Shown here: in pieces, positions 1-64,000 of the stretch
Layout of the letters: each line of letters begins with the position of its first letter
Numbering within the stretch: the stretch's first letter is position 1
From: Haloactinopolyspora alba
GTDB lineage: Bacteria > Actinomycetota > Actinomycetes > Jiangellales > Jiangellaceae
Length of the DNA stretch: 64,000 nucleotides
Assembly (NCBI RefSeq): GCF_003014555.1
Contig: NZ_PYGE01000010.1
Coordinates: forward strand, 1 to 64,000
Direction of reading: 5' to 3'
Program-made: the position numbers and the translations under genes
Notes under the pieces: generated by a model
Seen by the model: the letters and a program-made list of their open reading frames with translations, nothing else
Databases searched by the model: none
What the model was told of the DNA's origin: nothing

Positions 1-68
1 CTACACTCGACCTGAAAACCCCAGCCCAAGCGCTGGACGAACTGCTCGCCAACCCGGCAGCAGCATGA
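1..68 (+). mobile_element. IS30-like transposase, C-terminal end only (partial)
   Basis: The window opens inside an ORF whose last residues read TLDLKTPAQALDELLANPAA plus one more Ala, then TGA at 66-68. The pattern 'TL-x-x-x-TPA-x-AL-x-x-LL' is the usual C-terminal end of IS30-family integrase-fold transposases. The rest lies before base 1, so intactness cannot be judged. About 25 bases after the stop the sequence switches abruptly into a dispersed repeat (94-145), suggesting the right end of the element lies near 93. The family call rests on a short tail and is an inference. Confidence 0.55.
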
Positions 69-93
69 CCGTTGCTTACACCGATGGACACCG

Positions 94-145
94 CCAGGCC
101 TGTACGGGTGGTGACGCATGGAATTCCATGGTGAACGTGGTCATT
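94..145 (-). repeat. Dispersed 52-bp repeat, copy 1 (truncated)
   Basis: On the minus strand this matches the copy at 27861-27912 with one mismatch in 52 bases. Unlike copies 2 and 3, similarity stops exactly after CAGGCCTGG, where the putative IS sequence begins. It carries the same reading frame MTTFTMEFHASPPVQAW, but the stop that follows in the other copies is lost. It lies between the transposase remnant and the 3' end of the membrane acyltransferase gene. Confidence 0.85.
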
Positions 146-157
146 CTCGGGGCGGGG

Positions 158-1339
158 TCATTCCTTGGTGGTGCGGGTGGGGACGAGGTCGCGGGCGGAG
201 CGGGACATCGCGGCCGCGAGCGCCTCGAGAGGGCCGCGGCCGATGAACCTGCGCCACGGCATCGCGATCGCGAAGGCCACCACGATGTGCCAGAGGTAGG
301 CGTTCGGGGTGTCCGCCGGAAGGATGCCCGCGAGCAGCACCACGTGCAGGCTGTAGAGCGTGAACGTCATGCTGCCCACAGCGCCGAGCGGGCGCAGCAG
401 CGCTCGCGCCTTCGGGGCGAGCAGCAGCATCAGCCCGAGCACCGCCAGCGCCGCGCCGGTGGTGTGCAGCAGGTCGAACGGCGTCGCCGTGTGCGGTGAG
501 GCGACGGTCATCCACCACCAGCTCGTAGTGGGGGTCGTGCCGTAGAACGATGTCGTCAGCACCTGGCCGGCGAAGTCGAACGGGCTGGCCGGGTGACCGC
601 CGAGCCCGGCCGTGGCCAGGTGCTCCGCGCCGCCCTGGCGCAGCACCACCCAGGAGGTCAGCCAGGCGGCGACCGCGAGGACCGCGCCGCCCGCGAGCAG
701 GCCCCCGGCCACTCGCGTCGAGCGCAGTGCCAGCCGGCCGATGCCGAGCCCGGCCAGCAGGTACGCCATCCACGGGAACACCGGGTAGTAGCCGGTGAGC
801 AGGAGCTCGCGCACCAGCTGATTCGGCGCGGCGAGCGAGTCGAGGTTCGGGTTGTCGTAGCTCGACGGCGGCAGCTCGAGCCGCCAGGCGTAGCTGATCA
901 GCGGTGCGGCGACGGCCCACAACGCTGCCAGCGGAAGCAGCACGCGCGCGGACAGCCCGAGGAACGGCAGCGCCACCAGGAACAGCAGGCCGTAGTACGC
1001 CAGGATCACGGCCACCCCGGAGTCGAACGACCCCAGGACGAGCCCCACCAGGAAGATCACCAGGGCGCGCATGCCGACGCCGAGGCGCATCGACGTCAGC
1101 CGCCGCCTGCGCGGCACGGTCCGGCCCCCGCACGCGAGCGCCAGGCTCACGCCCGCGAGCACCGCGAACAGCGCAGAGGAACGCCCGCCGGCGATCAGGC
1201 GGGAGACGGAGAACTCGCCGCCGTCGGTCATGGCCGGGACGATGTGCACCGACATCATGCCGAGCAGGGCGACACCCCGTGCCGCGTCGATACCGAGAAG
1301 CCGGGCCGAGGACGTCGTGGCCGGGGTGTCGTCGCGCAT
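158..1339 (-). CDS. Integral membrane acyltransferase, HGSNAT_cat/DUF418-like
   Basis: The 393-residue product begins [20 protein letters not shown], the N-terminal signature of the heparan-alpha-glucosaminide N-acetyltransferase catalytic domain family (DUF1624), with the conserved Asp-Ala-x-Arg-Gly and a His in helix 1. About ten hydrophobic helices run through the protein, and the C-terminal part resembles DUF418 proteins. Such proteins move acyl groups across the membrane onto sugars or similar acceptors; the substrate here is unknown. Start ATG 1339 lies 10 bp after the stop of a 39-codon membrane peptide gene, so the two probably form one operon. The 3' end is followed at once by a dispersed repeat. 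Confidence 0.75.
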
Positions 1340-1349
1340 GTGTCGCGGG

Positions 1350-1469
1350 TCAGAACACGAGGTTCAGCAGGAAGGGTGCGAACCCGGCGACGAGACACAG
1401 GACCAGCACGACAGCGACCACTCTGGTGCGCAGATCGGTCCGCCGCGGACCGTCGTCGTCAGAATACAT
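1350..1469 (-). CDS. Small single-helix membrane protein (39 aa)
   Basis: A short ORF from ATG 1469 to TGA at 1350-1352 encodes a charged N-terminus ([16 protein letters not shown]) followed by one hydrophobic helix (about residues 17-39) ending in LLNLVF. It lies 10 bp upstream of the acyltransferase gene on the same strand. The composition (acidic and arginine head, single transmembrane helix) resembles small conserved actinobacterial membrane proteins. Function is unknown; it may assist the neighbouring membrane enzyme. Confidence 0.5.
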
Positions 1470-1479
1470 GGCGACCAGC

Positions 1480-1800
1480 CTACGTCCACGGTCGACGGGG
1501 GTCGGCGCGCACGTGTGCGCGTATCCCTTGCTGGCCGTACAGGACGAGAAGCTCGACCGCGCCGCCGTCAGCGCTGCCCAGCCAATGCGGCGCGGACGTG
1601 TCGAACTCCGCGACCTCGCCGGCCGACAACGTCAGGTCGCGCTCGCCCAGAACCAGCCGCAGGCGGCCGTTGAGCACGTACAGCCATTCTTGGCCCTCGT
1701 AAGTCTGCGGAGTCGGCTCGAGTGGGTCCGGCCGAGCCGGGATGATCATCTTGAACGCCTGCGTACCGCCTGGCCGACGGTCGCGCGGGCGAACGACGTC
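1480..1800 (-). pseudogene. Cupin-domain remnant of an XRE/cupin regulator
   Basis: The frame encodes [16 protein letters not shown], then [20 protein letters not shown] and [20 protein letters not shown], a classic small cupin fold as found in the C-terminal half of XRE-family HTH-cupin regulators. No HTH lies upstream: the open frame continues to a start at 1920, but that part is low-complexity Arg/Pro sequence antisense to another fragment. I read this as a 5'-truncated gene. A free-standing short cupin protein is the alternative. Confidence 0.6.
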
Positions 1801-1869
1801 CTCGACGGGTGCGCGGACCTCGGTGCGCCGGTCCCGCGGCCCCCGCGTCGGCGCCGTGCTCCCAGTGTG

Positions 1870-1965
1870 CGCTGGGCGCTCACCCACATGATCGAAGAGA
1901 CCGGCCGGCACGCCGGCCATGCGGACATTCTCCGCGAACTGATCGACGGCACGACCGGGCGCTGA
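1870..1965 (+). pseudogene. C-terminal remnant of a DinB/DUF664-family protein
   Basis: The plus-strand frame ends [20 protein letters not shown] followed by [11 protein letters not shown] and a stop. The conserved 'HMIEET-x-RHAGHAD-x-LRE-x-IDG' tail with its metal-binding His residues is typical of the DinB/DUF664 family. Nothing DinB-like precedes about 1870. The remnant abuts the cupin remnant tail to tail in antisense, so the region looks like a deletion junction. Confidence 0.6.
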
Positions 1966-2101
1966 TTACGCGTCGTCCAGCGCGGCGACAGCTGTTGTCC
2001 GGCAACGACGACACATGACGGCATGCCCGCGGTCGCTGTCGTGGGCGGTCGACAGGTCGCCGGGAATCATCGCGACGGGCCGCACGTTGGGCCCAGTGAG
2101 A

Positions 2102-2122
2102 CTTGAGTGGCCCTGGCTCAAG
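2102..2122. promoter_or_regulatory. HspR operator (HAIR-like), distal site of dnaK
   Basis: CTTGAGT-N7-GCTCAAG matches the HAIR inverted repeat CTTGAGT-N7-ACTCAAG bound by HspR with one mismatch. It lies about 80 bp upstream of the dnaK start and marks heat-shock repression of the operon. Confidence 0.9.
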
Positions 2123-2155
2123 GCGATTTGGCGCTTCGAGCCCCCGGCCGTCATA

Positions 2156-4794
<2,639 letters not shown>

Positions 4795-4815
4795 CGCAGC
4801 AGAAGGGAGGGGCGC

Positions 4816-5970
4816 GTGAGTACCAAGGACTGGATCGAGAAGGACTACTACAAGATCCTCGGCGTCCCCGAGGACGCTGATGCGGCCACGGTCAAGAAGG
4901 CCTACCGCACCCTGGCTCGCGAGCTCCACCCTGACCACAACAAGGACGACCAGGAGGCCGAGGCCCGGTTCAAGGACGTCTCGGAGGCCTACTCGGTCCT
5001 GTCCGACCCGCAGAAGCGCAAGGAGTACGACGAGGCCCGCACCATGTTCGGCGGCGGCATGCGCTCGCCGGGCGGTGACGGGGCCGGCGGTTCGTTCTCG
5101 TTCGACCTCGGCGACCTGTTCGGCAGCAGCGGCGGGACGGGCGGTCTGGGTGACGTGTTCGGTGGCCTGTTCAACCAGCGGGCCCGCACCCGGACCGGTT
5201 CCGCCCGCCGCGGCGCCGACGTCGAGCGTGAGGTCTCGGTCAGCTTCACCGAAGCCGTCGAGGGCAAGACCATCCCGTTGAAGCTGACCAGCTCGTCGGC
5301 GTGCGCGTCGTGCGCCGGAACGGGTGCGCGTGCGGGGACGGTGCCGCGGGTCTGCCCGACGTGCGTCGGGACCGGATTCACCAGCACCGACTCCGGCGGG
5401 TTCGGCATGGCCGAGCCGTGCCAGGACTGCAAGGGCCGCGGCATGGTCGTGGACGACCCCTGCCCGGTCTGCGCGGGTTCCGGCCGCGGCACCACCAGCC
5501 GGGTCATGCACGTGCGCATCCCGGCCGGCGTGGTCGACGGCCAGCGCATCCGGTTGCGCGGCAAAGGCGTTCCGGGCGAGCACGGCGGTCCGGCGGGCGA
5601 TCTGTACGTCGTCATCCACGTCGGGTCGCATCCGGTCTTCGGCCGGCGCGGCGAGCACCTGACGGTGACCGTACCGGTCACCTTCCCCGAGGTCGCCCTC
5701 GGCGCCGAGATCAAGGTCCCGACGCTGGGCAGCGGCCCGGTGACGCTGCGGATCCCGCAGGGGACACCCACCGGGCGCACCTTCCGCGTCCGCGGCAGGG
5801 GTGCCACTCGCAAGGACGGCTCGCGCGGCGACCTGCTGGTGACCGTCGAGGTCGCCGTCCCCGAGTCGGTGCCGCCGGATGCCCGTCAGGCCCTCGAGCA
5901 GTACCGGGACGCGGCGTCCGGTGACGACGTGCGGGCGGCGCTGATGAACACCGCGGCAAAGGAGAGATGA
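4816..5970 (+). CDS. dnaJ: Hsp40 co-chaperone DnaJ
   Basis: The 384-residue protein has an N-terminal J domain (DYYKILGVPEDADAATVKKAY, with the HPD triplet in ARELHPDHNK), a Gly/Phe-rich linker (FGGGMRSPGG), a zinc-binding domain with four CxxCxGxG-type repeats (CASCAGTG, CPTCVGTG, CQDCKGRG, CPVCAGSG) and the C-terminal peptide-binding barrels. It stimulates DnaK ATPase and delivers clients. GTG 4816 follows a strong AAGGGAGGGG site. Its stop overlaps the hspR start (ATGA). Confidence 0.98.
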   Translation: MSTKDWIEKDYYKILGVPEDADAATVKKAYRTLARELHPDHNKDDQEAEARFKDVSEAYSVLSDPQKRKEYDEARTMFGGGMRSPGGDGAGGSFSFDLGDLFGSSGGTGGLGDVFGGLFNQRARTRTGSARRGADVEREVSVSFTEAVEGKTIPLKLTSSSACASCAGTGARAGTVPRVCPTCVGTGFTSTDSGGFGMAEPCQDCKGRGMVVDDPCPVCAGSGRGTTSRVMHVRIPAGVVDGQRIRLRGKGVPGEHGGPAGDLYVVIHVGSHPVFGRRGEHLTVTVPVTFPEVALGAEIKVPTLGSGPVTLRIPQGTPTGRTFRVRGRGATRKDGSRGDLLVTVEVAVPESVPPDARQALEQYRDAASGDDVRAALMNTAAKER

Positions 5971-6377
5971 CCATGGACGCGGGAGGCAGATTCATCGTCG
6001 CGATGTCCGGCGCCGCGCGCCTGGTCAGCGACGACGAGCCGTTGTACGTCATCTCGGTGGCCGCCGAGATGGCCGGCATGCACCCGCAGACACTGCGTCA
6101 GTACGACCGGCTCGGGCTCGTCTCGCCGCGGCGGACGGGCGGCGGCGGCCGCCGTTACTCGCTGCGTGAGGTCGAGATGCTGCGCGAGGTGCAGCGGCTG
6201 TCCCAGGAGGACGGCGTGAACCTCGTCGGCATCAAACGGATCATGGAGCTCGAAGCCGAGGTGCACGAGTTGCGCACCCGGCTGGCGTCGATGGAGGAGG
6301 TCGCGCAGGGCCGCGACAGTTACCTGCCGGTGCCGGCGTTCGCGTCGGCGCTCGCGGTCTACCGCTCGCGGCCCTGA
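5967..6377 (+). CDS. hspR: MerR-family heat-shock repressor HspR
   Basis: The 136-residue protein has a MerR-type winged HTH: YVISVAAEMAGMHPQTLRQY, then DRLGLVSPRRTGGGGRRYS and a coiled coil (IKRIMELEAEVHELRTRLAS). HspR binds HAIR inverted repeats with DnaK as co-repressor, and matching sites occur before dnaK and clpB here. The ATG at 5967 overlaps the dnaJ stop; an internal ATG at 6003 is an alternative and would still contain the whole HTH. Confidence 0.95.
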   Translation: MTMDAGGRFIVAMSGAARLVSDDEPLYVISVAAEMAGMHPQTLRQYDRLGLVSPRRTGGGGRRYSLREVEMLREVQRLSQEDGVNLVGIKRIMELEAEVHELRTRLASMEEVAQGRDSYLPVPAFASALAVYRSRP

Positions 6378-6397
6378 CGCCGCCCGTATCGTGCGCA

Positions 6398-6437
6398 CGA
6401 CGCCGCCGGTCCGGTTCGCCGGGCCGGCGGCGTCGTC
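6398..6437 (+). terminator. Strong hairpin after the dnaK operon
   Basis: An 18-bp GC-rich stem, ACGACGCCGCCGGTCCGG pairing with CCGGGCCGGCGGCGTCGT (one G-T pair), closes a short TTCG-type loop 20 bp after the hspR stop. There is no clear T-run, as is common for actinobacterial terminators. Confidence 0.75.
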
Positions 6438-6942
6438 GTTCCCGGGGCCGTCGCCGCTGTGTGTGTCCGGCCGTCGCGTGTCCCGTCGACCCTGACGATC
6501 ATCTGGGGTTCACCGGGCGATACGGCGATGTAACTGTTTCTCACATTGACATGTCGTCTGGTGCGTTGTTTGACTTAGTCGCGACGACTTGAGCGTTTTG
6601 TGCAGTCGTTGTGGATAGATTTCTCAGCCCGTTGAAATCCGGTGACGAACGCGAACCGACCATGCCGGGCCCCGCGCCCGCGGCGTCGGGACGTGCGGAA
6701 AGGTCGCACATGCTCACCTCGCGCAGTTGTGACGCGGAGCGACGGGCCGAGGTCGCGGGGGTGGCGGCACGAGAGATGCGGTCCGTGCCACGGCACCCGA
6801 ATCCACGCACAGCCGCGGCCGGCGCTGCTCGCGGCTCAGACCACGACGTGCAACAGAGGCCGCCGATGGCCGCCCCGATCACGGGGTCGAGCCCGGTCCG
6901 TCGTGTGGTCGGCACGTTCATACGATCCGGGGGGCGGACTGG
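6438..6942. other. Gene-free stretch before the sigma factor gene
   Basis: No convincing gene on either strand. Bases 6530-6625 are distinctly AT-richer than the surroundings and include TTGACA at about 6546 and TTGACT at about 6570, but neither has a good -10 element at the right distance. The part nearest 6943 is presumably the leader of the sigma-factor gene. Confidence 0.5.
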
Positions 6943-7578
6943 GTGGAGACCTTCACGACGACGGATGATCTCGTCAAGGCCTGTCTGAACGACGACGAAC
7001 ACGCATGGCGCGCACTGGTCGGCAGATTCGGGCCGATGGTCTGGTCGATCGCTCGGGCGCACCGCTTGAACGCCGCGGACAGCGACGAGGTCAGCCAGGC
7101 CACGTGGGTACGGCTGTGGCGCAACCTGGGCGGGCTGCGTGAGCCGGCCCGGCTGGCCGAGTGGCTGTCGATGATCGCCCGGCGCGAGTCGCTGCGGCTG
7201 TTGCAGGCCCCGCACCGGCGCACCGAGGCGCGCCCGTCCGAGGAACTGGCGCGGGTGGCCGACGACACCGAGAGCGTCGAGGGGTATGTGCTGTCGGAGG
7301 ACCGTGCCCAGCAGCTTTCGCGTGCCGTCCGCGAGCTCCCGCCGCGTTGTCAGCAGATGGTCGCGCTGCTGATCGAGAACCGCAACTACGCCGAGATCGC
7401 CGCGGCGCTCGACATCTCGTCGGACTCGGTGGGCCCGATCCGGAACCGGTGCCTGGCGCGGCTGCGTGCGTTGCTGAACGAGGACGACGGGGCGGCGGCG
7501 GGCCCGGGGTGCTGCGGGAGCGCCCGCGCGGCGGGCCGCGACCGCGCACGTTCGGCGGAGCGCGACCGGGCGGACTGA
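6943..7578 (+). CDS. RNA polymerase sigma factor, ECF-like sigma-70 family
   Basis: A 211-residue protein with region 2 (DEHAWRALVGRFGPMVWSIA and DEVSQATWVRLWRNLGGLRE) and region 4 (ELPPRCQQMVALLIENRNYA, then EIAAALDISSDSVGPIRNRC). The Arg/Asp-rich tail after residue 185 is low complexity. Start GTG 6943 follows a G-rich stretch. ECF factors redirect RNA polymerase to a small regulon. No classical zinc anti-sigma gene is next to it; instead a small acidic protein is encoded facing it at 7691-7825. Related sigma factors often occur beside small 'DELLARLR...VPPDV'-type proteins, which supports a functional pair. Confidence 0.85.
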   Translation: METFTTTDDLVKACLNDDEHAWRALVGRFGPMVWSIARAHRLNAADSDEVSQATWVRLWRNLGGLREPARLAEWLSMIARRESLRLLQAPHRRTEARPSEELARVADDTESVEGYVLSEDRAQQLSRAVRELPPRCQQMVALLIENRNYAEIAAALDISSDSVGPIRNRCLARLRALLNEDDGAAAGPGCCGSARAAGRDRARSAERDRAD

Positions 7579-7585
7579 CCGGCCC

Positions 7586-7655
7586 GGTTCGCGCACCGGC
7601 ACCGGTTCGCGCACCGGCCCTGGCTCGCGCACCGGCCCTGGCTCGCGACCGGGTC
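7586..7655 (+). repeat. 18-bp tandem repeat, about 3.9 units
   Basis: Units GGTTCGCGCACCGGCACC, GGTTCGCGCACCGGCCCT, GGCTCGCGCACCGGCCCT and a partial fourth begin at 7586, 7604, 7622 and 7640, directly after the sigma factor stop. The 18-bp length keeps a reading frame (PVRAPA-type units), but no gene is supported there. Confidence 0.85.
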
Positions 7656-7690
7656 CGCCTATCCCACTGGCTGGGCAGGCGGCCGGTCGC

Positions 7691-7825
7691 TCAGGCCGGC
7701 GGCCGGTCGCGGACGTCGGCCGCCCGCTCGAGAACGTCCGGTGGGACCTGGCCGATCAGGCCGCGCAGCTGTGCCAGTAGCTCGTCGTCGGTCGGGTCGT
7801 CGTCATCGATGGTGTCGCCCGACAT
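7691..7825 (-). CDS. Small acidic protein facing the sigma factor gene (44 aa)
   Basis: The 44-residue product begins MSGDTIDDDDPTDDELLAQL and continues RGLIGQVPPDVLERAADVRD. The start at 7825 is supported by AGGGAGG six bases upstream; the open frame extends to 7882 but that start lacks such a site. The 'DELLAQLRGLI...VPPDVLE' pattern resembles small proteins next to actinobacterial ECF sigma genes. Whether it binds the sigma factor is unknown. It converges with the sigma gene. Confidence 0.6.
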   Translation of the reverse strand: MSGDTIDDDDPTDDELLAQLRGLIGQVPPDVLERAADVRDRPPA

Positions 7826-8060
7826 GTCCACCTCCCTGCTGGAGTGCCCGTGTGGAATGGCGACCACGTTACCTGCCCGCACCTGTGAATGCGCTGTGAA
7901 CGGTAGGGGTCCCGTTCAGGTGGAATTCATGCCGAATTCGTGGTGAATGAGCAGAAGGTAGATGTGACCCACGCCACAGAGATTCATTGCCGGTTTTCTG
8001 TACGACAGCGACGGCGACCCGGGTCTTAACGGTGTAAATCGCCTGAATCAGGTGACTAAG

Positions 8061-8079
8061 CACATCAAAGGTTGATGTG
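8061..8079. promoter_or_regulatory. Perfect palindrome upstream of the polyketide operon
   Basis: CACATCAA-AGG-TTGATGTG, two perfect 8-bp arms with a 3-bp spacer, ends 22 bp before the ACP start codon. Position and symmetry suggest an operator for a dimeric repressor; the TetR-family gene at 24231 is the only cluster-linked candidate. Coordinates may be off by one. Confidence 0.6.
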
Positions 8080-8101
8080 TCACAAGTCGGAAGGATCATT
8101 C

Positions 8102-8512
8102 ATGACTGTGGCCAAGGACCAGGTGTTCGACGCCGTCAGCTCCGCGCTCGTCGACGCGCTGGGTGTGGACGAGGACGAGGTCGTGGGTTCGGCAACCCTG
8201 CTCGGTGACCTCGAAGCCGAGTCGATCGACCTGCTCGACATCCTCTTCCGCCTCGAGCGGTCGCTGGGTGTCAAGATCGCGGCGTCCGACCTCGCGGAGC
8301 ACGTGCAGGGCGGTATCTCCGAAGAGGAATTCGGTACACCGGAGGGCGTCGTCTCCGACGTGGGCCTCGCCCAGCTGGCCCGGGTGATGCCGCAGATCGA
8401 CGTCGAGAAGCTGCGCGGGTCGCTGCCCGCCGAGGACGTCATGGGCCTGTTCACCGTCGACAACCTGGTGAGCCTCGTCGAGGCGCGGGTCGGCGCCGCG
8501 GCCGCGGCCTGA
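8102..8512 (+). CDS. Acyl carrier protein, long form
   Basis: The carrier for the growing chain. The phosphopantetheine site is the Ser in GDLEAESIDLLDILFRLE, followed by the helix II/III region. At 136 residues it is well beyond the usual 75-90: about 50 extra residues (EEEFGTPEGVVSDVGLAQLA and following) sit between helix II and the C-terminal helix VDNLVSLVEARV. Start ATG 8102 has GGAAGG upstream; an in-frame TTG at 8072 is less likely because it lies in the palindrome. First gene of the sixteen-gene operon; its stop is 1 bp from the AcpS start. Confidence 0.92.
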   Translation: MTVAKDQVFDAVSSALVDALGVDEDEVVGSATLLGDLEAESIDLLDILFRLERSLGVKIAASDLAEHVQGGISEEEFGTPEGVVSDVGLAQLARVMPQIDVEKLRGSLPAEDVMGLFTVDNLVSLVEARVGAAAAA

Positions 8513-8513
8513 C

Positions 8514-8936
8514 GTGGCGATCCGCGTCGGCGTCGACGTGGTGCACATCTCGCGGATGCGCCGGCTGCTCGACCAGCAACCGGGGCTGCGGACCGAGCTG
8601 TTCACCTCCGGCGAGCGGCGAACCTGCGGCGAGCGCCGGAACGGCGTCGGACGTCTCGCCGCCCGGTTCGCGGCCAAGGAGGCGGTGCTGAAGGCCTTCG
8701 GCACCGGTATCGGCCCGCGGATGCGGTGGATCGACGTCGAGATCGTGACCGGGGCGCTGGGGCGTCCCTCCGTGCAGCTGTACGGCGAGGTGGCCGCGGT
8801 GAGCGCCCGGCGCGGCACGCAGGAGATCGACGTGTCGCTGTCGCACACCGGCGACGTCGCCGTGGCCAACGCCGTCGTCGTCACCTCGCCCCCGGACCGA
8901 CCTGGAGAGGAGGAACCGTCGTGTTGTTCCAGCTGA
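8514..8936 (+). CDS. Holo-ACP synthase (AcpS-type phosphopantetheinyl transferase)
   Basis: A 140-residue enzyme that transfers phosphopantetheine from CoA to the ACP serine. Both diagnostic motifs are present: GVDVVHISRM (metal-binding Asp) and RLAARFAAKEAVLKAFGTG (catalytic Glu/Lys). Its position directly after the ACP gene suggests it is dedicated to this pathway rather than the housekeeping AcpS. GTG 8514 start; the 3' end overlaps the next gene by 16 bases. Confidence 0.92.
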   Translation: MAIRVGVDVVHISRMRRLLDQQPGLRTELFTSGERRTCGERRNGVGRLAARFAAKEAVLKAFGTGIGPRMRWIDVEIVTGALGRPSVQLYGEVAAVSARRGTQEIDVSLSHTGDVAVANAVVVTSPPDRPGEEEPSCCSS

Positions 8937-9370
8937 CCGACCGGATCGTCGACTATCAGCCGGGGCGGTCGATCCGCGCGCGCAAGCTCACGTCCCGGGC
9001 GGAGCCGTACTGGCGCGAGAGCGCGGACGACGGGCCCGTGATGCCGCCGCCGCTGGTCCTGGAGACGCTGTGCCAGGCCGGCGCCTGGCTGGTGATGCTC
9101 GACACCGACGTCGCCCGCCGGGCGGCACTGTTGTCGGTGTCGGACACGCGGTTCAGTGGGCCGGTGCGCCCCGGGGACGTGCTCACCGTGGACGCCACCG
9201 TCGAGTCCAGCTCCGCGGAGCGAGCCGTGATGTCCGGCGTGGTCCGGGTGGACGAGCGGACGGTGCTCGAGGCCAGCGACGTGATGTGCGCCCTGGTGGA
9301 CACCGCCGACCTGGACGATCCGGCCGTCACCCGGCGCCAGCTCGAGGCGCTGTCGGGAGACCTGCCATGA
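8921..9370 (+). CDS. Hot-dog-fold dehydratase (FabZ-like) lacking the catalytic His
   Basis: A 149-residue single hot-dog protein. The segment DDGPVMPPPLVLETLCQAGA aligns with the FabZ active-site strand and helix: the catalytic Glu is kept (LETLCQ), but the His of 'HFPG' is Ser/Ala-Asp-Asp here. Strand RFSGPVRPGDVLTVDATVES supports the fold. GGAGAGGAGG precedes GTG 8921. Alone it should be a poor dehydratase; the second hot-dog protein (10656) keeps the His and has changed the Glu, so a heterodimer that dehydrates beta-hydroxyacyl-ACP is the likely working form. Confidence 0.8.
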   Translation: MLFQLTDRIVDYQPGRSIRARKLTSRAEPYWRESADDGPVMPPPLVLETLCQAGAWLVMLDTDVARRAALLSVSDTRFSGPVRPGDVLTVDATVESSSAERAVMSGVVRVDERTVLEASDVMCALVDTADLDDPAVTRRQLEALSGDLP

Positions 9371-10659
9371 GCGGCGACCGCAGGCGCGTCGTCGTCACCG
9401 GCATCGGGGCCGTGACACCGCTCGGCAACGACGCCGCCGCCACGTGGAAGTCGCTCGCGGCCGGGCGCAGCGGCGTGCGCGCGATCACCACGTTCGACGC
9501 GTCGACGTTCCCGGTCCGGATCGCCGGGCAGGTCACCGACTTCGACGTGACCGCCGCGGTGCCGGACCGCCGGCACCGCCGGTACCTGTCCCGTGGCGCC
9601 GGGTACGGCGTCGGTGCGGCGGTGGAGGCGCTCGCGCAGGCCGGTCCGATGGACGGCACCGACCCGTACCGGCGGGGTGTGTCGGTCGGCGGCACGGTCG
9701 GCCGGGTGGGCCTCCAGCAGCTCGCCGACATGTCCTGGCTGCTCGAGTCGACGAACCACAGCCGGATCTACCGCCAGTCGCCGGCGGAGGTGCTGGAGCG
9801 TGACCAGAACGTCGCCCCCGCGGTGATGGCCGAGATCGGCGAGTGCCGCGGCCCGTTCGTGTCGGTGAGCACGGCCTGCGCCGGCGCGGCGCACGCGCTG
9901 GGCGAGGCGTACCTGCGGATCCAGGACGGCGACGCCGACGTCATGCTCGCCGGCGGCTATGACGCGTTGACGACCTGGATGGACGTGTTGGGATTCGCGC
10001 TGCTCGGCGCGCTCACCGAGGACGCACCCGACCAGCCGGAACGCGCCTGCAAGCCGTTCGACGCGCGTCGCGACGGTTTCGTGCTCGGCGAGGGCGCGGT
10101 GATGGCCGTGCTGGAGGAGCGTGAGCACGCGCTGGCCCGCGGCGCGACCGTGCTCGGCGAGATCGCGGGATACGCGTCCAGCATGAACGCCTACCGGATC
10201 ACCGACTCGCCGCCGGACGGTGGCGGGGCGATCAACGCGATGCGCGACGCGCTCGGCGACGCCGCGATGGCACCGGAGCAGATCGACTACGTCGCCGCGC
10301 ACGGCACCGGAACCCCTGGCAACGACGCCAGCGAGACGGTCGCCATCGAGAGCGTCTTCGGCCCCTGGGCCGAGCGGCTGTCGGTCAGCTCGCCCAAGTC
10401 GATGGCCGGGCACCTCACGTCGGCGGCGGCCGGGCTCAACCTGGTGGCGGCGCTGGGGGCGCTCGACGAGCAGCTCGTCCCGCCGACCGTCAACCTCGAC
10501 CATCCCGACCCTGCGTTGCGGCTGGACTACGTGCCGGGCGAGGCACGCAGCCGGCCGGTCCGCGCGGCGCTCGTCAACGCGTTCGCGTTCGGCGGCACGA
10601 ACGCGAGCTTCGTCGTCACCGGACCCGGGGACCGACCGTCGGCGGAGGTGCCGCGATGA
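9367..10659 (+). CDS. Beta-ketoacyl-ACP synthase (KAS II/FabF-like), active-type
   Basis: A 430-residue condensing enzyme. The complete triad is visible: Cys in SVSTACAGAAHALG, His in AAHGTGTPGND and His in KSMAGHLTSAAAG; the C-terminus has AFAFGGTNASFVV. It performs decarboxylative condensation of malonyl-ACP with the acyl chain. Start ATG 9367 overlaps the preceding stop. It is one of four ketosynthase units in the operon and may pair with the Cys-less ketosynthase at 11045. Confidence 0.93.
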   Translation: MSGDRRRVVVTGIGAVTPLGNDAAATWKSLAAGRSGVRAITTFDASTFPVRIAGQVTDFDVTAAVPDRRHRRYLSRGAGYGVGAAVEALAQAGPMDGTDPYRRGVSVGGTVGRVGLQQLADMSWLLESTNHSRIYRQSPAEVLERDQNVAPAVMAEIGECRGPFVSVSTACAGAAHALGEAYLRIQDGDADVMLAGGYDALTTWMDVLGFALLGALTEDAPDQPERACKPFDARRDGFVLGEGAVMAVLEEREHALARGATVLGEIAGYASSMNAYRITDSPPDGGGAINAMRDALGDAAMAPEQIDYVAAHGTGTPGNDASETVAIESVFGPWAERLSVSSPKSMAGHLTSAAAGLNLVAALGALDEQLVPPTVNLDHPDPALRLDYVPGEARSRPVRAALVNAFAFGGTNASFVVTGPGDRPSAEVPR

Positions 10660-11048
10660 TCGGACAGCTGGACGCGGTGCGGTCGCTGACCCCGGGCGTC
10701 GGCGGAACGGCGGTACGCAACGTCACCTCGACGGCGGCGATCTTCGCCACCCACTTCCCGCGGTTCCCGGTGCTGCCGGGCGTGCTCGTCATCGACGACC
10801 TGACCCGGCTGGCCGCACTGGTGCTCGCCGGCGACGGGCCTGCCGAGCGGTGGGTCCCGGCGGCGGTCGCCCGGGTCCGTTTCCGCCACTACGTGCGACC
10901 CGGCGACGTCGTCGAACTGACGGTGCAGGCACGGAACGACGACCCGTCCCGGTTCCAGGGCTCGGCCGTCGTCGACGGCACCACCGTCACCACGGTCGGT
11001 GACCTGACCATGACCCGAACGACGGCGCCACCGGGAGGACAGGGATGA
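10656..11048 (+). CDS. Hot-dog-fold dehydratase (FabZ-like) with His but Asp for Glu
   Basis: A 130-residue FabZ-like protein. ATHFPRFPVLPGVLVIDDLT retains the catalytic His and the surrounding 'HFP-x-x-PVLPGVL', while the catalytic Glu position is Asp (VID). RVRFRHYVRPGDVVELTVQA is the later hot-dog strand. It is complementary to the His-less protein at 8921. Dehydration of beta-hydroxyacyl-ACP to trans-enoyl-ACP is the expected job. ATGA overlaps at both ends show tight translational coupling. Confidence 0.85.
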   Translation: MIGQLDAVRSLTPGVGGTAVRNVTSTAAIFATHFPRFPVLPGVLVIDDLTRLAALVLAGDGPAERWVPAAVARVRFRHYVRPGDVVELTVQARNDDPSRFQGSAVVDGTTVTTVGDLTMTRTTAPPGGQG

Positions 11049-12328
11049 GCGACGAGCGGCGTGTGGCGGTGACCGGCATCGGCCTGCTCACCGCGCTGGG
11101 CACCGGCCACGAGGCGACATGGAACGGGCTGGTCGCCGGTCGCACCGCGGTCGGCGGGCTGCGCAACTTCGACGCCGGCTCGTTGCGGACCAGGATCGGC
11201 GCCGAGCTGACCGAGTTCGACGCGTCGGCGTTCGCGACCCGGCGCATGCTGCGCAGCGCCACGCGTGAGGACGAGCTGGCGCTGGCGGGCCTCAAGCTGG
11301 CGGTCGACGACAGCGGCGCCGAGCTCGACCGGCTCGACCCGGAGCGGCTGGCGGTCTTCCTCGGCGGCAACAAGGAGATCTCGCGGCCACAGCATCTGAT
11401 CGACGGGGCGATGTCGGTGCGGGACGAGGACGGGTCGGCGCACGAACGCGTGCTCGGCGAGCGGATGGGCTCGAGCTTCTACCCGCTGTTCTACGTCGAG
11501 GGGCTGCAGGCGGCGGCGTTGTTCTACGCGTCGCAGCGGTACCAGGCCAAGGGCGCCAACGCCTACTTCCACGGCACCGCCGACGCCGGCGCGACCGCGA
11601 TCGGCCGGGCGTACCGGTCGGTGCGGCGCGGCGAGGCGGACCTCGCGCTGGCAGGCGGGTTCGACACCGGCGTGTCGTTCTGGGCGATGTCGAAGATGGA
11701 CGGGCTCGGCGTGCTGACCGACCGCAACGAGCTCGGTACCGGGGCGTTCCGCCCGTACGACCGCGAGCGCAGCGGCTCGGTCCTGGGTGAGGGCGCCGTC
11801 GTGCTGGTGCTCGAGGAACGCGCGGCGGCAGCGGCCCGCGGCGCGGTGATCTACGCCGAGATCGACGGGTTCGGGTCGGCGTTCGACGCGGGCGGGCTGG
11901 TCACGCCGGAACGTGACGGCGCGGCACTCACCGGCGCGGTGCTGGGCGCCGGGCGCGAGGCCGGCTGGACGGCCGACGGGCCCGACTACGTGGCCACGCA
12001 CGGGTGCGCCACGCCGCTCGGTGACGCCAGCGAGGCCGCCGGGCTGCGGGCGGCGTTCGGCGCGGCGGCCGACCGGGTGGTGGCCAGCAGCGTCAAGCCG
12101 GCGGTAGGGCACCTGGTCGCCGCCGCCGGCGCCATGAACGTGGCGACCGCCGCGCTGGCGCTGCACCACGGCAGCGTGCCGCCAACGCTCAACCTCGACG
12201 ATCCGGACCCGGACTGCGCCATGGACTGGGTGCCGAACGAGTCGCGCGCCCTGCCGGCGCGCTCCGCCGTGGCGCTCGCCCGCGGCCTGGAAGGACAGAA
12301 CGTCGCTGTCGCGCTCGGCGCGGCATGA
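11045..12328 (+). CDS. Ketosynthase homologue without active-site Cys (CLF-like)
   Basis: A 427-residue FabF-fold protein. The nucleophile region reads [16 protein letters not shown], so the Cys position is Ala, whereas the two His motifs remain (YVATHGCATPLGDAS and KPAVGHLVAAAG). Loss of only the Cys is typical of chain-length-factor or decarboxylating partners of a type II KS. The separate active KS at 9367 is the obvious partner. Its C-terminal signature is also changed (ARGLEGQNVAVALG instead of the usual FGGTNA). Confidence 0.85.
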   Translation: MSDERRVAVTGIGLLTALGTGHEATWNGLVAGRTAVGGLRNFDAGSLRTRIGAELTEFDASAFATRRMLRSATREDELALAGLKLAVDDSGAELDRLDPERLAVFLGGNKEISRPQHLIDGAMSVRDEDGSAHERVLGERMGSSFYPLFYVEGLQAAALFYASQRYQAKGANAYFHGTADAGATAIGRAYRSVRRGEADLALAGGFDTGVSFWAMSKMDGLGVLTDRNELGTGAFRPYDRERSGSVLGEGAVVLVLEERAAAAARGAVIYAEIDGFGSAFDAGGLVTPERDGAALTGAVLGAGREAGWTADGPDYVATHGCATPLGDASEAAGLRAAFGAAADRVVASSVKPAVGHLVAAAGAMNVATAALALHHGSVPPTLNLDDPDPDCAMDWVPNESRALPARSAVALARGLEGQNVAVALGAA

Positions 12329-12363
12329 CCGCCCGAGCGCGTCGCGAGGAACAGGAGCCGACC

Positions 12364-14697
12364 ATGCCAATCGAGACCAGCGAAGTGCCACGCGTCGCCG
12401 TGCGCAGCGTCGGCGCGGTGACCGCGCTCGGCGGGGACGCCGCGGCGTTGTGGGCCGGTGCCCGGGACGGCCGGGTGGGTATCCGGCCGGTGCAGCGACT
12501 CGACCTGACCGGGGTGCGGACCAAGGTCGGCGGCGAGGTCGACATGTCACCGGAGAGCGCGCACCCGTATCCGCGGCCGGGCGGCTTCCGCGACCGGATG
12601 GTCGAGCTCGCGTTGCGGGCGACGGACGAGGCGATGGCCGGCGCCGGGGACCTGCCCGGCCGGGCCGGTGCCGAGCGGTGCGGTGTCGTGTTCGGCACCT
12701 GCAACGCCGGCCTGCTGTCCGGCCGGGAGTGGCTGGCCGCCGTCGACCGCGGCGAGCATCCGCCCGCGGGACTGGCGCCGATGTCGACACCTCAGGCCAC
12801 CGGCGAGGCGCTGGCCGGCGCGTACGACTTCCGCGGTCCGGTGTTCGCGGTGAACACCGCCTGCGCGTCCGGCGCCAACGCCGTGGGGTGGGCGGCGGAC
12901 CTGATCAGGTCCGGGCAGGCCGACGTGGTGCTGACCGGCGGCTCGGACGCCTTCTCCGACGTGCTGTTCGGCGGGTTCCACGCCCTGGAGGCGCTGTCGC
13001 CCGAGCCGGCCCGGCCGTACTCGCGCGAGCGGCAGGGCCTCTCGCTGGGTGAGGGTGCCGCGTTCCTGGTCCTGGCGCGTGAAGACCTGATCGCCGCGGA
13101 CGACGTGCTGGGCTGGGTCGGCGGGTACGGGCTGTCCGCGGACGGATACCACCCGACGGCGCCGCGACCCGACGGCTCCGGAGCGTCCCGGGCGATCACG
13201 CAGGCGCTGCGCTCCGCGGGCGCCCGGCCGGACGAGGTCGGCTACGTCAACGGTCACGGCACCGGGACGGACAAGAACGATCCGGCGGAGACGCAGGCCA
13301 TCCGTACCGCTCTCGGGGACGCGGCCGACACGGTGCCGGTCAGCAGCACCAAGTCGGTCATCGGCCACCTGCTGGGCGCGGCCGGCGCGGCCGAGGCGGT
13401 CGTCACCGTGCACGCGCTCGAGCAGCGCACCGCGCCGCCCACCGCGTCGTACGCGGGCCCGGACCCGGCCTGCGACCTGGACTACGTGCCGCTGGACGCG
13501 CGTGCGCTCGACAGCACGGTCGCGGTGTCGAACAACTTCGCCTTCGGCGGCTCGAACGCGAGCCTCGCGCTGCTGCGGGCCGACGACCGCCGCCGGCCAC
13601 CCGCCGCGGACCTGGACGACGTCGTCGTCACCGGGCTCGCGGCGCTGGGACCGTTCGGCGACGGCGTCGCCGCGGCCCGGGAAGCGGCGCACAGCGCGGG
13701 GGTCCCGGCCGATCCCCGGGGTCGCGTGGGCACCATGACGGTGGACCCGGAGCCGCATCTCAGCCGCAAGCAGCGCCGCCGGATGGACCGGATGACCGTG
13801 GCCGCCGTGGTCGCCGCGGACAAGGCGCTCGCCGACGCGGAACTGGCCGACGGCGACCGCGCCGGTACCGGCGTGCTGGTCGGCACGTCCGCGGGCCCGG
13901 TGGAGTCGATGGCCGCGTTCACCCGCGGCGTGCTCGCCGACGGCCCGTCCGGCGCCGACCCCGCGCTGTTCCCGAACACGGTCTACAACCAGCCCGCCGG
14001 GCAGGTGGCGCAGCATCTGGGCCTGCACGGACCGACGTCGACGGTGTCGGCCGGGCACGCCTCGGGTGCGACGGCGCTGGCGTACGCGTGCCAGCTACTG
14101 CGCACCGGGCATGCCGACGCCGTGGTGTGCCTGGCCGTCGACCTGGTCGACGAGCTGGTCGTCCGGGCGTACCGCGACCTGGGCGTGCTGTCGACCACGC
14201 CGGGTGACCGCCGGTTCGCCGTCACCGACGCCGCCGTCGCCGTGGTTCTGGAGCGGCGCGGGGGCGCCGAGCGGCGCGGCGCTCGGTCCCGCGCCCTGCT
14301 CGCCGGGTACGGCAGTGCCAGTCACGTCCGTCCCGGCGGCGTCTCGTGGGACCTCGGCGGAGACGCGACGGCACGCGCCGGCGCGCACGCGCTGCACGAC
14401 GCCGGCATCGCCGCGGGTGAGGTCGCGGGCGTGTGGACGGCGGCCGCCGGCCTGGCGCCGGCCGACCGAGGCGAGCGCGCCGGGCTGCGCCGGATCTTCG
14501 GTGACCGGCTGCCGCCGTTGCACGAACCCAAGAAGGCACTGGGCGAGCCGGTGGGGCCGGGCGGCGCCCTGACGACCGCGCTCGCGGTGGATGCCCTGGA
14601 CGGCGGGGGCCACGCGGGCCCCGCACTGGTCAACGCGACGTCGCTGGGCGGGACGGCCGTCTCGCTCGTCGTGAGTCCCGCAGCCGACGACAAGTGA
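12364..14697 (+). CDS. Fused ketosynthase plus chain-length-factor protein (KS-CLF)
   Basis: One 777-residue ORF holds two FabF-like units. Unit 1 (about 8-415) is complete: Cys in AVNTACASGANAVG, His in GYVNGHGTGTDKND, His in KSVIGHLLGAAGAAE, and NNFAFGGSNASLALL. Unit 2 (about 425-777) is degenerate: the Cys site reads TVSAGHASGATALAYA with His for Cys, and the two His motifs are gone (VWTAAAGLAPADRG; ALGEPVGPGGAL). This is a KS and a CLF in one chain. ATG 12364 has AGGAG upstream; an ATGA start at 12325 would add 13 residues. Confidence 0.88.
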   Translation: MPIETSEVPRVAVRSVGAVTALGGDAAALWAGARDGRVGIRPVQRLDLTGVRTKVGGEVDMSPESAHPYPRPGGFRDRMVELALRATDEAMAGAGDLPGRAGAERCGVVFGTCNAGLLSGREWLAAVDRGEHPPAGLAPMSTPQATGEALAGAYDFRGPVFAVNTACASGANAVGWAADLIRSGQADVVLTGGSDAFSDVLFGGFHALEALSPEPARPYSRERQGLSLGEGAAFLVLAREDLIAADDVLGWVGGYGLSADGYHPTAPRPDGSGASRAITQALRSAGARPDEVGYVNGHGTGTDKNDPAETQAIRTALGDAADTVPVSSTKSVIGHLLGAAGAAEAVVTVHALEQRTAPPTASYAGPDPACDLDYVPLDARALDSTVAVSNNFAFGGSNASLALLRADDRRRPPAADLDDVVVTGLAALGPFGDGVAAAREAAHSAGVPADPRGRVGTMTVDPEPHLSRKQRRRMDRMTVAAVVAADKALADAELADGDRAGTGVLVGTSAGPVESMAAFTRGVLADGPSGADPALFPNTVYNQPAGQVAQHLGLHGPTSTVSAGHASGATALAYACQLLRTGHADAVVCLAVDLVDELVVRAYRDLGVLSTTPGDRRFAVTDAAVAVVLERRGGAERRGARSRALLAGYGSASHVRPGGVSWDLGGDATARAGAHALHDAGIAAGEVAGVWTAAAGLAPADRGERAGLRRIFGDRLPPLHEPKKALGEPVGPGGALTTALAVDALDGGGHAGPALVNATSLGGTAVSLVVSPAADDK

Positions 14698-14707
14698 GGT
14701 CAGCACG

Positions 14708-15481
14708 ATGAATCTGGACGACAGGGTGGCGGTGGTCACCGGCGGCTCGCGCGGCATCGGCCGTGCGACGGCGCTGGCCCTCGCCGCCGACGGCGCACGG
14801 GTCGCCGTCAACTACCGATCCGGCAAGGACGAGGCGCACGACGTCGTGGCCGAGATCGAGGCCGCCGGCGGGCGCGCGGCGGCCTTCGCCGCGGACGTCT
14901 CCGACTACGAGCAGGCACGGGCGCTGATGGCCGAGGTGCTGGACACCTTCGGTGACCTGCACATCCTGGTCAACAACGCCGGGGTGTCGAAGGACAACCT
15001 GATCTATCACATGGATCCGCAGGACTGGATGGACGTCATGCGGGTCAACTTCGGCGGCGTGTTCAACTGCACCAAAGCCGCCCTCGACCACTTCATGGTC
15101 ACCCGCGACGCGGCCATCGTGAACGTGTCGTCGGTCATGGGCGAGCGCGGCTGGACCGGCGAGTCGAACTACGCCGCGTCCAAGGGCGCCGTCGACGCCT
15201 TCACCCGCAGCGCCGCCGTCGAGCTGGCCCGTTTCCGCGTGCGCGTCAACGCGGTGCTGCCAGGATTCGCCCCCACCGACCTGGTCGCCGACCTCTCCGA
15301 AGGGGACGTGGCCAAGCATCTCAAGCGGCAGATCCCGATGCGTGACTTCGCCACCGTCGAGCAGGTCGCCTCCGGGATCCGGTTCCTGGCCGGGCCGGAG
15401 TCCGAATACATGACCGGTGTGCTGCTGAACGTCGACGGCGGCGGCATGGCCGGGCTCGGGCTGGGACGGCTGAAATGGTGA
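14708..15481 (+). CDS. 3-oxoacyl-ACP reductase (FabG-like SDR)
   Basis: A 257-residue short-chain dehydrogenase with TGGSRGIG (NADPH loop), ILVNNAGVSKDN, the catalytic Ser in NVSSVMGERG and NYAASKGAVDAF (YxxxK). It should reduce the beta-ketoacyl-ACP after each condensation. It is the only ketoreductase in the operon. With two dehydratases and no enoyl reductase, this predicts alternating double bonds. The next gene starts in its last codons. Confidence 0.93.
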   Translation: MNLDDRVAVVTGGSRGIGRATALALAADGARVAVNYRSGKDEAHDVVAEIEAAGGRAAAFAADVSDYEQARALMAEVLDTFGDLHILVNNAGVSKDNLIYHMDPQDWMDVMRVNFGGVFNCTKAALDHFMVTRDAAIVNVSSVMGERGWTGESNYAASKGAVDAFTRSAAVELARFRVRVNAVLPGFAPTDLVADLSEGDVAKHLKRQIPMRDFATVEQVASGIRFLAGPESEYMTGVLLNVDGGGMAGLGLGRLKW

Positions 15482-16593
15482 GCGCGGGCCGGCGGGCGAC
15501 TATCGCGGGCACCGGCAGCTACCTGCCCGGTGAGCCCATCGGCAACGACGTCATCGAGGCGCTGGCCGGAGCGCTGCCGGACGAGGTGGCGGGTGACATC
15601 TCGATCGACTCCCGGCACTGGATCATCGACCCCGAGACCGGTGCGCACCACCACCGCAACACCGACCTGGCGGTCGGCGCCGGGCGGGCGGCCCTCGCCG
15701 ACGCGGGCGTCGAGCCCGGCGACGTCGACCTGCTGGTGGTGGCGACGGCGACGCCGGAGTACCCGCTGCCGCCGATGGTGAACCTCGTCCAGGACGAGCT
15801 GGGCGTCGGCGCGTGCGCGACGTACGAGCTGCGTTCCGGCGGCGCCGGCACGGTGCAGGCGCTGGAACTCGTCCGGCACCAGATCGAGTCCGGGACCTAC
15901 CGCACGGCGCTGGTCATCGGCAGCGAGGCGACCTCACCGGTGCTCGCGCCGATCTTCCTGGACGTCCCGGCGGGCAAGGTGCGCATCCGGGACCGGATCC
16001 CGATGTACATGTTCGGCGACGGCGCCGGCGCGGTGGTTCTGCGTGCCGGAACCGACGGCGGGCTCGTGGGCGGCGCGACCGGCGCGATCGGCAGCGGCCG
16101 GCCGCCGGGGATCCAGGTGACCGGAGGCGGCACGCATGCACCGGTGCACGAGCAGAAGGCCGCCAAGCGACTGGTCAAGATCTCTGTCGACGTGGTCGCC
16201 GCCGGACACCTGGCGCCGGCGCTGGTCGCCGACGCCATCGGCGACACGCTCACCGCGTGCGACGCCGGACCCGAGCAGGTCGACGTCTGCGTCGTCCCCG
16301 AAGGCAACTCCGGCTGGATGCGCGAGGCCATGGGCGAGGGCGCGGTCGAACGCGACGAGTGGAGCAAGATCACCGGCGAGTTCGCGGACAGCCTGTCCCG
16401 CCGCGGCGCGCTGGGCTGCGCCGGACCGCTGGTCTGTCTCGACGACGCCGCCCGCGCGGGGCGGATCCCGGCCGGCGCGCGCGTGCTGATCGTCGGCATC
16501 GAGAGCAGCAAATGGGTACACGCCGGGGTCCTCGCCGACTGGGGCGCGACGTCCGGCACATCCGACGACACGAGCACGGAGGAACCCGGATGA
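15475..16593 (+). CDS. KAS III (FabH)-like protein without the Cys-His-Asn triad
   Basis: A 372-residue thiolase-fold protein with FabH-like features (VATATPEYPLPPMVNLVQDE, GDGAGAVVL). The nucleophile region reads YELRSGGAGTVQALE: where FabH has Cys there is Gly. The His motif is VVPEGNSGW rather than 'PHQAN', and the Asn region reads LGCAGPLVC. It cannot work as a normal starter condensing enzyme; acyl transfer, scaffolding or a new reaction remain possible. ATG 15475 overlaps the fabG-like stop; GTG 15478 is an alternative. Confidence 0.82.
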   Translation: MVSAGRRATIAGTGSYLPGEPIGNDVIEALAGALPDEVAGDISIDSRHWIIDPETGAHHHRNTDLAVGAGRAALADAGVEPGDVDLLVVATATPEYPLPPMVNLVQDELGVGACATYELRSGGAGTVQALELVRHQIESGTYRTALVIGSEATSPVLAPIFLDVPAGKVRIRDRIPMYMFGDGAGAVVLRAGTDGGLVGGATGAIGSGRPPGIQVTGGGTHAPVHEQKAAKRLVKISVDVVAAGHLAPALVADAIGDTLTACDAGPEQVDVCVVPEGNSGWMREAMGEGAVERDEWSKITGEFADSLSRRGALGCAGPLVCLDDAARAGRIPAGARVLIVGIESSKWVHAGVLADWGATSGTSDDTSTEEPG

Positions 16594-18167
16594 GCGAGCG
16601 AGATGACTACGACGTCATCGTGGTCGGCAGCGGCCTGGGCGGACTGTCGGCGGCGGCGCTGCTGGCGCACAGCGGCGAGCGCGTCCTGGTGTGCGAGCAG
16701 GGCGCGGGTATCGGCGGCGTCGCGCACGCGTTCGTCCGCGGCGACTACACGTTCGATCCGGCGATCCACGGCACCGGCGGCGGCCCCATCGTGGGCAACT
16801 TCCTCGAGTACCTGGGTGTGGAGGACGAGTGCCGGCTGGTGGTGGCGCCGCACGTGTACGGCGCGGCGTTCCCGGACGGTCTCGACGTCGTCGTGCCGAA
16901 CGGCTGGGACCAGTTCACCGAGGCCAACGCCGCCGCCCTCGACGACGCCGAGGCCGCCGAGTTCCGCGAGTTCGTGCGGGTGTGCCGCGCCGTCGTCGAC
17001 GAGATGTCCTGGCTGCCCAACCGGATCGACCCGCGCGAACTGGACGAGGTCATGGCGGCGCGGCCGTACTTCTCCCGCTACCGGATGGCGACGGTGAAGG
17101 ACGTCCTCGACGACTACGTCTCCGGGCAGCGTGCGCGTGCGCTCGCCGGAGCGGTCTGGCCCTTCATCGGTTCCCCGCCGTCGCGGCTGGCGTTCTCGAC
17201 GTACGTCAAGGCACTCGACTCCCACCTGGAGGGACCGCGGTACCCGCTTGGCTCCTACCAGCGCATGGCCGACGCGTTCGCGAACGTGGTGCGCTCGTGC
17301 GGCGGCGCCGTGCTGGCCGAGACCCCGGTGGCGCGGATCGTCGTGCAGGACGGCCGCGCGACGGGCGTGCGCACCGAGGACGGCACCCAGTTCAGCGCAC
17401 GTGTGGTGATCTCGAACGCGGACGCCCGGCACACGATGCACGATCTGGTCGGCGACGACCAGCTGCCGGCCGCCTTCGTCAAGCGGCTGAACCGGATGAC
17501 GCCCACCCTGTCGGCGGTCAGCGTGTTCGCCGCGACCGACATCGACCTGAACGAGCTGGACATCGCCCACGAGACGTTCGTCCATCCGCATCTCGATCAC
17601 GAGGACAACTGGCGTGAGGTGCTGGCCGGGCGTCCGGCGTCGGCCTGGATGTCGAACACCACGATGATCGACCCCAGCCTGGCTCCTGCGGGCGAGCACC
17701 TGGCCATTCTCAACGTGATGGCGCCGTGGCGGCTGGACCGGCCCTGGCGTGAGCTCAAGGAGACGGCCGGCGACGCCCTGGTGCGGCTCTTCGAGCGGGT
17801 CGTGCCGGAACTCTCCAGCCGGCTGACCTACCGCGAGGTGGGCACGCCCGAGACCCTGCACCGGTTCACCCGAAGCGACCAGGGCGCGGTGTACGGCTGG
17901 GAGAACACGCCCAACCAGGTGGCGAGCAAGCGGCTGGCCCACCGCAGCCCGGTCGAGGGCCTGCTCCTGTCGGGGCACTGGACCGAGGCGAACTGCTCGT
18001 CGTTCCGCGCGGTGTCGTCCGGTGTGATCGTCGCCAAGCTCGCCCTCGAGGACCTCGGGAACGAGGTTCTGGCCACCCTGCCGCGCTCGTTCGTCGAACG
18101 CACCGGACGGGTGCGGCCCTACCCCCGCGCCGCCACGGCGCCGGACGTCGAAGGAGTGACCCTGTGA
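16590..18167 (+). CDS. FAD-dependent CrtI/retinol-saturase-like oxidoreductase
   Basis: A 525-residue flavoprotein. The N-terminal Rossmann motif is DVIVVGSGLGGLSAAALLA, followed by GIGGVAHAF; the C-terminal FAD motif is LLLSGHWTEANCSSFRAVSS. The family includes phytoene desaturases and retinol saturases, which act on conjugated polyenes. In this operon it could dehydrogenate, isomerise or aromatise the polyene product; CrtI-like enzymes also occur in cinnamoyl-forming and ladderane-type clusters. GGAGG at 16578-16582 supports ATG 16590. Confidence 0.85.
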   Translation: MSERDDYDVIVVGSGLGGLSAAALLAHSGERVLVCEQGAGIGGVAHAFVRGDYTFDPAIHGTGGGPIVGNFLEYLGVEDECRLVVAPHVYGAAFPDGLDVVVPNGWDQFTEANAAALDDAEAAEFREFVRVCRAVVDEMSWLPNRIDPRELDEVMAARPYFSRYRMATVKDVLDDYVSGQRARALAGAVWPFIGSPPSRLAFSTYVKALDSHLEGPRYPLGSYQRMADAFANVVRSCGGAVLAETPVARIVVQDGRATGVRTEDGTQFSARVVISNADARHTMHDLVGDDQLPAAFVKRLNRMTPTLSAVSVFAATDIDLNELDIAHETFVHPHLDHEDNWREVLAGRPASAWMSNTTMIDPSLAPAGEHLAILNVMAPWRLDRPWRELKETAGDALVRLFERVVPELSSRLTYREVGTPETLHRFTRSDQGAVYGWENTPNQVASKRLAHRSPVEGLLLSGHWTEANCSSFRAVSSGVIVAKLALEDLGNEVLATLPRSFVERTGRVRPYPRAATAPDVEGVTL

Positions 18168-19867
18168 CCCGGACGAACACCGTTCGAGCGGGCGACACCG
18201 CCTGGACCAGGTGTCCGCACTGCTCGTCGTACCTCTACGTGAAGCGGCTGAACCGCAACGACAAGGTCTGCCCGGACTGCCGGCACCACCTGCGGATGCC
18301 GCTGGACGAACGCCTCGAGCTGCTGCTCGACGGTGGTTCGCTGCGGATGCTGGACGAGGTGCCGGCCTCGGCCGACCCGCTCGGGTTCGTCGACTCGAAG
18401 CCGTACCGGCAACGGCTGGCCGAGGCGCGGGAGCGCACCGGCCGTGCCGACGCCGCCGTCGCCGGAACCGCCACGGTCGGCGGCAGTCCGGTGGTCGTGG
18501 CGGCGCTGGATTTCGCCTTCATGGGCGGCAGCGTCGGCACGGTGGTGGGCGACATCCTGGTCCGGGCGGCACAGCTGGCCGGCGAGACGCGGACGCCGCT
18601 GCTGCTCGTCTCCGCGTCCGGCGGCGCCCGCATGCAGGAGGGCTGCCTGTCGCTGATGCAGCTGGCCCGCACCTCGCAGGAGATCGCGCGGTTGCGCGAG
18701 TCCGGGGTGCTGGTTGTCAACGTGAACACGAACCCGACGTTCGGCGGCGCCACCGCGTCGTTCTCGTCGCTGGGCGACGTGATCGTCGCCGAACCCGGCA
18801 GTCTGATCGGCTTCGCCGGCCCGCAGGTGATCCGGCAGACCGTCCGTGAGGAGCTGCCGGCGGGGTTCCAGACCGCCGAGTTCCTGCACGAGCACGGCCT
18901 GGCGGACCTGGTCGTGCCGCGCGAGAGCCTGCACGAGACGCTGGCCGGGCTGTTCCGGCTGCACCGCGCCGACACGGCCGACGGTGCGGCCGGGCATGGC
19001 CGGGGTGAGCCGCGCCGCCTGTCGACCCGGGCGCCCGCGCCGGCACGGGCGTGGGACGTGGTGACGCGCGCCCGGAACGTGGGCCGGCCCACCACGCTCG
19101 ACTATCTGCACCAGCTCGCCGACGAGTTCGTCGAGCTGCACGGCGACCGGGTGCACGGCGACGACCCCGCCGTCGTCGGCGGCATCGCCCGGCTGGCCGG
19201 GCGCAGCGTCGTCGTCATCGGGCACCAGAAGGGCCACGACACCGCCGAGATGGTGCACCGGAACTTCGGGATGCCGCACCCCGAGGGCTACCGCAAGGCG
19301 ATGCGGCTGATGCACCACGCCGAACGGTTCGGGCTGCCGGTGGTGACGTTCGTGGACACCGCCGGTGCCTATCCGGGCCTCGAGGCGGAGGAACGCGGAC
19401 AGGGCGCTGTCATCGCCGAGTGCATCGCCACGATGGCGCGGCTGAGCGTGCCCGTGGTGAGCGTGATCACCGGCGAGGGCGGCAGCGGCGGCGCTTTGGC
19501 GCTGGCGGTCGCCAACCGGGTGGTCATGCTGCAGAACGGCTACTACTCGGTGATCTCGCCGGAGGGCTGCTCGACGATCCTCTGGGGCAGCGCCACCCGG
19601 GCGCCGGACGCCGCGGCGCAGTTGCGGCTGACCGCGGCGGACCTGCAGGAGTTCGGCGTGGTCGACGAGGTCGTGCTCGAGCCGGACGGCGGTGCGCACG
19701 AGGACCCGGCCGGCACCGTCGACCGGGTCGGCGAGACCGTCGCCGCCGTCCTCGCCGAGCTCGGCACGATGTCCGGCGACGAGCTCGTCGCGCACCGGCA
19801 CGCGCGGTTCGACGCGTTCGGCCGGCTCGGCGCGGACGCTGAGACGGTCCGGGCGGGGGCGGCATGA
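18164..19867 (+). CDS. Acetyl-CoA carboxylase carboxyltransferase, fused AccD-AccA
   Basis: One 567-residue chain joins both carboxyltransferase subunits. The beta part (about 1-270) has the zinc finger [20 protein letters not shown] and [14 protein letters not shown] plus [19 protein letters not shown]. The alpha part (about 290-560) has [36 protein letters not shown] and [15 protein letters not shown]. It transfers CO2 from carboxybiotin to acetyl-CoA. Together with the next two genes it supplies malonyl-CoA to the pathway. Actinomycetes usually use AccA-B-E type complexes, so this split-type enzyme is probably pathway-specific. GTG 18164 overlaps the preceding stop. Confidence 0.92.
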
Positions 19868-20430
19868 GCGGCGGCGAGGAAACGGCCGTGGACGTGCCCG
19901 CCGAGGCGCCGGCCGCGGAGGCTGTCAGCGGGCCGGAGCGGCAGCGGCTGATCAGTCACCTGCGGTCGGAGGCGTCGGCGCTGCTGACCCAAAGCGGCGA
20001 GCCGGTGCAGGTGGTCGAGCTGACCGCCGGCGACTGCTCGGTGCGGCTGGAGCGCCCGGCGCCGGTGAGCGCGCCCGTCGCACCGGGCAACGTGCCGGTC
20101 GCGGCGCCTGAAGCGAACGGGCAGGTGCCCGGGGCATCCGCCGACGGGCTCGGCGGACCGGCCGGCGAGGACGACGGCACACCGGTGCACCCGGTCCGCG
20201 CGCCGCTGGTGGGCACCTTCTACCGGCGTCCCGGGCCGGACGCGAAACCGTTCGTCGAGGTCGACGACCAGGTCGAGGCCGGCCAGACGCTGGCGATCGT
20301 CGAGGCGATGAAGCTGATGAACGAGATCCGCAGTGACCGGGCCGGCCGCGTCGTGGCCGTCCGTCCCGCAGACGGCCAGATGGTCGAGTTCGACGAGGTG
20401 CTCGTCGAACTGGCCGTCGCGGACGCCTGA
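19864..20430 (+). CDS. accB: Biotin carboxyl carrier protein of acetyl-CoA carboxylase
   Basis: A 188-residue AccB. The C-terminal biotinyl domain has the biotinylation motif [10 protein letters not shown] and the thumb-region signature [18 protein letters not shown]; a Pro/Ala/Gly-rich linker (about residues 65-110) precedes it. It carries CO2 between the biotin carboxylase and the fused carboxyltransferase. ATGA overlap with accDA upstream; a 28-bp gap leads to accC. Confidence 0.93.
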
Positions 20431-20458
20431 CCTCGACCGCCGCGCTGAGGAGACTCGC

Positions 20459-21817
20459 GTGTTCGACAAAGTACTCATCGCCAACCGCGGCGAGATCGCC
20501 GTCCGGATCGTCCGGGCCTGTCGTGAGCTCGGCATCGCCACGGTGGCGGTCTACTCCGACGCGGACGAGGACAGCCTGGCGGTCTCGCTCGCGGACGAGG
20601 CCGTGCGCATCGGCCCCGCGCCGGCGACGGCCAGCTACCTGAACATCCCCAACGTGATCGGCGCGGCGCTGAAGACCGGCGCCGACGCGGTGCACCCCGG
20701 CTACGGCCTGCTGTCCGAGGACCCGTACTTCGCCGAGATCTGCGCCGACCACGACCTCACCTTCATCGGCCCGTCGCCGTCGGTCATGGAGGCCGTAGGC
20801 GACAAGGCCGTCGCCCGGCAGGCGATGACCACCGCGGGGCTGTCGCTGCTGCCCGGGACCGTCGACCCGGTGCACACCTTCGACGAGGCGAACGACGTCG
20901 CCGAGGAGATCGGCTACCCGGTGGTCATCAAGGCCTCGGCCGGCGGGGGCGGGCGCGGCATCACCGTGGTGCGCCGGCCCGACGATCTGCGCGAGGCGTA
21001 CCGGCGGACCCGGGCGACGGCGCAGGCGGTCTTCCGCAACCGTGACGTCTACCTGGAGCGCTACCTCGACCGCGCCCGGCACGTCGAGGTCCAGGTGCTC
21101 GCCGACGCACACGGCGACGCCGTGCACCTGGGCGAGCGGGACTGCTCGGTGCAACGGCGGCACCAGAAGCTGGTCGAGGAGGCGCCGTCGCCGGGCGTCT
21201 CGCCGCAGCTGCGCGACGAGCTGGGCAAGGCCGCGCTGACCGGCGCCACCGGTGTCGGCTACCGCGGCGCGGGCACCATGGAGTTCCTGCTCGACGACGA
21301 CGGCCACTTCTGGTTCATGGAGATGAACGCCCGGGTCCAGGTCGAGCACCCGGTCACCGAGATGGTCACCGGGGTCGACATCATCGCCGAGCAGATCCGG
21401 GTCGCCGCCGGGCAGCCGCTGTCGTTCACCCAGGACGACGTCGCCCTGGACGGGCACGCCGTCGAGTTCCGGATCAACGCCGAGGACCCGGCCCGTGACT
21501 TCGCGCCCACGCCCGGGCGGCTGGACGTCTTCCATCCGCCGGGTGGCCCGTGGACCCGGGTCGACACCGCCTGCCGTCAGGGCGACCGCATCCCGCCGCA
21601 CTACGACTCGATGATCGCGAAGCTCGTGGTCTGGGGGCCGGACCGGGCGGCGGCACTGGACCGGGCCGGCCGCGCCCTGGACGAGTTCGTGATCGCCGGC
21701 GGCGGTGTCCACACCACCACCGGCTTCCACCGCGCCGTCGTCGACCACCCGGAGTTCCGATCCGGCGACGTGCGCACGGACTTCCTGACCCGCCACCCAC
21801 CGGAGGAGCTGACATGA
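20459..21817 (+). CDS. accC: Biotin carboxylase subunit of acetyl-CoA carboxylase
   Basis: A 452-residue ATP-grasp enzyme: KVLIANRGEIAVRIVRACRE, the glycine-rich loop KASAGGGGRGI, RHVEVQVLADAHG and EMNARVQVEHPVTEMVTG. It carboxylates biotin on AccB using bicarbonate and ATP. GTG 20459 (product MFDKVLIA) is preceded by GAGGAGA; an upstream in-frame extension to 20333 has no ribosome site. The stop overlaps the fabD-like start. Confidence 0.95.
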   Translation: MFDKVLIANRGEIAVRIVRACRELGIATVAVYSDADEDSLAVSLADEAVRIGPAPATASYLNIPNVIGAALKTGADAVHPGYGLLSEDPYFAEICADHDLTFIGPSPSVMEAVGDKAVARQAMTTAGLSLLPGTVDPVHTFDEANDVAEEIGYPVVIKASAGGGGRGITVVRRPDDLREAYRRTRATAQAVFRNRDVYLERYLDRARHVEVQVLADAHGDAVHLGERDCSVQRRHQKLVEEAPSPGVSPQLRDELGKAALTGATGVGYRGAGTMEFLLDDDGHFWFMEMNARVQVEHPVTEMVTGVDIIAEQIRVAAGQPLSFTQDDVALDGHAVEFRINAEDPARDFAPTPGRLDVFHPPGGPWTRVDTACRQGDRIPPHYDSMIAKLVVWGPDRAAALDRAGRALDEFVIAGGGVHTTTGFHRAVVDHPEFRSGDVRTDFLTRHPPEELT

Positions 21818-22773
21818 CCCGGACCGCCCACATCTTCCCGGGACAGGGGTCGCAACGCGTCGGCATGGGCCGCGACCTGGCCGACCAACACCCGCGAGCG
21901 GCCGAGCTGTTCGCCGCCGCCGACGAGGTACTCGGCTTCGAGCTGAGCCGGCTGTGCTGGGAGGGCCCGGAGGAGGAGCTGCGCCGGACCGAGATCACTC
22001 AGCCGGCCCTGTTCGTCGCCTCGCTGGCCATGCACCGGGTCCTCGACGAGTACCTGCCGCCACCGGTCGTCGTTGCCGGTCACAGCCTGGGCGAGTACAC
22101 CGCCCTGGTCGCCGCCGGCGTGCTGGACTGGACGTCCGCGCTGCGGCTGGTGCGCCGGCGCGGCGAGCTCATGGCAGCGGTCAACGAGAGCACCCCGGGC
22201 GCGATGGCCGCGGTGATCGGGCCGGCGGCCGCTCAGGTCGAACGGTGGTGCGCCGCGGCCGGCGACGGCCACGACCGCCTGGTCGAGATCGCCAACCACA
22301 ACGACGACACGCAGACCGTCGTCTCCGGAACGGTCGCCGGCGTCGCCGCGCTCACCGAGCACGCCCGTACGCACGGCCCGGCCGACACCCGCGTGACGAA
22401 GCTCGGCGTCGGCGCGCCGTTCCACTGCTCGCTGATGCGGCCCGTAGAGGCGGAGTTCGCGCGGGAGCTGGACGCCGTCGAGTTCGCCACGCCGCGCATC
22501 CCGGTCGTGTCGAACGTCGACGCGAGCACCGTCACCACCGGGCGGCAGGCGCGTTCGGCGCTGCGGGCGCAGCTGGCCGGTGCGGTGCGCTGGCGCGAGA
22601 GCATGGACACGATCGCCGGGCACGGCGTGGACGCGTTCGTGGAGGCCGGTCCGGGGCGGGTTCTCACCGGGCTGTGCCGGCGCAGCCGCCCGGACATCAC
22701 CTGCCACTCGGCCTCGGACGCGCGTCGCGTCGACAGGCTGGTCGCCGAGCTCGCCGTGGCCCAGCCGGCATGA
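21814..22773 (+). CDS. Malonyl-CoA:ACP transacylase (FabD-like)
   Basis: A 319-residue acyltransferase that loads malonyl onto the ACP. The catalytic Ser lies in VVAGHSLGEYTALVAAG, with GQGSQRVGMG at the N-terminus, QPALFVASLAM and the late His in GAPFHCSLMRPVE. In-cluster presence removes dependence on the housekeeping FabD. Both ends overlap their neighbours by four bases. Confidence 0.94.
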   Translation: MTRTAHIFPGQGSQRVGMGRDLADQHPRAAELFAAADEVLGFELSRLCWEGPEEELRRTEITQPALFVASLAMHRVLDEYLPPPVVVAGHSLGEYTALVAAGVLDWTSALRLVRRRGELMAAVNESTPGAMAAVIGPAAAQVERWCAAAGDGHDRLVEIANHNDDTQTVVSGTVAGVAALTEHARTHGPADTRVTKLGVGAPFHCSLMRPVEAEFARELDAVEFATPRIPVVSNVDASTVTTGRQARSALRAQLAGAVRWRESMDTIAGHGVDAFVEAGPGRVLTGLCRRSRPDITCHSASDARRVDRLVAELAVAQPA

Positions 22774-24209
22774 CCGGCGACCGGTCGGGCGCCCGCCCCG
22801 TCACCACCGTCTTCCTGGCCTGTTCGATGCCGACGTTCATGGCCGGCCTGGACAACCTGGTGGCGGTGACGTCGCTGAACGTGATCCGGCTCGACCTCGG
22901 TGCCGACGCGGCTCACCTGCAGTGGATCTCCACCGCCTACATGGTCGCCTTCGCCGGGCTGTTGCTGGTGGCGGCCGGCCTCGGCGACCGGTGGGGCCGG
23001 CGCCGGGTGTTCGTCACCGGCATCGTGGTGTTCACCGCCGCGTCGCTGGCGTGCGGGCTCGCCGAGACGACGACCCAGCTCATCGCCGCCCGCGCCGTGC
23101 AGGGCGTGGGCGCGGCCACGCTCACGCCGTTGTCGTTGACCATCCTCGCCGGAGCCGTCCCCGAACGCCGGCGCGGACTCGCCGTCGGGCTGTGGAGCGC
23201 CGCCAACGGCGCGGCCATCTCGCTCGGCCCGCTCGCCGGTGGCGCCATCGCGGAGGGTCTGGACTGGCGATGGGTGTTCTGGATCAACGTGCCCATCGGC
23301 GTGGCGGCCGTCGTGCTGGCACGAAGCCGGCTGCCCGAGAGCCGCGGTGCGGCGAGCCGGATCGACGCCGTCGGCATGGCCGCGGCGTGCGCGGCGATCG
23401 TGGCGGCGATCTGGGCCGTCGTGAACGCGCCGGAGCGGGGCTGGACGTCGGGTCCGGTACTGGTGGCCGCCGTCGTCGCGCTGCTGGCGGCCGTGTTCTT
23501 CACCCGGTGGGAGCGGCGGACGGAGGCCCCGTTGCTTCCGCCGCGGCTGTACCGGATCCGCAGCTTCACGCTGACCAACCTGGTGACGCTGTGCATGCAC
23601 GTGGGCGTGTTCGGCTCGATCTTCCTGCTGGCTCAGTTGTTGCAGGTGGCGCACGGGTACGGGCCGTTCGACGCCGGGCTGCGCACCATGGCCTGGACGG
23701 TCATGCCGATGCTGGTGGCTCCGGTCGCGGGAGTGCTGACGCAGCGCATCGGCGGCGGCCCGCTGATGGCGGGCGGCCTCGCGCTGCAGGCGGCCGGGCT
23801 GGCGTGGATCGCGTCGACGGCGGCGCCCGGGCAGCCGTTCACCGAGATCGTCGGGCCGATGGTGGTGGCCGGAACCGGCATGGGGCTGGTGTTCGCCCCG
23901 ACGGCCGCGGTGGTGCTGTCGTCCGTGCGGCCGGAGGAACACGGCCTCGCCTCGGGGGCCAACACCACGGTGCGCGAGCTCGGGGGCGCCCTCGGGATCG
24001 CCGTCCTCGGCACCGTGTTCCAGGCTCGGGGCGGCTACGCAGACCCGCAGCGGTTCGTCGACGGCGTCACCGCCGCGCTGTGGGTCGCCGTGCCGGTGGT
24101 CGCCGTCGGCGCGGTGCTGGCCCTGCTGATTCCTCGTGGTTCCGGTGCGACCGGCGGTGCGACGGTGCAGGTCGACGACGTGTCGTCGGCCGGGGCGCGA
24201 TCTCGATGA
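22770..24209 (+). CDS. MFS exporter, DHA2-type (about 14 TM)
   Basis: A 479-residue major facilitator with about 14 hydrophobic segments. It shows GLGDRWGRRRVFVTGIVVFT (motif A) and ARAVQGVGAATLTPLSLTIL (motif C region), typical of the EmrB/QacA drug:H+ antiporter group. It is translationally coupled to the transacylase gene and is the last gene of the operon, so it likely exports the product or gives self-resistance. Confidence 0.9.
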   Translation: MTGDRSGARPVTTVFLACSMPTFMAGLDNLVAVTSLNVIRLDLGADAAHLQWISTAYMVAFAGLLLVAAGLGDRWGRRRVFVTGIVVFTAASLACGLAETTTQLIAARAVQGVGAATLTPLSLTILAGAVPERRRGLAVGLWSAANGAAISLGPLAGGAIAEGLDWRWVFWINVPIGVAAVVLARSRLPESRGAASRIDAVGMAAACAAIVAAIWAVVNAPERGWTSGPVLVAAVVALLAAVFFTRWERRTEAPLLPPRLYRIRSFTLTNLVTLCMHVGVFGSIFLLAQLLQVAHGYGPFDAGLRTMAWTVMPMLVAPVAGVLTQRIGGGPLMAGGLALQAAGLAWIASTAAPGQPFTEIVGPMVVAGTGMGLVFAPTAAVVLSSVRPEEHGLASGANTTVRELGGALGIAVLGTVFQARGGYADPQRFVDGVTAALWVAVPVVAVGAVLALLIPRGSGATGGATVQVDDVSSAGARSR

Positions 24210-24230
24210 CACGTCATAGGATTGTTTCCG

Positions 24231-24881
24231 ATGACGACCAGCCGCACGTCGCGACCCGGCGCCGAGCAGTCGTTGCTGACCAAGGCCGGCTACCACCACG
24301 GCAACCTGCGAGCGGCGCTGATCGAGGGCGCCGTGGCGCTCGTCCGCACGCGCGGCACCCGGCGGTTCACGCTGTCCGAGGCGGCCCGGGTGGCCGGCGT
24401 GACCAGTGCGGCGCCGTACCGGCACTTCGACAGCCGCGAGGCGTTGCTGGCGACGGTCGCCGAGCGGGGCTTCGAGCAGTTGCGCGCGGCCATGGGGTCG
24501 GTCGAGCCGGAGGCGTTCGACGACCCGATGGACGGGGTGATCGCGCTCGGTGTGCGCTACGTGGAGTTCGCGGAATCGGAGCCGCAGATCTTCAAGCTGA
24601 TGTTCTCGGTCGACGATCGGCTGCCGGCATCCGAAGCCGGGCTCGCGGCGCTGGAGATGCTCACCCGGACGCTCGAGTCCGCCCATCGCGCCGGGCGGCT
24701 GAACGTCGACGTCGACACCGCGACCCGAGCGGCGTGGGCGCTGGCACATGGCGTGGCCACGCTGCGCATCGACGGCATGCGCACGTTCGGGGGCGCGGAC
24801 GGCGACGACGCGTCGGCCACGCTCCGAGCGTTGCTGCGCGGCCTGGACAGCTCGCCGGCGCCGCACTCGCACGTGTCCTGA
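24231..24881 (+). CDS. TetR-family regulator with WHG-type C-terminus
   Basis: A 216-residue regulator. HTH: GTRRFTLSEAARVAGVTSAA, then PYRHFDSREALLATVAERGF. The C-terminal part (RYVEFAESEPQIFKLMFSVD) is like the WHG ligand domain. ATG 24231 is favoured; TTG 24222 is possible. It lies 21 bp after the exporter gene and may control the operon (palindrome at 8061) and/or the downstream gene, whose promoter holds TAATGGTCATTA. Confidence 0.85.
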   Translation: MTTSRTSRPGAEQSLLTKAGYHHGNLRAALIEGAVALVRTRGTRRFTLSEAARVAGVTSAAPYRHFDSREALLATVAERGFEQLRAAMGSVEPEAFDDPMDGVIALGVRYVEFAESEPQIFKLMFSVDDRLPASEAGLAALEMLTRTLESAHRAGRLNVDVDTATRAAWALAHGVATLRIDGMRTFGGADGDDASATLRALLRGLDSSPAPHSHVS

Positions 24882-24919
24882 CCCGCTGTCCGGCGGTGTC
24901 CGCCGGGAGTCCCGGCCGG

Positions 24920-24960
24920 TTGACGGCATGTGTTGCGTATTCCTATGTTAATGGTCATTA
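24920..24960 (+). promoter_or_regulatory. Promoter with overlapping palindromic operator
   Basis: TTGACG (24920-24925), an 18-bp spacer and TATGTT (24944-24949) form a good sigma-70-type promoter. TAATG-GT-CATTA (24949-24960) overlaps the start-site region. It drives the small membrane protein and hydrolase genes; the adjacent TetR protein is the likely binder. Confidence 0.6.
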
Positions 24961-24988
24961 CATTACCTGCGCGGAAACAGGAGATCGA

Positions 24989-25249
24989 ATGTCGCCGTCC
25001 CCCCGACGCACACGCACGATTTCTCGCGGAATTCACCTGACGGCGGCGTTGCTCCTGGGCACGTACGTGTACGCCCCCGATCACGTCACCGACGGGATGC
25101 GAATGCCGATGATGGTCCTCGTCGTGCCGGCGGCGACGCTGACCGGCCTGTTCATGTGGAAGCAGGCGGCCGTGCGGGCGTGGTTCGCCCGTATCGGTTC
25201 CGGGCGCGGCGGCCCTCGCGAGAGCGACCGCATGCGCTCGGGCTCGTGA
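24989..25249 (+). CDS. Small two-helix membrane protein (86 aa)
   Basis: The product begins MSPSPRRTRTISRGIHLTAA and has two hydrophobic segments (HLTAALLLGTYVYA; MMVLVVPAATLTGLFMW), then a basic tail. AGGAGA precedes ATG 24989. Its last bases overlap the hydrolase gene start (GTGA), so the two are one operon. I recognise no family with certainty; function unknown. Confidence 0.7.
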   Translation: MSPSPRRTRTISRGIHLTAALLLGTYVYAPDHVTDGMRMPMMVLVVPAATLTGLFMWKQAAVRAWFARIGSGRGGPRESDRMRSGS

Positions 25250-26748
25250 AGGCGACGATTCCGGGCCGCGGGTCACGGCGGCGGGTCGCGGTCGCCGGCG
25301 CCTCGATCGCCGGGATCATCCTGCTCGGGGTCGCCGGGCGCCTGCTGGCCGGCTCGGGTGCGGGCTGGGAGCCCGCGCCGTACACCGCCGACCCGCTGGC
25401 CGACGACCCGCCGGAGATCGCCGCGGCGTCGGGGTCCCGACCCGAGGCCGGGCCGTACGACGTGCGCCGCGAGGAGACGTCGGTGCCGGTCCGCGGCGAC
25501 GATCTCGACGCCACCGTGTTCGCGCCGGACGCTCCCGGCGAGTTCCCCGCGGTGGCGTTCGTGCACGGCGCCGGCGGCGGTGGGCGCGAGTCGTTCTTCG
25601 GGCTGGCGGAGCGGTTCGCGCGGGCGGGCATCGTCGCCGTCGCCTACGACAAACGCTCGGACTACTCCTACCTGTTCAACCGCGATTTCGGACAGCTCGC
25701 CGAGGACGCGGTCGCCGTGGTGCGGGTGATGCGCGAACGTCCGGACGTGGACGCCGACCGCGCGGGCCTGTGGGGGCTGAGTGAGGGCGGCCGGGTCGTG
25801 CCGCTCGCGGCCGCCGGCGCCCCCGAGGTCGGCTTCGTCGTCACCGTCGGCGGCGCCGTCCGTGGTCCGCTGCGCAACACGGCATGGTCGGTCGCCGAAG
25901 GGCTGGCCGAGGCCGGCGCACCGAGTGGCGCGGCCCGGCTGGCGGTACGTGTGCTCGGCGGCGGGACGATGTTCACCCTGCACCTCGACCCACCGCAGAA
26001 CGTGTGGACCGACGTCGGCCAGCCGGCTCTGGTGGTGTACGGAACCGAGGACTTCCTCGTCCCGCCCGCCGAGAGCGCACGCGGCATCGTCGACGATCTC
26101 GAGCGGGGCGGCAACACGTCCTACGCCGTGCGGTTCTTCGGCGGTGCCGGGCACGCGCTGCGCCTGGGCGGCGACTACGCGCCGGGCTACCTGCGCACCA
26201 TCACCGACTGGATCACCGGCCTGCCCGGCAGCGCGGCCGACGGGCCGCGGGTCGCGGGGTCGCTGCCGGAGCAGCGCTTCGCGACCACGCCGATCCTGCG
26301 CACGCCCTGGTACGGCGGCACGGCGGCGCTGGTGATCACGGTGGCCGCGGCGCTGGCCGGCACCGCCGTGGTGCCGCGGCTGCTCCGTCGGCGGCTCGGA
26401 ACGCCGGAGGTCCGGTGGTACGGGGTCGTGCGGCCCGTCCGGCGGGCGGCGCGTGCGAGCGTGCTGGCCTTCGCGGCGCTGTGGGCGTTCGTCGGGCTCC
26501 TGATCGGCCTCGGATACACCCGCAACGGTGTCGGGTGGCTGTTCCAGGCGGGCTGGGGAGCCGTGCGGATCGGGGCGGTCGCCGCGGTGGTCGCGGCGGC
26601 GGTGGCGGCGGTGAGCGTCGGTACCGCGCGCCGCCGCGGGTGGCGACCCACGCCCGCGCAGGCGGGAACGTTGTGCTCCTACGCCGGGGTGGCGGTGCTG
26701 ATGCTGCTCAACGTCGCCTACTGGGGCGTGTTCGAGCCGACCTGGTGA
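25246..26748 (+). CDS. Membrane-anchored alpha/beta hydrolase
   Basis: A 500-residue protein with an N-terminal anchor (ASIAGIILLGVAGRLLAG), an exported-type hydrolase domain (about 80-330) and three to four C-terminal transmembrane helices. Catalytic residues visible: nucleophile Ser in LWGLSEGGRVVPL, Asp in YGTEDFLVPP, His in GGAGHALRLG; FVHGAGGGGRE is the oxyanion region. It resembles dienelactone-hydrolase/BAAT-like esterases; substrate unknown. GTG 25246 overlaps the small membrane protein gene. Confidence 0.82.
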   Translation: MKATIPGRGSRRRVAVAGASIAGIILLGVAGRLLAGSGAGWEPAPYTADPLADDPPEIAAASGSRPEAGPYDVRREETSVPVRGDDLDATVFAPDAPGEFPAVAFVHGAGGGGRESFFGLAERFARAGIVAVAYDKRSDYSYLFNRDFGQLAEDAVAVVRVMRERPDVDADRAGLWGLSEGGRVVPLAAAGAPEVGFVVTVGGAVRGPLRNTAWSVAEGLAEAGAPSGAARLAVRVLGGGTMFTLHLDPPQNVWTDVGQPALVVYGTEDFLVPPAESARGIVDDLERGGNTSYAVRFFGGAGHALRLGGDYAPGYLRTITDWITGLPGSAADGPRVAGSLPEQRFATTPILRTPWYGGTAALVITVAAALAGTAVVPRLLRRRLGTPEVRWYGVVRPVRRAARASVLAFAALWAFVGLLIGLGYTRNGVGWLFQAGWGAVRIGAVAAVVAAAVAAVSVGTARRRGWRPTPAQAGTLCSYAGVAVLMLLNVAYWGVFEPTW

Positions 26749-26776
26749 AGCGCCGCCGCGACCGACGATCATCGAG

Positions 26777-27187
26777 CTACGCCGTCAGCAGGCCGACGCC
26801 GAGGGTCCCCAGGCCGGCGGCGAGCATCAGCGCGCCGATCCACACCAGCCAGATCAGCCGGTTCGGCGAGGTGCGGCCGCGGCCCATGGACGAGAAGAAG
26901 AACCCGGCGGGCATCAGGATCGCCGCGATCGGCACCCCGGTGCGCGCGAGCCATGCTGCGACCCCGTCGAGGCTGGTGGCGTCGGTGAGCACGGCCGTCA
27001 GGAGCCCGAGCGTGACGAACATGCCGGCGTGGCCGTGCCCGGCGCGGGCGAACGAGCGTTGGAAGTCCGTCGCGGGCACCGAACCACGCACGATGCGGGT
27101 GAGGTACCAGCCGCCGGACTCGATGGTGATCGCGGCGAGCAGAAGGACGCCGGCGAGCCGGGTGGCTTCGGTGCTGAGTTCGAGCAT
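26777..27187 (-). CDS. Four-helix membrane protein of unknown function
   Basis: A 136-residue protein with four hydrophobic helices (LAGVLLLAAITIESGGWYL; GHAGMFVTLGLLTAVLT; GVPIAAILMPAGFFFSS; LIWLVWIGALMLAAGLG). It is divergent from the TetR gene at 27251, and the palindrome between them suggests it is that repressor's target. No recognised catalytic motif. Confidence 0.75.
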   Translation of the reverse strand: MLELSTEATRLAGVLLLAAITIESGGWYLTRIVRGSVPATDFQRSFARAGHGHAGMFVTLGLLTAVLTDATSLDGVAAWLARTGVPIAAILMPAGFFFSSMGRGRTSPNRLIWLVWIGALMLAAGLGTLGVGLLTA

Positions 27188-27212
27188 GACGACCTCTCCG
27201 AGTCAATTCACT

Positions 27213-27234
27213 AACACTGTTATGAAACAGCGTT
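27213..27234. promoter_or_regulatory. Inverted repeat between divergent TetR and membrane genes
   Basis: AACACTGTT-ATGA-AACAGCGTT, nine-base arms with one mismatch, lies in the 63-bp divergent region. It fits a TetR operator controlling both genes. Confidence 0.65.
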
Positions 27235-27250
27235 GGGTTATTCTCGTCAA

Positions 27251-27865
27251 GTGGGCAGACCGCGGATTCACGACCAGCACACCCGCGAGCGGCTCCTGGA
27301 GCGCGCGGCGGAGATCATCACGACCTCCGGCGTGCGCGCTCTGAGCGTGCGCTCGCTCGCTTCCGACGCCGGCACCTCCACCGCGGCTGTCTACACGCTG
27401 TTCGGCGGGAAGTCGGGCCTGGTGACGGCGCTGTACCGGCAGGCGTTCGAGCGTTTCGCGCAGTCGCTGGCCGAGGTGAGCAGCGGGCCCGACCCGGTCG
27501 ACGACATCGTCCGGCTCGGGCTGGCCTACCGGCGGCACGCCGTCGCCGACCCGAACGGCTACCGGGTCATGTTCGGCGACGAGCTGCGCCCGTCGGACGT
27601 GCCACGGCGCGCCTTCCGGGCCGGGGCACAGACGTTCGATCCGTTGCTGGACGCGGTCCGTCGCGCTGTCGACATGGGCCGGTTCCCGGCCGAGCCGTCA
27701 CCCGAGGCCATCGCGACAGCGCTGTGGGCCAACGTGCACGGGCTGGTCTCGCTGGAGCTCGGTGAGTTCGTGCCGCCGTCGGCCGGCGATACGGCCGACG
27801 TGTTCGAGGCGGCGGTGCGAGCGAACACCGCGGGTTGGACGGCGATGGCCGACGCGCGGAAATGA
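27251..27865 (+). CDS. TetR-family regulator
   Basis: About 204 residues from GTG 27251 (product starts VGRPRIHDQHTRERLLERAA). HTH: VRALSVRSLASDAGTSTAAV then YTLFGGKSGLVTALYRQAF. The C-terminal domain (AVADPNGYRVMFGDELRPSD) is TetR_C-like. An upstream TTG at 27233 is less likely because it lies in the operator. Its stop codon TGA is part of dispersed repeat copy 2. Confidence 0.85.
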   Translation: MGRPRIHDQHTRERLLERAAEIITTSGVRALSVRSLASDAGTSTAAVYTLFGGKSGLVTALYRQAFERFAQSLAEVSSGPDPVDDIVRLGLAYRRHAVADPNGYRVMFGDELRPSDVPRRAFRAGAQTFDPLLDAVRRAVDMGRFPAEPSPEAIATALWANVHGLVSLELGEFVPPSAGDTADVFEAAVRANTAGWTAMADARK

Positions 27866-27939
27866 CCACGTTCACCATGGAATTCGATGCGTCACCACCC
27901 GTACAGGCCTGGTGATGCGTGTGAACGCCTTGTGACGCC
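27861..27939 (+). repeat. Dispersed repeat, copy 2 with micro-ORF
   Basis: A 52-bp core (27861-27912) is identical to copy 1 except for one base, with a looser extension shared with copy 3 to about 27939. ATG 27862 opens a 17-codon frame MTTFTMEFDASPPVQAW ending TGA 27913-27915. GCGTCACCA and TGGTGATGC can pair as a hairpin. Confidence 0.85.
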
Positions 27940-28028
27940 GGCGGCCGCGGTGCGGCGGACACGTTCAGCCGTCCCGAGCGGCACCCTGCCGAGGTGGGCA
28001 CGCTGACGCTGTCGGTGACGTGTCCTCA

Positions 28029-28122
28029 TACAACACAGCGTCGGATAGACAACTGAGCGTCGCAATCGGGCCGGATCCGGCACCTATTCGACGTTCAGTT
28101 GTCTATCCGACGCTCAGTTGTA
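28029..28122. repeat. Long inverted repeat, 34-bp arms
   Basis: Left arm 28029-28062 and right arm 28089-28122 are reverse complements with about four mismatches; the core ATAGACAACTGA pairs with TCAGTTGTCTAT. The 26-bp loop is CAATCGGGCC-rich. It lies between the convergent TetR and serine hydrolase genes, so it could serve as a bidirectional terminator, but the arms are unusually long. Confidence 0.8.
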
Positions 28123-28168
28123 CCCGGACACACAAGGCCATGCCCGACTCGGGTGATCGTCCTGACGA

Positions 28169-29659
28169 TCACCGGGCGACGCGCGGGCGGCGCCAGCGCA
28201 CGAGGGCGACGCCGAGCCGCGTGAGCGCGAGCGCGGACGCGGTGATCACGACGGCGACGAGCAGCCATGCCACGTCGGGCGCGTACAGCGGCATGACACC
28301 GAGATCGGTGCCGACCGACCACGGCAGCAACACGCCCGCGGCGAACGCGACCGCCGCGCAGCTCACGCACCACGACACCGTCGTGATCGCCAATCGAGCC
28401 CGTGACCGGGCGTGCCGGTCGCGGCGCGGGCGCCACAGCGACCATCCGGTGAGGGCGGCTAGCGCTGCCACGAGCACCGTCAGCCCGGCCAGCAGCGCCG
28501 GGTAGGCCGCGCCGCCGGAGCGTTCGGCGGGATCGCCACCGGCCAGGATGCGCGCCGCGCCGAGTTGCGCGGCGGCGAGTTCGGAGTCCTGGAAGAACCC
28601 GTAGACGTTCTGCAGCACGACGATGCCGAGCTCCTTCTCGGGCAGCAGCACGACACCGGCCTGGTATCCGGGTGCGGCGCCGAGGTGCCAGACGGTGCTG
28701 GTGCCGAGGTCGGTGTTGCGGTCGTCGTCGCGCCAGCCCAAGCCGTAGCAGTGCGTGTCCGAGATGTGCGCCGTGCCCTGTTGCATGCGGGAGACCGTGC
28801 CGGCGTCCAGGACACGTGAGTCGCCGTACCGGCCCTCGGCCAGTTGTGCGACTGCGAAGTGCGCCAGGTCGGTGATGGTTCCGCCGAGATAGCCGTAACT
28901 CGGCCCGGTCGGGTCGTACGGCGCGTCGAACGCGACCGCCTGGCCGGCGACGTAGCGATGGCCCGCGGGCAGGCGCTGGTCCGCGCCCTCGGGGGAGGTG
29001 ACCGCGCCGTCCATGTCGAGCGGCCCCAGGACGTTCTCGCGCAGGTAGCGCGTGTAGCTCATGCCGCTGACGGCTTCGACGAGTGCGCCGAGGACGAGGT
29101 AGTTCTCACTGGCGTACTCGTGCCGTGTGCCTGGCGCGAACTTCGGCTCGACGTCGGCGAGGCCGGCGACGGCACTGCGGTAGGGGTCGCCGTCCTGGCC
29201 GAACCGGTCGGTCACTCCGGTGCCCTCCGGGATGCCGCTGGTCTGTGTGAGCAGGTGCCGGACGGTGACCTGCCGGGCCGCGTCGGTATCGGCGAGGCGG
29301 AACGCCGGAAGGTACGTGCGGACCGGTTCGCCGAGGTCGACGGTGCCGTCCTCGACCAGCGTCATGACCGCGGTGGCGGTGACGGGCTTCGAGACCGACC
29401 CCCAGAGAAACGGGGTGTCGGTAGTGACGTCGTCGCCGTCGCCGTCCGTACCCCAGGCGCCCATCTCGTGGATGCCGTCGGCTCCGACGATCGCGTAGGC
29501 CATTCCCGGCACCCCGGATTCGGCCATCCGGCGGGCCAAGAAGTCGGCCGTGGTCGTTTCGCGGGTCTGCGGCGGCGACGCGGTCGTGCCGACCGTCGCG
29601 CTCGCGCCGACCGTCAGGCTGAGGCCGAGAACGGCGGAGGCGGTGACGTGCAGTGGCAT
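28169..29659 (-). CDS. Serine hydrolase, class C beta-lactamase/DD-peptidase fold
   Basis: A 496-residue secreted or anchored protein: signal peptide (MPLHVTASAVLGLSLTVGAS), penicillin-binding-like domain with the SxxK nucleophile in FLWGSVSKPVTATAVMTL, YASENY at the Tyr motif, and HLGAAPGYQAG near the third motif, then three C-terminal transmembrane helices. Members hydrolyse beta-lactams, peptides or esters; resistance is not implied. Start ATG 29659 has GGAG; the open frame runs further to 29746 across the operator, less likely. Divergent from TetR 29740. Confidence 0.83.
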   Translation of the reverse strand: MPLHVTASAVLGLSLTVGASATVGTTASPPQTRETTTADFLARRMAESGVPGMAYAIVGADGIHEMGAWGTDGDGDDVTTDTPFLWGSVSKPVTATAVMTLVEDGTVDLGEPVRTYLPAFRLADTDAARQVTVRHLLTQTSGIPEGTGVTDRFGQDGDPYRSAVAGLADVEPKFAPGTRHEYASENYLVLGALVEAVSGMSYTRYLRENVLGPLDMDGAVTSPEGADQRLPAGHRYVAGQAVAFDAPYDPTGPSYGYLGGTITDLAHFAVAQLAEGRYGDSRVLDAGTVSRMQQGTAHISDTHCYGLGWRDDDRNTDLGTSTVWHLGAAPGYQAGVVLLPEKELGIVVLQNVYGFFQDSELAAAQLGAARILAGGDPAERSGGAAYPALLAGLTVLVAALAALTGWSLWRPRRDRHARSRARLAITTVSWCVSCAAVAFAAGVLLPWSVGTDLGVMPLYAPDVAWLLVAVVITASALALTRLGVALVRWRRPRVAR

Positions 29660-29689
29660 GGGCACTCCGGGATCGGACCGAGACGATAG

Positions 29690-29733
29690 CCGTATGGACA
29701 TATGGTTTTCGCGGAACCATACACATATACGGT
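29690..29733. promoter_or_regulatory. Palindromic operator between hydrolase and TetR genes
   Basis: TATGGTT-N7-AACCATA (29701-29721) is perfect, flanked by CCGTAT and ATACGG arms. It overlaps the divergent promoter region and is a probable TetR site. Confidence 0.65.
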
Positions 29734-29739
29734 TGTCGG

Positions 29740-30381
29740 ATGCCACGTACTGCCGACCACGATGCTCGCCGGGCCCAGATCGCCGCCGCTGTGGTGCGAC
29801 TCGTCGCAGGTGACGGGCTCGACGCCGCGACCGTTGCGCGCGTGGCGGCCGAGGCCGGCGTCTCCGTCGGCCTGGTTCAGCACTACTTCCCAGCCAAGGA
29901 CGACATGCTGCTGTTCGCCTACGAGCGGGTGATGACGGATGCCGGCAGCCGGGTTGCGCAGCGGATCGCGGAGGGTGAGGCGCGACAGGGCACGATCAAC
30001 GGCGTCGTTCTGGACAGCCTGATGGAGCTGCTGCCGGTGGACGAGGCGCGCCGGGCGGAGTATCGCGTCGCGCGAGCGTTCCACGGCCGGGCGCTGGACA
30101 ATGCGGCTCTCACCGAGGTGGCCCGACGCTGGGCGGAGGATATCCGGCGACGCCTTTCCGTGGCCGTCCAAAACGGAACGGAGTGCGGCGAGGTGGACCC
30201 GGAGACGGACGCCGAACTGGCGGCGGTGCGGATGGTCGCGCTGGTCGGCGGACTGGCGGAGCAGGTGTACCGCGACGCCGACCGGCCGGTCGGAGCGCGG
30301 ACGATGGCCGCGGCGGCGGAACGGATCTTGCGCGACTGCCTCGACGACGTATTCGCCGGCGAGTGCCGTCACTACATGTGA
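29740..30381 (+). CDS. TetR-family regulator
   Basis: A 213-residue protein. HTH: LDAATVARVAAEAGVSVGLV followed by QHYFPAKDDMLLFAYERVM. The C-terminal half is BetI/TetR_C-like (EYRVARAFHGRALDNAALTE). ATG 29740 lies just past the palindrome. It most likely represses the divergent serine hydrolase gene and itself. Confidence 0.88.
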   Translation: MPRTADHDARRAQIAAAVVRLVAGDGLDAATVARVAAEAGVSVGLVQHYFPAKDDMLLFAYERVMTDAGSRVAQRIAEGEARQGTINGVVLDSLMELLPVDEARRAEYRVARAFHGRALDNAALTEVARRWAEDIRRRLSVAVQNGTECGEVDPETDAELAAVRMVALVGGLAEQVYRDADRPVGARTMAAAAERILRDCLDDVFAGECRHYM

Positions 30382-30418
30382 GCGGGGCCGGGCGTGGGCA
30401 CCGGCCTGCAGCCGATGC

Positions 30419-30808
30419 TCAGGTGGACGCGGGAGACGGCTGCGCGGAGGGTTCGCCCGTCGGGTTGCCGCTGGGGACGCCGGACGGCTGGTTCTCCATC
30501 GGTTTCTCGTCCACCTGGACCTGGTAGTTGACCTGGTCGCCGTCGATCGAGTCGGCGGTGACGGTCAGGCCGATGGTGCTGCCGTCGGAGGCTTCGAGGG
30601 TGCACCGGACCTCGCTGCCGACCTCGGCGACCAGGTCGTCCTCGCAGTCCACCGACTCGACGGGCTGGCCGACCTGTTCCTCGAGCAGGCCGGCGACGCC
30701 CTGTTCGAGCTCGTCCGCCGGCACGCTCTCGTCGGTCATCAGCGAGCAGCCGGCCAGGGCCAGAGCAGTGGCGCCGGTGGCGGCGACCAGGCGGGTGGTG
30801 CGATGCAT
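30419..30808 (-). CDS. DUF4333-like lipoprotein
   Basis: A 129-residue protein with a lipobox signal peptide (LVAATGATALALAGCSLMTD), so it is probably anchored to the outer face of the membrane. The domain has paired Cys residues (SVDCEDDLVAEVGSEVRCTL), as in DUF4333 proteins, and ends in a Pro/Ser/Gly-rich tail. Function unknown. It is divergent from clpB with the HspR-type site between them. Confidence 0.82.
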   Translation of the reverse strand: MHRTTRLVAATGATALALAGCSLMTDESVPADELEQGVAGLLEEQVGQPVESVDCEDDLVAEVGSEVRCTLEASDGSTIGLTVTADSIDGDQVNYQVQVDEKPMENQPSGVPSGNPTGEPSAQPSPAST

Positions 30809-30900
30809 GACGTTCTACCTTCCGATCGGTCATGCTCATCGTTTCAGACCCGATCCCGGCGTGCGCGACCCGGCACGCGCACGACCGACTGTCGAATCCT

Positions 30901-30925
30901 AAGTTGAGTGGAATAGACTCAACTT
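30901..30925. promoter_or_regulatory. HspR operator (HAIR-like) upstream of clpB
   Basis: AAGTTGAGT-N7-ACTCAACTT is a perfect palindrome related to the HAIR consensus, 55 bp before the clpB start. It ties clpB to the HspR regulon encoded at 2.2-6.4 kb. Confidence 0.9.
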
Positions 30926-30979
30926 GGGCCACGGTTCTACTGGACGGTAGACACGACCACGGCTGACCTGAGGAGACCG

Positions 30980-33586
<2,607 letters not shown>

Positions 33587-33855
33587 CCGTCACCTGATCG
33601 CCCGGCTGTCACCTGATCGTCAATGACGCACCTGATCGCTCGACGCGCGGCGATCAGGTGCAGAGGACGCCGGGCCTCGGGCGCATTGTGGCACCTGATC
33701 ATGCCCACGATACGAACGCCGGATGATCAGGTGACGAGCTGTCGGCCGGACGGCCTCAACGGTCACCTGATCGTTCCGCACCAGCCTGATCGTTCCGCAC
33801 CCGCCCGCATCGTTCCGTACGCGCGCGCATCGTTCCGCACTCGTCCACGCGACGG
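33587..33855. repeat. Array A of GTCACCTGATC motifs plus 20-bp tandem units
   Basis: Forward copies of (GT)CACCTGATC at about 33589, 33608, 33628, 33691 and 33762; reverse copies at 33651 and 33725. The first three are about 19 bp apart. The last forward copy runs into four TCGTTCCGCAC-like units at 33771, 33790, 33810 and 33830. No gene fits. It lies between convergent clpB and the SIP-family gene. Confidence 0.9.
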
Positions 33856-34593
33856 TCAGCTCGGTGATCCGGCGTGGCCTCGGCGCCAGTAACCGAAGAC
33901 GTGCAGCGCCTCCCGGGGCACGCCGCGCTCGCCGACAGCGAGACGACGTATCGCGCGGACCTCGCCGGTCTCGCCGGCCGCCCAGACCTCGACGTGCCCG
34001 TCCGGCCAGTCGAGGTCGCGGACCGCACGTTCCAGTGCTCCGGTGGTCCCGGGCGGGGCGCCGGCCCGGTGCAGCCAGTGCAGATCTAGCTCGGCCGCGG
34101 TCGGGACCGGCTGCTCCTCGGCCGCGTCGGCCACCTCGACGATCGCGACGGTCCGCAGGCCGGCCGGCGCGGCCTCCAGCACCGCCTGCAGCGCCGGCAG
34201 TCCGGTCTGGTCGCTGACCATGAACAGCGCGTCGGCGTCGAACGACGGCACCGCGTGCGGCCGGGGCCCGGTGAAGTCGATCGTGTCGCCGGGCGCGGCC
34301 CCTTGTGCCCAGCGGACGAACGGACCGTCGCCGTGCAGGACCACGTCGACGTCCAGGGTCGCGGAGGCGGGGACGTAGTGGCGGACGGTGTACGTGCGGC
34401 TCGGCGGGCGCGCGCCGAGCGGCGTGACCGACCGATCGGCCGGTAGCGCCAGCCGTACCACCAGGTTCGGGCACGAGGTGTCGACCGGCAGGTGCGCCTC
34501 GACGACCGACATCGTGAGCCGCAGCATCCGCGGGGTGACCGTCTCGGATCCGAGCACGCGCAGCCGGCCGCCGAAACGGGGGCGCTCGTTCAC
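33856..34593 (-). CDS. Siderophore-interacting protein family flavoreductase
   Basis: A 245-residue ViuB/SIP-type ferric-siderophore reductase: FAD-binding motif RTYTVRHYV, PGDTIDFTGPRPHAV, the C-terminal NAD(P)H domain (MVSDQTGLPALQAVLEA; VEVWAAGETGEVRAIRR) and the family end FGYWRRGHAGSPS. It would release iron from ferric siderophores in the cytoplasm. No siderophore genes are nearby. Start GTG 34593. Confidence 0.9.
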   Translation of the reverse strand: MNERPRFGGRLRVLGSETVTPRMLRLTMSVVEAHLPVDTSCPNLVVRLALPADRSVTPLGARPPSRTYTVRHYVPASATLDVDVVLHGDGPFVRWAQGAAPGDTIDFTGPRPHAVPSFDADALFMVSDQTGLPALQAVLEAAPAGLRTVAIVEVADAAEEQPVPTAAELDLHWLHRAGAPPGTTGALERAVRDLDWPDGHVEVWAAGETGEVRAIRRLAVGERGVPREALHVFGYWRRGHAGSPS

Positions 34594-34716
34594 CGTCCGG
34601 CCCCGCTGTGGTCATGGGCGAGCATGACGGACCAGGGTACTGTGCGCCGTCCCCGGCGACCGGAGCCAGGCTCGGCGAACGTATTCTGGTCGGCGTCGTC
34701 CGTCGAGGGAGAGTCC

Positions 34717-35031
34717 GTGTCCGCTGCCGTTCGCTGGTTCCGGATCGCCGCCGTCGCAGAGGCCGTGTCCTGGGTGGGCCTGCTGATCGGCATGGTGTTC
34801 AAGTATCTGGTGGTCGAGAACGAGATCGGGGTGCAGATCTTCGGCCCCGTCCACGGAGGCGTCTTCATCGTGTACGTGCTGACGGTTCTCGCCGCCGCCC
34901 GGGCGGAGCGGTGGCGGCCGTCGACCTGGATCCTGGGGCTGGTGTCGTCCGTGCCGCCGCTCATGACGCTGTGGTTCGAGCGGCGCGTCACGCCGGCGGA
35001 GCGCGGGTCCGGCCCCGTGCCGGTCTCGTAG
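34717..35031 (+). CDS. DUF3817-family membrane protein
   Basis: A 104-residue protein with three transmembrane helices (FRIAAVAEAVSWVGLLIGMV; VQIFGPVHGGVFIVYVLTVL; WILGLVSSVPPLMTLWF), matching the DUF3817 pattern (G-x-VHG). GTG 34717 is preceded by GAGGGAGAG; a TATTCT -10-like element at 34682 argues against the upstream in-frame ATG at 34624. Function unknown. Confidence 0.83.
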   Translation: MSAAVRWFRIAAVAEAVSWVGLLIGMVFKYLVVENEIGVQIFGPVHGGVFIVYVLTVLAAARAERWRPSTWILGLVSSVPPLMTLWFERRVTPAERGSGPVPVS

Positions 35032-35041
35032 AGTCGGAACC

Positions 35042-35821
35042 ATGGGTACGGCACTGATCACTGGTCCCACTGCTGGGATCGGGCTGGCGTTCGCCCGGGC
35101 GCTCGCGGCTCGGGGACACGACCTCGTGCTCGTCGCGCGGGACGCGTCGCGGCTGGACGCGGTGGCGGCAGAGCTGCGCGGAGCGTACGGCGTCGGCGTC
35201 GAGGTCGTGCCGGCGGACCTCTCCAGCGAGACCGAACCGGTGGAGAAGCGGCTGCGCGACACGTCCGCCCCCGTCGACCTGCTGGTCAACAATGCCGGCT
35301 TCGCGCTGCGCAAGCCGTTCCTCGTCAACGACGTCGCGGACGAGGAACAGATGCTGGACGTGCTCGTCCGTGCGGTCCTGCGGCTCACGCACGCCGCGCT
35401 GCCGGGCATGATCGAACGCGGGCACGGCGCGGTGGTCAACGTCAGCTCGGTCGCGGGGTGGGTGCCGCGCGGCACGTACAGCGCCGCCAAGGCGTGGGCC
35501 ACGTCGTTCTCCGAGGGCCTGGCGCCGCAGCTGGCCGGCACCGGTGTCCGCGTGATGGCGCTGGCGCCCGGATACACCCGCACCGAGTTCCACGACCGCG
35601 CCGAGATGGACATGTCCAGCCTGCCGTCGTGGCTGTGGCTCGACGCCGACGCGCTGGTCAAGACGGCGCTGCGGGACCTCGACCGAGGCAAGGACGTCTC
35701 GGTTCCCGGCACGGCGTACAAGGTCGCCGCGGCCGCGCTGCCGCTGCTGCCGCGGCGCCTGGTCCGGTCGGTCGGCCAGCGCCATCCTGCCGGCCGGCAG
35801 GGGTACCGGCGCCGCCGCTGA
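35042..35821 (+). CDS. Short-chain dehydrogenase/reductase
   Basis: A 259-residue SDR with TALITGPTAGIGLAFARALA (cofactor loop), DLLVNNAGFALRKPF, Ser in NVSSVAGW and the YxxxK motif in TYSAAKAWATSF. The acidic-to-Arg turn (LVARDASRLDAV) suggests NADP preference. Substrate unknown; closest in style to the DltE/YqjQ-type SDRs. It starts 10 bp after the DUF3817 gene. Confidence 0.85.
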   Translation: MGTALITGPTAGIGLAFARALAARGHDLVLVARDASRLDAVAAELRGAYGVGVEVVPADLSSETEPVEKRLRDTSAPVDLLVNNAGFALRKPFLVNDVADEEQMLDVLVRAVLRLTHAALPGMIERGHGAVVNVSSVAGWVPRGTYSAAKAWATSFSEGLAPQLAGTGVRVMALAPGYTRTEFHDRAEMDMSSLPSWLWLDADALVKTALRDLDRGKDVSVPGTAYKVAAAALPLLPRRLVRSVGQRHPAGRQGYRRRR

Positions 35822-35831
35822 GCTTCGTCCG

Positions 35832-36464
35832 TCAACCCGGGAGCGCGTCGACCGCGTCGGCCAGGAGCGTGCTGAGGTCGGCTCCCTCCAGTACCCGCCA
35901 GCCGCGCGAGTGCGCCGAGCGGGCCCAGAACGACGTCGGCCCGGTGCCGGGAACCTCGGAGCCGGTGCGGACGTAGGCGCACGGTGCGTCCGGCCAGTCC
36001 GGCGCCGCCGGCAACGGCTCCGTCCAGAAGTCGTGCCCGCGTGGGCGCGGCGCGTCCGGGGGCCAGCCGGCGCCCGGGGCGTGCAGCGCCTCGTGCGCGC
36101 TCTCGGCGACATCGGCGTCGGCGGCGCGCAGCAGGTCCAGAAACGACGGCGCGCCCGGCCGCGGCAGTGCAGCGTCCACGAACACGTACCCGCCGACGCC
36201 GCGACCGCCCGCACGCTGGGTGCGCGCCAGCGCCGGCAGCAGCGGCCCGGCCGTGCCGTGCCCGATCAGGACCAGCGGGTCTCGCATCCGCCGGGCGTGC
36301 AGGGGCCGGGCGAGCGAGGCGATCCAGGCCACCGCGTACGGCGGACCGTCGGCGGTCGACGGTGGGGTCACCACGTCGTGGTCACCGAGCTCGACCCCGG
36401 CCTGCTGCCAGTGATCGGCGCGGTCCAGCGGGCCGGACACGAGAACGAGAGCGCCGGGTTTCAT
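35832..36464 (-). CDS. Alpha/beta-hydrolase-like protein
   Basis: A 210-residue product starting MKPGALVLVSGPLDRADHWQ. LVLIGHGTAGPLLPALARTQ corresponds to the nucleophile elbow, but the usual Ser is His-Gly-Thr here (G-x-G-x-A), and YVFVDAALPRPG follows. The expected active serine is therefore absent and the enzyme may be non-catalytic. Convergent with the SDR gene, divergent from pyrE. Confidence 0.65.
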   Translation of the reverse strand: MKPGALVLVSGPLDRADHWQQAGVELGDHDVVTPPSTADGPPYAVAWIASLARPLHARRMRDPLVLIGHGTAGPLLPALARTQRAGGRGVGGYVFVDAALPRPGAPSFLDLLRAADADVAESAHEALHAPGAGWPPDAPRPRGHDFWTEPLPAAPDWPDAPCAYVRTGSEVPGTGPTSFWARSAHSRGWRVLEGADLSTLLADAVDALPG

Positions 36465-36494
36465 CGCTCTCAGCCTGCCGTACGCTCGTCTGCC

Positions 36495-37034
36495 GTGAAC
36501 GCCTGGGACGAACTCCGACACCAGATCATCGACAAGGCCGTCGTGCGCGAGCGCGTGGTGCTGTCCTCCGGACGGGAGGCGGACTACTACATCGACATGC
36601 GCCGCATCACACTGGACGCCGCCGCGGCGCCGTTGGTGGGCACGGTGATGCTCGACCTGGCCGCCGAGCTCGACGTCGACGCAGTGGGCGGGCTGACCCT
36701 CGGCGCCGACCCGGTGGCGACCGCCATGCTGCACGCCGCGCACGCACGCGGACGGCAGCTGGACGCGTTCGTCGTCCGCAAGGACGAGAAACAGCACGGC
36801 CTGCGCCGACGGATCGAGGGACCGGACGTGACGGGACGCCGGGTGCTGGCGGTCGAGGACACCTCGACGACCGGCGGCAGCGTTCTGACGGCCGTCGAGG
36901 CGCTGCGCGACGCCGGCGCGGAGGTGGTCGCGGTGGCGGTCATCGTGGACCGCGACACCGGCGCACGGCAGCAGGTCGAGACCGCCGGGCTGCAGTACCG
37001 GGCCGCGTTCGGCAAGGACGACCTGGGGCTGTGA
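36495..37034 (+). CDS. pyrE: Orotate phosphoribosyltransferase
   Basis: A 179-residue PRTase of UMP biosynthesis: VVLSSGREADYYIDMRRITL, FVVRKDEKQHGLRRRIEG and the PRPP-binding motif VLAVEDTSTTGGSVLTAVEA. GTG 36495 is the natural start. The clpB...pyrE...TrmH order is common in actinobacterial chromosomes. Confidence 0.95.
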   Translation: MNAWDELRHQIIDKAVVRERVVLSSGREADYYIDMRRITLDAAAAPLVGTVMLDLAAELDVDAVGGLTLGADPVATAMLHAAHARGRQLDAFVVRKDEKQHGLRRRIEGPDVTGRRVLAVEDTSTTGGSVLTAVEALRDAGAEVVAVAVIVDRDTGARQQVETAGLQYRAAFGKDDLGL

Positions 37035-37041
37035 GCGCCGG

Positions 37042-37425
37042 TCAGTACCTCTCGGCGAGGTGCGCCCGGTTGGCGGGCGGCTGGTACGGCTCCGGCCAGG
37101 CGTCGGTGACCTCACTGGTCAGCCCGTCGGCGTCGAGGCGGAAGAAGGTGATGCCGACCATCCGCTCATTGCCGACCCGGAAGTCCAGCCAGGTGGCGGC
37201 CTCGTCGCCGGCGGCGACGAGGCGCTGGACGGTGAGGTGCCAGTCGCCCGGGTACTCGGCGTTGAACCGCACGTAGGCGTCCCGGCCCCGGACTCGTTCT
37301 CGGGTCTGCGGCATGGTGTAGACGACGTCCTCGGCCAGGGTGGCGGCGAAACCGGCCCAGTCGCGCGCCTCCGCGGTGGCCCAGAACCTGGTGATGACAT
37401 CTTCGGTCTCGGACATGCCGGTCAC
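37042..37425 (-). CDS. SnoaL-like/NTF2-fold protein
   Basis: A 127-residue single-domain protein: VITRFWATAEARDWAGFAAT, LAEDVVYTMPQTRERVRGRD and VGITFFRLDADGL, typical of nuclear-transport-factor-2-like small proteins (nitrogen-metabolism or SnoaL-like families). GGAGG lies 11 bp before GTG 37425; ATG 37416 is an alternative. Function not assignable. Confidence 0.75.
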   Translation of the reverse strand: MTGMSETEDVITRFWATAEARDWAGFAATLAEDVVYTMPQTRERVRGRDAYVRFNAEYPGDWHLTVQRLVAAGDEAATWLDFRVGNERMVGITFFRLDADGLTSEVTDAWPEPYQPPANRAHLAERY

Positions 37426-37901
37426 GCTAGAGGCCGCCTCCGACAGGGTCGGTGCGGACAGCTTCCCCGCGTGATCGATGGACAGCCTTCCCGCGTGATC
37501 GGCAGCGGTCTTCTGTCGCCACGGCGCTGTCGATCCGTCGACTCCTGCGCCAGCGGCCAGCGCACGGTCAGTCCTTACGTCTTCTGCGGCCCACGTCGGG
37601 GCGTGTCATCTTCTGCTGCGGGCGCCGGCACCGCCGTCGGCGTCGCCGTCACCCGTCACCAGGGGCTGGTCGGCCGACGATCAGGTGACGAAGTCGCCCG
37701 CATCCGGCCTCTACTGTCACCTGATCGTTCCGCATCCACATGATGAGACGCGATCAGGTGACCCCCGTGCCCTGTACCCGGCGCTCGCGTCACCTGCTCG
37801 TTCACACAGCGGTGATCAGGTGACGAAATCGCGATCAGGTGACGCGAGCTCCTGCCCCGGACGATCACGCTCCGGCGGAGGCGGGCGCTAGGTTGGTGGC
37901 C
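37426..37901. repeat. Array B of GTCACCTGATC motifs and a 24-bp tandem repeat
   Basis: A 24-bp direct repeat (GGACAGCTTCCCCGCGTGAT at 37456; variant at 37480) is followed by motifs at 37716 and 37789 (GTCACCTGCTCG) forward and 37678, 37751, 37813 and 37832 reverse (CGATCAGGTGAC). No gene is supported in this 476-bp stretch upstream of the TrmH gene. Confidence 0.88.
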
Positions 37902-38597
37902 GTGACCGCCGACACTGACCAGCCCGACGACAGCGACGCCGGCGTCGACAGCGACGTGAACGGCGCGGCTTCGCCGTCCACGCCGCAGGCGCCGGGCGTC
38001 GGCCCGTGGGAGGGCCCCTGGCCGGACGACGACCGCTACGACCCCGAGCTGCTGAAGCACGGTGACCGCCGCAACGTCACCGACGGGTACCGCTACTGGA
38101 CCAACGACGCGATCGTCGCCGATCTGGACGCTCGCCGGTACCCGTTCCATGTGGCGGTCGAGAACTGGCAGCACGACTTCAACATCGGGTCGGTGGTCCG
38201 TACGGCCAACGCGTTCCTGGCCGCCGAGGTGCACATCGTGGGCCGCCGCCGCTGGAACCGGCGCGGAGCCATGGTCACCGACCGGTACCAGCACATCCGC
38301 CACCATCCGGACCTGGCGTCGCTGACGGCGTGGGCGCACGGCAGCGGGCTCCGGGTGCTGGGCATCGACAACCTGCCGGGCGCGGTGCCGCTCGAGACGT
38401 TCGACCTGCCGCGCGCGTGCGTCCTGCTGTTCGGCCAGGAGGGCCCCGGGTTGTCCGACGGTGCCCGCGACTATGTCGACGACGTGCTGTCCATCGCGCA
38501 GTTCGGCTCGACCCGTTCGATCAACGCCGGTGCGGCAGCGGCGATCGCCATGCACGCCTGGGTGCGGCGGCACGTGTTCGGCCAGTCGGTGCGGTGA
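37902..38597 (+). CDS. TrmH/SpoU-family RNA 2'-O-methyltransferase
   Basis: A 231-residue SPOUT methyltransferase. The C-terminal knot motifs are clear: HDFNIGSVVRTANAFLAAEV (motif 1), CVLLFGQEGPGLSDG (motif 2) and STRSINAGAAAAIAMHAWVR (motif 3). It methylates a ribose 2'-OH in rRNA or tRNA; exact target unknown. The N-terminal 45 residues are acidic and low in complexity. GTG 37902 start; repeat array B lies just upstream. Confidence 0.93.
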   Translation: MTADTDQPDDSDAGVDSDVNGAASPSTPQAPGVGPWEGPWPDDDRYDPELLKHGDRRNVTDGYRYWTNDAIVADLDARRYPFHVAVENWQHDFNIGSVVRTANAFLAAEVHIVGRRRWNRRGAMVTDRYQHIRHHPDLASLTAWAHGSGLRVLGIDNLPGAVPLETFDLPRACVLLFGQEGPGLSDGARDYVDDVLSIAQFGSTRSINAGAAAAIAMHAWVRRHVFGQSVR

Positions 38598-38618
38598 CTG
38601 TCGGAAGGACGTGCGAGG

Positions 38619-39992
38619 GTGACCGGCATGGCTGAGCGTGTCGTGGTGGTGGGCGGCGACGCCGCCGGGATGAGCGCGGCGTCGCAGGCGATCCGTGTCG
38701 CGGGATCATCCGGACGCGAGCTGGAGGTCGTCGCCCTCGACCGGGGGCACTGGACGTCGTACTCCGCGTGCGGCATTCCGTACTGGGTCGCCGGAGACGT
38801 CGACGGACCGGAGGGCCTGGTCGCCCGCGCGCCCGACGAGCACCGCCGCAACGGTATCGACGTGCGGATGCTCACCGAGGCGGTCGCGGTCGACCTCGAC
38901 GGCCGGTGGGTCGAGGTCGTCGACCACGACGGCGGCGGGCGCGAACGGCTGGGGTTCGATCAGCTGGTGCTCGCGACCGGCGCGGCCCCGGTGGCTCCGG
39001 ACGTCCCCGGTGCCGACGCGGCCGGCGTGTTCGGTGTGCAGACGCTCGACGACGGCGATGCGGTGATCCGCCGGCTGGGGACGCGCCCGCGGCGGGCCGT
39101 CGTCGTCGGAGCCGGCTACATCGGCGTCGAGATGGCCGAGGCGCTCACCCGCCGCGGGCTCGCCGTCACCGTCGTGGACCAAGCGCCGGAACCGATGACC
39201 ACGCTCGACCCGGATCTCGGCCGGCTGGTGCACGACGCGATGGAGGGCATGGGCATCGGCGTGGTCACCGGGGCACGCGTCGAACGGTTCGAGACCAGGG
39301 GCGACGGTGGCGTCCGCGCCGTCGTGACCGACGCGGGGACGTTCGACGCCGACATCGTCGTGCTGGGAACCGGGGTCCGTCCCGCCACCTCACTCGCCCG
39401 CGAGGCGGGGCTGCCGCTCGGCAAGTCCGGCGGGGTGCGGGTGGACGACGGGCTGCGGGTGCCCGGCCACGACGGTGTCTGGTCGGCGGGAGACTGCGTC
39501 GAGTCGTACGACCGGGTGTCCGGGACGTGGGTGCACGTGCCGCTGGGCACGCACGCCAACAAGCAGGGGCGTGTGCTGGGGACGAACCTCGGCGGCGGCG
39601 ACGACCGGTTCCCCGGCGTCGTGCGCACCGCCATCAGCAAGGTGTGCGACCTCGAGATCGCCCGGACCGGTCTGGGCGAGGCGGACGCGGCGGCCGCCGG
39701 TTTCGACGCCGTCGCCGTCACCACCGAGTCGACCACCACGGCCGGGTACTTCCCCGGTGCGGCGCCGATGACGGTGAAGATGCTCGCCGAGCGGTCCACC
39801 GGACGGCTGCTCGGCGCGCAGATCGTCGGCCGCGCGGGTTCGGCCAAACGCATCGACGTGTGCGCGCTGGCGCTGTGGAACGAGATGGCCGTCGGCGATC
39901 TCGCGATGACCGACCTGTCCTACGCGCCGCCGTTCTCGCCGGTGTGGGACCCGGTGCAGATCGCCGCCCGCCGTGTCGCCGACCGGGTCTGA
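38619..39992 (+). CDS. CoA-disulfide reductase/NADH oxidase-like flavoprotein
   Basis: A 457-residue pyridine nucleotide-disulfide oxidoreductase: VVVVGGDAAGMSAASQAIRV (FAD), the single redox Cys in WTSYSACGIPYWVAGDV, AVVVGAGYIGVEMAEALTRR (NAD(P)H) and GVWSAGDCVESYD. One Cys instead of CxxxxC places it in the CoADR/Nox/persulfide reductase group. GTG 38619 or ATG 38628 could start it. Confidence 0.9.
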   Translation: MTGMAERVVVVGGDAAGMSAASQAIRVAGSSGRELEVVALDRGHWTSYSACGIPYWVAGDVDGPEGLVARAPDEHRRNGIDVRMLTEAVAVDLDGRWVEVVDHDGGGRERLGFDQLVLATGAAPVAPDVPGADAAGVFGVQTLDDGDAVIRRLGTRPRRAVVVGAGYIGVEMAEALTRRGLAVTVVDQAPEPMTTLDPDLGRLVHDAMEGMGIGVVTGARVERFETRGDGGVRAVVTDAGTFDADIVVLGTGVRPATSLAREAGLPLGKSGGVRVDDGLRVPGHDGVWSAGDCVESYDRVSGTWVHVPLGTHANKQGRVLGTNLGGGDDRFPGVVRTAISKVCDLEIARTGLGEADAAAAGFDAVAVTTESTTTAGYFPGAAPMTVKMLAERSTGRLLGAQIVGRAGSAKRIDVCALALWNEMAVGDLAMTDLSYAPPFSPVWDPVQIAARRVADRV

Positions 39993-40076
39993 GGGTTAAC
40001 CCCGACCTGAGTATCCGGGAGATGTCGTCCGGCGGGTCGACGCTCGAGCCGACGTGTCGGCGGTACCGTCGTCGCC

Positions 40077-40994
40077 GTGCCTGTCATCCGAACCGACGAG
40101 CTCACCAAGCGCTTTCCCGGCGTGACGGCGCTGGACCGGCTCACGGTCGACATCGACGCCGGTGTCGTCGGCCTGGTCGGCGCCAACGGCGCGGGCAAGT
40201 CGACACTGATCAAGATTCTGCTCGGCATCGCGCCGGCCACGTCCGGCCGTGCGAGCGTGCTCGGGTCCGACGTCGTCACCAACGGCCCGGACATCCGGGC
40301 CCAGGTGGGGTACATGCCCGAGCACGACTGCCTGCCCGGCGACGTCTCGGCCACCGAGTTCGTCGTGCACATGGCGCGCATGTCCGGACTGCCCGCCGAC
40401 GCCGCGCGTGAGCGCACCGCCGACACGCTGCGGCACGTCGGGCTCTACGAGGAGCGATACCGGCCCATCGGGGGGTACTCGACCGGCATGAAACAGCGGG
40501 TCAAACTGGCCCAGGCGCTGGTGCACGACCCGACCATCGTCATGCTCGACGAACCGACCAACGGTCTCGACCCGGTCGGCCGGGACGAGATGCTGGCGCT
40601 GATCCGGCGGGTGCACACCGACTTCGGCATCTCCGTGCTGGTGACGTCACACCTGCTCGGCGAGCTCGAGCGGATCAGCGACCACGTCGTCGTCATCGAC
40701 GGCGGCCAGCTGCTGCGCTCGTCGTCGACGACCGACTTCACCCGGAACAGCCAGGCGCTCGTCGTCGAGGTCACCGACCGTTCCGACGACGTCGTCGCGG
40801 CGCTGGCCGAGGCCGGGCTCACCGCCGACCGGGACGGCCGCCACATCCTCGTCACCCTGACCGGCGACGCCGACTACGACGTCATCCGCAGCGCCGTCGC
40901 GCGGCTCGGGGTCGGGTTGATCAGGCTGGAGCAGCGTCGGCACCACATCGTCGAGGTTTTCGGAGAGGAGCGGACCGATGTCGGCGCAGCCTGA
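40077..40994 (+). CDS. ABC transporter ATP-binding protein (first of pair)
   Basis: A 305-residue ATPase: Walker A GANGAGKST, signature GYSTGMKQRVKLAQAL, Walker B IVMLDEPTNGLDP and switch His in VTSHLLGELE. The type (Drug/ABC-2 exporter) matches the following permease gene, which starts within its last codons. It is part of a four-gene cassette 40077-43560. Confidence 0.94.
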   Translation: MPVIRTDELTKRFPGVTALDRLTVDIDAGVVGLVGANGAGKSTLIKILLGIAPATSGRASVLGSDVVTNGPDIRAQVGYMPEHDCLPGDVSATEFVVHMARMSGLPADAARERTADTLRHVGLYEERYRPIGGYSTGMKQRVKLAQALVHDPTIVMLDEPTNGLDPVGRDEMLALIRRVHTDFGISVLVTSHLLGELERISDHVVVIDGGQLLRSSSTTDFTRNSQALVVEVTDRSDDVVAALAEAGLTADRDGRHILVTLTGDADYDVIRSAVARLGVGLIRLEQRRHHIVEVFGEERTDVGAA

Positions 40995-41883
40995 ACCCGG
41001 ACCGACGGGCGTCATCCACGACATCGGGTACCGCAACTACGACGGCCCGCGGTACGGCCGCCAGCAGATCGCGCGGGCACTGTTCTGGCACAGCCTGCGC
41101 GGCGTGTACGGTCTCGGCCGGTCGGGGCGGTCGAAGGTGCTGCCGATGCTGCTGCTGGGCGTCATGTGCGTGCCGGCGTTCATCATCGCGGTCATCGCCA
41201 ACGTCGGTGCCATCGGCCTCGACGACCTGCCGGCGCCGTACACCCGCTACGCGGTCATGACCCAGGGTGTGCTGACGATCTTCCTGGCCGCCCAGGCGCC
41301 GCAGAGCGTCTCCCGCGACCTGCGGTTCAAGACGATCCCGCTGTACTTCTCCCGCCCGCTCGAACGGGTCGACTACGTCGGGGCGAAGTTCGCGGCGCTG
41401 ACGGTCGCGCTGTTCGCGTTGCTCGCCATTCCGCTGCTGATCATGTACATCGGCGCGCTGCTCGCGGAGTTCCCGGTCGGCGAGCACACCGCCGACGTGG
41501 CGCTCGCGCTGGTCGGGGCGTTGGTCTTCGCGGCGGTGTTCGCCGGGATCGGGCTGGTCATCGCCTCCATGACGGCGCGGCGCGGGTTCGGCGTGGCCGG
41601 CATCATCACGGTGTTCGCGCTGAGCTTCGCCGCCGTCAGTTCGCTGCAGGGCATCGTCGGCGAGATCGAGGGGGACATGACCGCCGCCGGGTGGATCGGG
41701 CTGTTCTCACCGGTCACCCTGGTCGACGGGTTCCAGGTGTGGGTGCTCGGCGCGTCGTCGTCGGCCGTCGCCGGGCCACCGGGCGCCGCCGGCGGAGTGG
41801 CGTTCGTCCTGGCCACGTTCGGTGTGATCGCCGGCTGCTGGGCACTGCTGATGCTGCGCTACCGGAAGGTCTTCGCCTCATGA
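40978..41883 (+). CDS. ABC-2 type permease (first of pair)
   Basis: A 301-residue protein with about six transmembrane helices (MLLLGVMCVPAFIIAVIANV; ALTVALFALLAIPLLIMYIG; ALVFAAVFAGIGLVIASMTA), preceded by an amphipathic N-terminus. SRDLRFKTIPLYFSRPLER is an ABC-2 family coupling region. Partner of the upstream ATPase; substrate unknown. Confidence 0.88.
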   Translation: MSAQPEPGPTGVIHDIGYRNYDGPRYGRQQIARALFWHSLRGVYGLGRSGRSKVLPMLLLGVMCVPAFIIAVIANVGAIGLDDLPAPYTRYAVMTQGVLTIFLAAQAPQSVSRDLRFKTIPLYFSRPLERVDYVGAKFAALTVALFALLAIPLLIMYIGALLAEFPVGEHTADVALALVGALVFAAVFAGIGLVIASMTARRGFGVAGIITVFALSFAAVSSLQGIVGEIEGDMTAAGWIGLFSPVTLVDGFQVWVLGASSSAVAGPPGAAGGVAFVLATFGVIAGCWALLMLRYRKVFAS

Positions 41884-42833
41884 GCTCCTCGTCGCACGGG
41901 TCGGCCGTGTCCGCCGGGTCGGTTCTCTCGGTCGACGGCGTGTCGCGCTGGTTCGCCAACGTCGTCGCCGTCAACGACGTGTCCATGTCCATCGGGCCGG
42001 GCATCACCGGCCTGCTGGGCCCGAACGGCGCGGGCAAATCCACCGTCATCAACATGCTCGCCGGGTTCCTGCCACCGTCGACCGGCACCGTCACGCTGGA
42101 CGGCGCCGCCATCTGGAAGAACCCGGACGTCTACCGCACCATCGGCCTCGTGCCCGAGCGGGAGGCCGCCTACGACTTCCTGACCGGATGGCAGTTCGTG
42201 CTGGCCAACGCCGAGCTGCACGGCCTGGGGGACGCGGGCGCGGCGGCACGGCGGGCGCTGGCCACGGTCGAGATGGAGTACGCCGAGGAACGCAAGATCG
42301 GCGAGTACTCCAAGGGCATGCGCCAGCGCGTCAAGATGGCCTCCGCCCTGGTGCACGAGCCGGCCGTGCTGCTGCTGGACGAGCCGTTCAACGGCATGGA
42401 CCCGCGGCAGCGGCTGCACCTGATGGACCTGCTGCGCCGGATGGGCGCTGCCGGGCGAACGGTGCTGTTCAGCTCGCACATCCTCGAAGAGGTCGAGCAG
42501 CTGGCACAGCAGATCGAGGTCATGGTCGCCGGACGGCACGCCGCCTCGGGCGACTTCCGCGAGATCCGGCGGCTCATGACCGACCGCCCGCACCAGTACC
42601 TCATCCGCTCGGCCGACAACCGTGCCCTCGCGTCCGCGCTGATCGCGGACGGCTCGACGGCCGGCGTGCAGATGGACGGCGACGCCGAGGCGCTGCGGGT
42701 GCAGGCGGTGGAGTTCCGGCGTTTCACCGAACTGCTGCCGCGGGTGGCCAACGAGGCCGGCATCCGGCTCTACGAGGTGTCGCCGTCGGACGAGTCCCTC
42801 GAGAGTGTCTTCTCCTACCTGGTCACGAGCTGA
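41880..42833 (+). CDS. ABC transporter ATP-binding protein (second of pair)
   Basis: A 317-residue ATPase with GPNGAGKSTVINMLAG (Walker A), GEYSKGMRQRVKMASAL (signature), LLLDEPFNGMDPRQR (Walker B) and FSSHILEEVEQLAQQ. ATGA overlap with the first permease. Two ATPases with two permeases suggest a heteromeric exporter or a duplicated pair. Confidence 0.94.
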   Translation: MSSSSHGSAVSAGSVLSVDGVSRWFANVVAVNDVSMSIGPGITGLLGPNGAGKSTVINMLAGFLPPSTGTVTLDGAAIWKNPDVYRTIGLVPEREAAYDFLTGWQFVLANAELHGLGDAGAAARRALATVEMEYAEERKIGEYSKGMRQRVKMASALVHEPAVLLLDEPFNGMDPRQRLHLMDLLRRMGAAGRTVLFSSHILEEVEQLAQQIEVMVAGRHAASGDFREIRRLMTDRPHQYLIRSADNRALASALIADGSTAGVQMDGDAEALRVQAVEFRRFTELLPRVANEAGIRLYEVSPSDESLESVFSYLVTS

Positions 42834-42843
42834 GGAACCCACG

Positions 42844-43560
42844 ATGAACGCAACGGTTGTCGGGCTCACCGGCCGCGCGCTGTTCGGCGGCCGTCGGGTG
42901 CTGCTCCTGCTGACGATGTCGCTCGTGCTGGTGGCGCTGGCGTCGGTGCTGCGTCTGACTGTCGGGGTCGACCACGAAGTCACCGCCGACTTCCTCGGCT
43001 CCGTGGCCATCGGCGCGCTGGTGCCGCTGTTCGGGCTGATCGTCGGGACCGGCGTGATCAGCCCGGAGATCGACGACGGCTCGATCGTGTACCTGCTGTC
43101 CAAGCCGCTGCCACGGCCCACGATCGTGCTGAGCAAGCTGGTGGTCGCCGTCAGCGCGACCGTGGTGTTCGCGACCGTGCCGACGTTCGTCGCCGGGGTC
43201 GTCATGTCCGGCGGCACCGGTCAGATCGCGCTGGGCTACGCGGCCGCGGCGCTCGTCGCCTCGGTCGCCTACAGCGCGATCTTCCTGCTGCTGGCGGTGG
43301 TGACGAAGCACGCCGTCGTGTACGGCCTGGCGTACGCGCTGATCTGGGAGGGCCTGATCGGTGGTTACGTGCCGGGGGCACGGACGCTGAGCGTGCAGCA
43401 GTGGGCGCTGTCGGTCACCGAGTCGGTGGCCCGGCCGGGCACGGTGTCCTCCGACGTCGCCCTGGGCACGGCGCTGGTGCTGCTGGTCGTCGCCACCGTC
43501 GCCGCCACCTGGTACGCGGGCCGGCGGCTGCGGGTGCTCACGCTCGCCACGGAGGACTAG
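42844..43560 (+). CDS. ABC-2 type permease (second of pair)
   Basis: A 238-residue membrane protein, about six helices (VLLLLTMSLVLVALASVLRL; GALVPLFGLIVGTGVISPEI; ALGTALVLLVVATVAATWYA). GSIVYLLSKPLPR resembles the coupling region of the first permease. Last gene of the cassette; a strong hairpin follows at 43685. Confidence 0.87.
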   Translation: MNATVVGLTGRALFGGRRVLLLLTMSLVLVALASVLRLTVGVDHEVTADFLGSVAIGALVPLFGLIVGTGVISPEIDDGSIVYLLSKPLPRPTIVLSKLVVAVSATVVFATVPTFVAGVVMSGGTGQIALGYAAAALVASVAYSAIFLLLAVVTKHAVVYGLAYALIWEGLIGGYVPGARTLSVQQWALSVTESVARPGTVSSDVALGTALVLLVVATVAATWYAGRRLRVLTLATED

Positions 43561-43914
43561 CACGTCCCACGATCATCCTGGTACCGGTGCCTCACCCGTC
43601 AGGCCTGGACCACCCACCGATGTGGCGCCCGCCCACACGACGACCGTGAGCCATACCTGTTCGCACGGCCTCTTGCTGTCAGCTCGCTGGAGCGGTGACG
43701 GCGAGGGCGCTGTCACCGCTCCAGCGGCCGTACAGTTACCCCTCGCGGTGCTCGTATGTGCAGCGCTCAGGGACAGCGGTCGCCGACGGCGAGGCGCGCC
43801 TCGAGCTCCCTGAGCCAGCGGCCGAGCGCCGTGGCCACGTCGGCGCGCAGCATGTCCATGCGACGCCGGGCGACCGACCGGGTGGCGTCCACTGTGCCCG
43901 GGATGTCGGCAGTC
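43561..43914. other. Gene-free stretch with a hairpin
   Basis: Between the ABC cassette and the convergent HAD gene. Apart from the hairpin at 43685-43726 no gene is convincing. A short minus-strand frame (stop 43767) has neither a ribosome site nor family resemblance. Confidence 0.5.
43685..43726. terminator. Perfect 15-bp hairpin between convergent units
   Basis: CGCTGGAGCGGTGAC (43685-43699) pairs exactly with GTCACCGCTCCAGCG (43712-43726) across a 12-base loop. It probably ends the ABC cassette transcript and perhaps also the opposing PTS operon. Confidence 0.75.
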
Positions 43915-44562
43915 CTAGCCGTCGCCCAGTTCGGCGAGGGTGGCGACGACGCGGTGGGCGCCGCCGTCCAGCAGGGTCGGCCGGTCGGAACCGGAGGTGA
44001 CACCGATGACGTGACCCACCCCGGCCGCCAGCGCCGAGCGGATGCCGGCGACCGTGTCCTCGACGGCCACCGCGGTACCGGGGTCGGTGCCCAGCGCCGC
44101 GGCGCCGGCCTCGTACGGCGCCGGGTCCGGCTTGCCCACGGCGGTGTCGTCGGAGGTGACGAGTGCGGTGAAGCAGTCACGCACTCCGAGCAGGTCGCCC
44201 AGGGCGTACTCCGCCCAGGCGCGGTCCGCCGACGTCACGAGCGCGATCGGGACGCCGATGCCGTGCAGCAGCCGGACCCATTCGGCGGCGCCGGGTATCG
44301 GACGCGGCGGGTGCGTGTCGTGGTCGAGGTGCATGACCACCGACGCCGCGAGCATCGCCGGGTCCTCGCCGCTCCACGGCCCCGGCAGGGTGGCGAAGAC
44401 GTCGCTGCCGCGGCGACCGGAGAACTGTCGGCGGACCTCCGGTGCGACGTCCCAGCCACGGCTCGCGAAGTAGGCCCCGTAGGCGGCCTGGCTGGCCTGC
44501 TCGCTGTCCACCAGCGTGCCGTCCAGGTCGAACAGCGCCGCGCTCCAGGGGGTGCCGGTCAT
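43915..44562 (-). CDS. HAD-superfamily hydrolase (beta-phosphoglucomutase/GPH-like)
   Basis: A 215-residue HAD subfamily IA protein: motif I AALFDLDGTLVDSE, motif II LVTSADRAW, Lys in VTSDDTAVGKPDPAPYEAGA and motif IV VAVEDTVAGIRSALAAG. It acts on phosphorylated small molecules, probably sugar phosphates given its place at the end of the PTS operon. ATG 44562 overlaps the EIIA stop; a longer frame to 44703 overlaps EIIA deeply and is rejected. Confidence 0.87.
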   Translation of the reverse strand: MTGTPWSAALFDLDGTLVDSEQASQAAYGAYFASRGWDVAPEVRRQFSGRRGSDVFATLPGPWSGEDPAMLAASVVMHLDHDTHPPRPIPGAAEWVRLLHGIGVPIALVTSADRAWAEYALGDLLGVRDCFTALVTSDDTAVGKPDPAPYEAGAAALGTDPGTAVAVEDTVAGIRSALAAGVGHVIGVTSGSDRPTLLDGGAHRVVATLAELGDG

Positions 44563-45029
44563 CGGGTCCACGTGAACAACAGGCCGGCGGCCTCGATCGG
44601 GCCGGGCTCGTGCCGGTCGACCAGCGCCTCGGCGGCGGCGTCCAGGGCGACCACCGGCACGGTCGGCGACCGGCCGTCGCGCTCGACCGCCGCGGGGTCC
44701 CACGTCACCACCGGCGCGCCGGCGGCGACCTCGTCACCTTCGGCGACGTGCAGCTCGAACCCGGCGCCGTCGAGCTGCACGGTGTCGATGCCCAGATGGG
44801 TCAGGACGCCGGCGCCCCCGGCGGTCTGGACGACGAACGCGTGCGGGTGCAGCTTGACGAGCCGGCCCGCGGCCGGGGCCAGCGCGACCGTCCGTCCGTC
44901 GCGCCGTGGGTCGACCGCCAGGCCCGGCCCGACGAACGCGCCCGCGAAGACCGGGTCGGGGACGTCGGCGAGGTCGATCACCTGTCCGGAGACCGGGGCG
45001 AGTACGTCGACGGGGGAAGCGTCAGTCAC
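44559..45029 (-). CDS. PTS glucose-type EIIA component
   Basis: A 156-residue EIIA (Crr fold). VTDASPVDVLAPVSGQVIDL is the N-terminal strand; the phosphorylatable His is in GVLTHLGIDTVQLDG, and the earlier His is in LHPHAFVVQTAGG. It accepts phosphate from HPr and passes it to EIIB. GTG 45029 overlaps the EIIB stop; longer frames would be antisense-like Arg-rich sequence. Confidence 0.92.
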   Translation of the reverse strand: MTDASPVDVLAPVSGQVIDLADVPDPVFAGAFVGPGLAVDPRRDGRTVALAPAAGRLVKLHPHAFVVQTAGGAGVLTHLGIDTVQLDGAGFELHVAEGDEVAAGAPVVTWDPAAVERDGRSPTVPVVALDAAAEALVDRHEPGPIEAAGLLFTWTR

Positions 45030-45256
45030 ATCAGGTCCTCGATGTCGGTGGCGATGGTGTCCGCCTCCGGCCCGACGACGACCTGGTAGGTCACCCCGGA
45101 GGCGATGACGCCGAACGCGCCCGCGGCCTTCAGCGCCTTCTCGTCGACCAGGGACGAGTCGTGCACCTCGGTCCGCAACCGGGTGGCGCACGGCTCGATC
45201 TCGACGATGTTGTCGGTCCCGCCGAGAGCGGCGAGTATCTGCTCGGCCTTGTCCAT
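45026..45256 (-). CDS. PTS EIIB component, glucose/GlcNAc family
   Basis: A 76-residue stand-alone EIIB. The phosphoryl-acceptor Cys is in NIVEIEPCATRLRTEVHD. It pairs with the EIIC encoded at 48130 to phosphorylate incoming N-acetylglucosamine or glucose. AGGAGGAC precedes ATG 45256. Confidence 0.94.
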   Translation of the reverse strand: MDKAEQILAALGGTDNIVEIEPCATRLRTEVHDSSLVDEKALKAAGAFGVIASGVTYQVVVGPEADTIATDIEDLM

Positions 45257-45312
45257 GTCGTCCTCCTGTGCTCAGCGTGTGCTGGGTCGGTGCCGTACGG
45301 CCGGCCGGCGCG

Positions 45313-46368
45313 TCACGTGTTCTCGGGGTCGGTCTGGGTCACCTTGGACAGCCCGCGCGGAGCGTCGGGGTCGAGGCCGAGGCGGTGCGCCAGGGACTCC
45401 ACGATCAGCTGGGCGGGGACCACGAGGGCCAGCGGCGCGACCAGCTCGGGCAGGGCGGGCCCGGCCACGGCGACGTCGACCGCCGCGGCGAAGTCGGTGT
45501 CGCCGCCGATGCCCACGGTCGCGGCGGCGCCCCGGCGGCGCAGGTCGTGGGCGAGGTCGGTCATGCCGGACACCATCGGCCCGTCACCGGCCGACACGAG
45601 CAGCGCCACGTGCTCGGCGTCCACCACGGCGATCGGCCCGTGCCGCAGGTCGGCGTAGGACAGCCCGCGGACCGGCCGCAGGCACGTCTCCTCCAGTTTC
45701 AGCGCCGCCTCCAGCGCGGTGCCGAAGCTGATGCCACGGCCGCTGACCAGGGCTTCGGGCGTCGACGCGAGCCGCGTCGCGGCCTCGTCGACACCGTCGC
45801 GGCGCTCGACGAGGCGGCGGACCTCGTCCGGAACCCGGTCGAGGTCCGTGTCGAGGCCACCGGGTTTCGACGACAGCGCGTCGGCGAGGACGGCCATCGC
45901 GGCCAGCTGGGTCGTGTACGACTTGGTCGCCGGCACGGCCAGCTCACGACCGGCGCGGGTGACCAGCGCCAGGTCGGCCGCGCCCGCCAGCGCGCTGTCG
46001 CCGTCGTTGGTCACGGCGACGGTGCGGGCGCCGCGAGCGGCCGCCCACTCCTGCGTCTCGATGATCTCGCCGGTCTCGCCGGACTGGGACACGGACACGA
46101 CCACGGCTTCGGAAAGGTCGAGGTCGGCGTTGTAGTGCGTGGCGACACTCGGTGCGGCCAGCCCGCCCGGTACGCCGGAGTGGACCTCGAGCAGGTAGCG
46201 GCCGTAGGTCGCGGCGTTGTCCGAGGACCCGCGGGCCACGAACAGGACGACGCGCCGGCCCTGCGCGAGCGCGTGCAGCTCCGGGCGTAGCGGGCGCAGG
46301 GAGTCGATCGTCCGGGCGAGCGCCTCCGGTTGTTCGGCGATCTCGCGGGCCATCGTCGTCTCGGTCAC
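45313..46368 (-). CDS. SIS-domain sugar-phosphate isomerase/deaminase (GlmS-C/NagB-II-like)
   Basis: A 351-residue protein with two SIS domains like the isomerase half of GlmS: EIAEQPEALARTIDSLRPLR, FVARGSSDNAATYGRYLLE, VSQSGETGEIIETQEWAAAR, ALEAALKLEETCLRPVRGLS and DLRHGPIAVVDAEH. Lacking a glutaminase domain and sitting in a GlcNAc-type PTS operon, it most likely deaminates glucosamine-6-P. GTG 46368 has AGGAG five bases upstream. Confidence 0.85.
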   Translation of the reverse strand: MTETTMAREIAEQPEALARTIDSLRPLRPELHALAQGRRVVLFVARGSSDNAATYGRYLLEVHSGVPGGLAAPSVATHYNADLDLSEAVVVSVSQSGETGEIIETQEWAAARGARTVAVTNDGDSALAGAADLALVTRAGRELAVPATKSYTTQLAAMAVLADALSSKPGGLDTDLDRVPDEVRRLVERRDGVDEAATRLASTPEALVSGRGISFGTALEAALKLEETCLRPVRGLSYADLRHGPIAVVDAEHVALLVSAGDGPMVSGMTDLAHDLRRRGAAATVGIGGDTDFAAAVDVAVAGPALPELVAPLALVVPAQLIVESLAHRLGLDPDAPRGLSKVTQTDPENT

Positions 46369-46415
46369 GGGGCTCCTGTCGGTTCGGGCGGGTACGCGCG
46401 CGACGGCGCGTGCCG

Positions 46416-47183
46416 TCATGCCGTGCCCTGCGGGTCGGGTGGGTGCTGGTTCCGGGGTACCACAGGCGGGTTGGGCCTGGAGACCGGTACCCACAGTGTG
46501 TACCGGTCCGACCGGTACGCCGCACTCGCGTACTCGATGGCCTGGTCGCCGGTGAAAGCGCGCCGGGTGATGCGCAGGACGGGCTTGCCCGGTCCGATGG
46601 TCAGCAGCTCCGCCTCGTCGTGATCGGCCTCACCCGCGTCGATGGTGTCCTCGCCCCAGTCCGGGACCAGTCCGCGGGTGCCGAGGTCGACGTACACGCT
46701 GGACGGGACGCCGCCGTCGAGGAAGCCCGGCAGCCGCAGCGCGGGCAGCCAGCTGTGCTCGACGGCCATCGGCTCGTCGTCGGCGAAGCGCAGCCGGTGC
46801 AGGTGGATGACGTCGTCGCCCACCGCGACCTGCAGGGCCTCGGCGATGTCCGGCTCCGCCTCGACGATGCCGGCGCCGAGCACCTTCACCGAGGCCGTCA
46901 TGCCGCGGCGGGTCATCTCCTCGGTGAACGAGGCCAGCCGGACCTGCAGGTCCACCTTCGGCGGGGCGACGAACGTCCCGCGGCCCTGCACCCGTTCGAG
47001 GATGCCGTCGACCACGAGCGCGTCGACCGCCTGCCGCACCGTCATGCGGGACACGCCGAAGCGCTCGCACAACGCGCGCTCCGAGGGCACCGGGTCGCCC
47101 GCGGTCAGCTCGCTGCCCGCGAGCGCACGCAGGTAGTCGCGGACCTGGAGGTACTTCAGCGTCGTTCGGCGCAAGGACAGCAC
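46416..47183 (-). CDS. GntR/HutC-family regulator (DasR-like)
   Basis: A 255-residue regulator: winged HTH (PVPSERALCERFGVSRMTVR, then QGRGTFVAPPKVDLQ) and a UTRA effector domain (EYASAAYRSDRYTLWVPVSR). DasR/NagR-type proteins sense GlcN-6-P or GlcNAc-6-P. First gene of the minus-strand PTS operon, downstream of the palindrome at 47271. GTG 47183 is my choice; a frame from ATG 47303 would run through the operator. Confidence 0.88.
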   Translation of the reverse strand: MLSLRRTTLKYLQVRDYLRALAGSELTAGDPVPSERALCERFGVSRMTVRQAVDALVVDGILERVQGRGTFVAPPKVDLQVRLASFTEEMTRRGMTASVKVLGAGIVEAEPDIAEALQVAVGDDVIHLHRLRFADDEPMAVEHSWLPALRLPGFLDGGVPSSVYVDLGTRGLVPDWGEDTIDAGEADHDEAELLTIGPGKPVLRITRRAFTGDQAIEYASAAYRSDRYTLWVPVSRPNPPVVPRNQHPPDPQGTA

Positions 47184-47270
47184 GTGCTCTCGTATCGGGT
47201 CGGCAACGGTCGCCGCTGCGGTGGCGTTGCCCCTTGACAACGTTCGGTGTGCGGCAACAGTGTATAGCCG

Positions 47271-47294
47271 ACTGGTCGAGACATCTAGACCAGT
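47271..47294. promoter_or_regulatory. DasR-like palindromic operator (dre-type)
   Basis: ACTGGTC-G-AGA-CA-TCT-A-GACCAGT, a palindrome resembling the DasR responsive element ACTGGTCTAGACCAGT but with a longer centre. It lies in the 139-bp space between the two divergent HutC regulators, next to a TATACA-like -10 on the minus strand (around 47262). Either or both regulators may bind it. Confidence 0.75.
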
Positions 47295-47321
47295 ATCTGT
47301 CATCAGTTGAAAGAGGCCTCC

Positions 47322-48077
47322 GTGAGCGTGGTCGACGGACCCGTGCCCAAGCACCGGCAGCTGCGCGACATCCTGCTCGCGATGATCGACAGTGAGCTGG
47401 TCCCGGATGCGCCGGTGCCGTCGGAGCGCGAGCTCGTCGATCGGTTCGACGTCAGCCGCGCCACGGTCCGCGAGACCATCGGGCGGCTGGTGTCGGAGGG
47501 CCGGCTCTACCGCGTCCGCGGGAAGGGCACGTTCGTCGCCGCGGCGAGTATCGAGTCGCAGATGCACCTGTCGTCGTTCACCGAGGACATGCGCCGGCGT
47601 GGACACAAGCCGTCGACCGTCGTCCTGGGAGCCGACGAGACCGCCGCGCCACCGCCCGCGCGCGCCGCGCTGGGTCTCGACGTGACCGACCGGGCGTACC
47701 GGGTCGAGCGGCTGCGCTCGGCCGACGGCGCGCCGATGGCGCACGAGGTCTCGTGGCTTCCGGCGGCCCCGCTGCCGGGCCTGCTGGAGCGCGACCTCAC
47801 CAGTTCGGTCTACTCGATCCTCGCCCATGACTACGGCCGGGTTCTCGACTCGGCGGCCCAGACGGTCTGGGCCGAGGGTGCCGACCCGCTGCGGGCGCGC
47901 CTGCTGCGCGTCCCGCCCGCAGCGCCCCTGCTGGTCTTCCGCAAGACCTCGTACGCCGCGGGACGGCCGATGGAGCACGTCACGTCGTGGTACCGGGCCG
48001 ACCGCTATCAGGTGCACATGACGTTGGAACGCACACAGCACGCCGGGACCGCAGCGACCGGCCCGGCCCGGATGTGA
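47322..48077 (+). CDS. GntR/HutC-family regulator (second, DasR-like)
   Basis: A 251-residue regulator: HTH PVPSERELVDRFDVSRATVR, RVRGKGTFVAAASIESQMHL, UTRA domain ending MEHVTSWYRADRYQVHMTLE. AGAGG five bases before GTG 47322 supports that start over TTG 47307. It is followed by the EIIC gene, so it probably controls that permease and acts with the divergent paralogue. Confidence 0.9.
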   Translation: MSVVDGPVPKHRQLRDILLAMIDSELVPDAPVPSERELVDRFDVSRATVRETIGRLVSEGRLYRVRGKGTFVAAASIESQMHLSSFTEDMRRRGHKPSTVVLGADETAAPPPARAALGLDVTDRAYRVERLRSADGAPMAHEVSWLPAAPLPGLLERDLTSSVYSILAHDYGRVLDSAAQTVWAEGADPLRARLLRVPPAAPLLVFRKTSYAAGRPMEHVTSWYRADRYQVHMTLERTQHAGTAATGPARM

Positions 48078-48129
48078 GGAGAGAACCAGTGACTGGTGTC
48101 GTCGTCGAGCGCAGGAGTGAGGGGAACCG

Positions 48130-49530
48130 ATGAGCGCAGCGAGCACACCGGAAACGACCGGCAAACGGGGCATCCCCGGGATGGCGGTCGCCCAGCGGAT
48201 CGGGCGCAGCCTGATGCTTCCGATCGCGGTGCTGCCGGCGGCGGCGCTGCTGCTGCGGCTGGGCGCCAACGACATGCTCGGCGGCGAGCCGGGCACCGTC
48301 GGTGAGGGCCGGCCGGCCGGGTTGGCGCAGTACGAGGCGCTGCGCTGGCTGCAGCCGGTGTCCGAGGTCGTCGGCGCGGCCGGAGGTGCGCTGTTCGACA
48401 ACCTGCCGCTGCTGTTCGCGCTCGGTGTCGCGATCGGCTTCGCTCGCAAGGCCGACGGGTCGACCGCGCTGGCCGGTGTCGTCGGCTATCTGGTGTTCAA
48501 CGGCGTCACCGAGGCGATGTCGCCGTACATCCTGGGCGAGCCGGCCGAGGGAGCCGAGCAGGAGCTGATCAACTTCGGCGTGCTCGGTGGCATCATCATG
48601 GGGCTCACCGCGGCCCTGCTGTGGCAGCGCTACTACCGGATCAAGCTCCCGGCGTACCTGGCGTTCTTCGGCGGGCGGCGGTTCGTGCCGATCATCACGG
48701 CGGTGGCCGCGATCATCATCGCGGTCGCGATGAGCTTCGTCTACAAGCCCTTCGACTGGGCGCTGTCGAACTTCGGCGAGTGGGTCACCGAGAACGACGT
48801 CATCGGCGGCGGCCTCTACGGTTTCGTCAACCGCCTGCTCATCCCGCTCGGCCTGCACCACATCCTGAACTCGTTCCCGTGGTTCCAGCTCGGTGAGTTC
48901 CAGACCGCAGGGGGCGAGATCGTCCAGGGTGACATCCAGCGTTTCCTGTACGGCGACCCCACGGCCGGGACGTTCATGACCGGATTCTTCCCGATCATGA
49001 TGTTCGCGCTGCCCGCGGCTGCCCTGGCCATCTGGCACACCGCGCGCCCGGCCCAGAAGAAGATCGTCGGTGGCATCATGCTGTCGGCCGCGGTGACGTC
49101 GTTCGTCACCGGCGTGACCGAGCCGCTGGAGTTCTCGTTCCTGTTCGTGGCGTACCCGCTGTACTTCGTGCATGCCGTCCTCACGGGGACGTCGCTGGCG
49201 CTGACCAACGCGCTGGGGCTGCGCGACGGGTTCGGGTTCTCGGCCGGTTTCATCGACTGGGCACTGAACTACCGGATCGCGGAGGGCCCGTTGTGGCTGG
49301 TCCTCATCGGTCTCGGCTATGCGGTGATCTACTACTTCCTGTTCCGCTGGATCATCACCAAGTGGAACCTGCGCACTCCGGGACGCGAGGAGGACGTCGA
49401 CGAGGTGCGGGCCTCCCTCGGCGAGGAGGCCGCGGAGATCGTCGAGCAGGAGCAGCGCGCCGCGTCCGCCAGCGGGGCGTCCGGATCGGGACAGTCCGAG
49501 TCACCCGGCTCGGGTGAACGAGAACGCTAG
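48130..49530 (+). CDS. PTS EIIC permease, N-acetylglucosamine/glucose type
   Basis: A 466-residue membrane transporter: GRSLMLPIAVLPAAALLLRL, FDNLPLLFALGVAIGFARKA, YGFVNRLLIPLGLHHILNSF and the sugar-binding motif SFVTGVTEPLEFSFLFVAYP. About ten helices, then an acidic tail of about 45 residues. EIIB and EIIA are separate genes (45026, 44559), the arrangement of the NagE2/PtsC2 system in streptomycetes. An ACCAGT-G-ACTGGT half-site pair lies 33 bp upstream. Confidence 0.93.
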   Translation: MSAASTPETTGKRGIPGMAVAQRIGRSLMLPIAVLPAAALLLRLGANDMLGGEPGTVGEGRPAGLAQYEALRWLQPVSEVVGAAGGALFDNLPLLFALGVAIGFARKADGSTALAGVVGYLVFNGVTEAMSPYILGEPAEGAEQELINFGVLGGIIMGLTAALLWQRYYRIKLPAYLAFFGGRRFVPIITAVAAIIIAVAMSFVYKPFDWALSNFGEWVTENDVIGGGLYGFVNRLLIPLGLHHILNSFPWFQLGEFQTAGGEIVQGDIQRFLYGDPTAGTFMTGFFPIMMFALPAAALAIWHTARPAQKKIVGGIMLSAAVTSFVTGVTEPLEFSFLFVAYPLYFVHAVLTGTSLALTNALGLRDGFGFSAGFIDWALNYRIAEGPLWLVLIGLGYAVIYYFLFRWIITKWNLRTPGREEDVDEVRASLGEEAAEIVEQEQRAASASGASGSGQSESPGSGERER

Positions 49531-49541
49531 CCACGTCTCCC

Positions 49542-49593
49542 ATGATCATCGGCACTTTCCCGGCCATGTGGCCGGAAAGTGCCGATGATCATG
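49542..49593. terminator. Exceptionally long hairpin between EIIC and EI genes
   Basis: ATGATCATCGGCACTTTCC then CGGCC pairs with GGCCGGAAAGTGCCGATGATCAT-type sequence: 23 bp with a single bulged C and an ATGT loop, 11 bp after the EIIC stop. It can act as a terminator or processing site between the two PTS genes. Confidence 0.85.
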
Positions 49594-49643
49594 AGCGGTG
49601 GGCGCACGATGGACATGAACACACGCACGGCGGAGGAGAGACG

Positions 49644-51314
49644 GTGCCAGAGATCACCGGTGTAGGAGTGAGTCCCGGACGGGCGGTCGCGCCCCTGGTC
49701 CGGATGCCGGAGCCGGTGGCCGAACCGCCGAGCGACGCGGTGCTGCCTGCCGGTGCGGACGTCGCCGGCGAGTCCGAGCGGGTCGCCGCCGCGGCCGAGG
49801 AGGTCCGCCAGGACCTGGAACGGCGCGCCGCGCGTGCGCACGGCGACGGGCAGGCCGTGCTGGAGGCGACGGCGCTGATGGCCGCCGACCCGACACTGGT
49901 GTCCGCGGCGCAGAAACGGGTCGCCGACGGCACCGACACCTCCCGCGCCGTGTGGGACGCGGCCGCGGAGGTCACGACGATGCTCGAGTCGCTGGGCGGG
50001 TACATGGCCGAACGCGCCCGTGACGTCGCCGACGTGCGCGACCGGGTGGTCGCCGTGCTGAACGGGCGCCCGGCGCCGGGCGTGCCGCAACGGGACGAGC
50101 CCTTCGTCCTCGCCGCGCGCGACCTCGCGCCGGCCGACACCGCGACCCTCGATCCGGCGACGTGTGTCGCGCTGGTGACCGCCGAGGGCGGGCCGACGTC
50201 GCACACGGCGATCCTGGCCCGGTCGCTGGGGCTGCCGGCCGTGGTCGCCGCGTCCGGGGTACTCGACATCGCCGAGGCCGCGCTGGTCCTGGTCGACGGC
50301 GCCGCCGGCAGCATCGAGACGGACCCCTCGCCGGAGCAGGTGCGCAAGGTCGAGGCGGCCCGGGGGCGCGAGCGGCACTTCGACGGCACCGGTCGCACCG
50401 CCGACGGGCACCGCGTCCAGCTGCTGGCCAACGTCGGCGACGGCGCGAGCGCCGTCGCTGCGGCCGAGATGGGCGCGGAGGGTGTCGGGCTGTTCCGGAC
50501 CGAGTTCTGCTTCCTCGACCGTGCCGACGAGCCGACGGTCGACGATCAGGCCGCCGCCTACGAAGCGGTGCTCAGCCCGTTCAGCGGCCGGAAAGTGGTC
50601 GTGCGCACGCTCGACGCCGGCGCCGACAAGCCGCTGCCGTTCCTGACCGACGCGTCCGAGGAGAACCCCGCCCTGGGGGTGCGCGGCTACCGCACCACCG
50701 TCCGGCACCCGGAGGTCCTGGAACACCAACTCGAAGCGATCGCGCGGGCGGGCGAGCGTTCCGGCGCGGACGTGTGGGTGATGGCCCCGATGGTCTCCAC
50801 GGCGGGCGAGACCGAGCAGTTCGTCGCCACGGCGCACCGGCACGGTGTGCGCACCGCCGGCGTCATGGTGGAGGTGCCCGCCGCGGCTCTGGCCGCCGAC
50901 GCCGTCATGCAGCGGGTCGCGTTCGCCAGCATCGGAACGAACGATCTGACCCAGTACGCGATGGCAGCGGACCGGTTGCTGGGCGATCTGGCAGGGCTGA
51001 ACGACCCCTGGCAGCCGGCCGCGTTGCAGCTGGTGCGGTTCACCGCCGAGGCGGGCGCGCGGCTCGATCGCCCGGTGGGTGTGTGCGGTGAGGCTGCCGC
51101 CGACCCGGCGCTGTCCGTCGTCCTGGTGGGCCTCGGGGTCACCAGCCTGTCCATGACGCCGCGGGCGATCGCCGACGTCGCCGAAGTGCTGCTCTCGGTG
51201 AGCAGGGACGAGTGCGTGCGGCTTGCCGGGCTGGCGCTGGCGGCGCCGGACGCGCGATCAGCTCGTGCCGCCGTGCGGGCCGAGCTGCCGGTGCTGGACG
51301 ACCTGGGGCTGTAG
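49644..51314 (+). CDS. ptsI: PTS enzyme I
   Basis: A 556-residue phosphoenolpyruvate-protein phosphotransferase. The phosphorylated His is in TAEGGPTSHTAILARSLGL; PEP-binding motifs include GVGLFRTEFCFLDR, VVVRTLDAGADKPLPF, FASIGTNDLTQYAMAADR and the Cys in GVCGEAAADPAL. It starts the phosphorelay to HPr (60560). GGAGGAGAG precedes GTG 49644; the open frame reaching back into the hairpin is not used. Confidence 0.96.
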   Translation: MPEITGVGVSPGRAVAPLVRMPEPVAEPPSDAVLPAGADVAGESERVAAAAEEVRQDLERRAARAHGDGQAVLEATALMAADPTLVSAAQKRVADGTDTSRAVWDAAAEVTTMLESLGGYMAERARDVADVRDRVVAVLNGRPAPGVPQRDEPFVLAARDLAPADTATLDPATCVALVTAEGGPTSHTAILARSLGLPAVVAASGVLDIAEAALVLVDGAAGSIETDPSPEQVRKVEAARGRERHFDGTGRTADGHRVQLLANVGDGASAVAAAEMGAEGVGLFRTEFCFLDRADEPTVDDQAAAYEAVLSPFSGRKVVVRTLDAGADKPLPFLTDASEENPALGVRGYRTTVRHPEVLEHQLEAIARAGERSGADVWVMAPMVSTAGETEQFVATAHRHGVRTAGVMVEVPAAALAADAVMQRVAFASIGTNDLTQYAMAADRLLGDLAGLNDPWQPAALQLVRFTAEAGARLDRPVGVCGEAAADPALSVVLVGLGVTSLSMTPRAIADVAEVLLSVSRDECVRLAGLALAAPDARSARAAVRAELPVLDDLGL

Positions 51315-51702
51315 CGTTCGCCCCTGCGCTGTTCGGATGGCGCCGGACCGGCGCCCCCGCTCACCCGGAAATGACCACGTTCACCATGGAATTCCCTGCG
51401 TCACCACCCTTGCAGGCCTGGTGATGCACGCAGACGCCTCGTGATGTGGCCCGCTTCGCTGCTTGTGCGTTACGGCGGACCGGGACTTTACGACAGACCA
51501 TGAGGCGTCGGTGCGCTTGGGGTCCGAGCGCCCGGCGAGATCGTCAGTGTGTCCTCCGGTTCTCGGTGCTACCGGCGGCGCGTACCGAAAGTGCCGAGAT
51601 CATCGAACCGCGGTGACCCGTTCTGTTGACGGATATGGGATATCTGACTAACGTCACTGCATCAGCGACGTAGAAGGACGGCAGCGACACGCAGGAGGTG
51701 TC
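51315..51702. promoter_or_regulatory. Intergenic region before the sugar ABC operon
   Basis: Besides dispersed repeat copy 3 it has GAAAGTGCCGAGATCATCG at about 51587, a degenerate half of the 49542 hairpin, then TTGACG (51626) and the perfect palindrome GATAT-GGG-ATATC (51632-51644). These last two are a plausible -35 element and operator for the sugar-binding protein gene; the -10 is unclear. Confidence 0.5.
51370..51446 (+). repeat. Dispersed repeat, copy 3 with micro-ORF
   Basis: The core (51370-51421) differs from copy 2 at four or five bases; the looser extension runs to 51446. ATG 51371 opens MTTFTMEFPASPPLQAW followed by TGA 51422-51424, the same 17-codon frame as in copy 2. Confidence 0.85.
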
Positions 51703-52980
51703 ATGCGCACGACAGTGGGGCTGGCGGGAACGCCGCGGGCGGTCCGCGCGACAGGGGTCCTGATCGCCGCGGCGATGCTGGCCGCTTGCGGCAGCGGAGG
51801 CTCCGACGACAGTTCCGGCGGTGACGGTGGCTCGGGCGAGACGACGCTGTCGCTGTGGCAGTACTACGGATCGCCGGACATGCCGACCGGGAAGCCGCTG
51901 TACGACCTGATCGACAGATACGAGCAACAGAACCCGGACGTCACCATCGACACCCGCTACATCCCGTTCGGCGACTTCACCCGCACCCTGCTGCAATCCG
52001 CCGCGGGCGGTGACCTGCCGGACATCGCGCTGATCAACGCGTTCCACACGCGGTCCATGGCCGAGGCGGGTGTCATCCAGGACATCTCCGACCGGGTCGA
52101 ACAGTGGGGCGAGCAGGACGCGTACTTCTCCACGAGCTGGCAGACCACCCAGGTCGACGGTGCCACCTACGGTGTGCCGCACCTGGCCGACGCGTACGCC
52201 GTCTACTACAACGAGACGATGCTGGCCGAGGCCGGTATCGAACCGCCCACCACCTGGGCGCAGATGAAGGACGCCGCCGCCACCCTGGCCAAGGGTGATC
52301 GCTACGGGCTCGCCTTCAGCGGCATCGAGGGTGACGAGGGCGCGACCGCGCTGATCATCCGGATGCTCGCGGCCGGTGGCGACCCCGCCGACGTCGACTC
52401 CGCCGCCGGGCGCGCCGCGCTGTCGGACTTCGCCGACCTCGTCGACTCCGGCGCCGTGTCCAACGGCGTGCTGACCTGGAACGAAGAGGACGTGAAGAAC
52501 CAGTTCGCGAACGGCCAGGCCGCCATGATGATCAACTCGGCGACGTACGTCAGCATCCTGAAGAACGAGCACCCGGACCTGAAGTGGAACGTCGCGCTAC
52601 TGCCGAAGGACGAGCAGGCGGCCACGTTCCTCAGTGCCGAGAACCTCGCCATCGGGGCCTCGACCGACCAGCCCGACGCGGCGTGGGACGTCATCACGTG
52701 GATGCAGCGGCCCGACGTTCTGGCCGAGTACCTGCCGGAGCGGAACAAACTGCCCGCCCGGAACGACGTCGACACCGGTGACGACCCGGTACGGGCGGTC
52801 TTCGCCGAGCAGCTACAGGAGGCATGGGCTCCGGAAGGGGACCTCGCCGCGGTGTCGTCGGAGGTCTTCACGCACATCCAGGGCGCGCTGCAGGCCTCGC
52901 TCGGCGGCGGCACGAGCGTCGAGGACGCCCTCGCCGAGGCACAGTCGAGCATCGACGAGTCGATGTCTCAGGCCGAGTGA
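51703..52980 (+). CDS. Sugar ABC transporter substrate-binding lipoprotein
   Basis: A 425-residue family-1 extracellular solute-binding protein. Lipobox GVLIAAAMLAACGSGGSDD gives membrane anchoring; AGGDLPDIALINAFHTRSMA, GVPHLADAYAVYYNETMLAE and MNINSATY-like AAMMINSATYVSILK follow the family pattern. First gene of an operon with two permeases and a lyase. No ATPase gene is present, so a shared MsiK-type ATPase is expected. Confidence 0.93.
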   Translation: MRTTVGLAGTPRAVRATGVLIAAAMLAACGSGGSDDSSGGDGGSGETTLSLWQYYGSPDMPTGKPLYDLIDRYEQQNPDVTIDTRYIPFGDFTRTLLQSAAGGDLPDIALINAFHTRSMAEAGVIQDISDRVEQWGEQDAYFSTSWQTTQVDGATYGVPHLADAYAVYYNETMLAEAGIEPPTTWAQMKDAAATLAKGDRYGLAFSGIEGDEGATALIIRMLAAGGDPADVDSAAGRAALSDFADLVDSGAVSNGVLTWNEEDVKNQFANGQAAMMINSATYVSILKNEHPDLKWNVALLPKDEQAATFLSAENLAIGASTDQPDAAWDVITWMQRPDVLAEYLPERNKLPARNDVDTGDDPVRAVFAEQLQEAWAPEGDLAAVSSEVFTHIQGALQASLGGGTSVEDALAEAQSSIDESMSQAE

Positions 52981-53022
52981 CCCGCCACGATCGCGGACCA
53001 CTACGACACGGGTGAGGAGCGG

Positions 53023-54021
53023 ATGAGCGCAACCGGGGGAACCGCGACCCGCGCCGACGAGCCGGAGACCGGCTCGCACGGCGCGGGAGCGCGCGGCGCC
53101 ACGGCGCGCGGGAACGGCACCCGCGCGGGTGGCGGCCCGCCACGTCGCCGCAGACTCGGCGGATACCTGTTCGTGGTGCCGGCGGTCCTGTTCGTCGCCG
53201 CCACCGTCCTCTACCCGCTGATCTTCAACATCGATCTGAGCTTCCGCGACGTCGGTGTCGCGCAGATCGTCGAGGGTGGCGCCGAGTGGGTCGGCACCGA
53301 GAACTACGTCGACCAGCTGGGACGCGGCGACTTCTGGCACGCGCTGATCATCTCGTTGCTCTACACCGGGCTCGCGGTGGCGTTCGCGTTCGCGGCGGGG
53401 CTCGCGCTGGCCGTGTACTTCAACCAGCGCTTCCCCGGCCGCAACGTGATGCGCTCGCTGCTGTTGCTGGCCTGGGTGCTGCCGACCGTGGTCAGCGCCA
53501 ACGTGTGGCGCTGGATGCTGGACGGCAGCTACGGGCTGCTGAACACCCTCCTGGAGGCGGTCGGCCTGATCGAGGGAGACCTGTTCTGGCTGGCCCGGCC
53601 GGTCCCGGCGTTGTTCGCGGTCATCATCGCGACGGCGTGGTCGTTCACACCGCTGGTGATGATCCTGCTGCTCGCCGGGCTGCAGGGCATCCCGGACACG
53701 CTCTACGAGGCCGCGAAGATCGACGGTGCGGGCGGGTGGCGCCGGTTCACCAGCGTGACCATGCCGATGCTGCGGCCGGTGAGCGTGACGGCGTTGCTGC
53801 TGGTGTTCATCTACACCTTCAAGACCTTCGACACCGTCTTCCTGATGACGCGGGGCGGGCCCGGCGACGCCACGATGATCATGCCGATCTACGCCTACAA
53901 CGAGGCGTTCGAGTTCTTCCGGTTCGACACCGGGGCGGTGGCGACGACGCTGATGCTCGTCATTCCGCTGGGGCTGTCGTTCTTCTACTTCCGCTTCCTG
54001 CGACGGGAGGAGACCGCATGA
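53023..54021 (+). CDS. Sugar ABC permease, MalF-type
   Basis: A 332-residue permease with a polar, Gly/Arg-rich N-terminus of about 45 residues and six helices. The EAA loop reads TLYEAAKIDGAGGWRRFTSV. It forms the channel with the next gene product. GAGGAG precedes ATG 53023. Confidence 0.93.
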   Translation: MSATGGTATRADEPETGSHGAGARGATARGNGTRAGGGPPRRRRLGGYLFVVPAVLFVAATVLYPLIFNIDLSFRDVGVAQIVEGGAEWVGTENYVDQLGRGDFWHALIISLLYTGLAVAFAFAAGLALAVYFNQRFPGRNVMRSLLLLAWVLPTVVSANVWRWMLDGSYGLLNTLLEAVGLIEGDLFWLARPVPALFAVIIATAWSFTPLVMILLLAGLQGIPDTLYEAAKIDGAGGWRRFTSVTMPMLRPVSVTALLLVFIYTFKTFDTVFLMTRGGPGDATMIMPIYAYNEAFEFFRFDTGAVATTLMLVIPLGLSFFYFRFLRREETA

Positions 54022-54848
54022 CCGGCACCCGGCGTCGCTGGTGGCTGACCGGTGGCGGCGTGCTCATCACGGCGGTCTACCTGCTGCCGGTGTACTGGAT
54101 GCTCGCGACGTCGCTGAAGACGTCGTCGGACATCTTCGCCACGCCGCCCGACCTGGTGCCGTCTCCGGTGACGTTCACGTCGTACACCGAGACGGTGATG
54201 AACCACGCCGGCATCGGCAGAGGGCTGTTGAACAGCGCGATCATCGCCGTCGCGACCACGCTGGTGACGCTGGCGATCGCGGTGCCCGCCGCGTACGGGC
54301 TCGCCCGCCTGCGGTTGCGGTTCGTGCCGCTGCTCATGCTGCTGTTCCTGGTGGTGCAGATGGTCCCGGCGGTGAACCTGGCGCTGCCGATGTTCGTGAT
54401 CTTCAGCCGCCTCGACCTCGTCAACTCCTACACCGGCCTGGTCCTGGCGAACTGCTCGCTGGCGATCCCGCTGGCCATCACGGTGCTGCGGCCGTACTTC
54501 CTGTCCGTTCCGGGTGAGGTGCTCGATGCCGCGCGGGTCGACGGCTGCACGACGTGGTCGGCGTTCCTGCGGGTGGCCGTCCCGGTGTCGGTGCCGGGGC
54601 TGATCACGGTCGCGGTGATCAGCTTCCTGGGTGCGTGGGGCGAGTTCGTGTTCGGTCTGGCGCTGGCCTCGGAGGAGTCGATGCAGCCGATCACGGTGGT
54701 CCTGGCCGGGCTGGTGAACTCCTTCGGCACCCGCTGGAACGACCTGATGGCCGTCTCGGCGGTCGTCGCGCTGCCGATCATCGTCATCTTCGTGTTCCTG
54801 CAGCGCTACATCGTCGGCGGGCTGACCGCCGGCGCGAGCAAGAGTTGA
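54018..54848 (+). CDS. Sugar ABC permease, MalG-type
   Basis: A 276-residue permease with six helices (YLLPVYWMLATSLKTSSDIF at the N-terminus). The EAA loop reads EVLDAARVDGCTTWSAFLRV. ATG 54018 overlaps the previous stop by four bases; GGGAGGAG precedes it. A longer open frame from 53286 is antisense to the first permease and is not real. Confidence 0.93.
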   Translation: MTGTRRRWWLTGGGVLITAVYLLPVYWMLATSLKTSSDIFATPPDLVPSPVTFTSYTETVMNHAGIGRGLLNSAIIAVATTLVTLAIAVPAAYGLARLRLRFVPLLMLLFLVVQMVPAVNLALPMFVIFSRLDLVNSYTGLVLANCSLAIPLAITVLRPYFLSVPGEVLDAARVDGCTTWSAFLRVAVPVSVPGLITVAVISFLGAWGEFVFGLALASEESMQPITVVLAGLVNSFGTRWNDLMAVSAVVALPIIVIFVFLQRYIVGGLTAGASKS

Positions 54849-54873
54849 CCGTGTCGAAGAGGGCGAGGCGAGG

Positions 54874-55785
54874 ATGACCGCAGAATCCACCGGCGAGTTC
54901 GAGCTCTGGGCGGCGACGCCGACGCCGTTCGGTGCCGACGGGAGCCTCGCGACCGACGTCGTGGCGGCGCAGGCGCGACGGCTGGGCGCCCTGGGTGTCG
55001 ACGGCGCGTTCGTCGGGGGGACCACCGGCGAGACGATGGCGATGACGGCCGACGAACGCGCCGATCTGATCAGCGCCTGGGCCAAGCAGCGTGGCGAGGG
55101 CCTGTTGCTCGGCGCGCACGTCGGCGACCTCAGCGTGGCCGACGCGCGGCGGCTGGCGGACCACGCCGCCTCCGCGGGCGTCGACCTGATCGCGGCGGTG
55201 GCCCCGTTCTACGGCGAACCGCCGTCCTCGGTCGCGGCCATCGTCGGCTACCTCGCCGAGATCGCGGACGCGGCTCCGGAGACCCCGCTGTGCTACTACC
55301 ACATCCCGTCGATGACCGGGGTGCGTGCGGCGCCGTCGGAGATCGTGGCCGCAGCGGTGGCGCGTGTGCCGACGCTGCGTGCGGTGAAGTTCACCGACGG
55401 CGACCTGCTGGAGTTCGTCCGGACACGCGAGGTCTCCGCCGGCGTGCGGGTCTACTTCGGCCGTGACGAGCTGTTGCCGGCCGGCGTGGCCTGTGGCGCC
55501 ACGGGCGTCATCGGCAGCCTGTACAACGTGCTGGCACCGGTGGCACGTCAGGTGCGCGCCGCCGTGCTCTCCGGTGACGTCGACCGGGCGCTCGCGCTGC
55601 ACCGGCCGTTCCGCGACATCGCCGCGGTGGCCGACCGGCACGGGTCGATCGCCGTCGTCAAGGAGCTGATCAACCGGTTCGGGCCGGACGCCGGTCCGGC
55701 GCGATCACCGTGGGGCGGGCTCGACGCCGAAGCGGTCGCCGCCGTGGACGGGCTGGTCGCCGAAATCGCGCCCGCCGTCCCGTGA
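54874..55785 (+). CDS. DHDPS/N-acetylneuraminate lyase-family aldolase
   Basis: A 303-residue TIM-barrel class I aldolase: FVGGTTGETMAMTADERADL, Tyr in CYYHIPSMTGVRAAP and the Schiff-base Lys in LRAVKFTDGDLLEFV. The 'YHIPSMTG' context fits the NAL branch rather than DapA. Being the last gene of the sugar-import operon, it probably cleaves the imported sugar acid (sialic acid or a related 2-keto-3-deoxy acid). Confidence 0.88.
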   Translation: MTAESTGEFELWAATPTPFGADGSLATDVVAAQARRLGALGVDGAFVGGTTGETMAMTADERADLISAWAKQRGEGLLLGAHVGDLSVADARRLADHAASAGVDLIAAVAPFYGEPPSSVAAIVGYLAEIADAAPETPLCYYHIPSMTGVRAAPSEIVAAAVARVPTLRAVKFTDGDLLEFVRTREVSAGVRVYFGRDELLPAGVACGATGVIGSLYNVLAPVARQVRAAVLSGDVDRALALHRPFRDIAAVADRHGSIAVVKELINRFGPDAGPARSPWGGLDAEAVAAVDGLVAEIAPAVP

Positions 55786-55791
55786 GAGTCC

Positions 55792-55825
55792 GGGATCCAC
55801 TACCGCCAGGGCGATGGTGGATCCC
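55792..55825 (+). terminator. Hairpin after the sugar-uptake operon
   Basis: GGGATCCAC (55792-55800) pairs perfectly with GTGGATCCC (55817-55825) around a 16-base loop, 7 bp after the lyase stop. Confidence 0.65.
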
Positions 55826-55831
55826 TGACGA

Positions 55832-56113
55832 TCATGCGGAAGGGCGCCGCTCGAGGCCGTCGATGACGAGCTCCAGGCCGAGGTCCAGCCCGGCGCGGGG
55901 GTCACCGGCGGCGTGTTCCTGGCCGGCGGCGACGCCCACGCGCTCGGCCAGCGGGAACCGGCGACCGTTCATCGCCTGGACCAGCGCGGGTCCCACGGAC
56001 TCCCACCAGTCCTGGTCGCCGGAGTCCGAGCGGACCCGGTCGAGGCCGATCTGCGGCTCGAGACCGGCCGGTGATTCGGGGTAGCCGATGCCCGGTGCGC
56101 GGAATCGGGCCGG
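55832..56113 (-). pseudogene. C-terminal remnant of a TetR (TetR_C) repressor
   Basis: A minus-strand frame reads GIGYPESPAGLEPQIGLDRV, DWWESVGPALVQAMNGRRF, PLAERVGVAAGQEHAAGDPR, LDLGLELVIDGLERRPSA, stop. This is the effector domain of TetR_C proteins; the HTH part is missing and a stop lies just upstream (ATG GCA TGA). The palindrome that such a repressor would bind remains at 56119. Confidence 0.7.
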
Positions 56114-56118
56114 AGATC

Positions 56119-56142
56119 ATGCCATGACGTTGTCAGTGGCAT
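56119..56142. promoter_or_regulatory. Imperfect 24-bp palindrome, orphan TetR-type operator
   Basis: ATGCCA-TGAC-GTT-GTCA-G-TGGCAT, symmetrical apart from one extra base in the right arm, between the TetR remnant and the UvrA-like gene. TTGTCA inside it could be a -35 for the UvrA-like gene. Confidence 0.55.
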
Positions 56143-56208
56143 GGCCCGATCCTGAGGGTGCCGGCGTTCGCGCCGTCGTTCGCCCGCACCTACCGGAGGC
56201 CCCGACCG

Positions 56209-58491
56209 ATGACCGTCGCCCACCACGGCTGTATCCAGATCCGCGGCGCACGTGAGCACACGCTCGCGAACATCGACGTCGACATACCCAAGCGGCAGCT
56301 CACCGTGGTCACCGGCGTCTCCGGGTCCGGCAAGTCGTCGCTGGTGTTCGACACGCTCGCGGCGGAGTCCCAGCGGCAGCTCAATTCCACGTACAGCGCG
56401 TTCGCGCAGAACCGGCTGCCCAGCTACGGCGAGCCGGACGTCGACTCGCTGGCCAACCTGTGCGCCGTCACGGTCGTCGACCAGAAACGCCTCGGTGGTG
56501 GCGCGCGGTCCACGGTCGGCACCGCCACCGACATCGGCGCCCGGCTGCGGCTGCTGTTCTCCCGCGCCGGGTCTCCGTCGGCCGGGTACTCCAACGCCTA
56601 CTCGTTCAACGACCCCCAGGGCATGTGCCCGTCCTGCCAGGGGCTCGGCGTCGTCAGCGTGGTCGACGAGGACGAGCTCGTCGACCTGGACAGGTCGCTG
56701 GACGAGGGCGCCATCACGATCCCGGCGTTCGCGGTGGGGCAGTGGTTCTGGAAGGCCTACGCCCTGACCGGACTGTTCGACACCACGAAGCCGCTGCGTG
56801 ACTACACCGCCGACGAGTGGCACATCCTGATGCACGCCAAGCCGGGCGAGGTCACCGCGCCCAACGCCGACGCCGTCGGTACCACCTACGAGGGCGTCGT
56901 CTCCCGGTTCAGCCGCATCTACCTGGCCAAGGACGCCGATGCCTTCAAGGGCAAACACCGCGAGGCGTTCGAGCGCATCGTGGCCCGCGGCACCTGCCCG
57001 GCCTGTGGCGGGACGCGGCTGAACGAGCTGGTGCGCTCCAGCCTGATCGGCGGCCGGTCCATCGCCGACATGTACGCGATGCAGGTCGACGACCTCGTCG
57101 GCGTGGTGCGGGCGGTCGACGATCCGGCGGTGGCGCCGCTGGTCGACGACGTGGTCACCCAGTTGAGCCGGCTCGGCACGCTGGGGCTGGGCTACGTCAG
57201 CCTCGACCGCTCGACGTCCACCCTCTCCGGCGGCGAGTCCCAGCGCGTCAAGATGGTCCGCCACCTCGGCAGCAGCCTCACCGACATGCTCTACGTGTTC
57301 GACGAGCCGACGGTCGGTCTGCACCCCCGCGACGTCCATCGCCTCGGCGAGATGCTCCAGGACCTGCGCGACAAGGGCAACACGGTGGTCGTGGTCGAGC
57401 ACGATCCCGAGATCATGGCCATCGCCGACCACTGCATCGACATGGGCCCCGGAGCGGGTCGGGCCGGCGGCCTGGTGACGTTCGCGGGCCCGTTCGACGA
57501 GCTGGTCCGGTCGGACACGCGCACCGGAGCCGGCCTGCGGACACGCCGGCCGGTCACGACCGAGCCGCGCACCCCTGCCGGCGCGGTGCGCATCGAGCAC
57601 GCTTCGACGCACAACCTCCGCGACGTCACCGTCGATCTGCCGCTGGGCGTGCTCACGGTCGTCACCGGCGTGGCCGGGTCGGGCAAGAGCAGCCTCGTCC
57701 ACGGCCACCTGCCGGCGGTGCGCCCGGACACGGTGCTGCTGGACCAGCGGCCCATCCGGGGGTCACGCCGGTCCAGCCCGGCGACGTTCACCGGCCTGCT
57801 GGACCCCATCCGCAAGCTCTTCGCCCGCGCCACCGGTGTGCCGGCGTCCATGTTCAGCCCCAACTCGGCCGGCGCCTGCGACGAGTGCCACGGCGCCGGG
57901 GTGATCTTCACCGACCTCGCGTTCATGGACGGGGTGACGACGGTGTGCGAGGTCTGCCGCGGGCGGCGGTTCACCGCCGAGGCGCAGCAGTACCTGGTGC
58001 GTGGACGGTCCATCGCCGACGTGTTCGAGATGAGCGTCGCCGAGGCGGTGGAGTTCTTCGACGAGCGCTCGGTGCTGCCGACGCTGCGGCGGATGGCCGA
58101 CGTCGGGCTGGAGTACCTGGCGCTCGGGCAGACCCTGACCACGTTGTCGGGCGGGGAGCGGCAGCGCCTGAAACTGGCGAACGAGCTCGCCGACGACGGC
58201 AAGCTCTACGTGCTCGACGAGCCCACCACCGGCCTGCATCTCGCCGACATCGAGCGGCTCGTCGCGCTGTTGAACCGGCTGGTCGACGACGGCAACACCG
58301 TCATCGTCATCGAGCACAACCTCGACGTCGTCACGGCCGCGGACTGGGTCGTCGACCTCGGGCCCGAGGCCGGGCACGACGGCGGCCAGGTCGTGTTCGA
58401 GGGGACGGTGGACGAACTGAGCGCGCACGGCGACACCCACACCGCGGAACACCTGCGCCGGCACCTCGACCGATCGGTGTCGATGGCCTAG
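56209..58491 (+). CDS. Short UvrA paralogue (UvrA2/DrrC-like ABC protein)
   Basis: A 760-residue protein with duplicated ABC cassettes: GVSGSGKSSLVFDTLAAESQ and TLSGGESQRVKMVRHLGSSL in the first, GVAGSGKSSLVHGHL and TLSGGERQRLKLANELADDG in the second, with two zinc modules (CPSCQGLG, CPACGG; CDECHGAG, CEVCRG). It is about 190 residues shorter than housekeeping UvrA and lacks an obvious UvrB-binding insertion. UvrA2 proteins are linked to tolerance of DNA-damaging or intercalating drugs. GGAGG supports ATG 56209. Confidence 0.9.
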   Translation: MTVAHHGCIQIRGAREHTLANIDVDIPKRQLTVVTGVSGSGKSSLVFDTLAAESQRQLNSTYSAFAQNRLPSYGEPDVDSLANLCAVTVVDQKRLGGGARSTVGTATDIGARLRLLFSRAGSPSAGYSNAYSFNDPQGMCPSCQGLGVVSVVDEDELVDLDRSLDEGAITIPAFAVGQWFWKAYALTGLFDTTKPLRDYTADEWHILMHAKPGEVTAPNADAVGTTYEGVVSRFSRIYLAKDADAFKGKHREAFERIVARGTCPACGGTRLNELVRSSLIGGRSIADMYAMQVDDLVGVVRAVDDPAVAPLVDDVVTQLSRLGTLGLGYVSLDRSTSTLSGGESQRVKMVRHLGSSLTDMLYVFDEPTVGLHPRDVHRLGEMLQDLRDKGNTVVVVEHDPEIMAIADHCIDMGPGAGRAGGLVTFAGPFDELVRSDTRTGAGLRTRRPVTTEPRTPAGAVRIEHASTHNLRDVTVDLPLGVLTVVTGVAGSGKSSLVHGHLPAVRPDTVLLDQRPIRGSRRSSPATFTGLLDPIRKLFARATGVPASMFSPNSAGACDECHGAGVIFTDLAFMDGVTTVCEVCRGRRFTAEAQQYLVRGRSIADVFEMSVAEAVEFFDERSVLPTLRRMADVGLEYLALGQTLTTLSGGERQRLKLANELADDGKLYVLDEPTTGLHLADIERLVALLNRLVDDGNTVIVIEHNLDVVTAADWVVDLGPEAGHDGGQVVFEGTVDELSAHGDTHTAEHLRRHLDRSVSMA

Positions 58492-58755
58492 CCCGGCGTC
58501 CCCGGCGAGGCTCACGGGCTGCGCCTGCGTCACCTGATCGCCACGTGGTCACCTGATCGCCCGGTGGTCACCTGATCGTCGCCCGATCCGCGATCAGGTG
58601 ACTGATCGTGCTGCGGGGCGGATGCCGACGTCACCTGATCATGTCCAGCTCCCGGACCGAAAACGATCAGGTGACGAACGGCGCCCGCACCTTGTCGAAG
58701 TGTCACCTGATCATCCGGGGCTGCCCGGCGCGGCGGTCACGTCACGGCGCAACGG
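58492..58755. repeat. Array C of GTCACCTGATC motifs
   Basis: Forward copies of GTCACCTGATC(G/A) at 58529, 58548, 58567, 58630 and 58702; reverse copies at 58591 and 58664. The first three are exactly 19 bp apart. It lies between convergent genes (UvrA-like and the lyase) and holds no gene. Confidence 0.9.
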
Positions 58756-59679
58756 TCAGCGGAACAGTTCGGGAACGCGGTCCCGGGCGGCAGCGCCGAT
58801 CCGGGTCACGGTGGCGTCGTCGACCCAGGAGTGCGGCCACCGGGTCCGGGCGCCGATGTCGGCCCACCCTCCGGCGGCGGCCAGTGCCTTGTCCAGAGCC
58901 GGGTTGCTGAACCCGGCGGCCTGCAGCGGCGCGACGCGCTCGGCCTGCAGCGCGTGGATCCGGCGTTCGACGTCCAGGGCGGCGGGCGGGTCGTCGTGCA
59001 TCTGTTGCCACCACCGCACCGCGCCGCGCGGGCTGAGACAGGCGATGTTGGAGAACGAGCCGGCGGCGCCGCGGATCCGCCCGGACGCGAGGTCGTGCCC
59101 CGGGACGAACACGGCGACGTCCGGCGGGTGCTCCGCGATGCGCCGATACCACTCGTCGTCACCGCCGGCCGTCTTGGCGCCGATCAGACCGGGGAACCGT
59201 CGGGAGAGCAGGCCCAGCAGCTCCGGTCGCACGGGTGTCTTCGCGTGCGGCGGCGCGTAGAGCACCAGCGGCACGTCCCCGGCGGCCTCGGCCATGGCGG
59301 CCATCGACCGTTCGACCTCGTCGTCGGCCAGCGGCAACCAGTCCGGCAGGATCACCTGGACCGCGTCCGGCGCCAGCGACACCGCGTCGCGCAGCCGGCT
59401 CAGCTGCGTCCCGGCGCATGGATGACACGCGCCGAGCTGGAACGGCATGCCGGCGGCGCGACAGCGCGCGGCCACCACCCGCTGCACGTGCGCGCACTCG
59501 TCCTCGTCGAGGGTGTGGAACTCGCCCGCGGTGCCGTTGGTGTAGACGCCGTCGACGCCGGAGGCGATCAGCACGTCCAGCGAGTCACGCAGGCGTGCGT
59601 CGTCGATCGAGTCGTCCTCGCGGACCGGGAGCAGCACCGTCGCCCAGGTCCCGCCCAGGGTGCTCGCGTCCAGGGCCAC
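58756..59679 (-). CDS. DHDPS/NAL-family aldolase (second)
   Basis: A 307-residue class I aldolase: VYTNGTAGEFHTLDEDE, Tyr in LVLYAPPHAKTPVRPE and the Schiff-base Lys in GLIGAKTAGGDDEWYR. GGAGG eight bases upstream supports GTG 59679. It lies 18 bp after its regulator's stop, so the two form an operon. Substrate is probably a sugar-derived 2-keto acid; the housekeeping DapA role is unlikely. Confidence 0.87.
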   Translation of the reverse strand: MALDASTLGGTWATVLLPVREDDSIDDARLRDSLDVLIASGVDGVYTNGTAGEFHTLDEDECAHVQRVVAARCRAAGMPFQLGACHPCAGTQLSRLRDAVSLAPDAVQVILPDWLPLADDEVERSMAAMAEAAGDVPLVLYAPPHAKTPVRPELLGLLSRRFPGLIGAKTAGGDDEWYRRIAEHPPDVAVFVPGHDLASGRIRGAAGSFSNIACLSPRGAVRWWQQMHDDPPAALDVERRIHALQAERVAPLQAAGFSNPALDKALAAAGGWADIGARTRWPHSWVDDATVTRIGAAARDRVPELFR

Positions 59680-59697
59680 GTCCGCGCCCTCCGCGGC

Positions 59698-60423
59698 TCA
59701 GAGCTCGCCGGTGCGCCGCAGCCGGTCGAGCACGGGCGCATAGTGCTCCGACAGCGCGTCGCGGACGGCGTCGACGTCGCCGGCCAGCACCGCCTGGTAG
59801 ACGGCGTCGTGCTGGCGGTAGGTGTCGGCCGGACGCGGGTCGGCGATCTCGGCGCGCTGCGCCACCGCGTGGCTCATGGTCAGCCAGAACGCGTCGAGCA
59901 GCTTCAGCGCCACCGCGTTGCCGGCGTCGGCGAACATCGTGCGGTGGAAACGGCGGTCCTCCTCGAGGACGTCCTCGCCGTGCTCGGCCTTGGCCTTCAT
60001 CTCCACGAGAATCTGCTGCAGCTCGGCGCGGGTCTGCTCGGTCATGTCGCCGACCGCGCGCTCGAGCAGGTCGTTCTCGACGGCCCGGCGGACCTCGAGC
60101 AGGTCGGCCAGCTCGCTGAAGTCGAACAGCAGATTGAACGGGAGGTTGTCGATGAGCAGGGAGAGCGAGAAGTCCTTGACGAACACGCCGCTGCCGCGGC
60201 GAGTCTCCAGGATGCCCAGCGAGACGAGCCCCTTGACCGCCTCGCGCACCGAGTTGCGGCTCACCCCGAGCTGCTGCGCCAGCGCGCCCTCGGCGGGGAG
60301 GCCGTCGCCGGCGCGCAGGCCGTTGAGGAGGATGTAGTCGCGCAGCGCCGTCTGCACGGACTCGTGCAAGCTGGGTGGTCGTGGCAGCGCCGTCAGACGG
60401 TTGGCTTCGTCCCCCTGAACCAC
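59698..60423 (-). CDS. GntR/FadR-family regulator
   Basis: A 241-residue regulator: winged HTH (GDGLPAEGALAQQLGVSRNS, then GILETRRGSGVFVKDF) and an all-helical FCD domain (LEEDRRFHRTMFADAGNAVA). FadR-type regulators commonly control sugar-acid catabolism. GTG 60423 has GGGAGGAG five bases upstream; TTGTGC/TATCCT with an 18-bp spacer upstream is a likely promoter. Confidence 0.9.
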   Translation of the reverse strand: MVQGDEANRLTALPRPPSLHESVQTALRDYILLNGLRAGDGLPAEGALAQQLGVSRNSVREAVKGLVSLGILETRRGSGVFVKDFSLSLLIDNLPFNLLFDFSELADLLEVRRAVENDLLERAVGDMTEQTRAELQQILVEMKAKAEHGEDVLEEDRRFHRTMFADAGNAVALKLLDAFWLTMSHAVAQRAEIADPRPADTYRQHDAVYQAVLAGDVDAVRDALSEHYAPVLDRLRRTGEL

Positions 60424-60559
60424 GTGTGCTCCTCCCAGCGAGTGTGAGTTGTAGGATAACCGAGCAAAATCCGTGGGCACAACCGACACGTCGCGGTGCG
60501 GCCGGAACGGCGACGACGCCGCAGGTGGCGCTCACCCACGGCGTCGTCGCCGGCAGCCG

Positions 60560-60826
60560 TCACTCGTCCATGTCGCGTTCCAACAGCGACACCAGGGCGT
60601 CCAGTGCCTCGTCCGCACGCTCGCCCTCTGCGGACAGGACGACCTCGTCCCCTTGTTCCACGCCGAGCGTCATGATCGACAGAATGCTGGAGGCGTCCAC
60701 CGGGTCGCCGTCCGGCTTACGGATGCTCACTGCGGTGGGCTGCTCACCGGCAGCCTTGACGAACACCGCGGCCGGACGGGCGTGCAGCCCGGCCTTGCTC
60801 GCGACGACAGTAGTGCGCTCTGGCAC
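60560..60826 (-). CDS. ptsH: PTS phosphocarrier HPr
   Basis: An 88-residue HPr. The active His is in SKAGLHARPAAVFVKAAGEQ; the Ser region reads DASSILSIMTLGVEQGDEVV. It carries phosphate from EI (49644) to EIIA (44559). GGGGGA four bases before GTG 60826 sets the start. It is 9 kb from the other PTS genes, a monocistronic setting. Confidence 0.95.
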   Translation of the reverse strand: MPERTTVVASKAGLHARPAAVFVKAAGEQPTAVSIRKPDGDPVDASSILSIMTLGVEQGDEVVLSAEGERADEALDALVSLLERDMDE

Positions 60827-60939
60827 GGCATCCCCCTGGGGTGAGGTCGGCGAATCTCCGTTCAAAGCCTATCCGCCGAGCGTGACGGTTCGCGCTGAGG
60901 TCGGCGCCGCCGGGCTGTCGGCCGGCCGGTCCGGGCCGG

Positions 60940-61419
60940 TCATGTCCGCGGCGTGGGCAGGTGGTCGACGACCGACCGGGCGATGTCGCTGAGCTGTTCG
61001 AGTTGCTCGGGCGTGAGCCGGTCGACGAAATGGTGGCGTACCGACGCGACGTGTGCGGGAGCAGCTCGCCGGATGGTCTGGAGCCCCTCCTCGGTGAGGG
61101 TGATCATCGCGCCGCGCCCGTCGGTGTCGCAGTTCTCTCGCGCGACCAGGCCACGACGCTCCATGCGGCCGATGTGGTGAGCCAGGCGGCTGGTGGACCA
61201 CTCCAGGCGGGCGGCGAGTTCGCTGGCGCGCCATCGTTGCCCGTCCACCTCGGTGAGGGTGGAGAGTGCGTCGTAGTCGGCTTCGGACAGGCCGGTGTCG
61301 CGGACCAGGTCGCGAGCGAGCTGTGCGTCGAGCAGCCGCTTCAGCTGCCGGTAGTCCTGCCAGGCGCGCTGTTCGTCCGGGCTGAGCCACCGGACGCCGG
61401 GGTCGCCACTGTCGCTCAC
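60940..61419 (-). CDS. MarR-family regulator
   Basis: A 159-residue winged HTH protein: YDALSTLTEVDGQRWRASEL, AARLEWSTSRLAHHIGRMER and NCDTDGRGAMITLTEEGLQT. Divergent from the YczE-like gene with a clear palindrome between (61469-61489); it probably represses that gene. Confidence 0.9.
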   Translation of the reverse strand: MSDSGDPGVRWLSPDEQRAWQDYRQLKRLLDAQLARDLVRDTGLSEADYDALSTLTEVDGQRWRASELAARLEWSTSRLAHHIGRMERRGLVARENCDTDGRGAMITLTEEGLQTIRRAAPAHVASVRHHFVDRLTPEQLEQLSDIARSVVDHLPTPRT

Positions 61420-61440
61420 GGCTTCATGCTATCGCAGTTG

Positions 61441-61489
61441 TTGACATGACAGGAAGGTGATTCTAGAGTTTCCTGACACGTCAGGTAAA
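61441..61489 (+). promoter_or_regulatory. Promoter with MarR-type operator
   Basis: TTGACA (61441-61446), a 17-bp spacer and TAGAGT (61464-61469). CCTGAC-AC-GTCAGG (61472-61485), inside TTT...AAA, is a perfect palindrome at the start-site region. Confidence 0.7.
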
Positions 61490-61500
61490 GGAACGGGGCG

Positions 61501-62100
61501 ATGCGCGGAATCACGGGCCGGGTGCTCCGGCTGCTGGGTGGTCTCCTGCTGTTCGGGGTCGGACTGGCCTTCATGCTGCGTGCCCGCCTCGGCCTTGGCC
61601 CGTGGGACGTCCTGCACGAAGGTCTGGCCGAGCGGACCGGGCTGACCATCGGTGCGGTCGTCGTGATCGTCAGCGTGCTCGTCCTCGTCGCCTGGATCCC
61701 GTTACGGCAACGTCCGGGCGTCGGGACGGTGGCCAACGCCGTGCTCGTCGGGGTGGCGGTCGACCTGTCACTCGCTGTACTGCCAGCCCCCGACGCCCTG
61801 CCCGCCCGGGTGTCGTTCCTGGCCCTGGGCATCGTCCTCGTTGCGTTCGCGACGGGTCTCTACATCGGCGCCGGCCTGGGGCCGGGTCCCAGGGACGGGC
61901 TGATGACGGGGCTGGCCGAGCGGGGGTGGTCGATCCGCCGCGCCCGGACGGTCGTCGAGGTCGCGATGCTCGGCGTCGGTGTGGCGCTCGGCGGGACCGT
62001 GGGGATCGGCACGGTCGCCTTTGCCGTCAGTATCGGCCCGCTGGCACATGTCTTCATCCCACTGCTCACGGTGCGCACCGAGGTACCGGGCGCAACGTGA
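61501..62100 (+). CDS. YczE/YitT-like membrane protein
   Basis: A 199-residue protein with five to six helices: VLRLLGGLLLFGVGLAFMLR, ARLGLGPWDVLHEGLAERTG and LYIGAGLGPGPRDGLMTGLA. The repeated 'GLGPWDVL/GLGPGPRDG' motif is the YczE family signature. Function is not established; it is the likely MarR target. AAGGA lies just upstream of ATG 61501. Confidence 0.85.
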   Translation: MRGITGRVLRLLGGLLLFGVGLAFMLRARLGLGPWDVLHEGLAERTGLTIGAVVVIVSVLVLVAWIPLRQRPGVGTVANAVLVGVAVDLSLAVLPAPDALPARVSFLALGIVLVAFATGLYIGAGLGPGPRDGLMTGLAERGWSIRRARTVVEVAMLGVGVALGGTVGIGTVAFAVSIGPLAHVFIPLLTVRTEVPGAT

Positions 62101-62136
62101 ACAGGACACGACCCGACTCAGGACGAGAGGACAGCG

Positions 62137-63042
62137 ATGACGTCTGACAATGCCGGCCCGATCCGGTTCGGGCTCGATGTGCCCACCTTCGCCGGTCCGG
62201 GCGCGGACCCGGTCGGCGACGCCAGGCAGGCGGAGCGGCTCGGCTTCGACTTCGTCTCGGCGTCGGATCATCCGTGCGGTACGGACCCGACGTACGAGAC
62301 CTGGACGATGCTCACGTGGATCGCCGCGGGAACTTCCCGGATCGGCATCGCGACCAGGGTGCTCAGCGTCCCGTTGCGAGCGCCGGCCATGGTCGCCAAG
62401 ATGGCCGCCACCCTGGACGATCTCGCCGACGGCCGGCTGATCCTCGGCCTCGGCGGGGGCTCGGCGGATGACGAGATCCGGGGCTTCGGCCTGCGCGTCC
62501 CGACCGCTCGCGGCAAGGTCGACGGCCTGGCCGAGGCGGTCCAGCTCATCCGCGGCCTGTGGTCGCGGTCGAGTATCACGTTCGACGGGACTCACCACAT
62601 CACCGACCGCGCCGAACTCGAGCCGAAGCCCGTCCGGGACATCCCGATCTGGCTGGGCACGTTCGGCCCGCGCGCTCTCGCTGTCACCGGCCGGCTGGCC
62701 GACGGGTGGATGCCCTCGCTGTCGCACGCGCCGCCCGACCGCGTGGGAGCGTTGCGCGAGCGCGTCCTGGCCGCCGCGGCGGAGGCGGGGCGTCGGCCGC
62801 ACGAGATCACCTGCGCCTACAACGTCGAGGTGCGCCTGCTGGACGGGCCGGAGCCCCGGCCGGACACGTCACCCACGGTCGTGTCCGGTACGTCGCAGGC
62901 CGTGGCCGAGCGGTTGCTCGAGTTCGTCGCTCTCGGCTTCACCGTCCTCAACGTCAAGCCGGTCGGACCGGACCGCCGCGGGCAGGTCGAACGGCTCGGC
63001 CGTGAGGTCTTGCCGGCGGTGCGTGCCGCCGCTGTCAGGTGA
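62137..63042 (+). CDS. LLM-class F420-dependent oxidoreductase
   Basis: A 301-residue luciferase-like TIM barrel: FGLDVPTFAGPGADPVGDAR, FVSASDHPCG, GIATRVLSVPLRAPAMVAKM, LILGLGGGSADDEI and IPIWLGTFGPRALAVTGRLA. This pattern is that of actinobacterial F420-dependent enzymes. It starts 36 bp after the YczE gene and may share its transcript. Confidence 0.88.
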   Translation: MTSDNAGPIRFGLDVPTFAGPGADPVGDARQAERLGFDFVSASDHPCGTDPTYETWTMLTWIAAGTSRIGIATRVLSVPLRAPAMVAKMAATLDDLADGRLILGLGGGSADDEIRGFGLRVPTARGKVDGLAEAVQLIRGLWSRSSITFDGTHHITDRAELEPKPVRDIPIWLGTFGPRALAVTGRLADGWMPSLSHAPPDRVGALRERVLAAAAEAGRRPHEITCAYNVEVRLLDGPEPRPDTSPTVVSGTSQAVAERLLEFVALGFTVLNVKPVGPDRRGQVERLGREVLPAVRAAAVR

Positions 63043-63162
63043 GCGGCTTCGCATCACACCACCGGCACGGTGAATACTGGGGCTGACATACATGCCCCCC
63101 GTCGACGTGGGTCATGAAACCGGACAGCCGGCAAGCTGCCGTCCGACGGAAACGGAGCCTCT

Positions 63163-64000
<838 letters not shown>

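Follow-up and report, generated by a model that had tools for sequence, protein, structure and literature searches.

What does a compact run of biosynthetic genes in the soil-type actinomycete Haloactinopolyspora alba (Jiangellaceae; contig NZ_PYGE01000010.1) make, and how does the product leave its carrier? The window analysed here is the 64,000-nucleotide stretch at the start of this contig, and the operon occupies positions 8102–24209 (Table 1). The initial annotation described sixteen genes; we count 15, and sixteen is reached only if the downstream TetR gene is included. Domain and profile matches recovered, in place, every function that it had named, from the acyl carrier protein (ACP) to the MFS exporter, including its four ketosynthase units in three genes (KS1, a chain-length-factor (CLF)-like KS and a fused KS–CLF). 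Its remark that nearly all genes are joined by 4-base overlaps holds for 9 of the 14 junctions, assuming starts at 12325 for KS–CLF and 20459 for AccC; the other five stand at +1, −16, +10, −7 and +28 bases. Judged by its genes, the operon is a reducing type II polyketide operon with two KS/CLF pairs, one of them fused, and the main new point of the analysis is its KASIII-like protein.

Table 1. Features of the operon and its flanks, with the supporting match or count.
Feature	Position	Strand	Support
ECF sigma factor, probable operon regulator	6943..7578	+	TIGR02937
Short acidic ORF, 44 aa, between sigma and ACP genes	7691..7825	-	
TGTG-N8-CACA palindrome, CRP-like operator candidate	7963..7978	.	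alignment of five upstream regions
Promoter candidate GTNCGA-N16-GGTCWT	8000..8027	+	1 in window, 0.03 expected
Acyl carrier protein, long form, 136 aa, Ser in AESIDLL	8102..8512	+	PF00550
Holo-ACP synthase (AcpS)	8514..8936	+	PF01648; NF000832 above cut-off
Dehydratase DH1, FabA/Z-type: catalytic Glu kept, catalytic His lost	8921..9370	+	PF07977
Ketosynthase KS1, Cys-His-His	9367..10659	+	PF00109/PF02801
Dehydratase DH2, FabA/Z-type: His kept, Glu to Asp	10656..11048	+	PF07977
Chain-length-factor-like KS, Cys to Asp	11045..12328	+	PF00109
Fused KS–CLF: N half Cys-His-His, C half Cys to His	12325..14697	+	two KS stretches
3-Oxoacyl-ACP reductase (KR), Ser-Tyr-Lys intact	14708..15481	+	TIGR01830 250 bits, below cut-off 297.75
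KASIII-like protein, sister of AbyA1-type release enzymes; triad Gly-Glu-Ala	15475..16593	+	
CrtI-like flavoenzyme (desaturase or isomerase)	16590..18167	+	PF01593; TIGR02734 141.7 bits, below cut-off 238.1
AccD–AccA fusion, carboxyltransferase	18164..19867	+	TIGR00515 and TIGR00513 above cut-off; PF03255
AccB, biotin carboxyl carrier protein	19864..20430	+	TIGR00531 109.7 bits, just below cut-off 115.2
AccC, biotin carboxylase	20459..21817	+	TIGR00514 above cut-off
Malonyl-CoA:ACP transacylase (MAT)	21814..22773	+	TIGR00128 above cut-off
DHA2-family MFS exporter	22770..24209	+	TIGR00711 above cut-off
TetR regulator, likely linked	24231..24881	+	PF00440, PF13305

The gene set, which the initial annotation did not recognise, is not a singleton. 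Four other records (L013–L016) are syntenic with the window from the sigma factor through MAT, and dN/dS is 0.05–0.29 across the 14 gene pairs computed, which together exclude chance. An eight-gene core (ACP, KR, DH1, KS, DH2, CLF, KS–CLF and the KASIII-like gene) recurs in 14 inspected genomes, where L013, L015 and L016 are taken as genomes G016, G012 and G010 and each is counted once. Three of the 14 are Streptomyces plasmids (NZ_CP107820, NZ_CP106799 and NZ_CP108801; 3 of 17 plasmid records were inspected). Within the Jiangellaceae the operon is patchy (7 of 22 genomes). In a sample of the phylum, 12 of 396 genomes pass E 1e-40 and, beyond the window, only G193 scores like the KASIII-like family of the operon, the other ten being FabH- or AbyA1-like by score. 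The loci of relatives also hold SnoaL, FAD monooxygenase and anthrone-oxygenase-like genes. Together these loci make up a family of reducing type II PKS clusters, so far uncharacterised, that spans two actinobacterial classes and linear plasmids of Streptomyces and whose small core is movable as one operon.

Both ketosynthases are Cys-His-His and both of their partners lack the Cys in all 14 full copies read. At that position the CLF-like KS has Asp in 13 of 14 copies and Glu in one, and the C-terminal half of KS–CLF has His or Asn across copies. As in a polyene PKS, a KS is paired with a Cys-less CLF, KR and DH are present, and profile and domain annotation of the operon genes detected no enoyl reductase. 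The initial reading, a polyene or polyene-derived ring, remains the best one given the intact KR, the dehydratases and the two KS/CLF pairs, with the qualification that KS and KR lie closer to FabF and FabG. Among solved structures, KS1 and the KS half of KS–CLF come closest to FabF of fatty acid synthesis, and KR to FabG. Iga11 of ishigamide biosynthesis is not found within E 1e-65 of KS1 or 1e-60 of KS–CLF among PDB chains, and FabF ranks above it; entry 9s5h, a two-chain synthase, matches KS1, CLF and KS–CLF.

The operon shares KS–CLF, KR, DH and a discrete ACP with the highly reducing type II polyene PKSs (ishigamide, colabomycin, simocyclinone, skyllamycin and kitacinnamycin), some clusters of which hold more than one KS/CLF pair (PMC6510318). 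It differs from them in its fused KS–CLF, its AbyA1-like KASIII, the lack of an NRPS and, by comparison with solved structures, its more FabF- and FabG-like KS and KR. With the aryl polyene (APE) clusters it has in common two condensing units and a dehydratase pair (PMC8358021, PMC8041823), but APE clusters combine KS–CLF with the FabB-like ApeR, whereas the operon has two KS/CLF-like pairs and no benzoyl starter ligase; neither an aryl-ACP starter ligase nor a second ACP was found among the 15 genes. The earlier statement that no AMP ligase is nearby is correct for the operon itself, and needs amending for the three Streptomyces plasmid versions, in which an AMP-binding enzyme lies near the core.

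DH1 has the Glu in 14 of 14 copies and is missing the FabZ-position His in 12 of them, the exceptions being two Streptomyces copies (L086 and L088). DH2 has the His in all 13 scored copies (that of L015, missed by the gene caller and detected by tblastn, is excluded from the residue counts), and its acid position is Glu in six, Asp in four (window, L013, L014 and L016) and Gly in three (only G015, G019 and G193). A pairing of the DH2 His with the DH1 Glu fits this pattern, as DH1 keeps Glu, mostly without His, and DH2 keeps His, and the residues of the two are clearly complementary only in the three genomes with Gly. A strict split throughout the family does not fit the His in the two Streptomyces DH1 copies or the Asp in DH2 of the window, L013, L014 and L016. 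A His and Asp pair works in FabA, and the window DH2, which has this pair, could act alone. In the preferred reading, DH1 and DH2 would probably form a heterodimer; the dehydratases of APE clusters are heterodimers that share one active site (PMC8041823).

The idea that the operon has its own malonyl-CoA supply is supported: AccDA of the 69–78% type occurs only in the seven operon-bearing genomes of the 22 Jiangellaceae searched. The window genome has two more distant AccDA-like genes, 51% (C3) and 36% (C19) identical. The C-terminal extension of the long ACP is kept in 11 of 11 aligned copies, and the MFS exporter is matched in L013, L015 and L016 and not in L014.

For starter and release, the initial annotation found nothing defining nearby. 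No thioesterase, NRPS or ligase was recognised in the operon, as it had said, but the KASIII-like protein is sister to tetronate release enzymes. Its nearest solved chain is AbyA1 (5by7), both in a single-sequence search (E 5e-30) and in a fold search; an 8-row profile search ranks AbyA1 second, with Neisseria meningitidis FabH first. The predicted model used for the fold search has a mean pLDDT of 62.8, adequate for fold only, and below AbyA1 the best 50 matches listed are FabH and other KASIII proteins. In a tree rooted with 12 FabH-type rows, 13 KASIII-like copies form one clade (100/99) that is sister to 17 AbyA1-like rows, beside the AbyA1 clade and not inside it; this relation is read with FabH as the only root, and the tree program warns of long branches meeting. 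The three groups were named ahead of the tree. The AbyA1-like rows come from 16 of 20 listed matches, those having loci; L029 was moved to this group on motifs, and L024, the same gene as L079, was dropped. A C-terminal motif, [IVL]E[SAT][ST][KR][WY], is present in 30 of 30 KASIII-like and AbyA1-like rows; the 11 FabH-type rows readable at this point all lack it, the twelfth (L030) being truncated at the motif.

The active site is altered throughout the 16 copies examined, all of which have Glu for His and Ala for Asn; in the window clade, Gly also takes the place of the nucleophilic Cys. This Gly form is under purifying selection: two pairs give dN/dS values of 0.10 and 0.23. A single branch carries both the loss of the Cys and the change of the DH2 acid away from Glu. 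Loss of the catalytic His is common to the operon protein and the AbyA1/RkD/Mad16 tetronate enzymes, but the AbyA1 type keeps the nucleophilic Cys and the Asn where the window protein has Gly and Ala. The settings differ too, the operon belonging to a type II system and having no glyceryl-ACP genes. For AbyA1-type proteins, chain release with C–C and C–O bond formation has been proposed or assigned (PMC3625739, PMC7489565); the order of bond formation and the roles were still open for AbyA1 in 2011 (PMC3625739). A tetronate itself is an unlikely product: the genes searched in 8102–27865 include neither FkbH nor a glyceryl-ACP gene, and this reading was set aside.

The data themselves show gene content, synteny, active-site residues, phylogeny and selection; the catalytic steps, the dehydratase heterodimer, the polyene nature of the chain, ring closure, export and regulation are inferred from them. 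On these data we place at not quite an even chance the reading that the genes make up a reducing type II PKS that is self-sufficient, in which polyene synthesis is followed by release through the KASIII-like protein, with probable ring closure, CrtI tailoring and export. AcpS would activate the dedicated long ACP, which AccDABC and MAT would supply with malonyl units as malonyl-ACP. Elongation would be shared by the fused KS–CLF and by KS1 together with its Asp-type CLF partner, with reduction by KR and dehydration by DH1/DH2 in every cycle; with no enoyl reductase, the chain should stay a conjugated polyene. The KASIII-like protein would take no part in priming, and may instead accept the finished chain and free it without decarboxylation, probably by ring closure in the manner of AbyA1-type enzymes; in the window clade it would do this although the customary Cys nucleophile is gone. 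On either side of release, the CrtI-like flavoenzyme may isomerise or desaturate the chain, and export would fall to the MFS protein. Should the KASIII-like protein be the release step, it would show how a polyene synthase of type II, whose operon has no recognised thioesterase, NRPS or ligase, frees its product from the carrier.

Any catalysis by the KASIII-like protein is conjecture, because the window copy has lost Cys, His and Asn, and it could be a structural partner. The boldest proposal, that a KASIII-fold release enzyme kept by selection without its whole Cys-His-Asn triad closes a ring on an ACP-bound polyene with no covalent intermediate, is one that we regard as rather improbable; to our knowledge, there is no type II PKS case of such release. 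Whether the KASIII-like protein is the release step is directly testable, because natural Cys and Gly forms of the protein coexist in the G193 genome, where G193b is the Cys form; G687 also has a Cys-bearing homologue.

Primary fatty acid synthesis is disfavoured by the patchy occurrence and the lack of an enoyl reductase. KS and KR are closer to FabF and FabG than to the polyene enzymes known, which leaves room for a specialised lipid pathway. It would be anammox- or Desulfotalea-like, with an unusual polyunsaturated acyl chain kept in the cell and possibly an enoyl reductase acting in trans, and we consider it unlikely. Anammox ladderane candidate clusters have, like the operon, an ACP, FabF and a non-canonical FabF, FabZ, a CrtI-like (phytoene-desaturase-like) protein and AcpS, and two Rhodopirellula FabF paralogues carry Asp or Glu in place of Cys, like the CLF here (PMC2649909, PMC4790861). 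A full ACC in the operon would also suit a lipid. Radical SAM genes, however, are prominent in the ladderane candidate clusters, and neither these nor methyltransferase genes were found among the 15. The operon also has, unlike those clusters, a CLF fusion, an exporter and a KASIII-like release candidate; its patchiness, the sister relation of that candidate to release enzymes and the tailoring-type genes of relatives (SnoaL and the oxygenases above) likewise argue against a lipid.

Quite unlikely, in our view, is that the KASIII-like protein is a starter enzyme or a non-catalytic scaffold and that release is simple hydrolysis, for example by the alpha/beta hydrolase encoded at 25246–26748. 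This hydrolase gene is kept downstream in L013–L015, and an alpha/beta-hydrolase-like protein follows KS–CLF in G015 and G019 (by eye). KASIII genes of type II clusters often encode priming enzymes, but priming KSs carry Cys-His-Asn or Ser-His-Asp triads (PMC12664062), both absent here; the protein has neither the FabH nor the DpsC triad. A starter-unit role was set aside on this ground and, on sequence evidence, the protein is no starter-type FabH. Its relatedness to release enzymes speaks against priming as well, as does a separate KASIII–CrtI–SnoaL locus in G193, away from the elongation genes, whose existence means that this trio can stand apart from them.

In the cinnamoyl scheme, the desaturation enzyme is phytoene-dehydrogenase-like. 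A pathway of that type, in which a polyene is isomerised, closed by 6-pi electrocyclisation and aromatised by the CrtI-like enzyme, follows a known order of steps (PMC6510318, whose main text does not contain the word 'phytoene') and could use the CrtI-like protein of the operon, but is very unlikely: annotation of the 15 genes gives no isomerase and no NRPS, and the operon form of CrtI did not turn up in the portions of G623 and G748 that were read and is unlisted in the three Streptomyces plasmid versions. No paper combining Jiangella, type II polyketide and polyene was found in the open-access literature, which is no proof of novelty, and Jiangella goes unmentioned in the main text of one catalogue of type II PKS clusters (PMC10132072).

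By its conserved surroundings, the unit reaches further upstream than first drawn: the ECF sigma gene and a conserved promoter candidate accompany the window-type version of the operon. Sigma homologues (56–63%) adjoin the operon in all four other family genomes with this version (G016, G013, G010 and G012), and the best match elsewhere in the 22 family genomes is 43%. The promoter candidate also lies 5' of the ACP gene in L013–L016 and in the G013 locus L082, with one unrelated match (L061) among 85 loci, and the sigma factor would turn the operon on. The palindrome is weak alone, as one occurs in the window against 0.54 expected. Short minus-strand ORFs comparable by eye to the 44-aa ORF lie at the same place in L013 and L016; there, none was called in L014 and L015 has only an unrelated one. 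Downstream, TetR counterparts (54–68%) occupy the same place in L013–L015.

Gene calls by third-position GC and family searches recovered every function named in the initial annotation, but the operon (8102-24209) comprises 15 genes rather than sixteen, and the 4-base overlaps said to link nearly all of them occur at 9 of the 14 junctions and are absent from the remaining 5. Family searches of these genes found no enoyl reductase (ER). From the observed gene content, synteny and residue patterns, we infer a regulated, self-supplied reducing type II polyketide synthase (PKS) that would make a polyene chain; a KASIII-like protein related to AbyA1, a tetronate-forming enzyme, would release this chain, probably with ring closure, and a CrtI-like enzyme would modify it. 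No characterized member of this operon family was found in the open-access literature searched.

Coordinates of features, in the window unless another record is named
Feature	Location	Details
ECF sigma gene	6943-7578	Upstream of the operon
Short acidic ORF, minus strand	7691-7825; L013 2077-2214; L016 1722-1895	Between sigma gene and ACP
Promoter candidate GTNCGA-N16-GGTCWT	8000-8027	Chance expectation for the window, 0.03
Gene with two ketosynthase units, best start	12325	
KASIII-like gene	15475-16593	
AccC, best start	20459	
Alpha/beta hydrolase	25246-26748	C-terminal hydrophobic region; conserved downstream of the operon in L013-L015; may be a thioesterase or an unrelated neighbour
Small membrane protein	26777-27187	65% identical to L021 (G015 locus) ~11111-11605; near the window operon and the rearranged G015 operon
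Cys-form KASIII-like gene of G193	G193:C35:26115-27176	
Second AccDA fusion	G000:C3:151792-153465	51% identical; elsewhere in the window's genome

The same operon occurs in records named Jiangella aurantiaca, Phytoactinopolyspora endophytica and P. halotolerans, and in one labelled Kribbella albertanoniae. From the sigma factor through MAT, gene order is maintained in four other records (L013-L016); an MFS gene comes after MAT in three of them and had no match in L014. The operon of L014 (the Kribbella-labelled NZ_SMKA01000012.1) is nearer to that of J. aurantiaca (dS 0.21-0.39) than the window's is, with mislabelling, contamination or recent transfer as alternative explanations. Across the family Jiangellaceae, the KASIII-like marker is present in 7 of 22 genomes, two of which (G015 and G019) have a rearranged operon: AccDA, AccB, AccC, MAT, KASIII-like, CrtI, KR, ACP, AcpS, dehydratase DH1, separate ketosynthase KS1, dehydratase DH2, separate chain-length-factor-like partner (CLF) and fused KS-CLF, followed by a protein that resembles an alpha/beta hydrolase.

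Beyond the family, the marker was found in 5 further genomes among 393 sampled from the class (E <= 1e-80) and in 1 of 66 from another class of the phylum (G193); 17 plasmid records, 16 of them Streptomyces, also match the protein. We inspected neighbourhoods in G687, G623, G748, part of G703, G193, Streptomyces eurocidicus and three Streptomyces plasmids (3 of the 17 matching records). An eight-gene core (ACP, KR, DH1, KS1, DH2, CLF, KS-CLF and KASIII-like) is complete in 14 genomes: the window's, L013-L016, G015, G019, G193, G687, G623, G748 and three Streptomyces. The linear Streptomyces plasmids NZ_CP107820.1 (L086), NZ_CP106799.1 (L087) and NZ_CP108801.1 (L088) carry this core followed by aldo/keto reductase, FAD oxidoreductase, T_hemolysin-family, AMP-binding, TauD, MFS and SnoaL-type genes. 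The 40 kb inspected in S. eurocidicus contains KS/CLF pieces, a KASIII-like gene, a SnoaL-like gene and a flavoenzyme fragment; the remaining parts sought were not found there.

Cys-His-His is intact in KS1 and in the N-terminal half of KS-CLF (14 of 14 copies each), and KR retains Ser-Tyr-Lys. Across the same number of copies, the Cys is replaced by Asp in the separate CLF (Glu in G687) and by His in the CLF half of the fusion (Asn in G623). This enzyme set, with no ER, supports polyene synthesis. The top-ranked solved structures for KS1, KS-CLF and KR are FabF and FabG, not Iga11, a nearness that weighs against polyene synthesis and for a main rival, a specialized lipid kept inside the cell; the operon also resembles the ladderane candidate clusters of PMC2649909 and PMC4790861. 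A second main rival is a cinnamoyl-type aromatized chain, of the kind described in PMC6510318.

DH1 keeps its catalytic Glu in all 14 copies, but 12 of these have no His where FabZ carries it; the two exceptions are the Streptomyces copies of L086 and L088. DH2 has His in 13 of 13 copies scored, with Glu (6), Asp (4; window, L013, L014, L016) or Gly (3; G015, G019, G193) at the acid position. Because FabZ-type hotdog enzymes take His and acid from opposite subunits, these residues make it likely that the His of DH2 pairs with the Glu of DH1 in a heterodimer, which would be required where the DH2 acid is Gly. The active pair of FabA is His and Asp, and in the window DH2 might possibly act alone in the same way. 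The dehydratase of aryl polyene (APE) clusters is described as a heterodimer that has a single active site (PMC8041823).

The nearest solved relative of the KASIII-like protein is AbyA1 (5by7, 'tetronic acid condensing enzyme'; phmmer, E 5e-30), also nearest by Foldseek from a predicted model of modest quality. A profile search (eight rows) ranked FabH first and AbyA1 second, which counts against over-reading the likeness. A tree of 13 copies from the operon family, 17 AbyA1-like and 12 FabH-type rows gave three clean groups (support at least 99 each); with FabH as root, the KASIII-like copies are sister to the AbyA1 group, a relation produced by the rooting and accompanied by the program's warning of long branches. 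Whatever the root, these two groups share the motif [IVL]E[SAT][ST][KR][WY] at the C terminus, which occurs in 0 of 11 readable FabH-type rows, and both groups lack the catalytic His. For AbyA1-type proteins, chain release together with the formation of C-C and C-O bonds is proposed or assigned (PMC3625739 and PMC7489565). In the remaining main rival, KASIII would either prime or have no catalytic role, and the chain would be released by hydrolysis. In type II systems, priming ketosynthases carry Cys-His-Asn or Ser-His-Asp (PMC12664062), whereas the KASIII-like protein has neither triad, His being Glu and Asn being Ala in 16 of 16 copies.

The nucleophilic Cys is Gly in half of the 16 copies (window, L013-L016, G015, G019 and G193a, one of two in G193) and present in the other 8 (G193b, S. 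eurocidicus, G687, G623, G748 and the three plasmids). Gly copies form one clade (support 95/86; 13 of the 16 copies in the tree), a split that also emerges from the elongation genes in 11 operons (100/100). The DH2 Glu has become Asp or Gly in 7 of 7 Gly-type operons scored (DH2 of L015 unscored) and is retained in 6 of 6 Cys-type operons scored; since the KASIII and DH2 changes both fall on one branch, this is a single coincidence and no repeated correlation. The Gly-form gene is not decaying, because its dN/dS (0.23 and 0.10 in two pairs) lies within the range of neighbouring genes (0.05-0.29). Both forms occur in G193, where the Cys form stands in a separate KASIII-CrtI-SnoaL trio apart from the polyketide genes, an argument for KASIII and flavoenzyme working jointly, downstream of chain building.

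A PF01593-type flavoenzyme accompanies most operon versions. It is CrtI-like in the window type, G015, G019, G193, G687 and G703, and of a shorter amine-oxidase type in L086 (L087 and L088 carry the same annotation); G623 has a 68% homologue and S. eurocidicus a 117-residue fragment (70%), while the 35 kb of G748 yielded no flavoenzyme. Genes added in relatives encode SnoaL-type cyclases, FAD monooxygenases and one anthrone-oxygenase-like protein, and the added tailoring proteins tested had no match in the window or L013-L016. AccDA of the 69-78% type occurs, among the 22 genomes, only in the seven that bear the operon; two further copies, more distant, lie in the window's genome.

The ECF sigma gene, at 56-63%, is likewise confined among the 22 genomes to those with a window-type operon, and the promoter candidate also precedes ACP in 5 of 5 other window-type loci examined. 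The short acidic ORF, found in 3 of 5 loci, might encode a small protein that partners this sigma factor.
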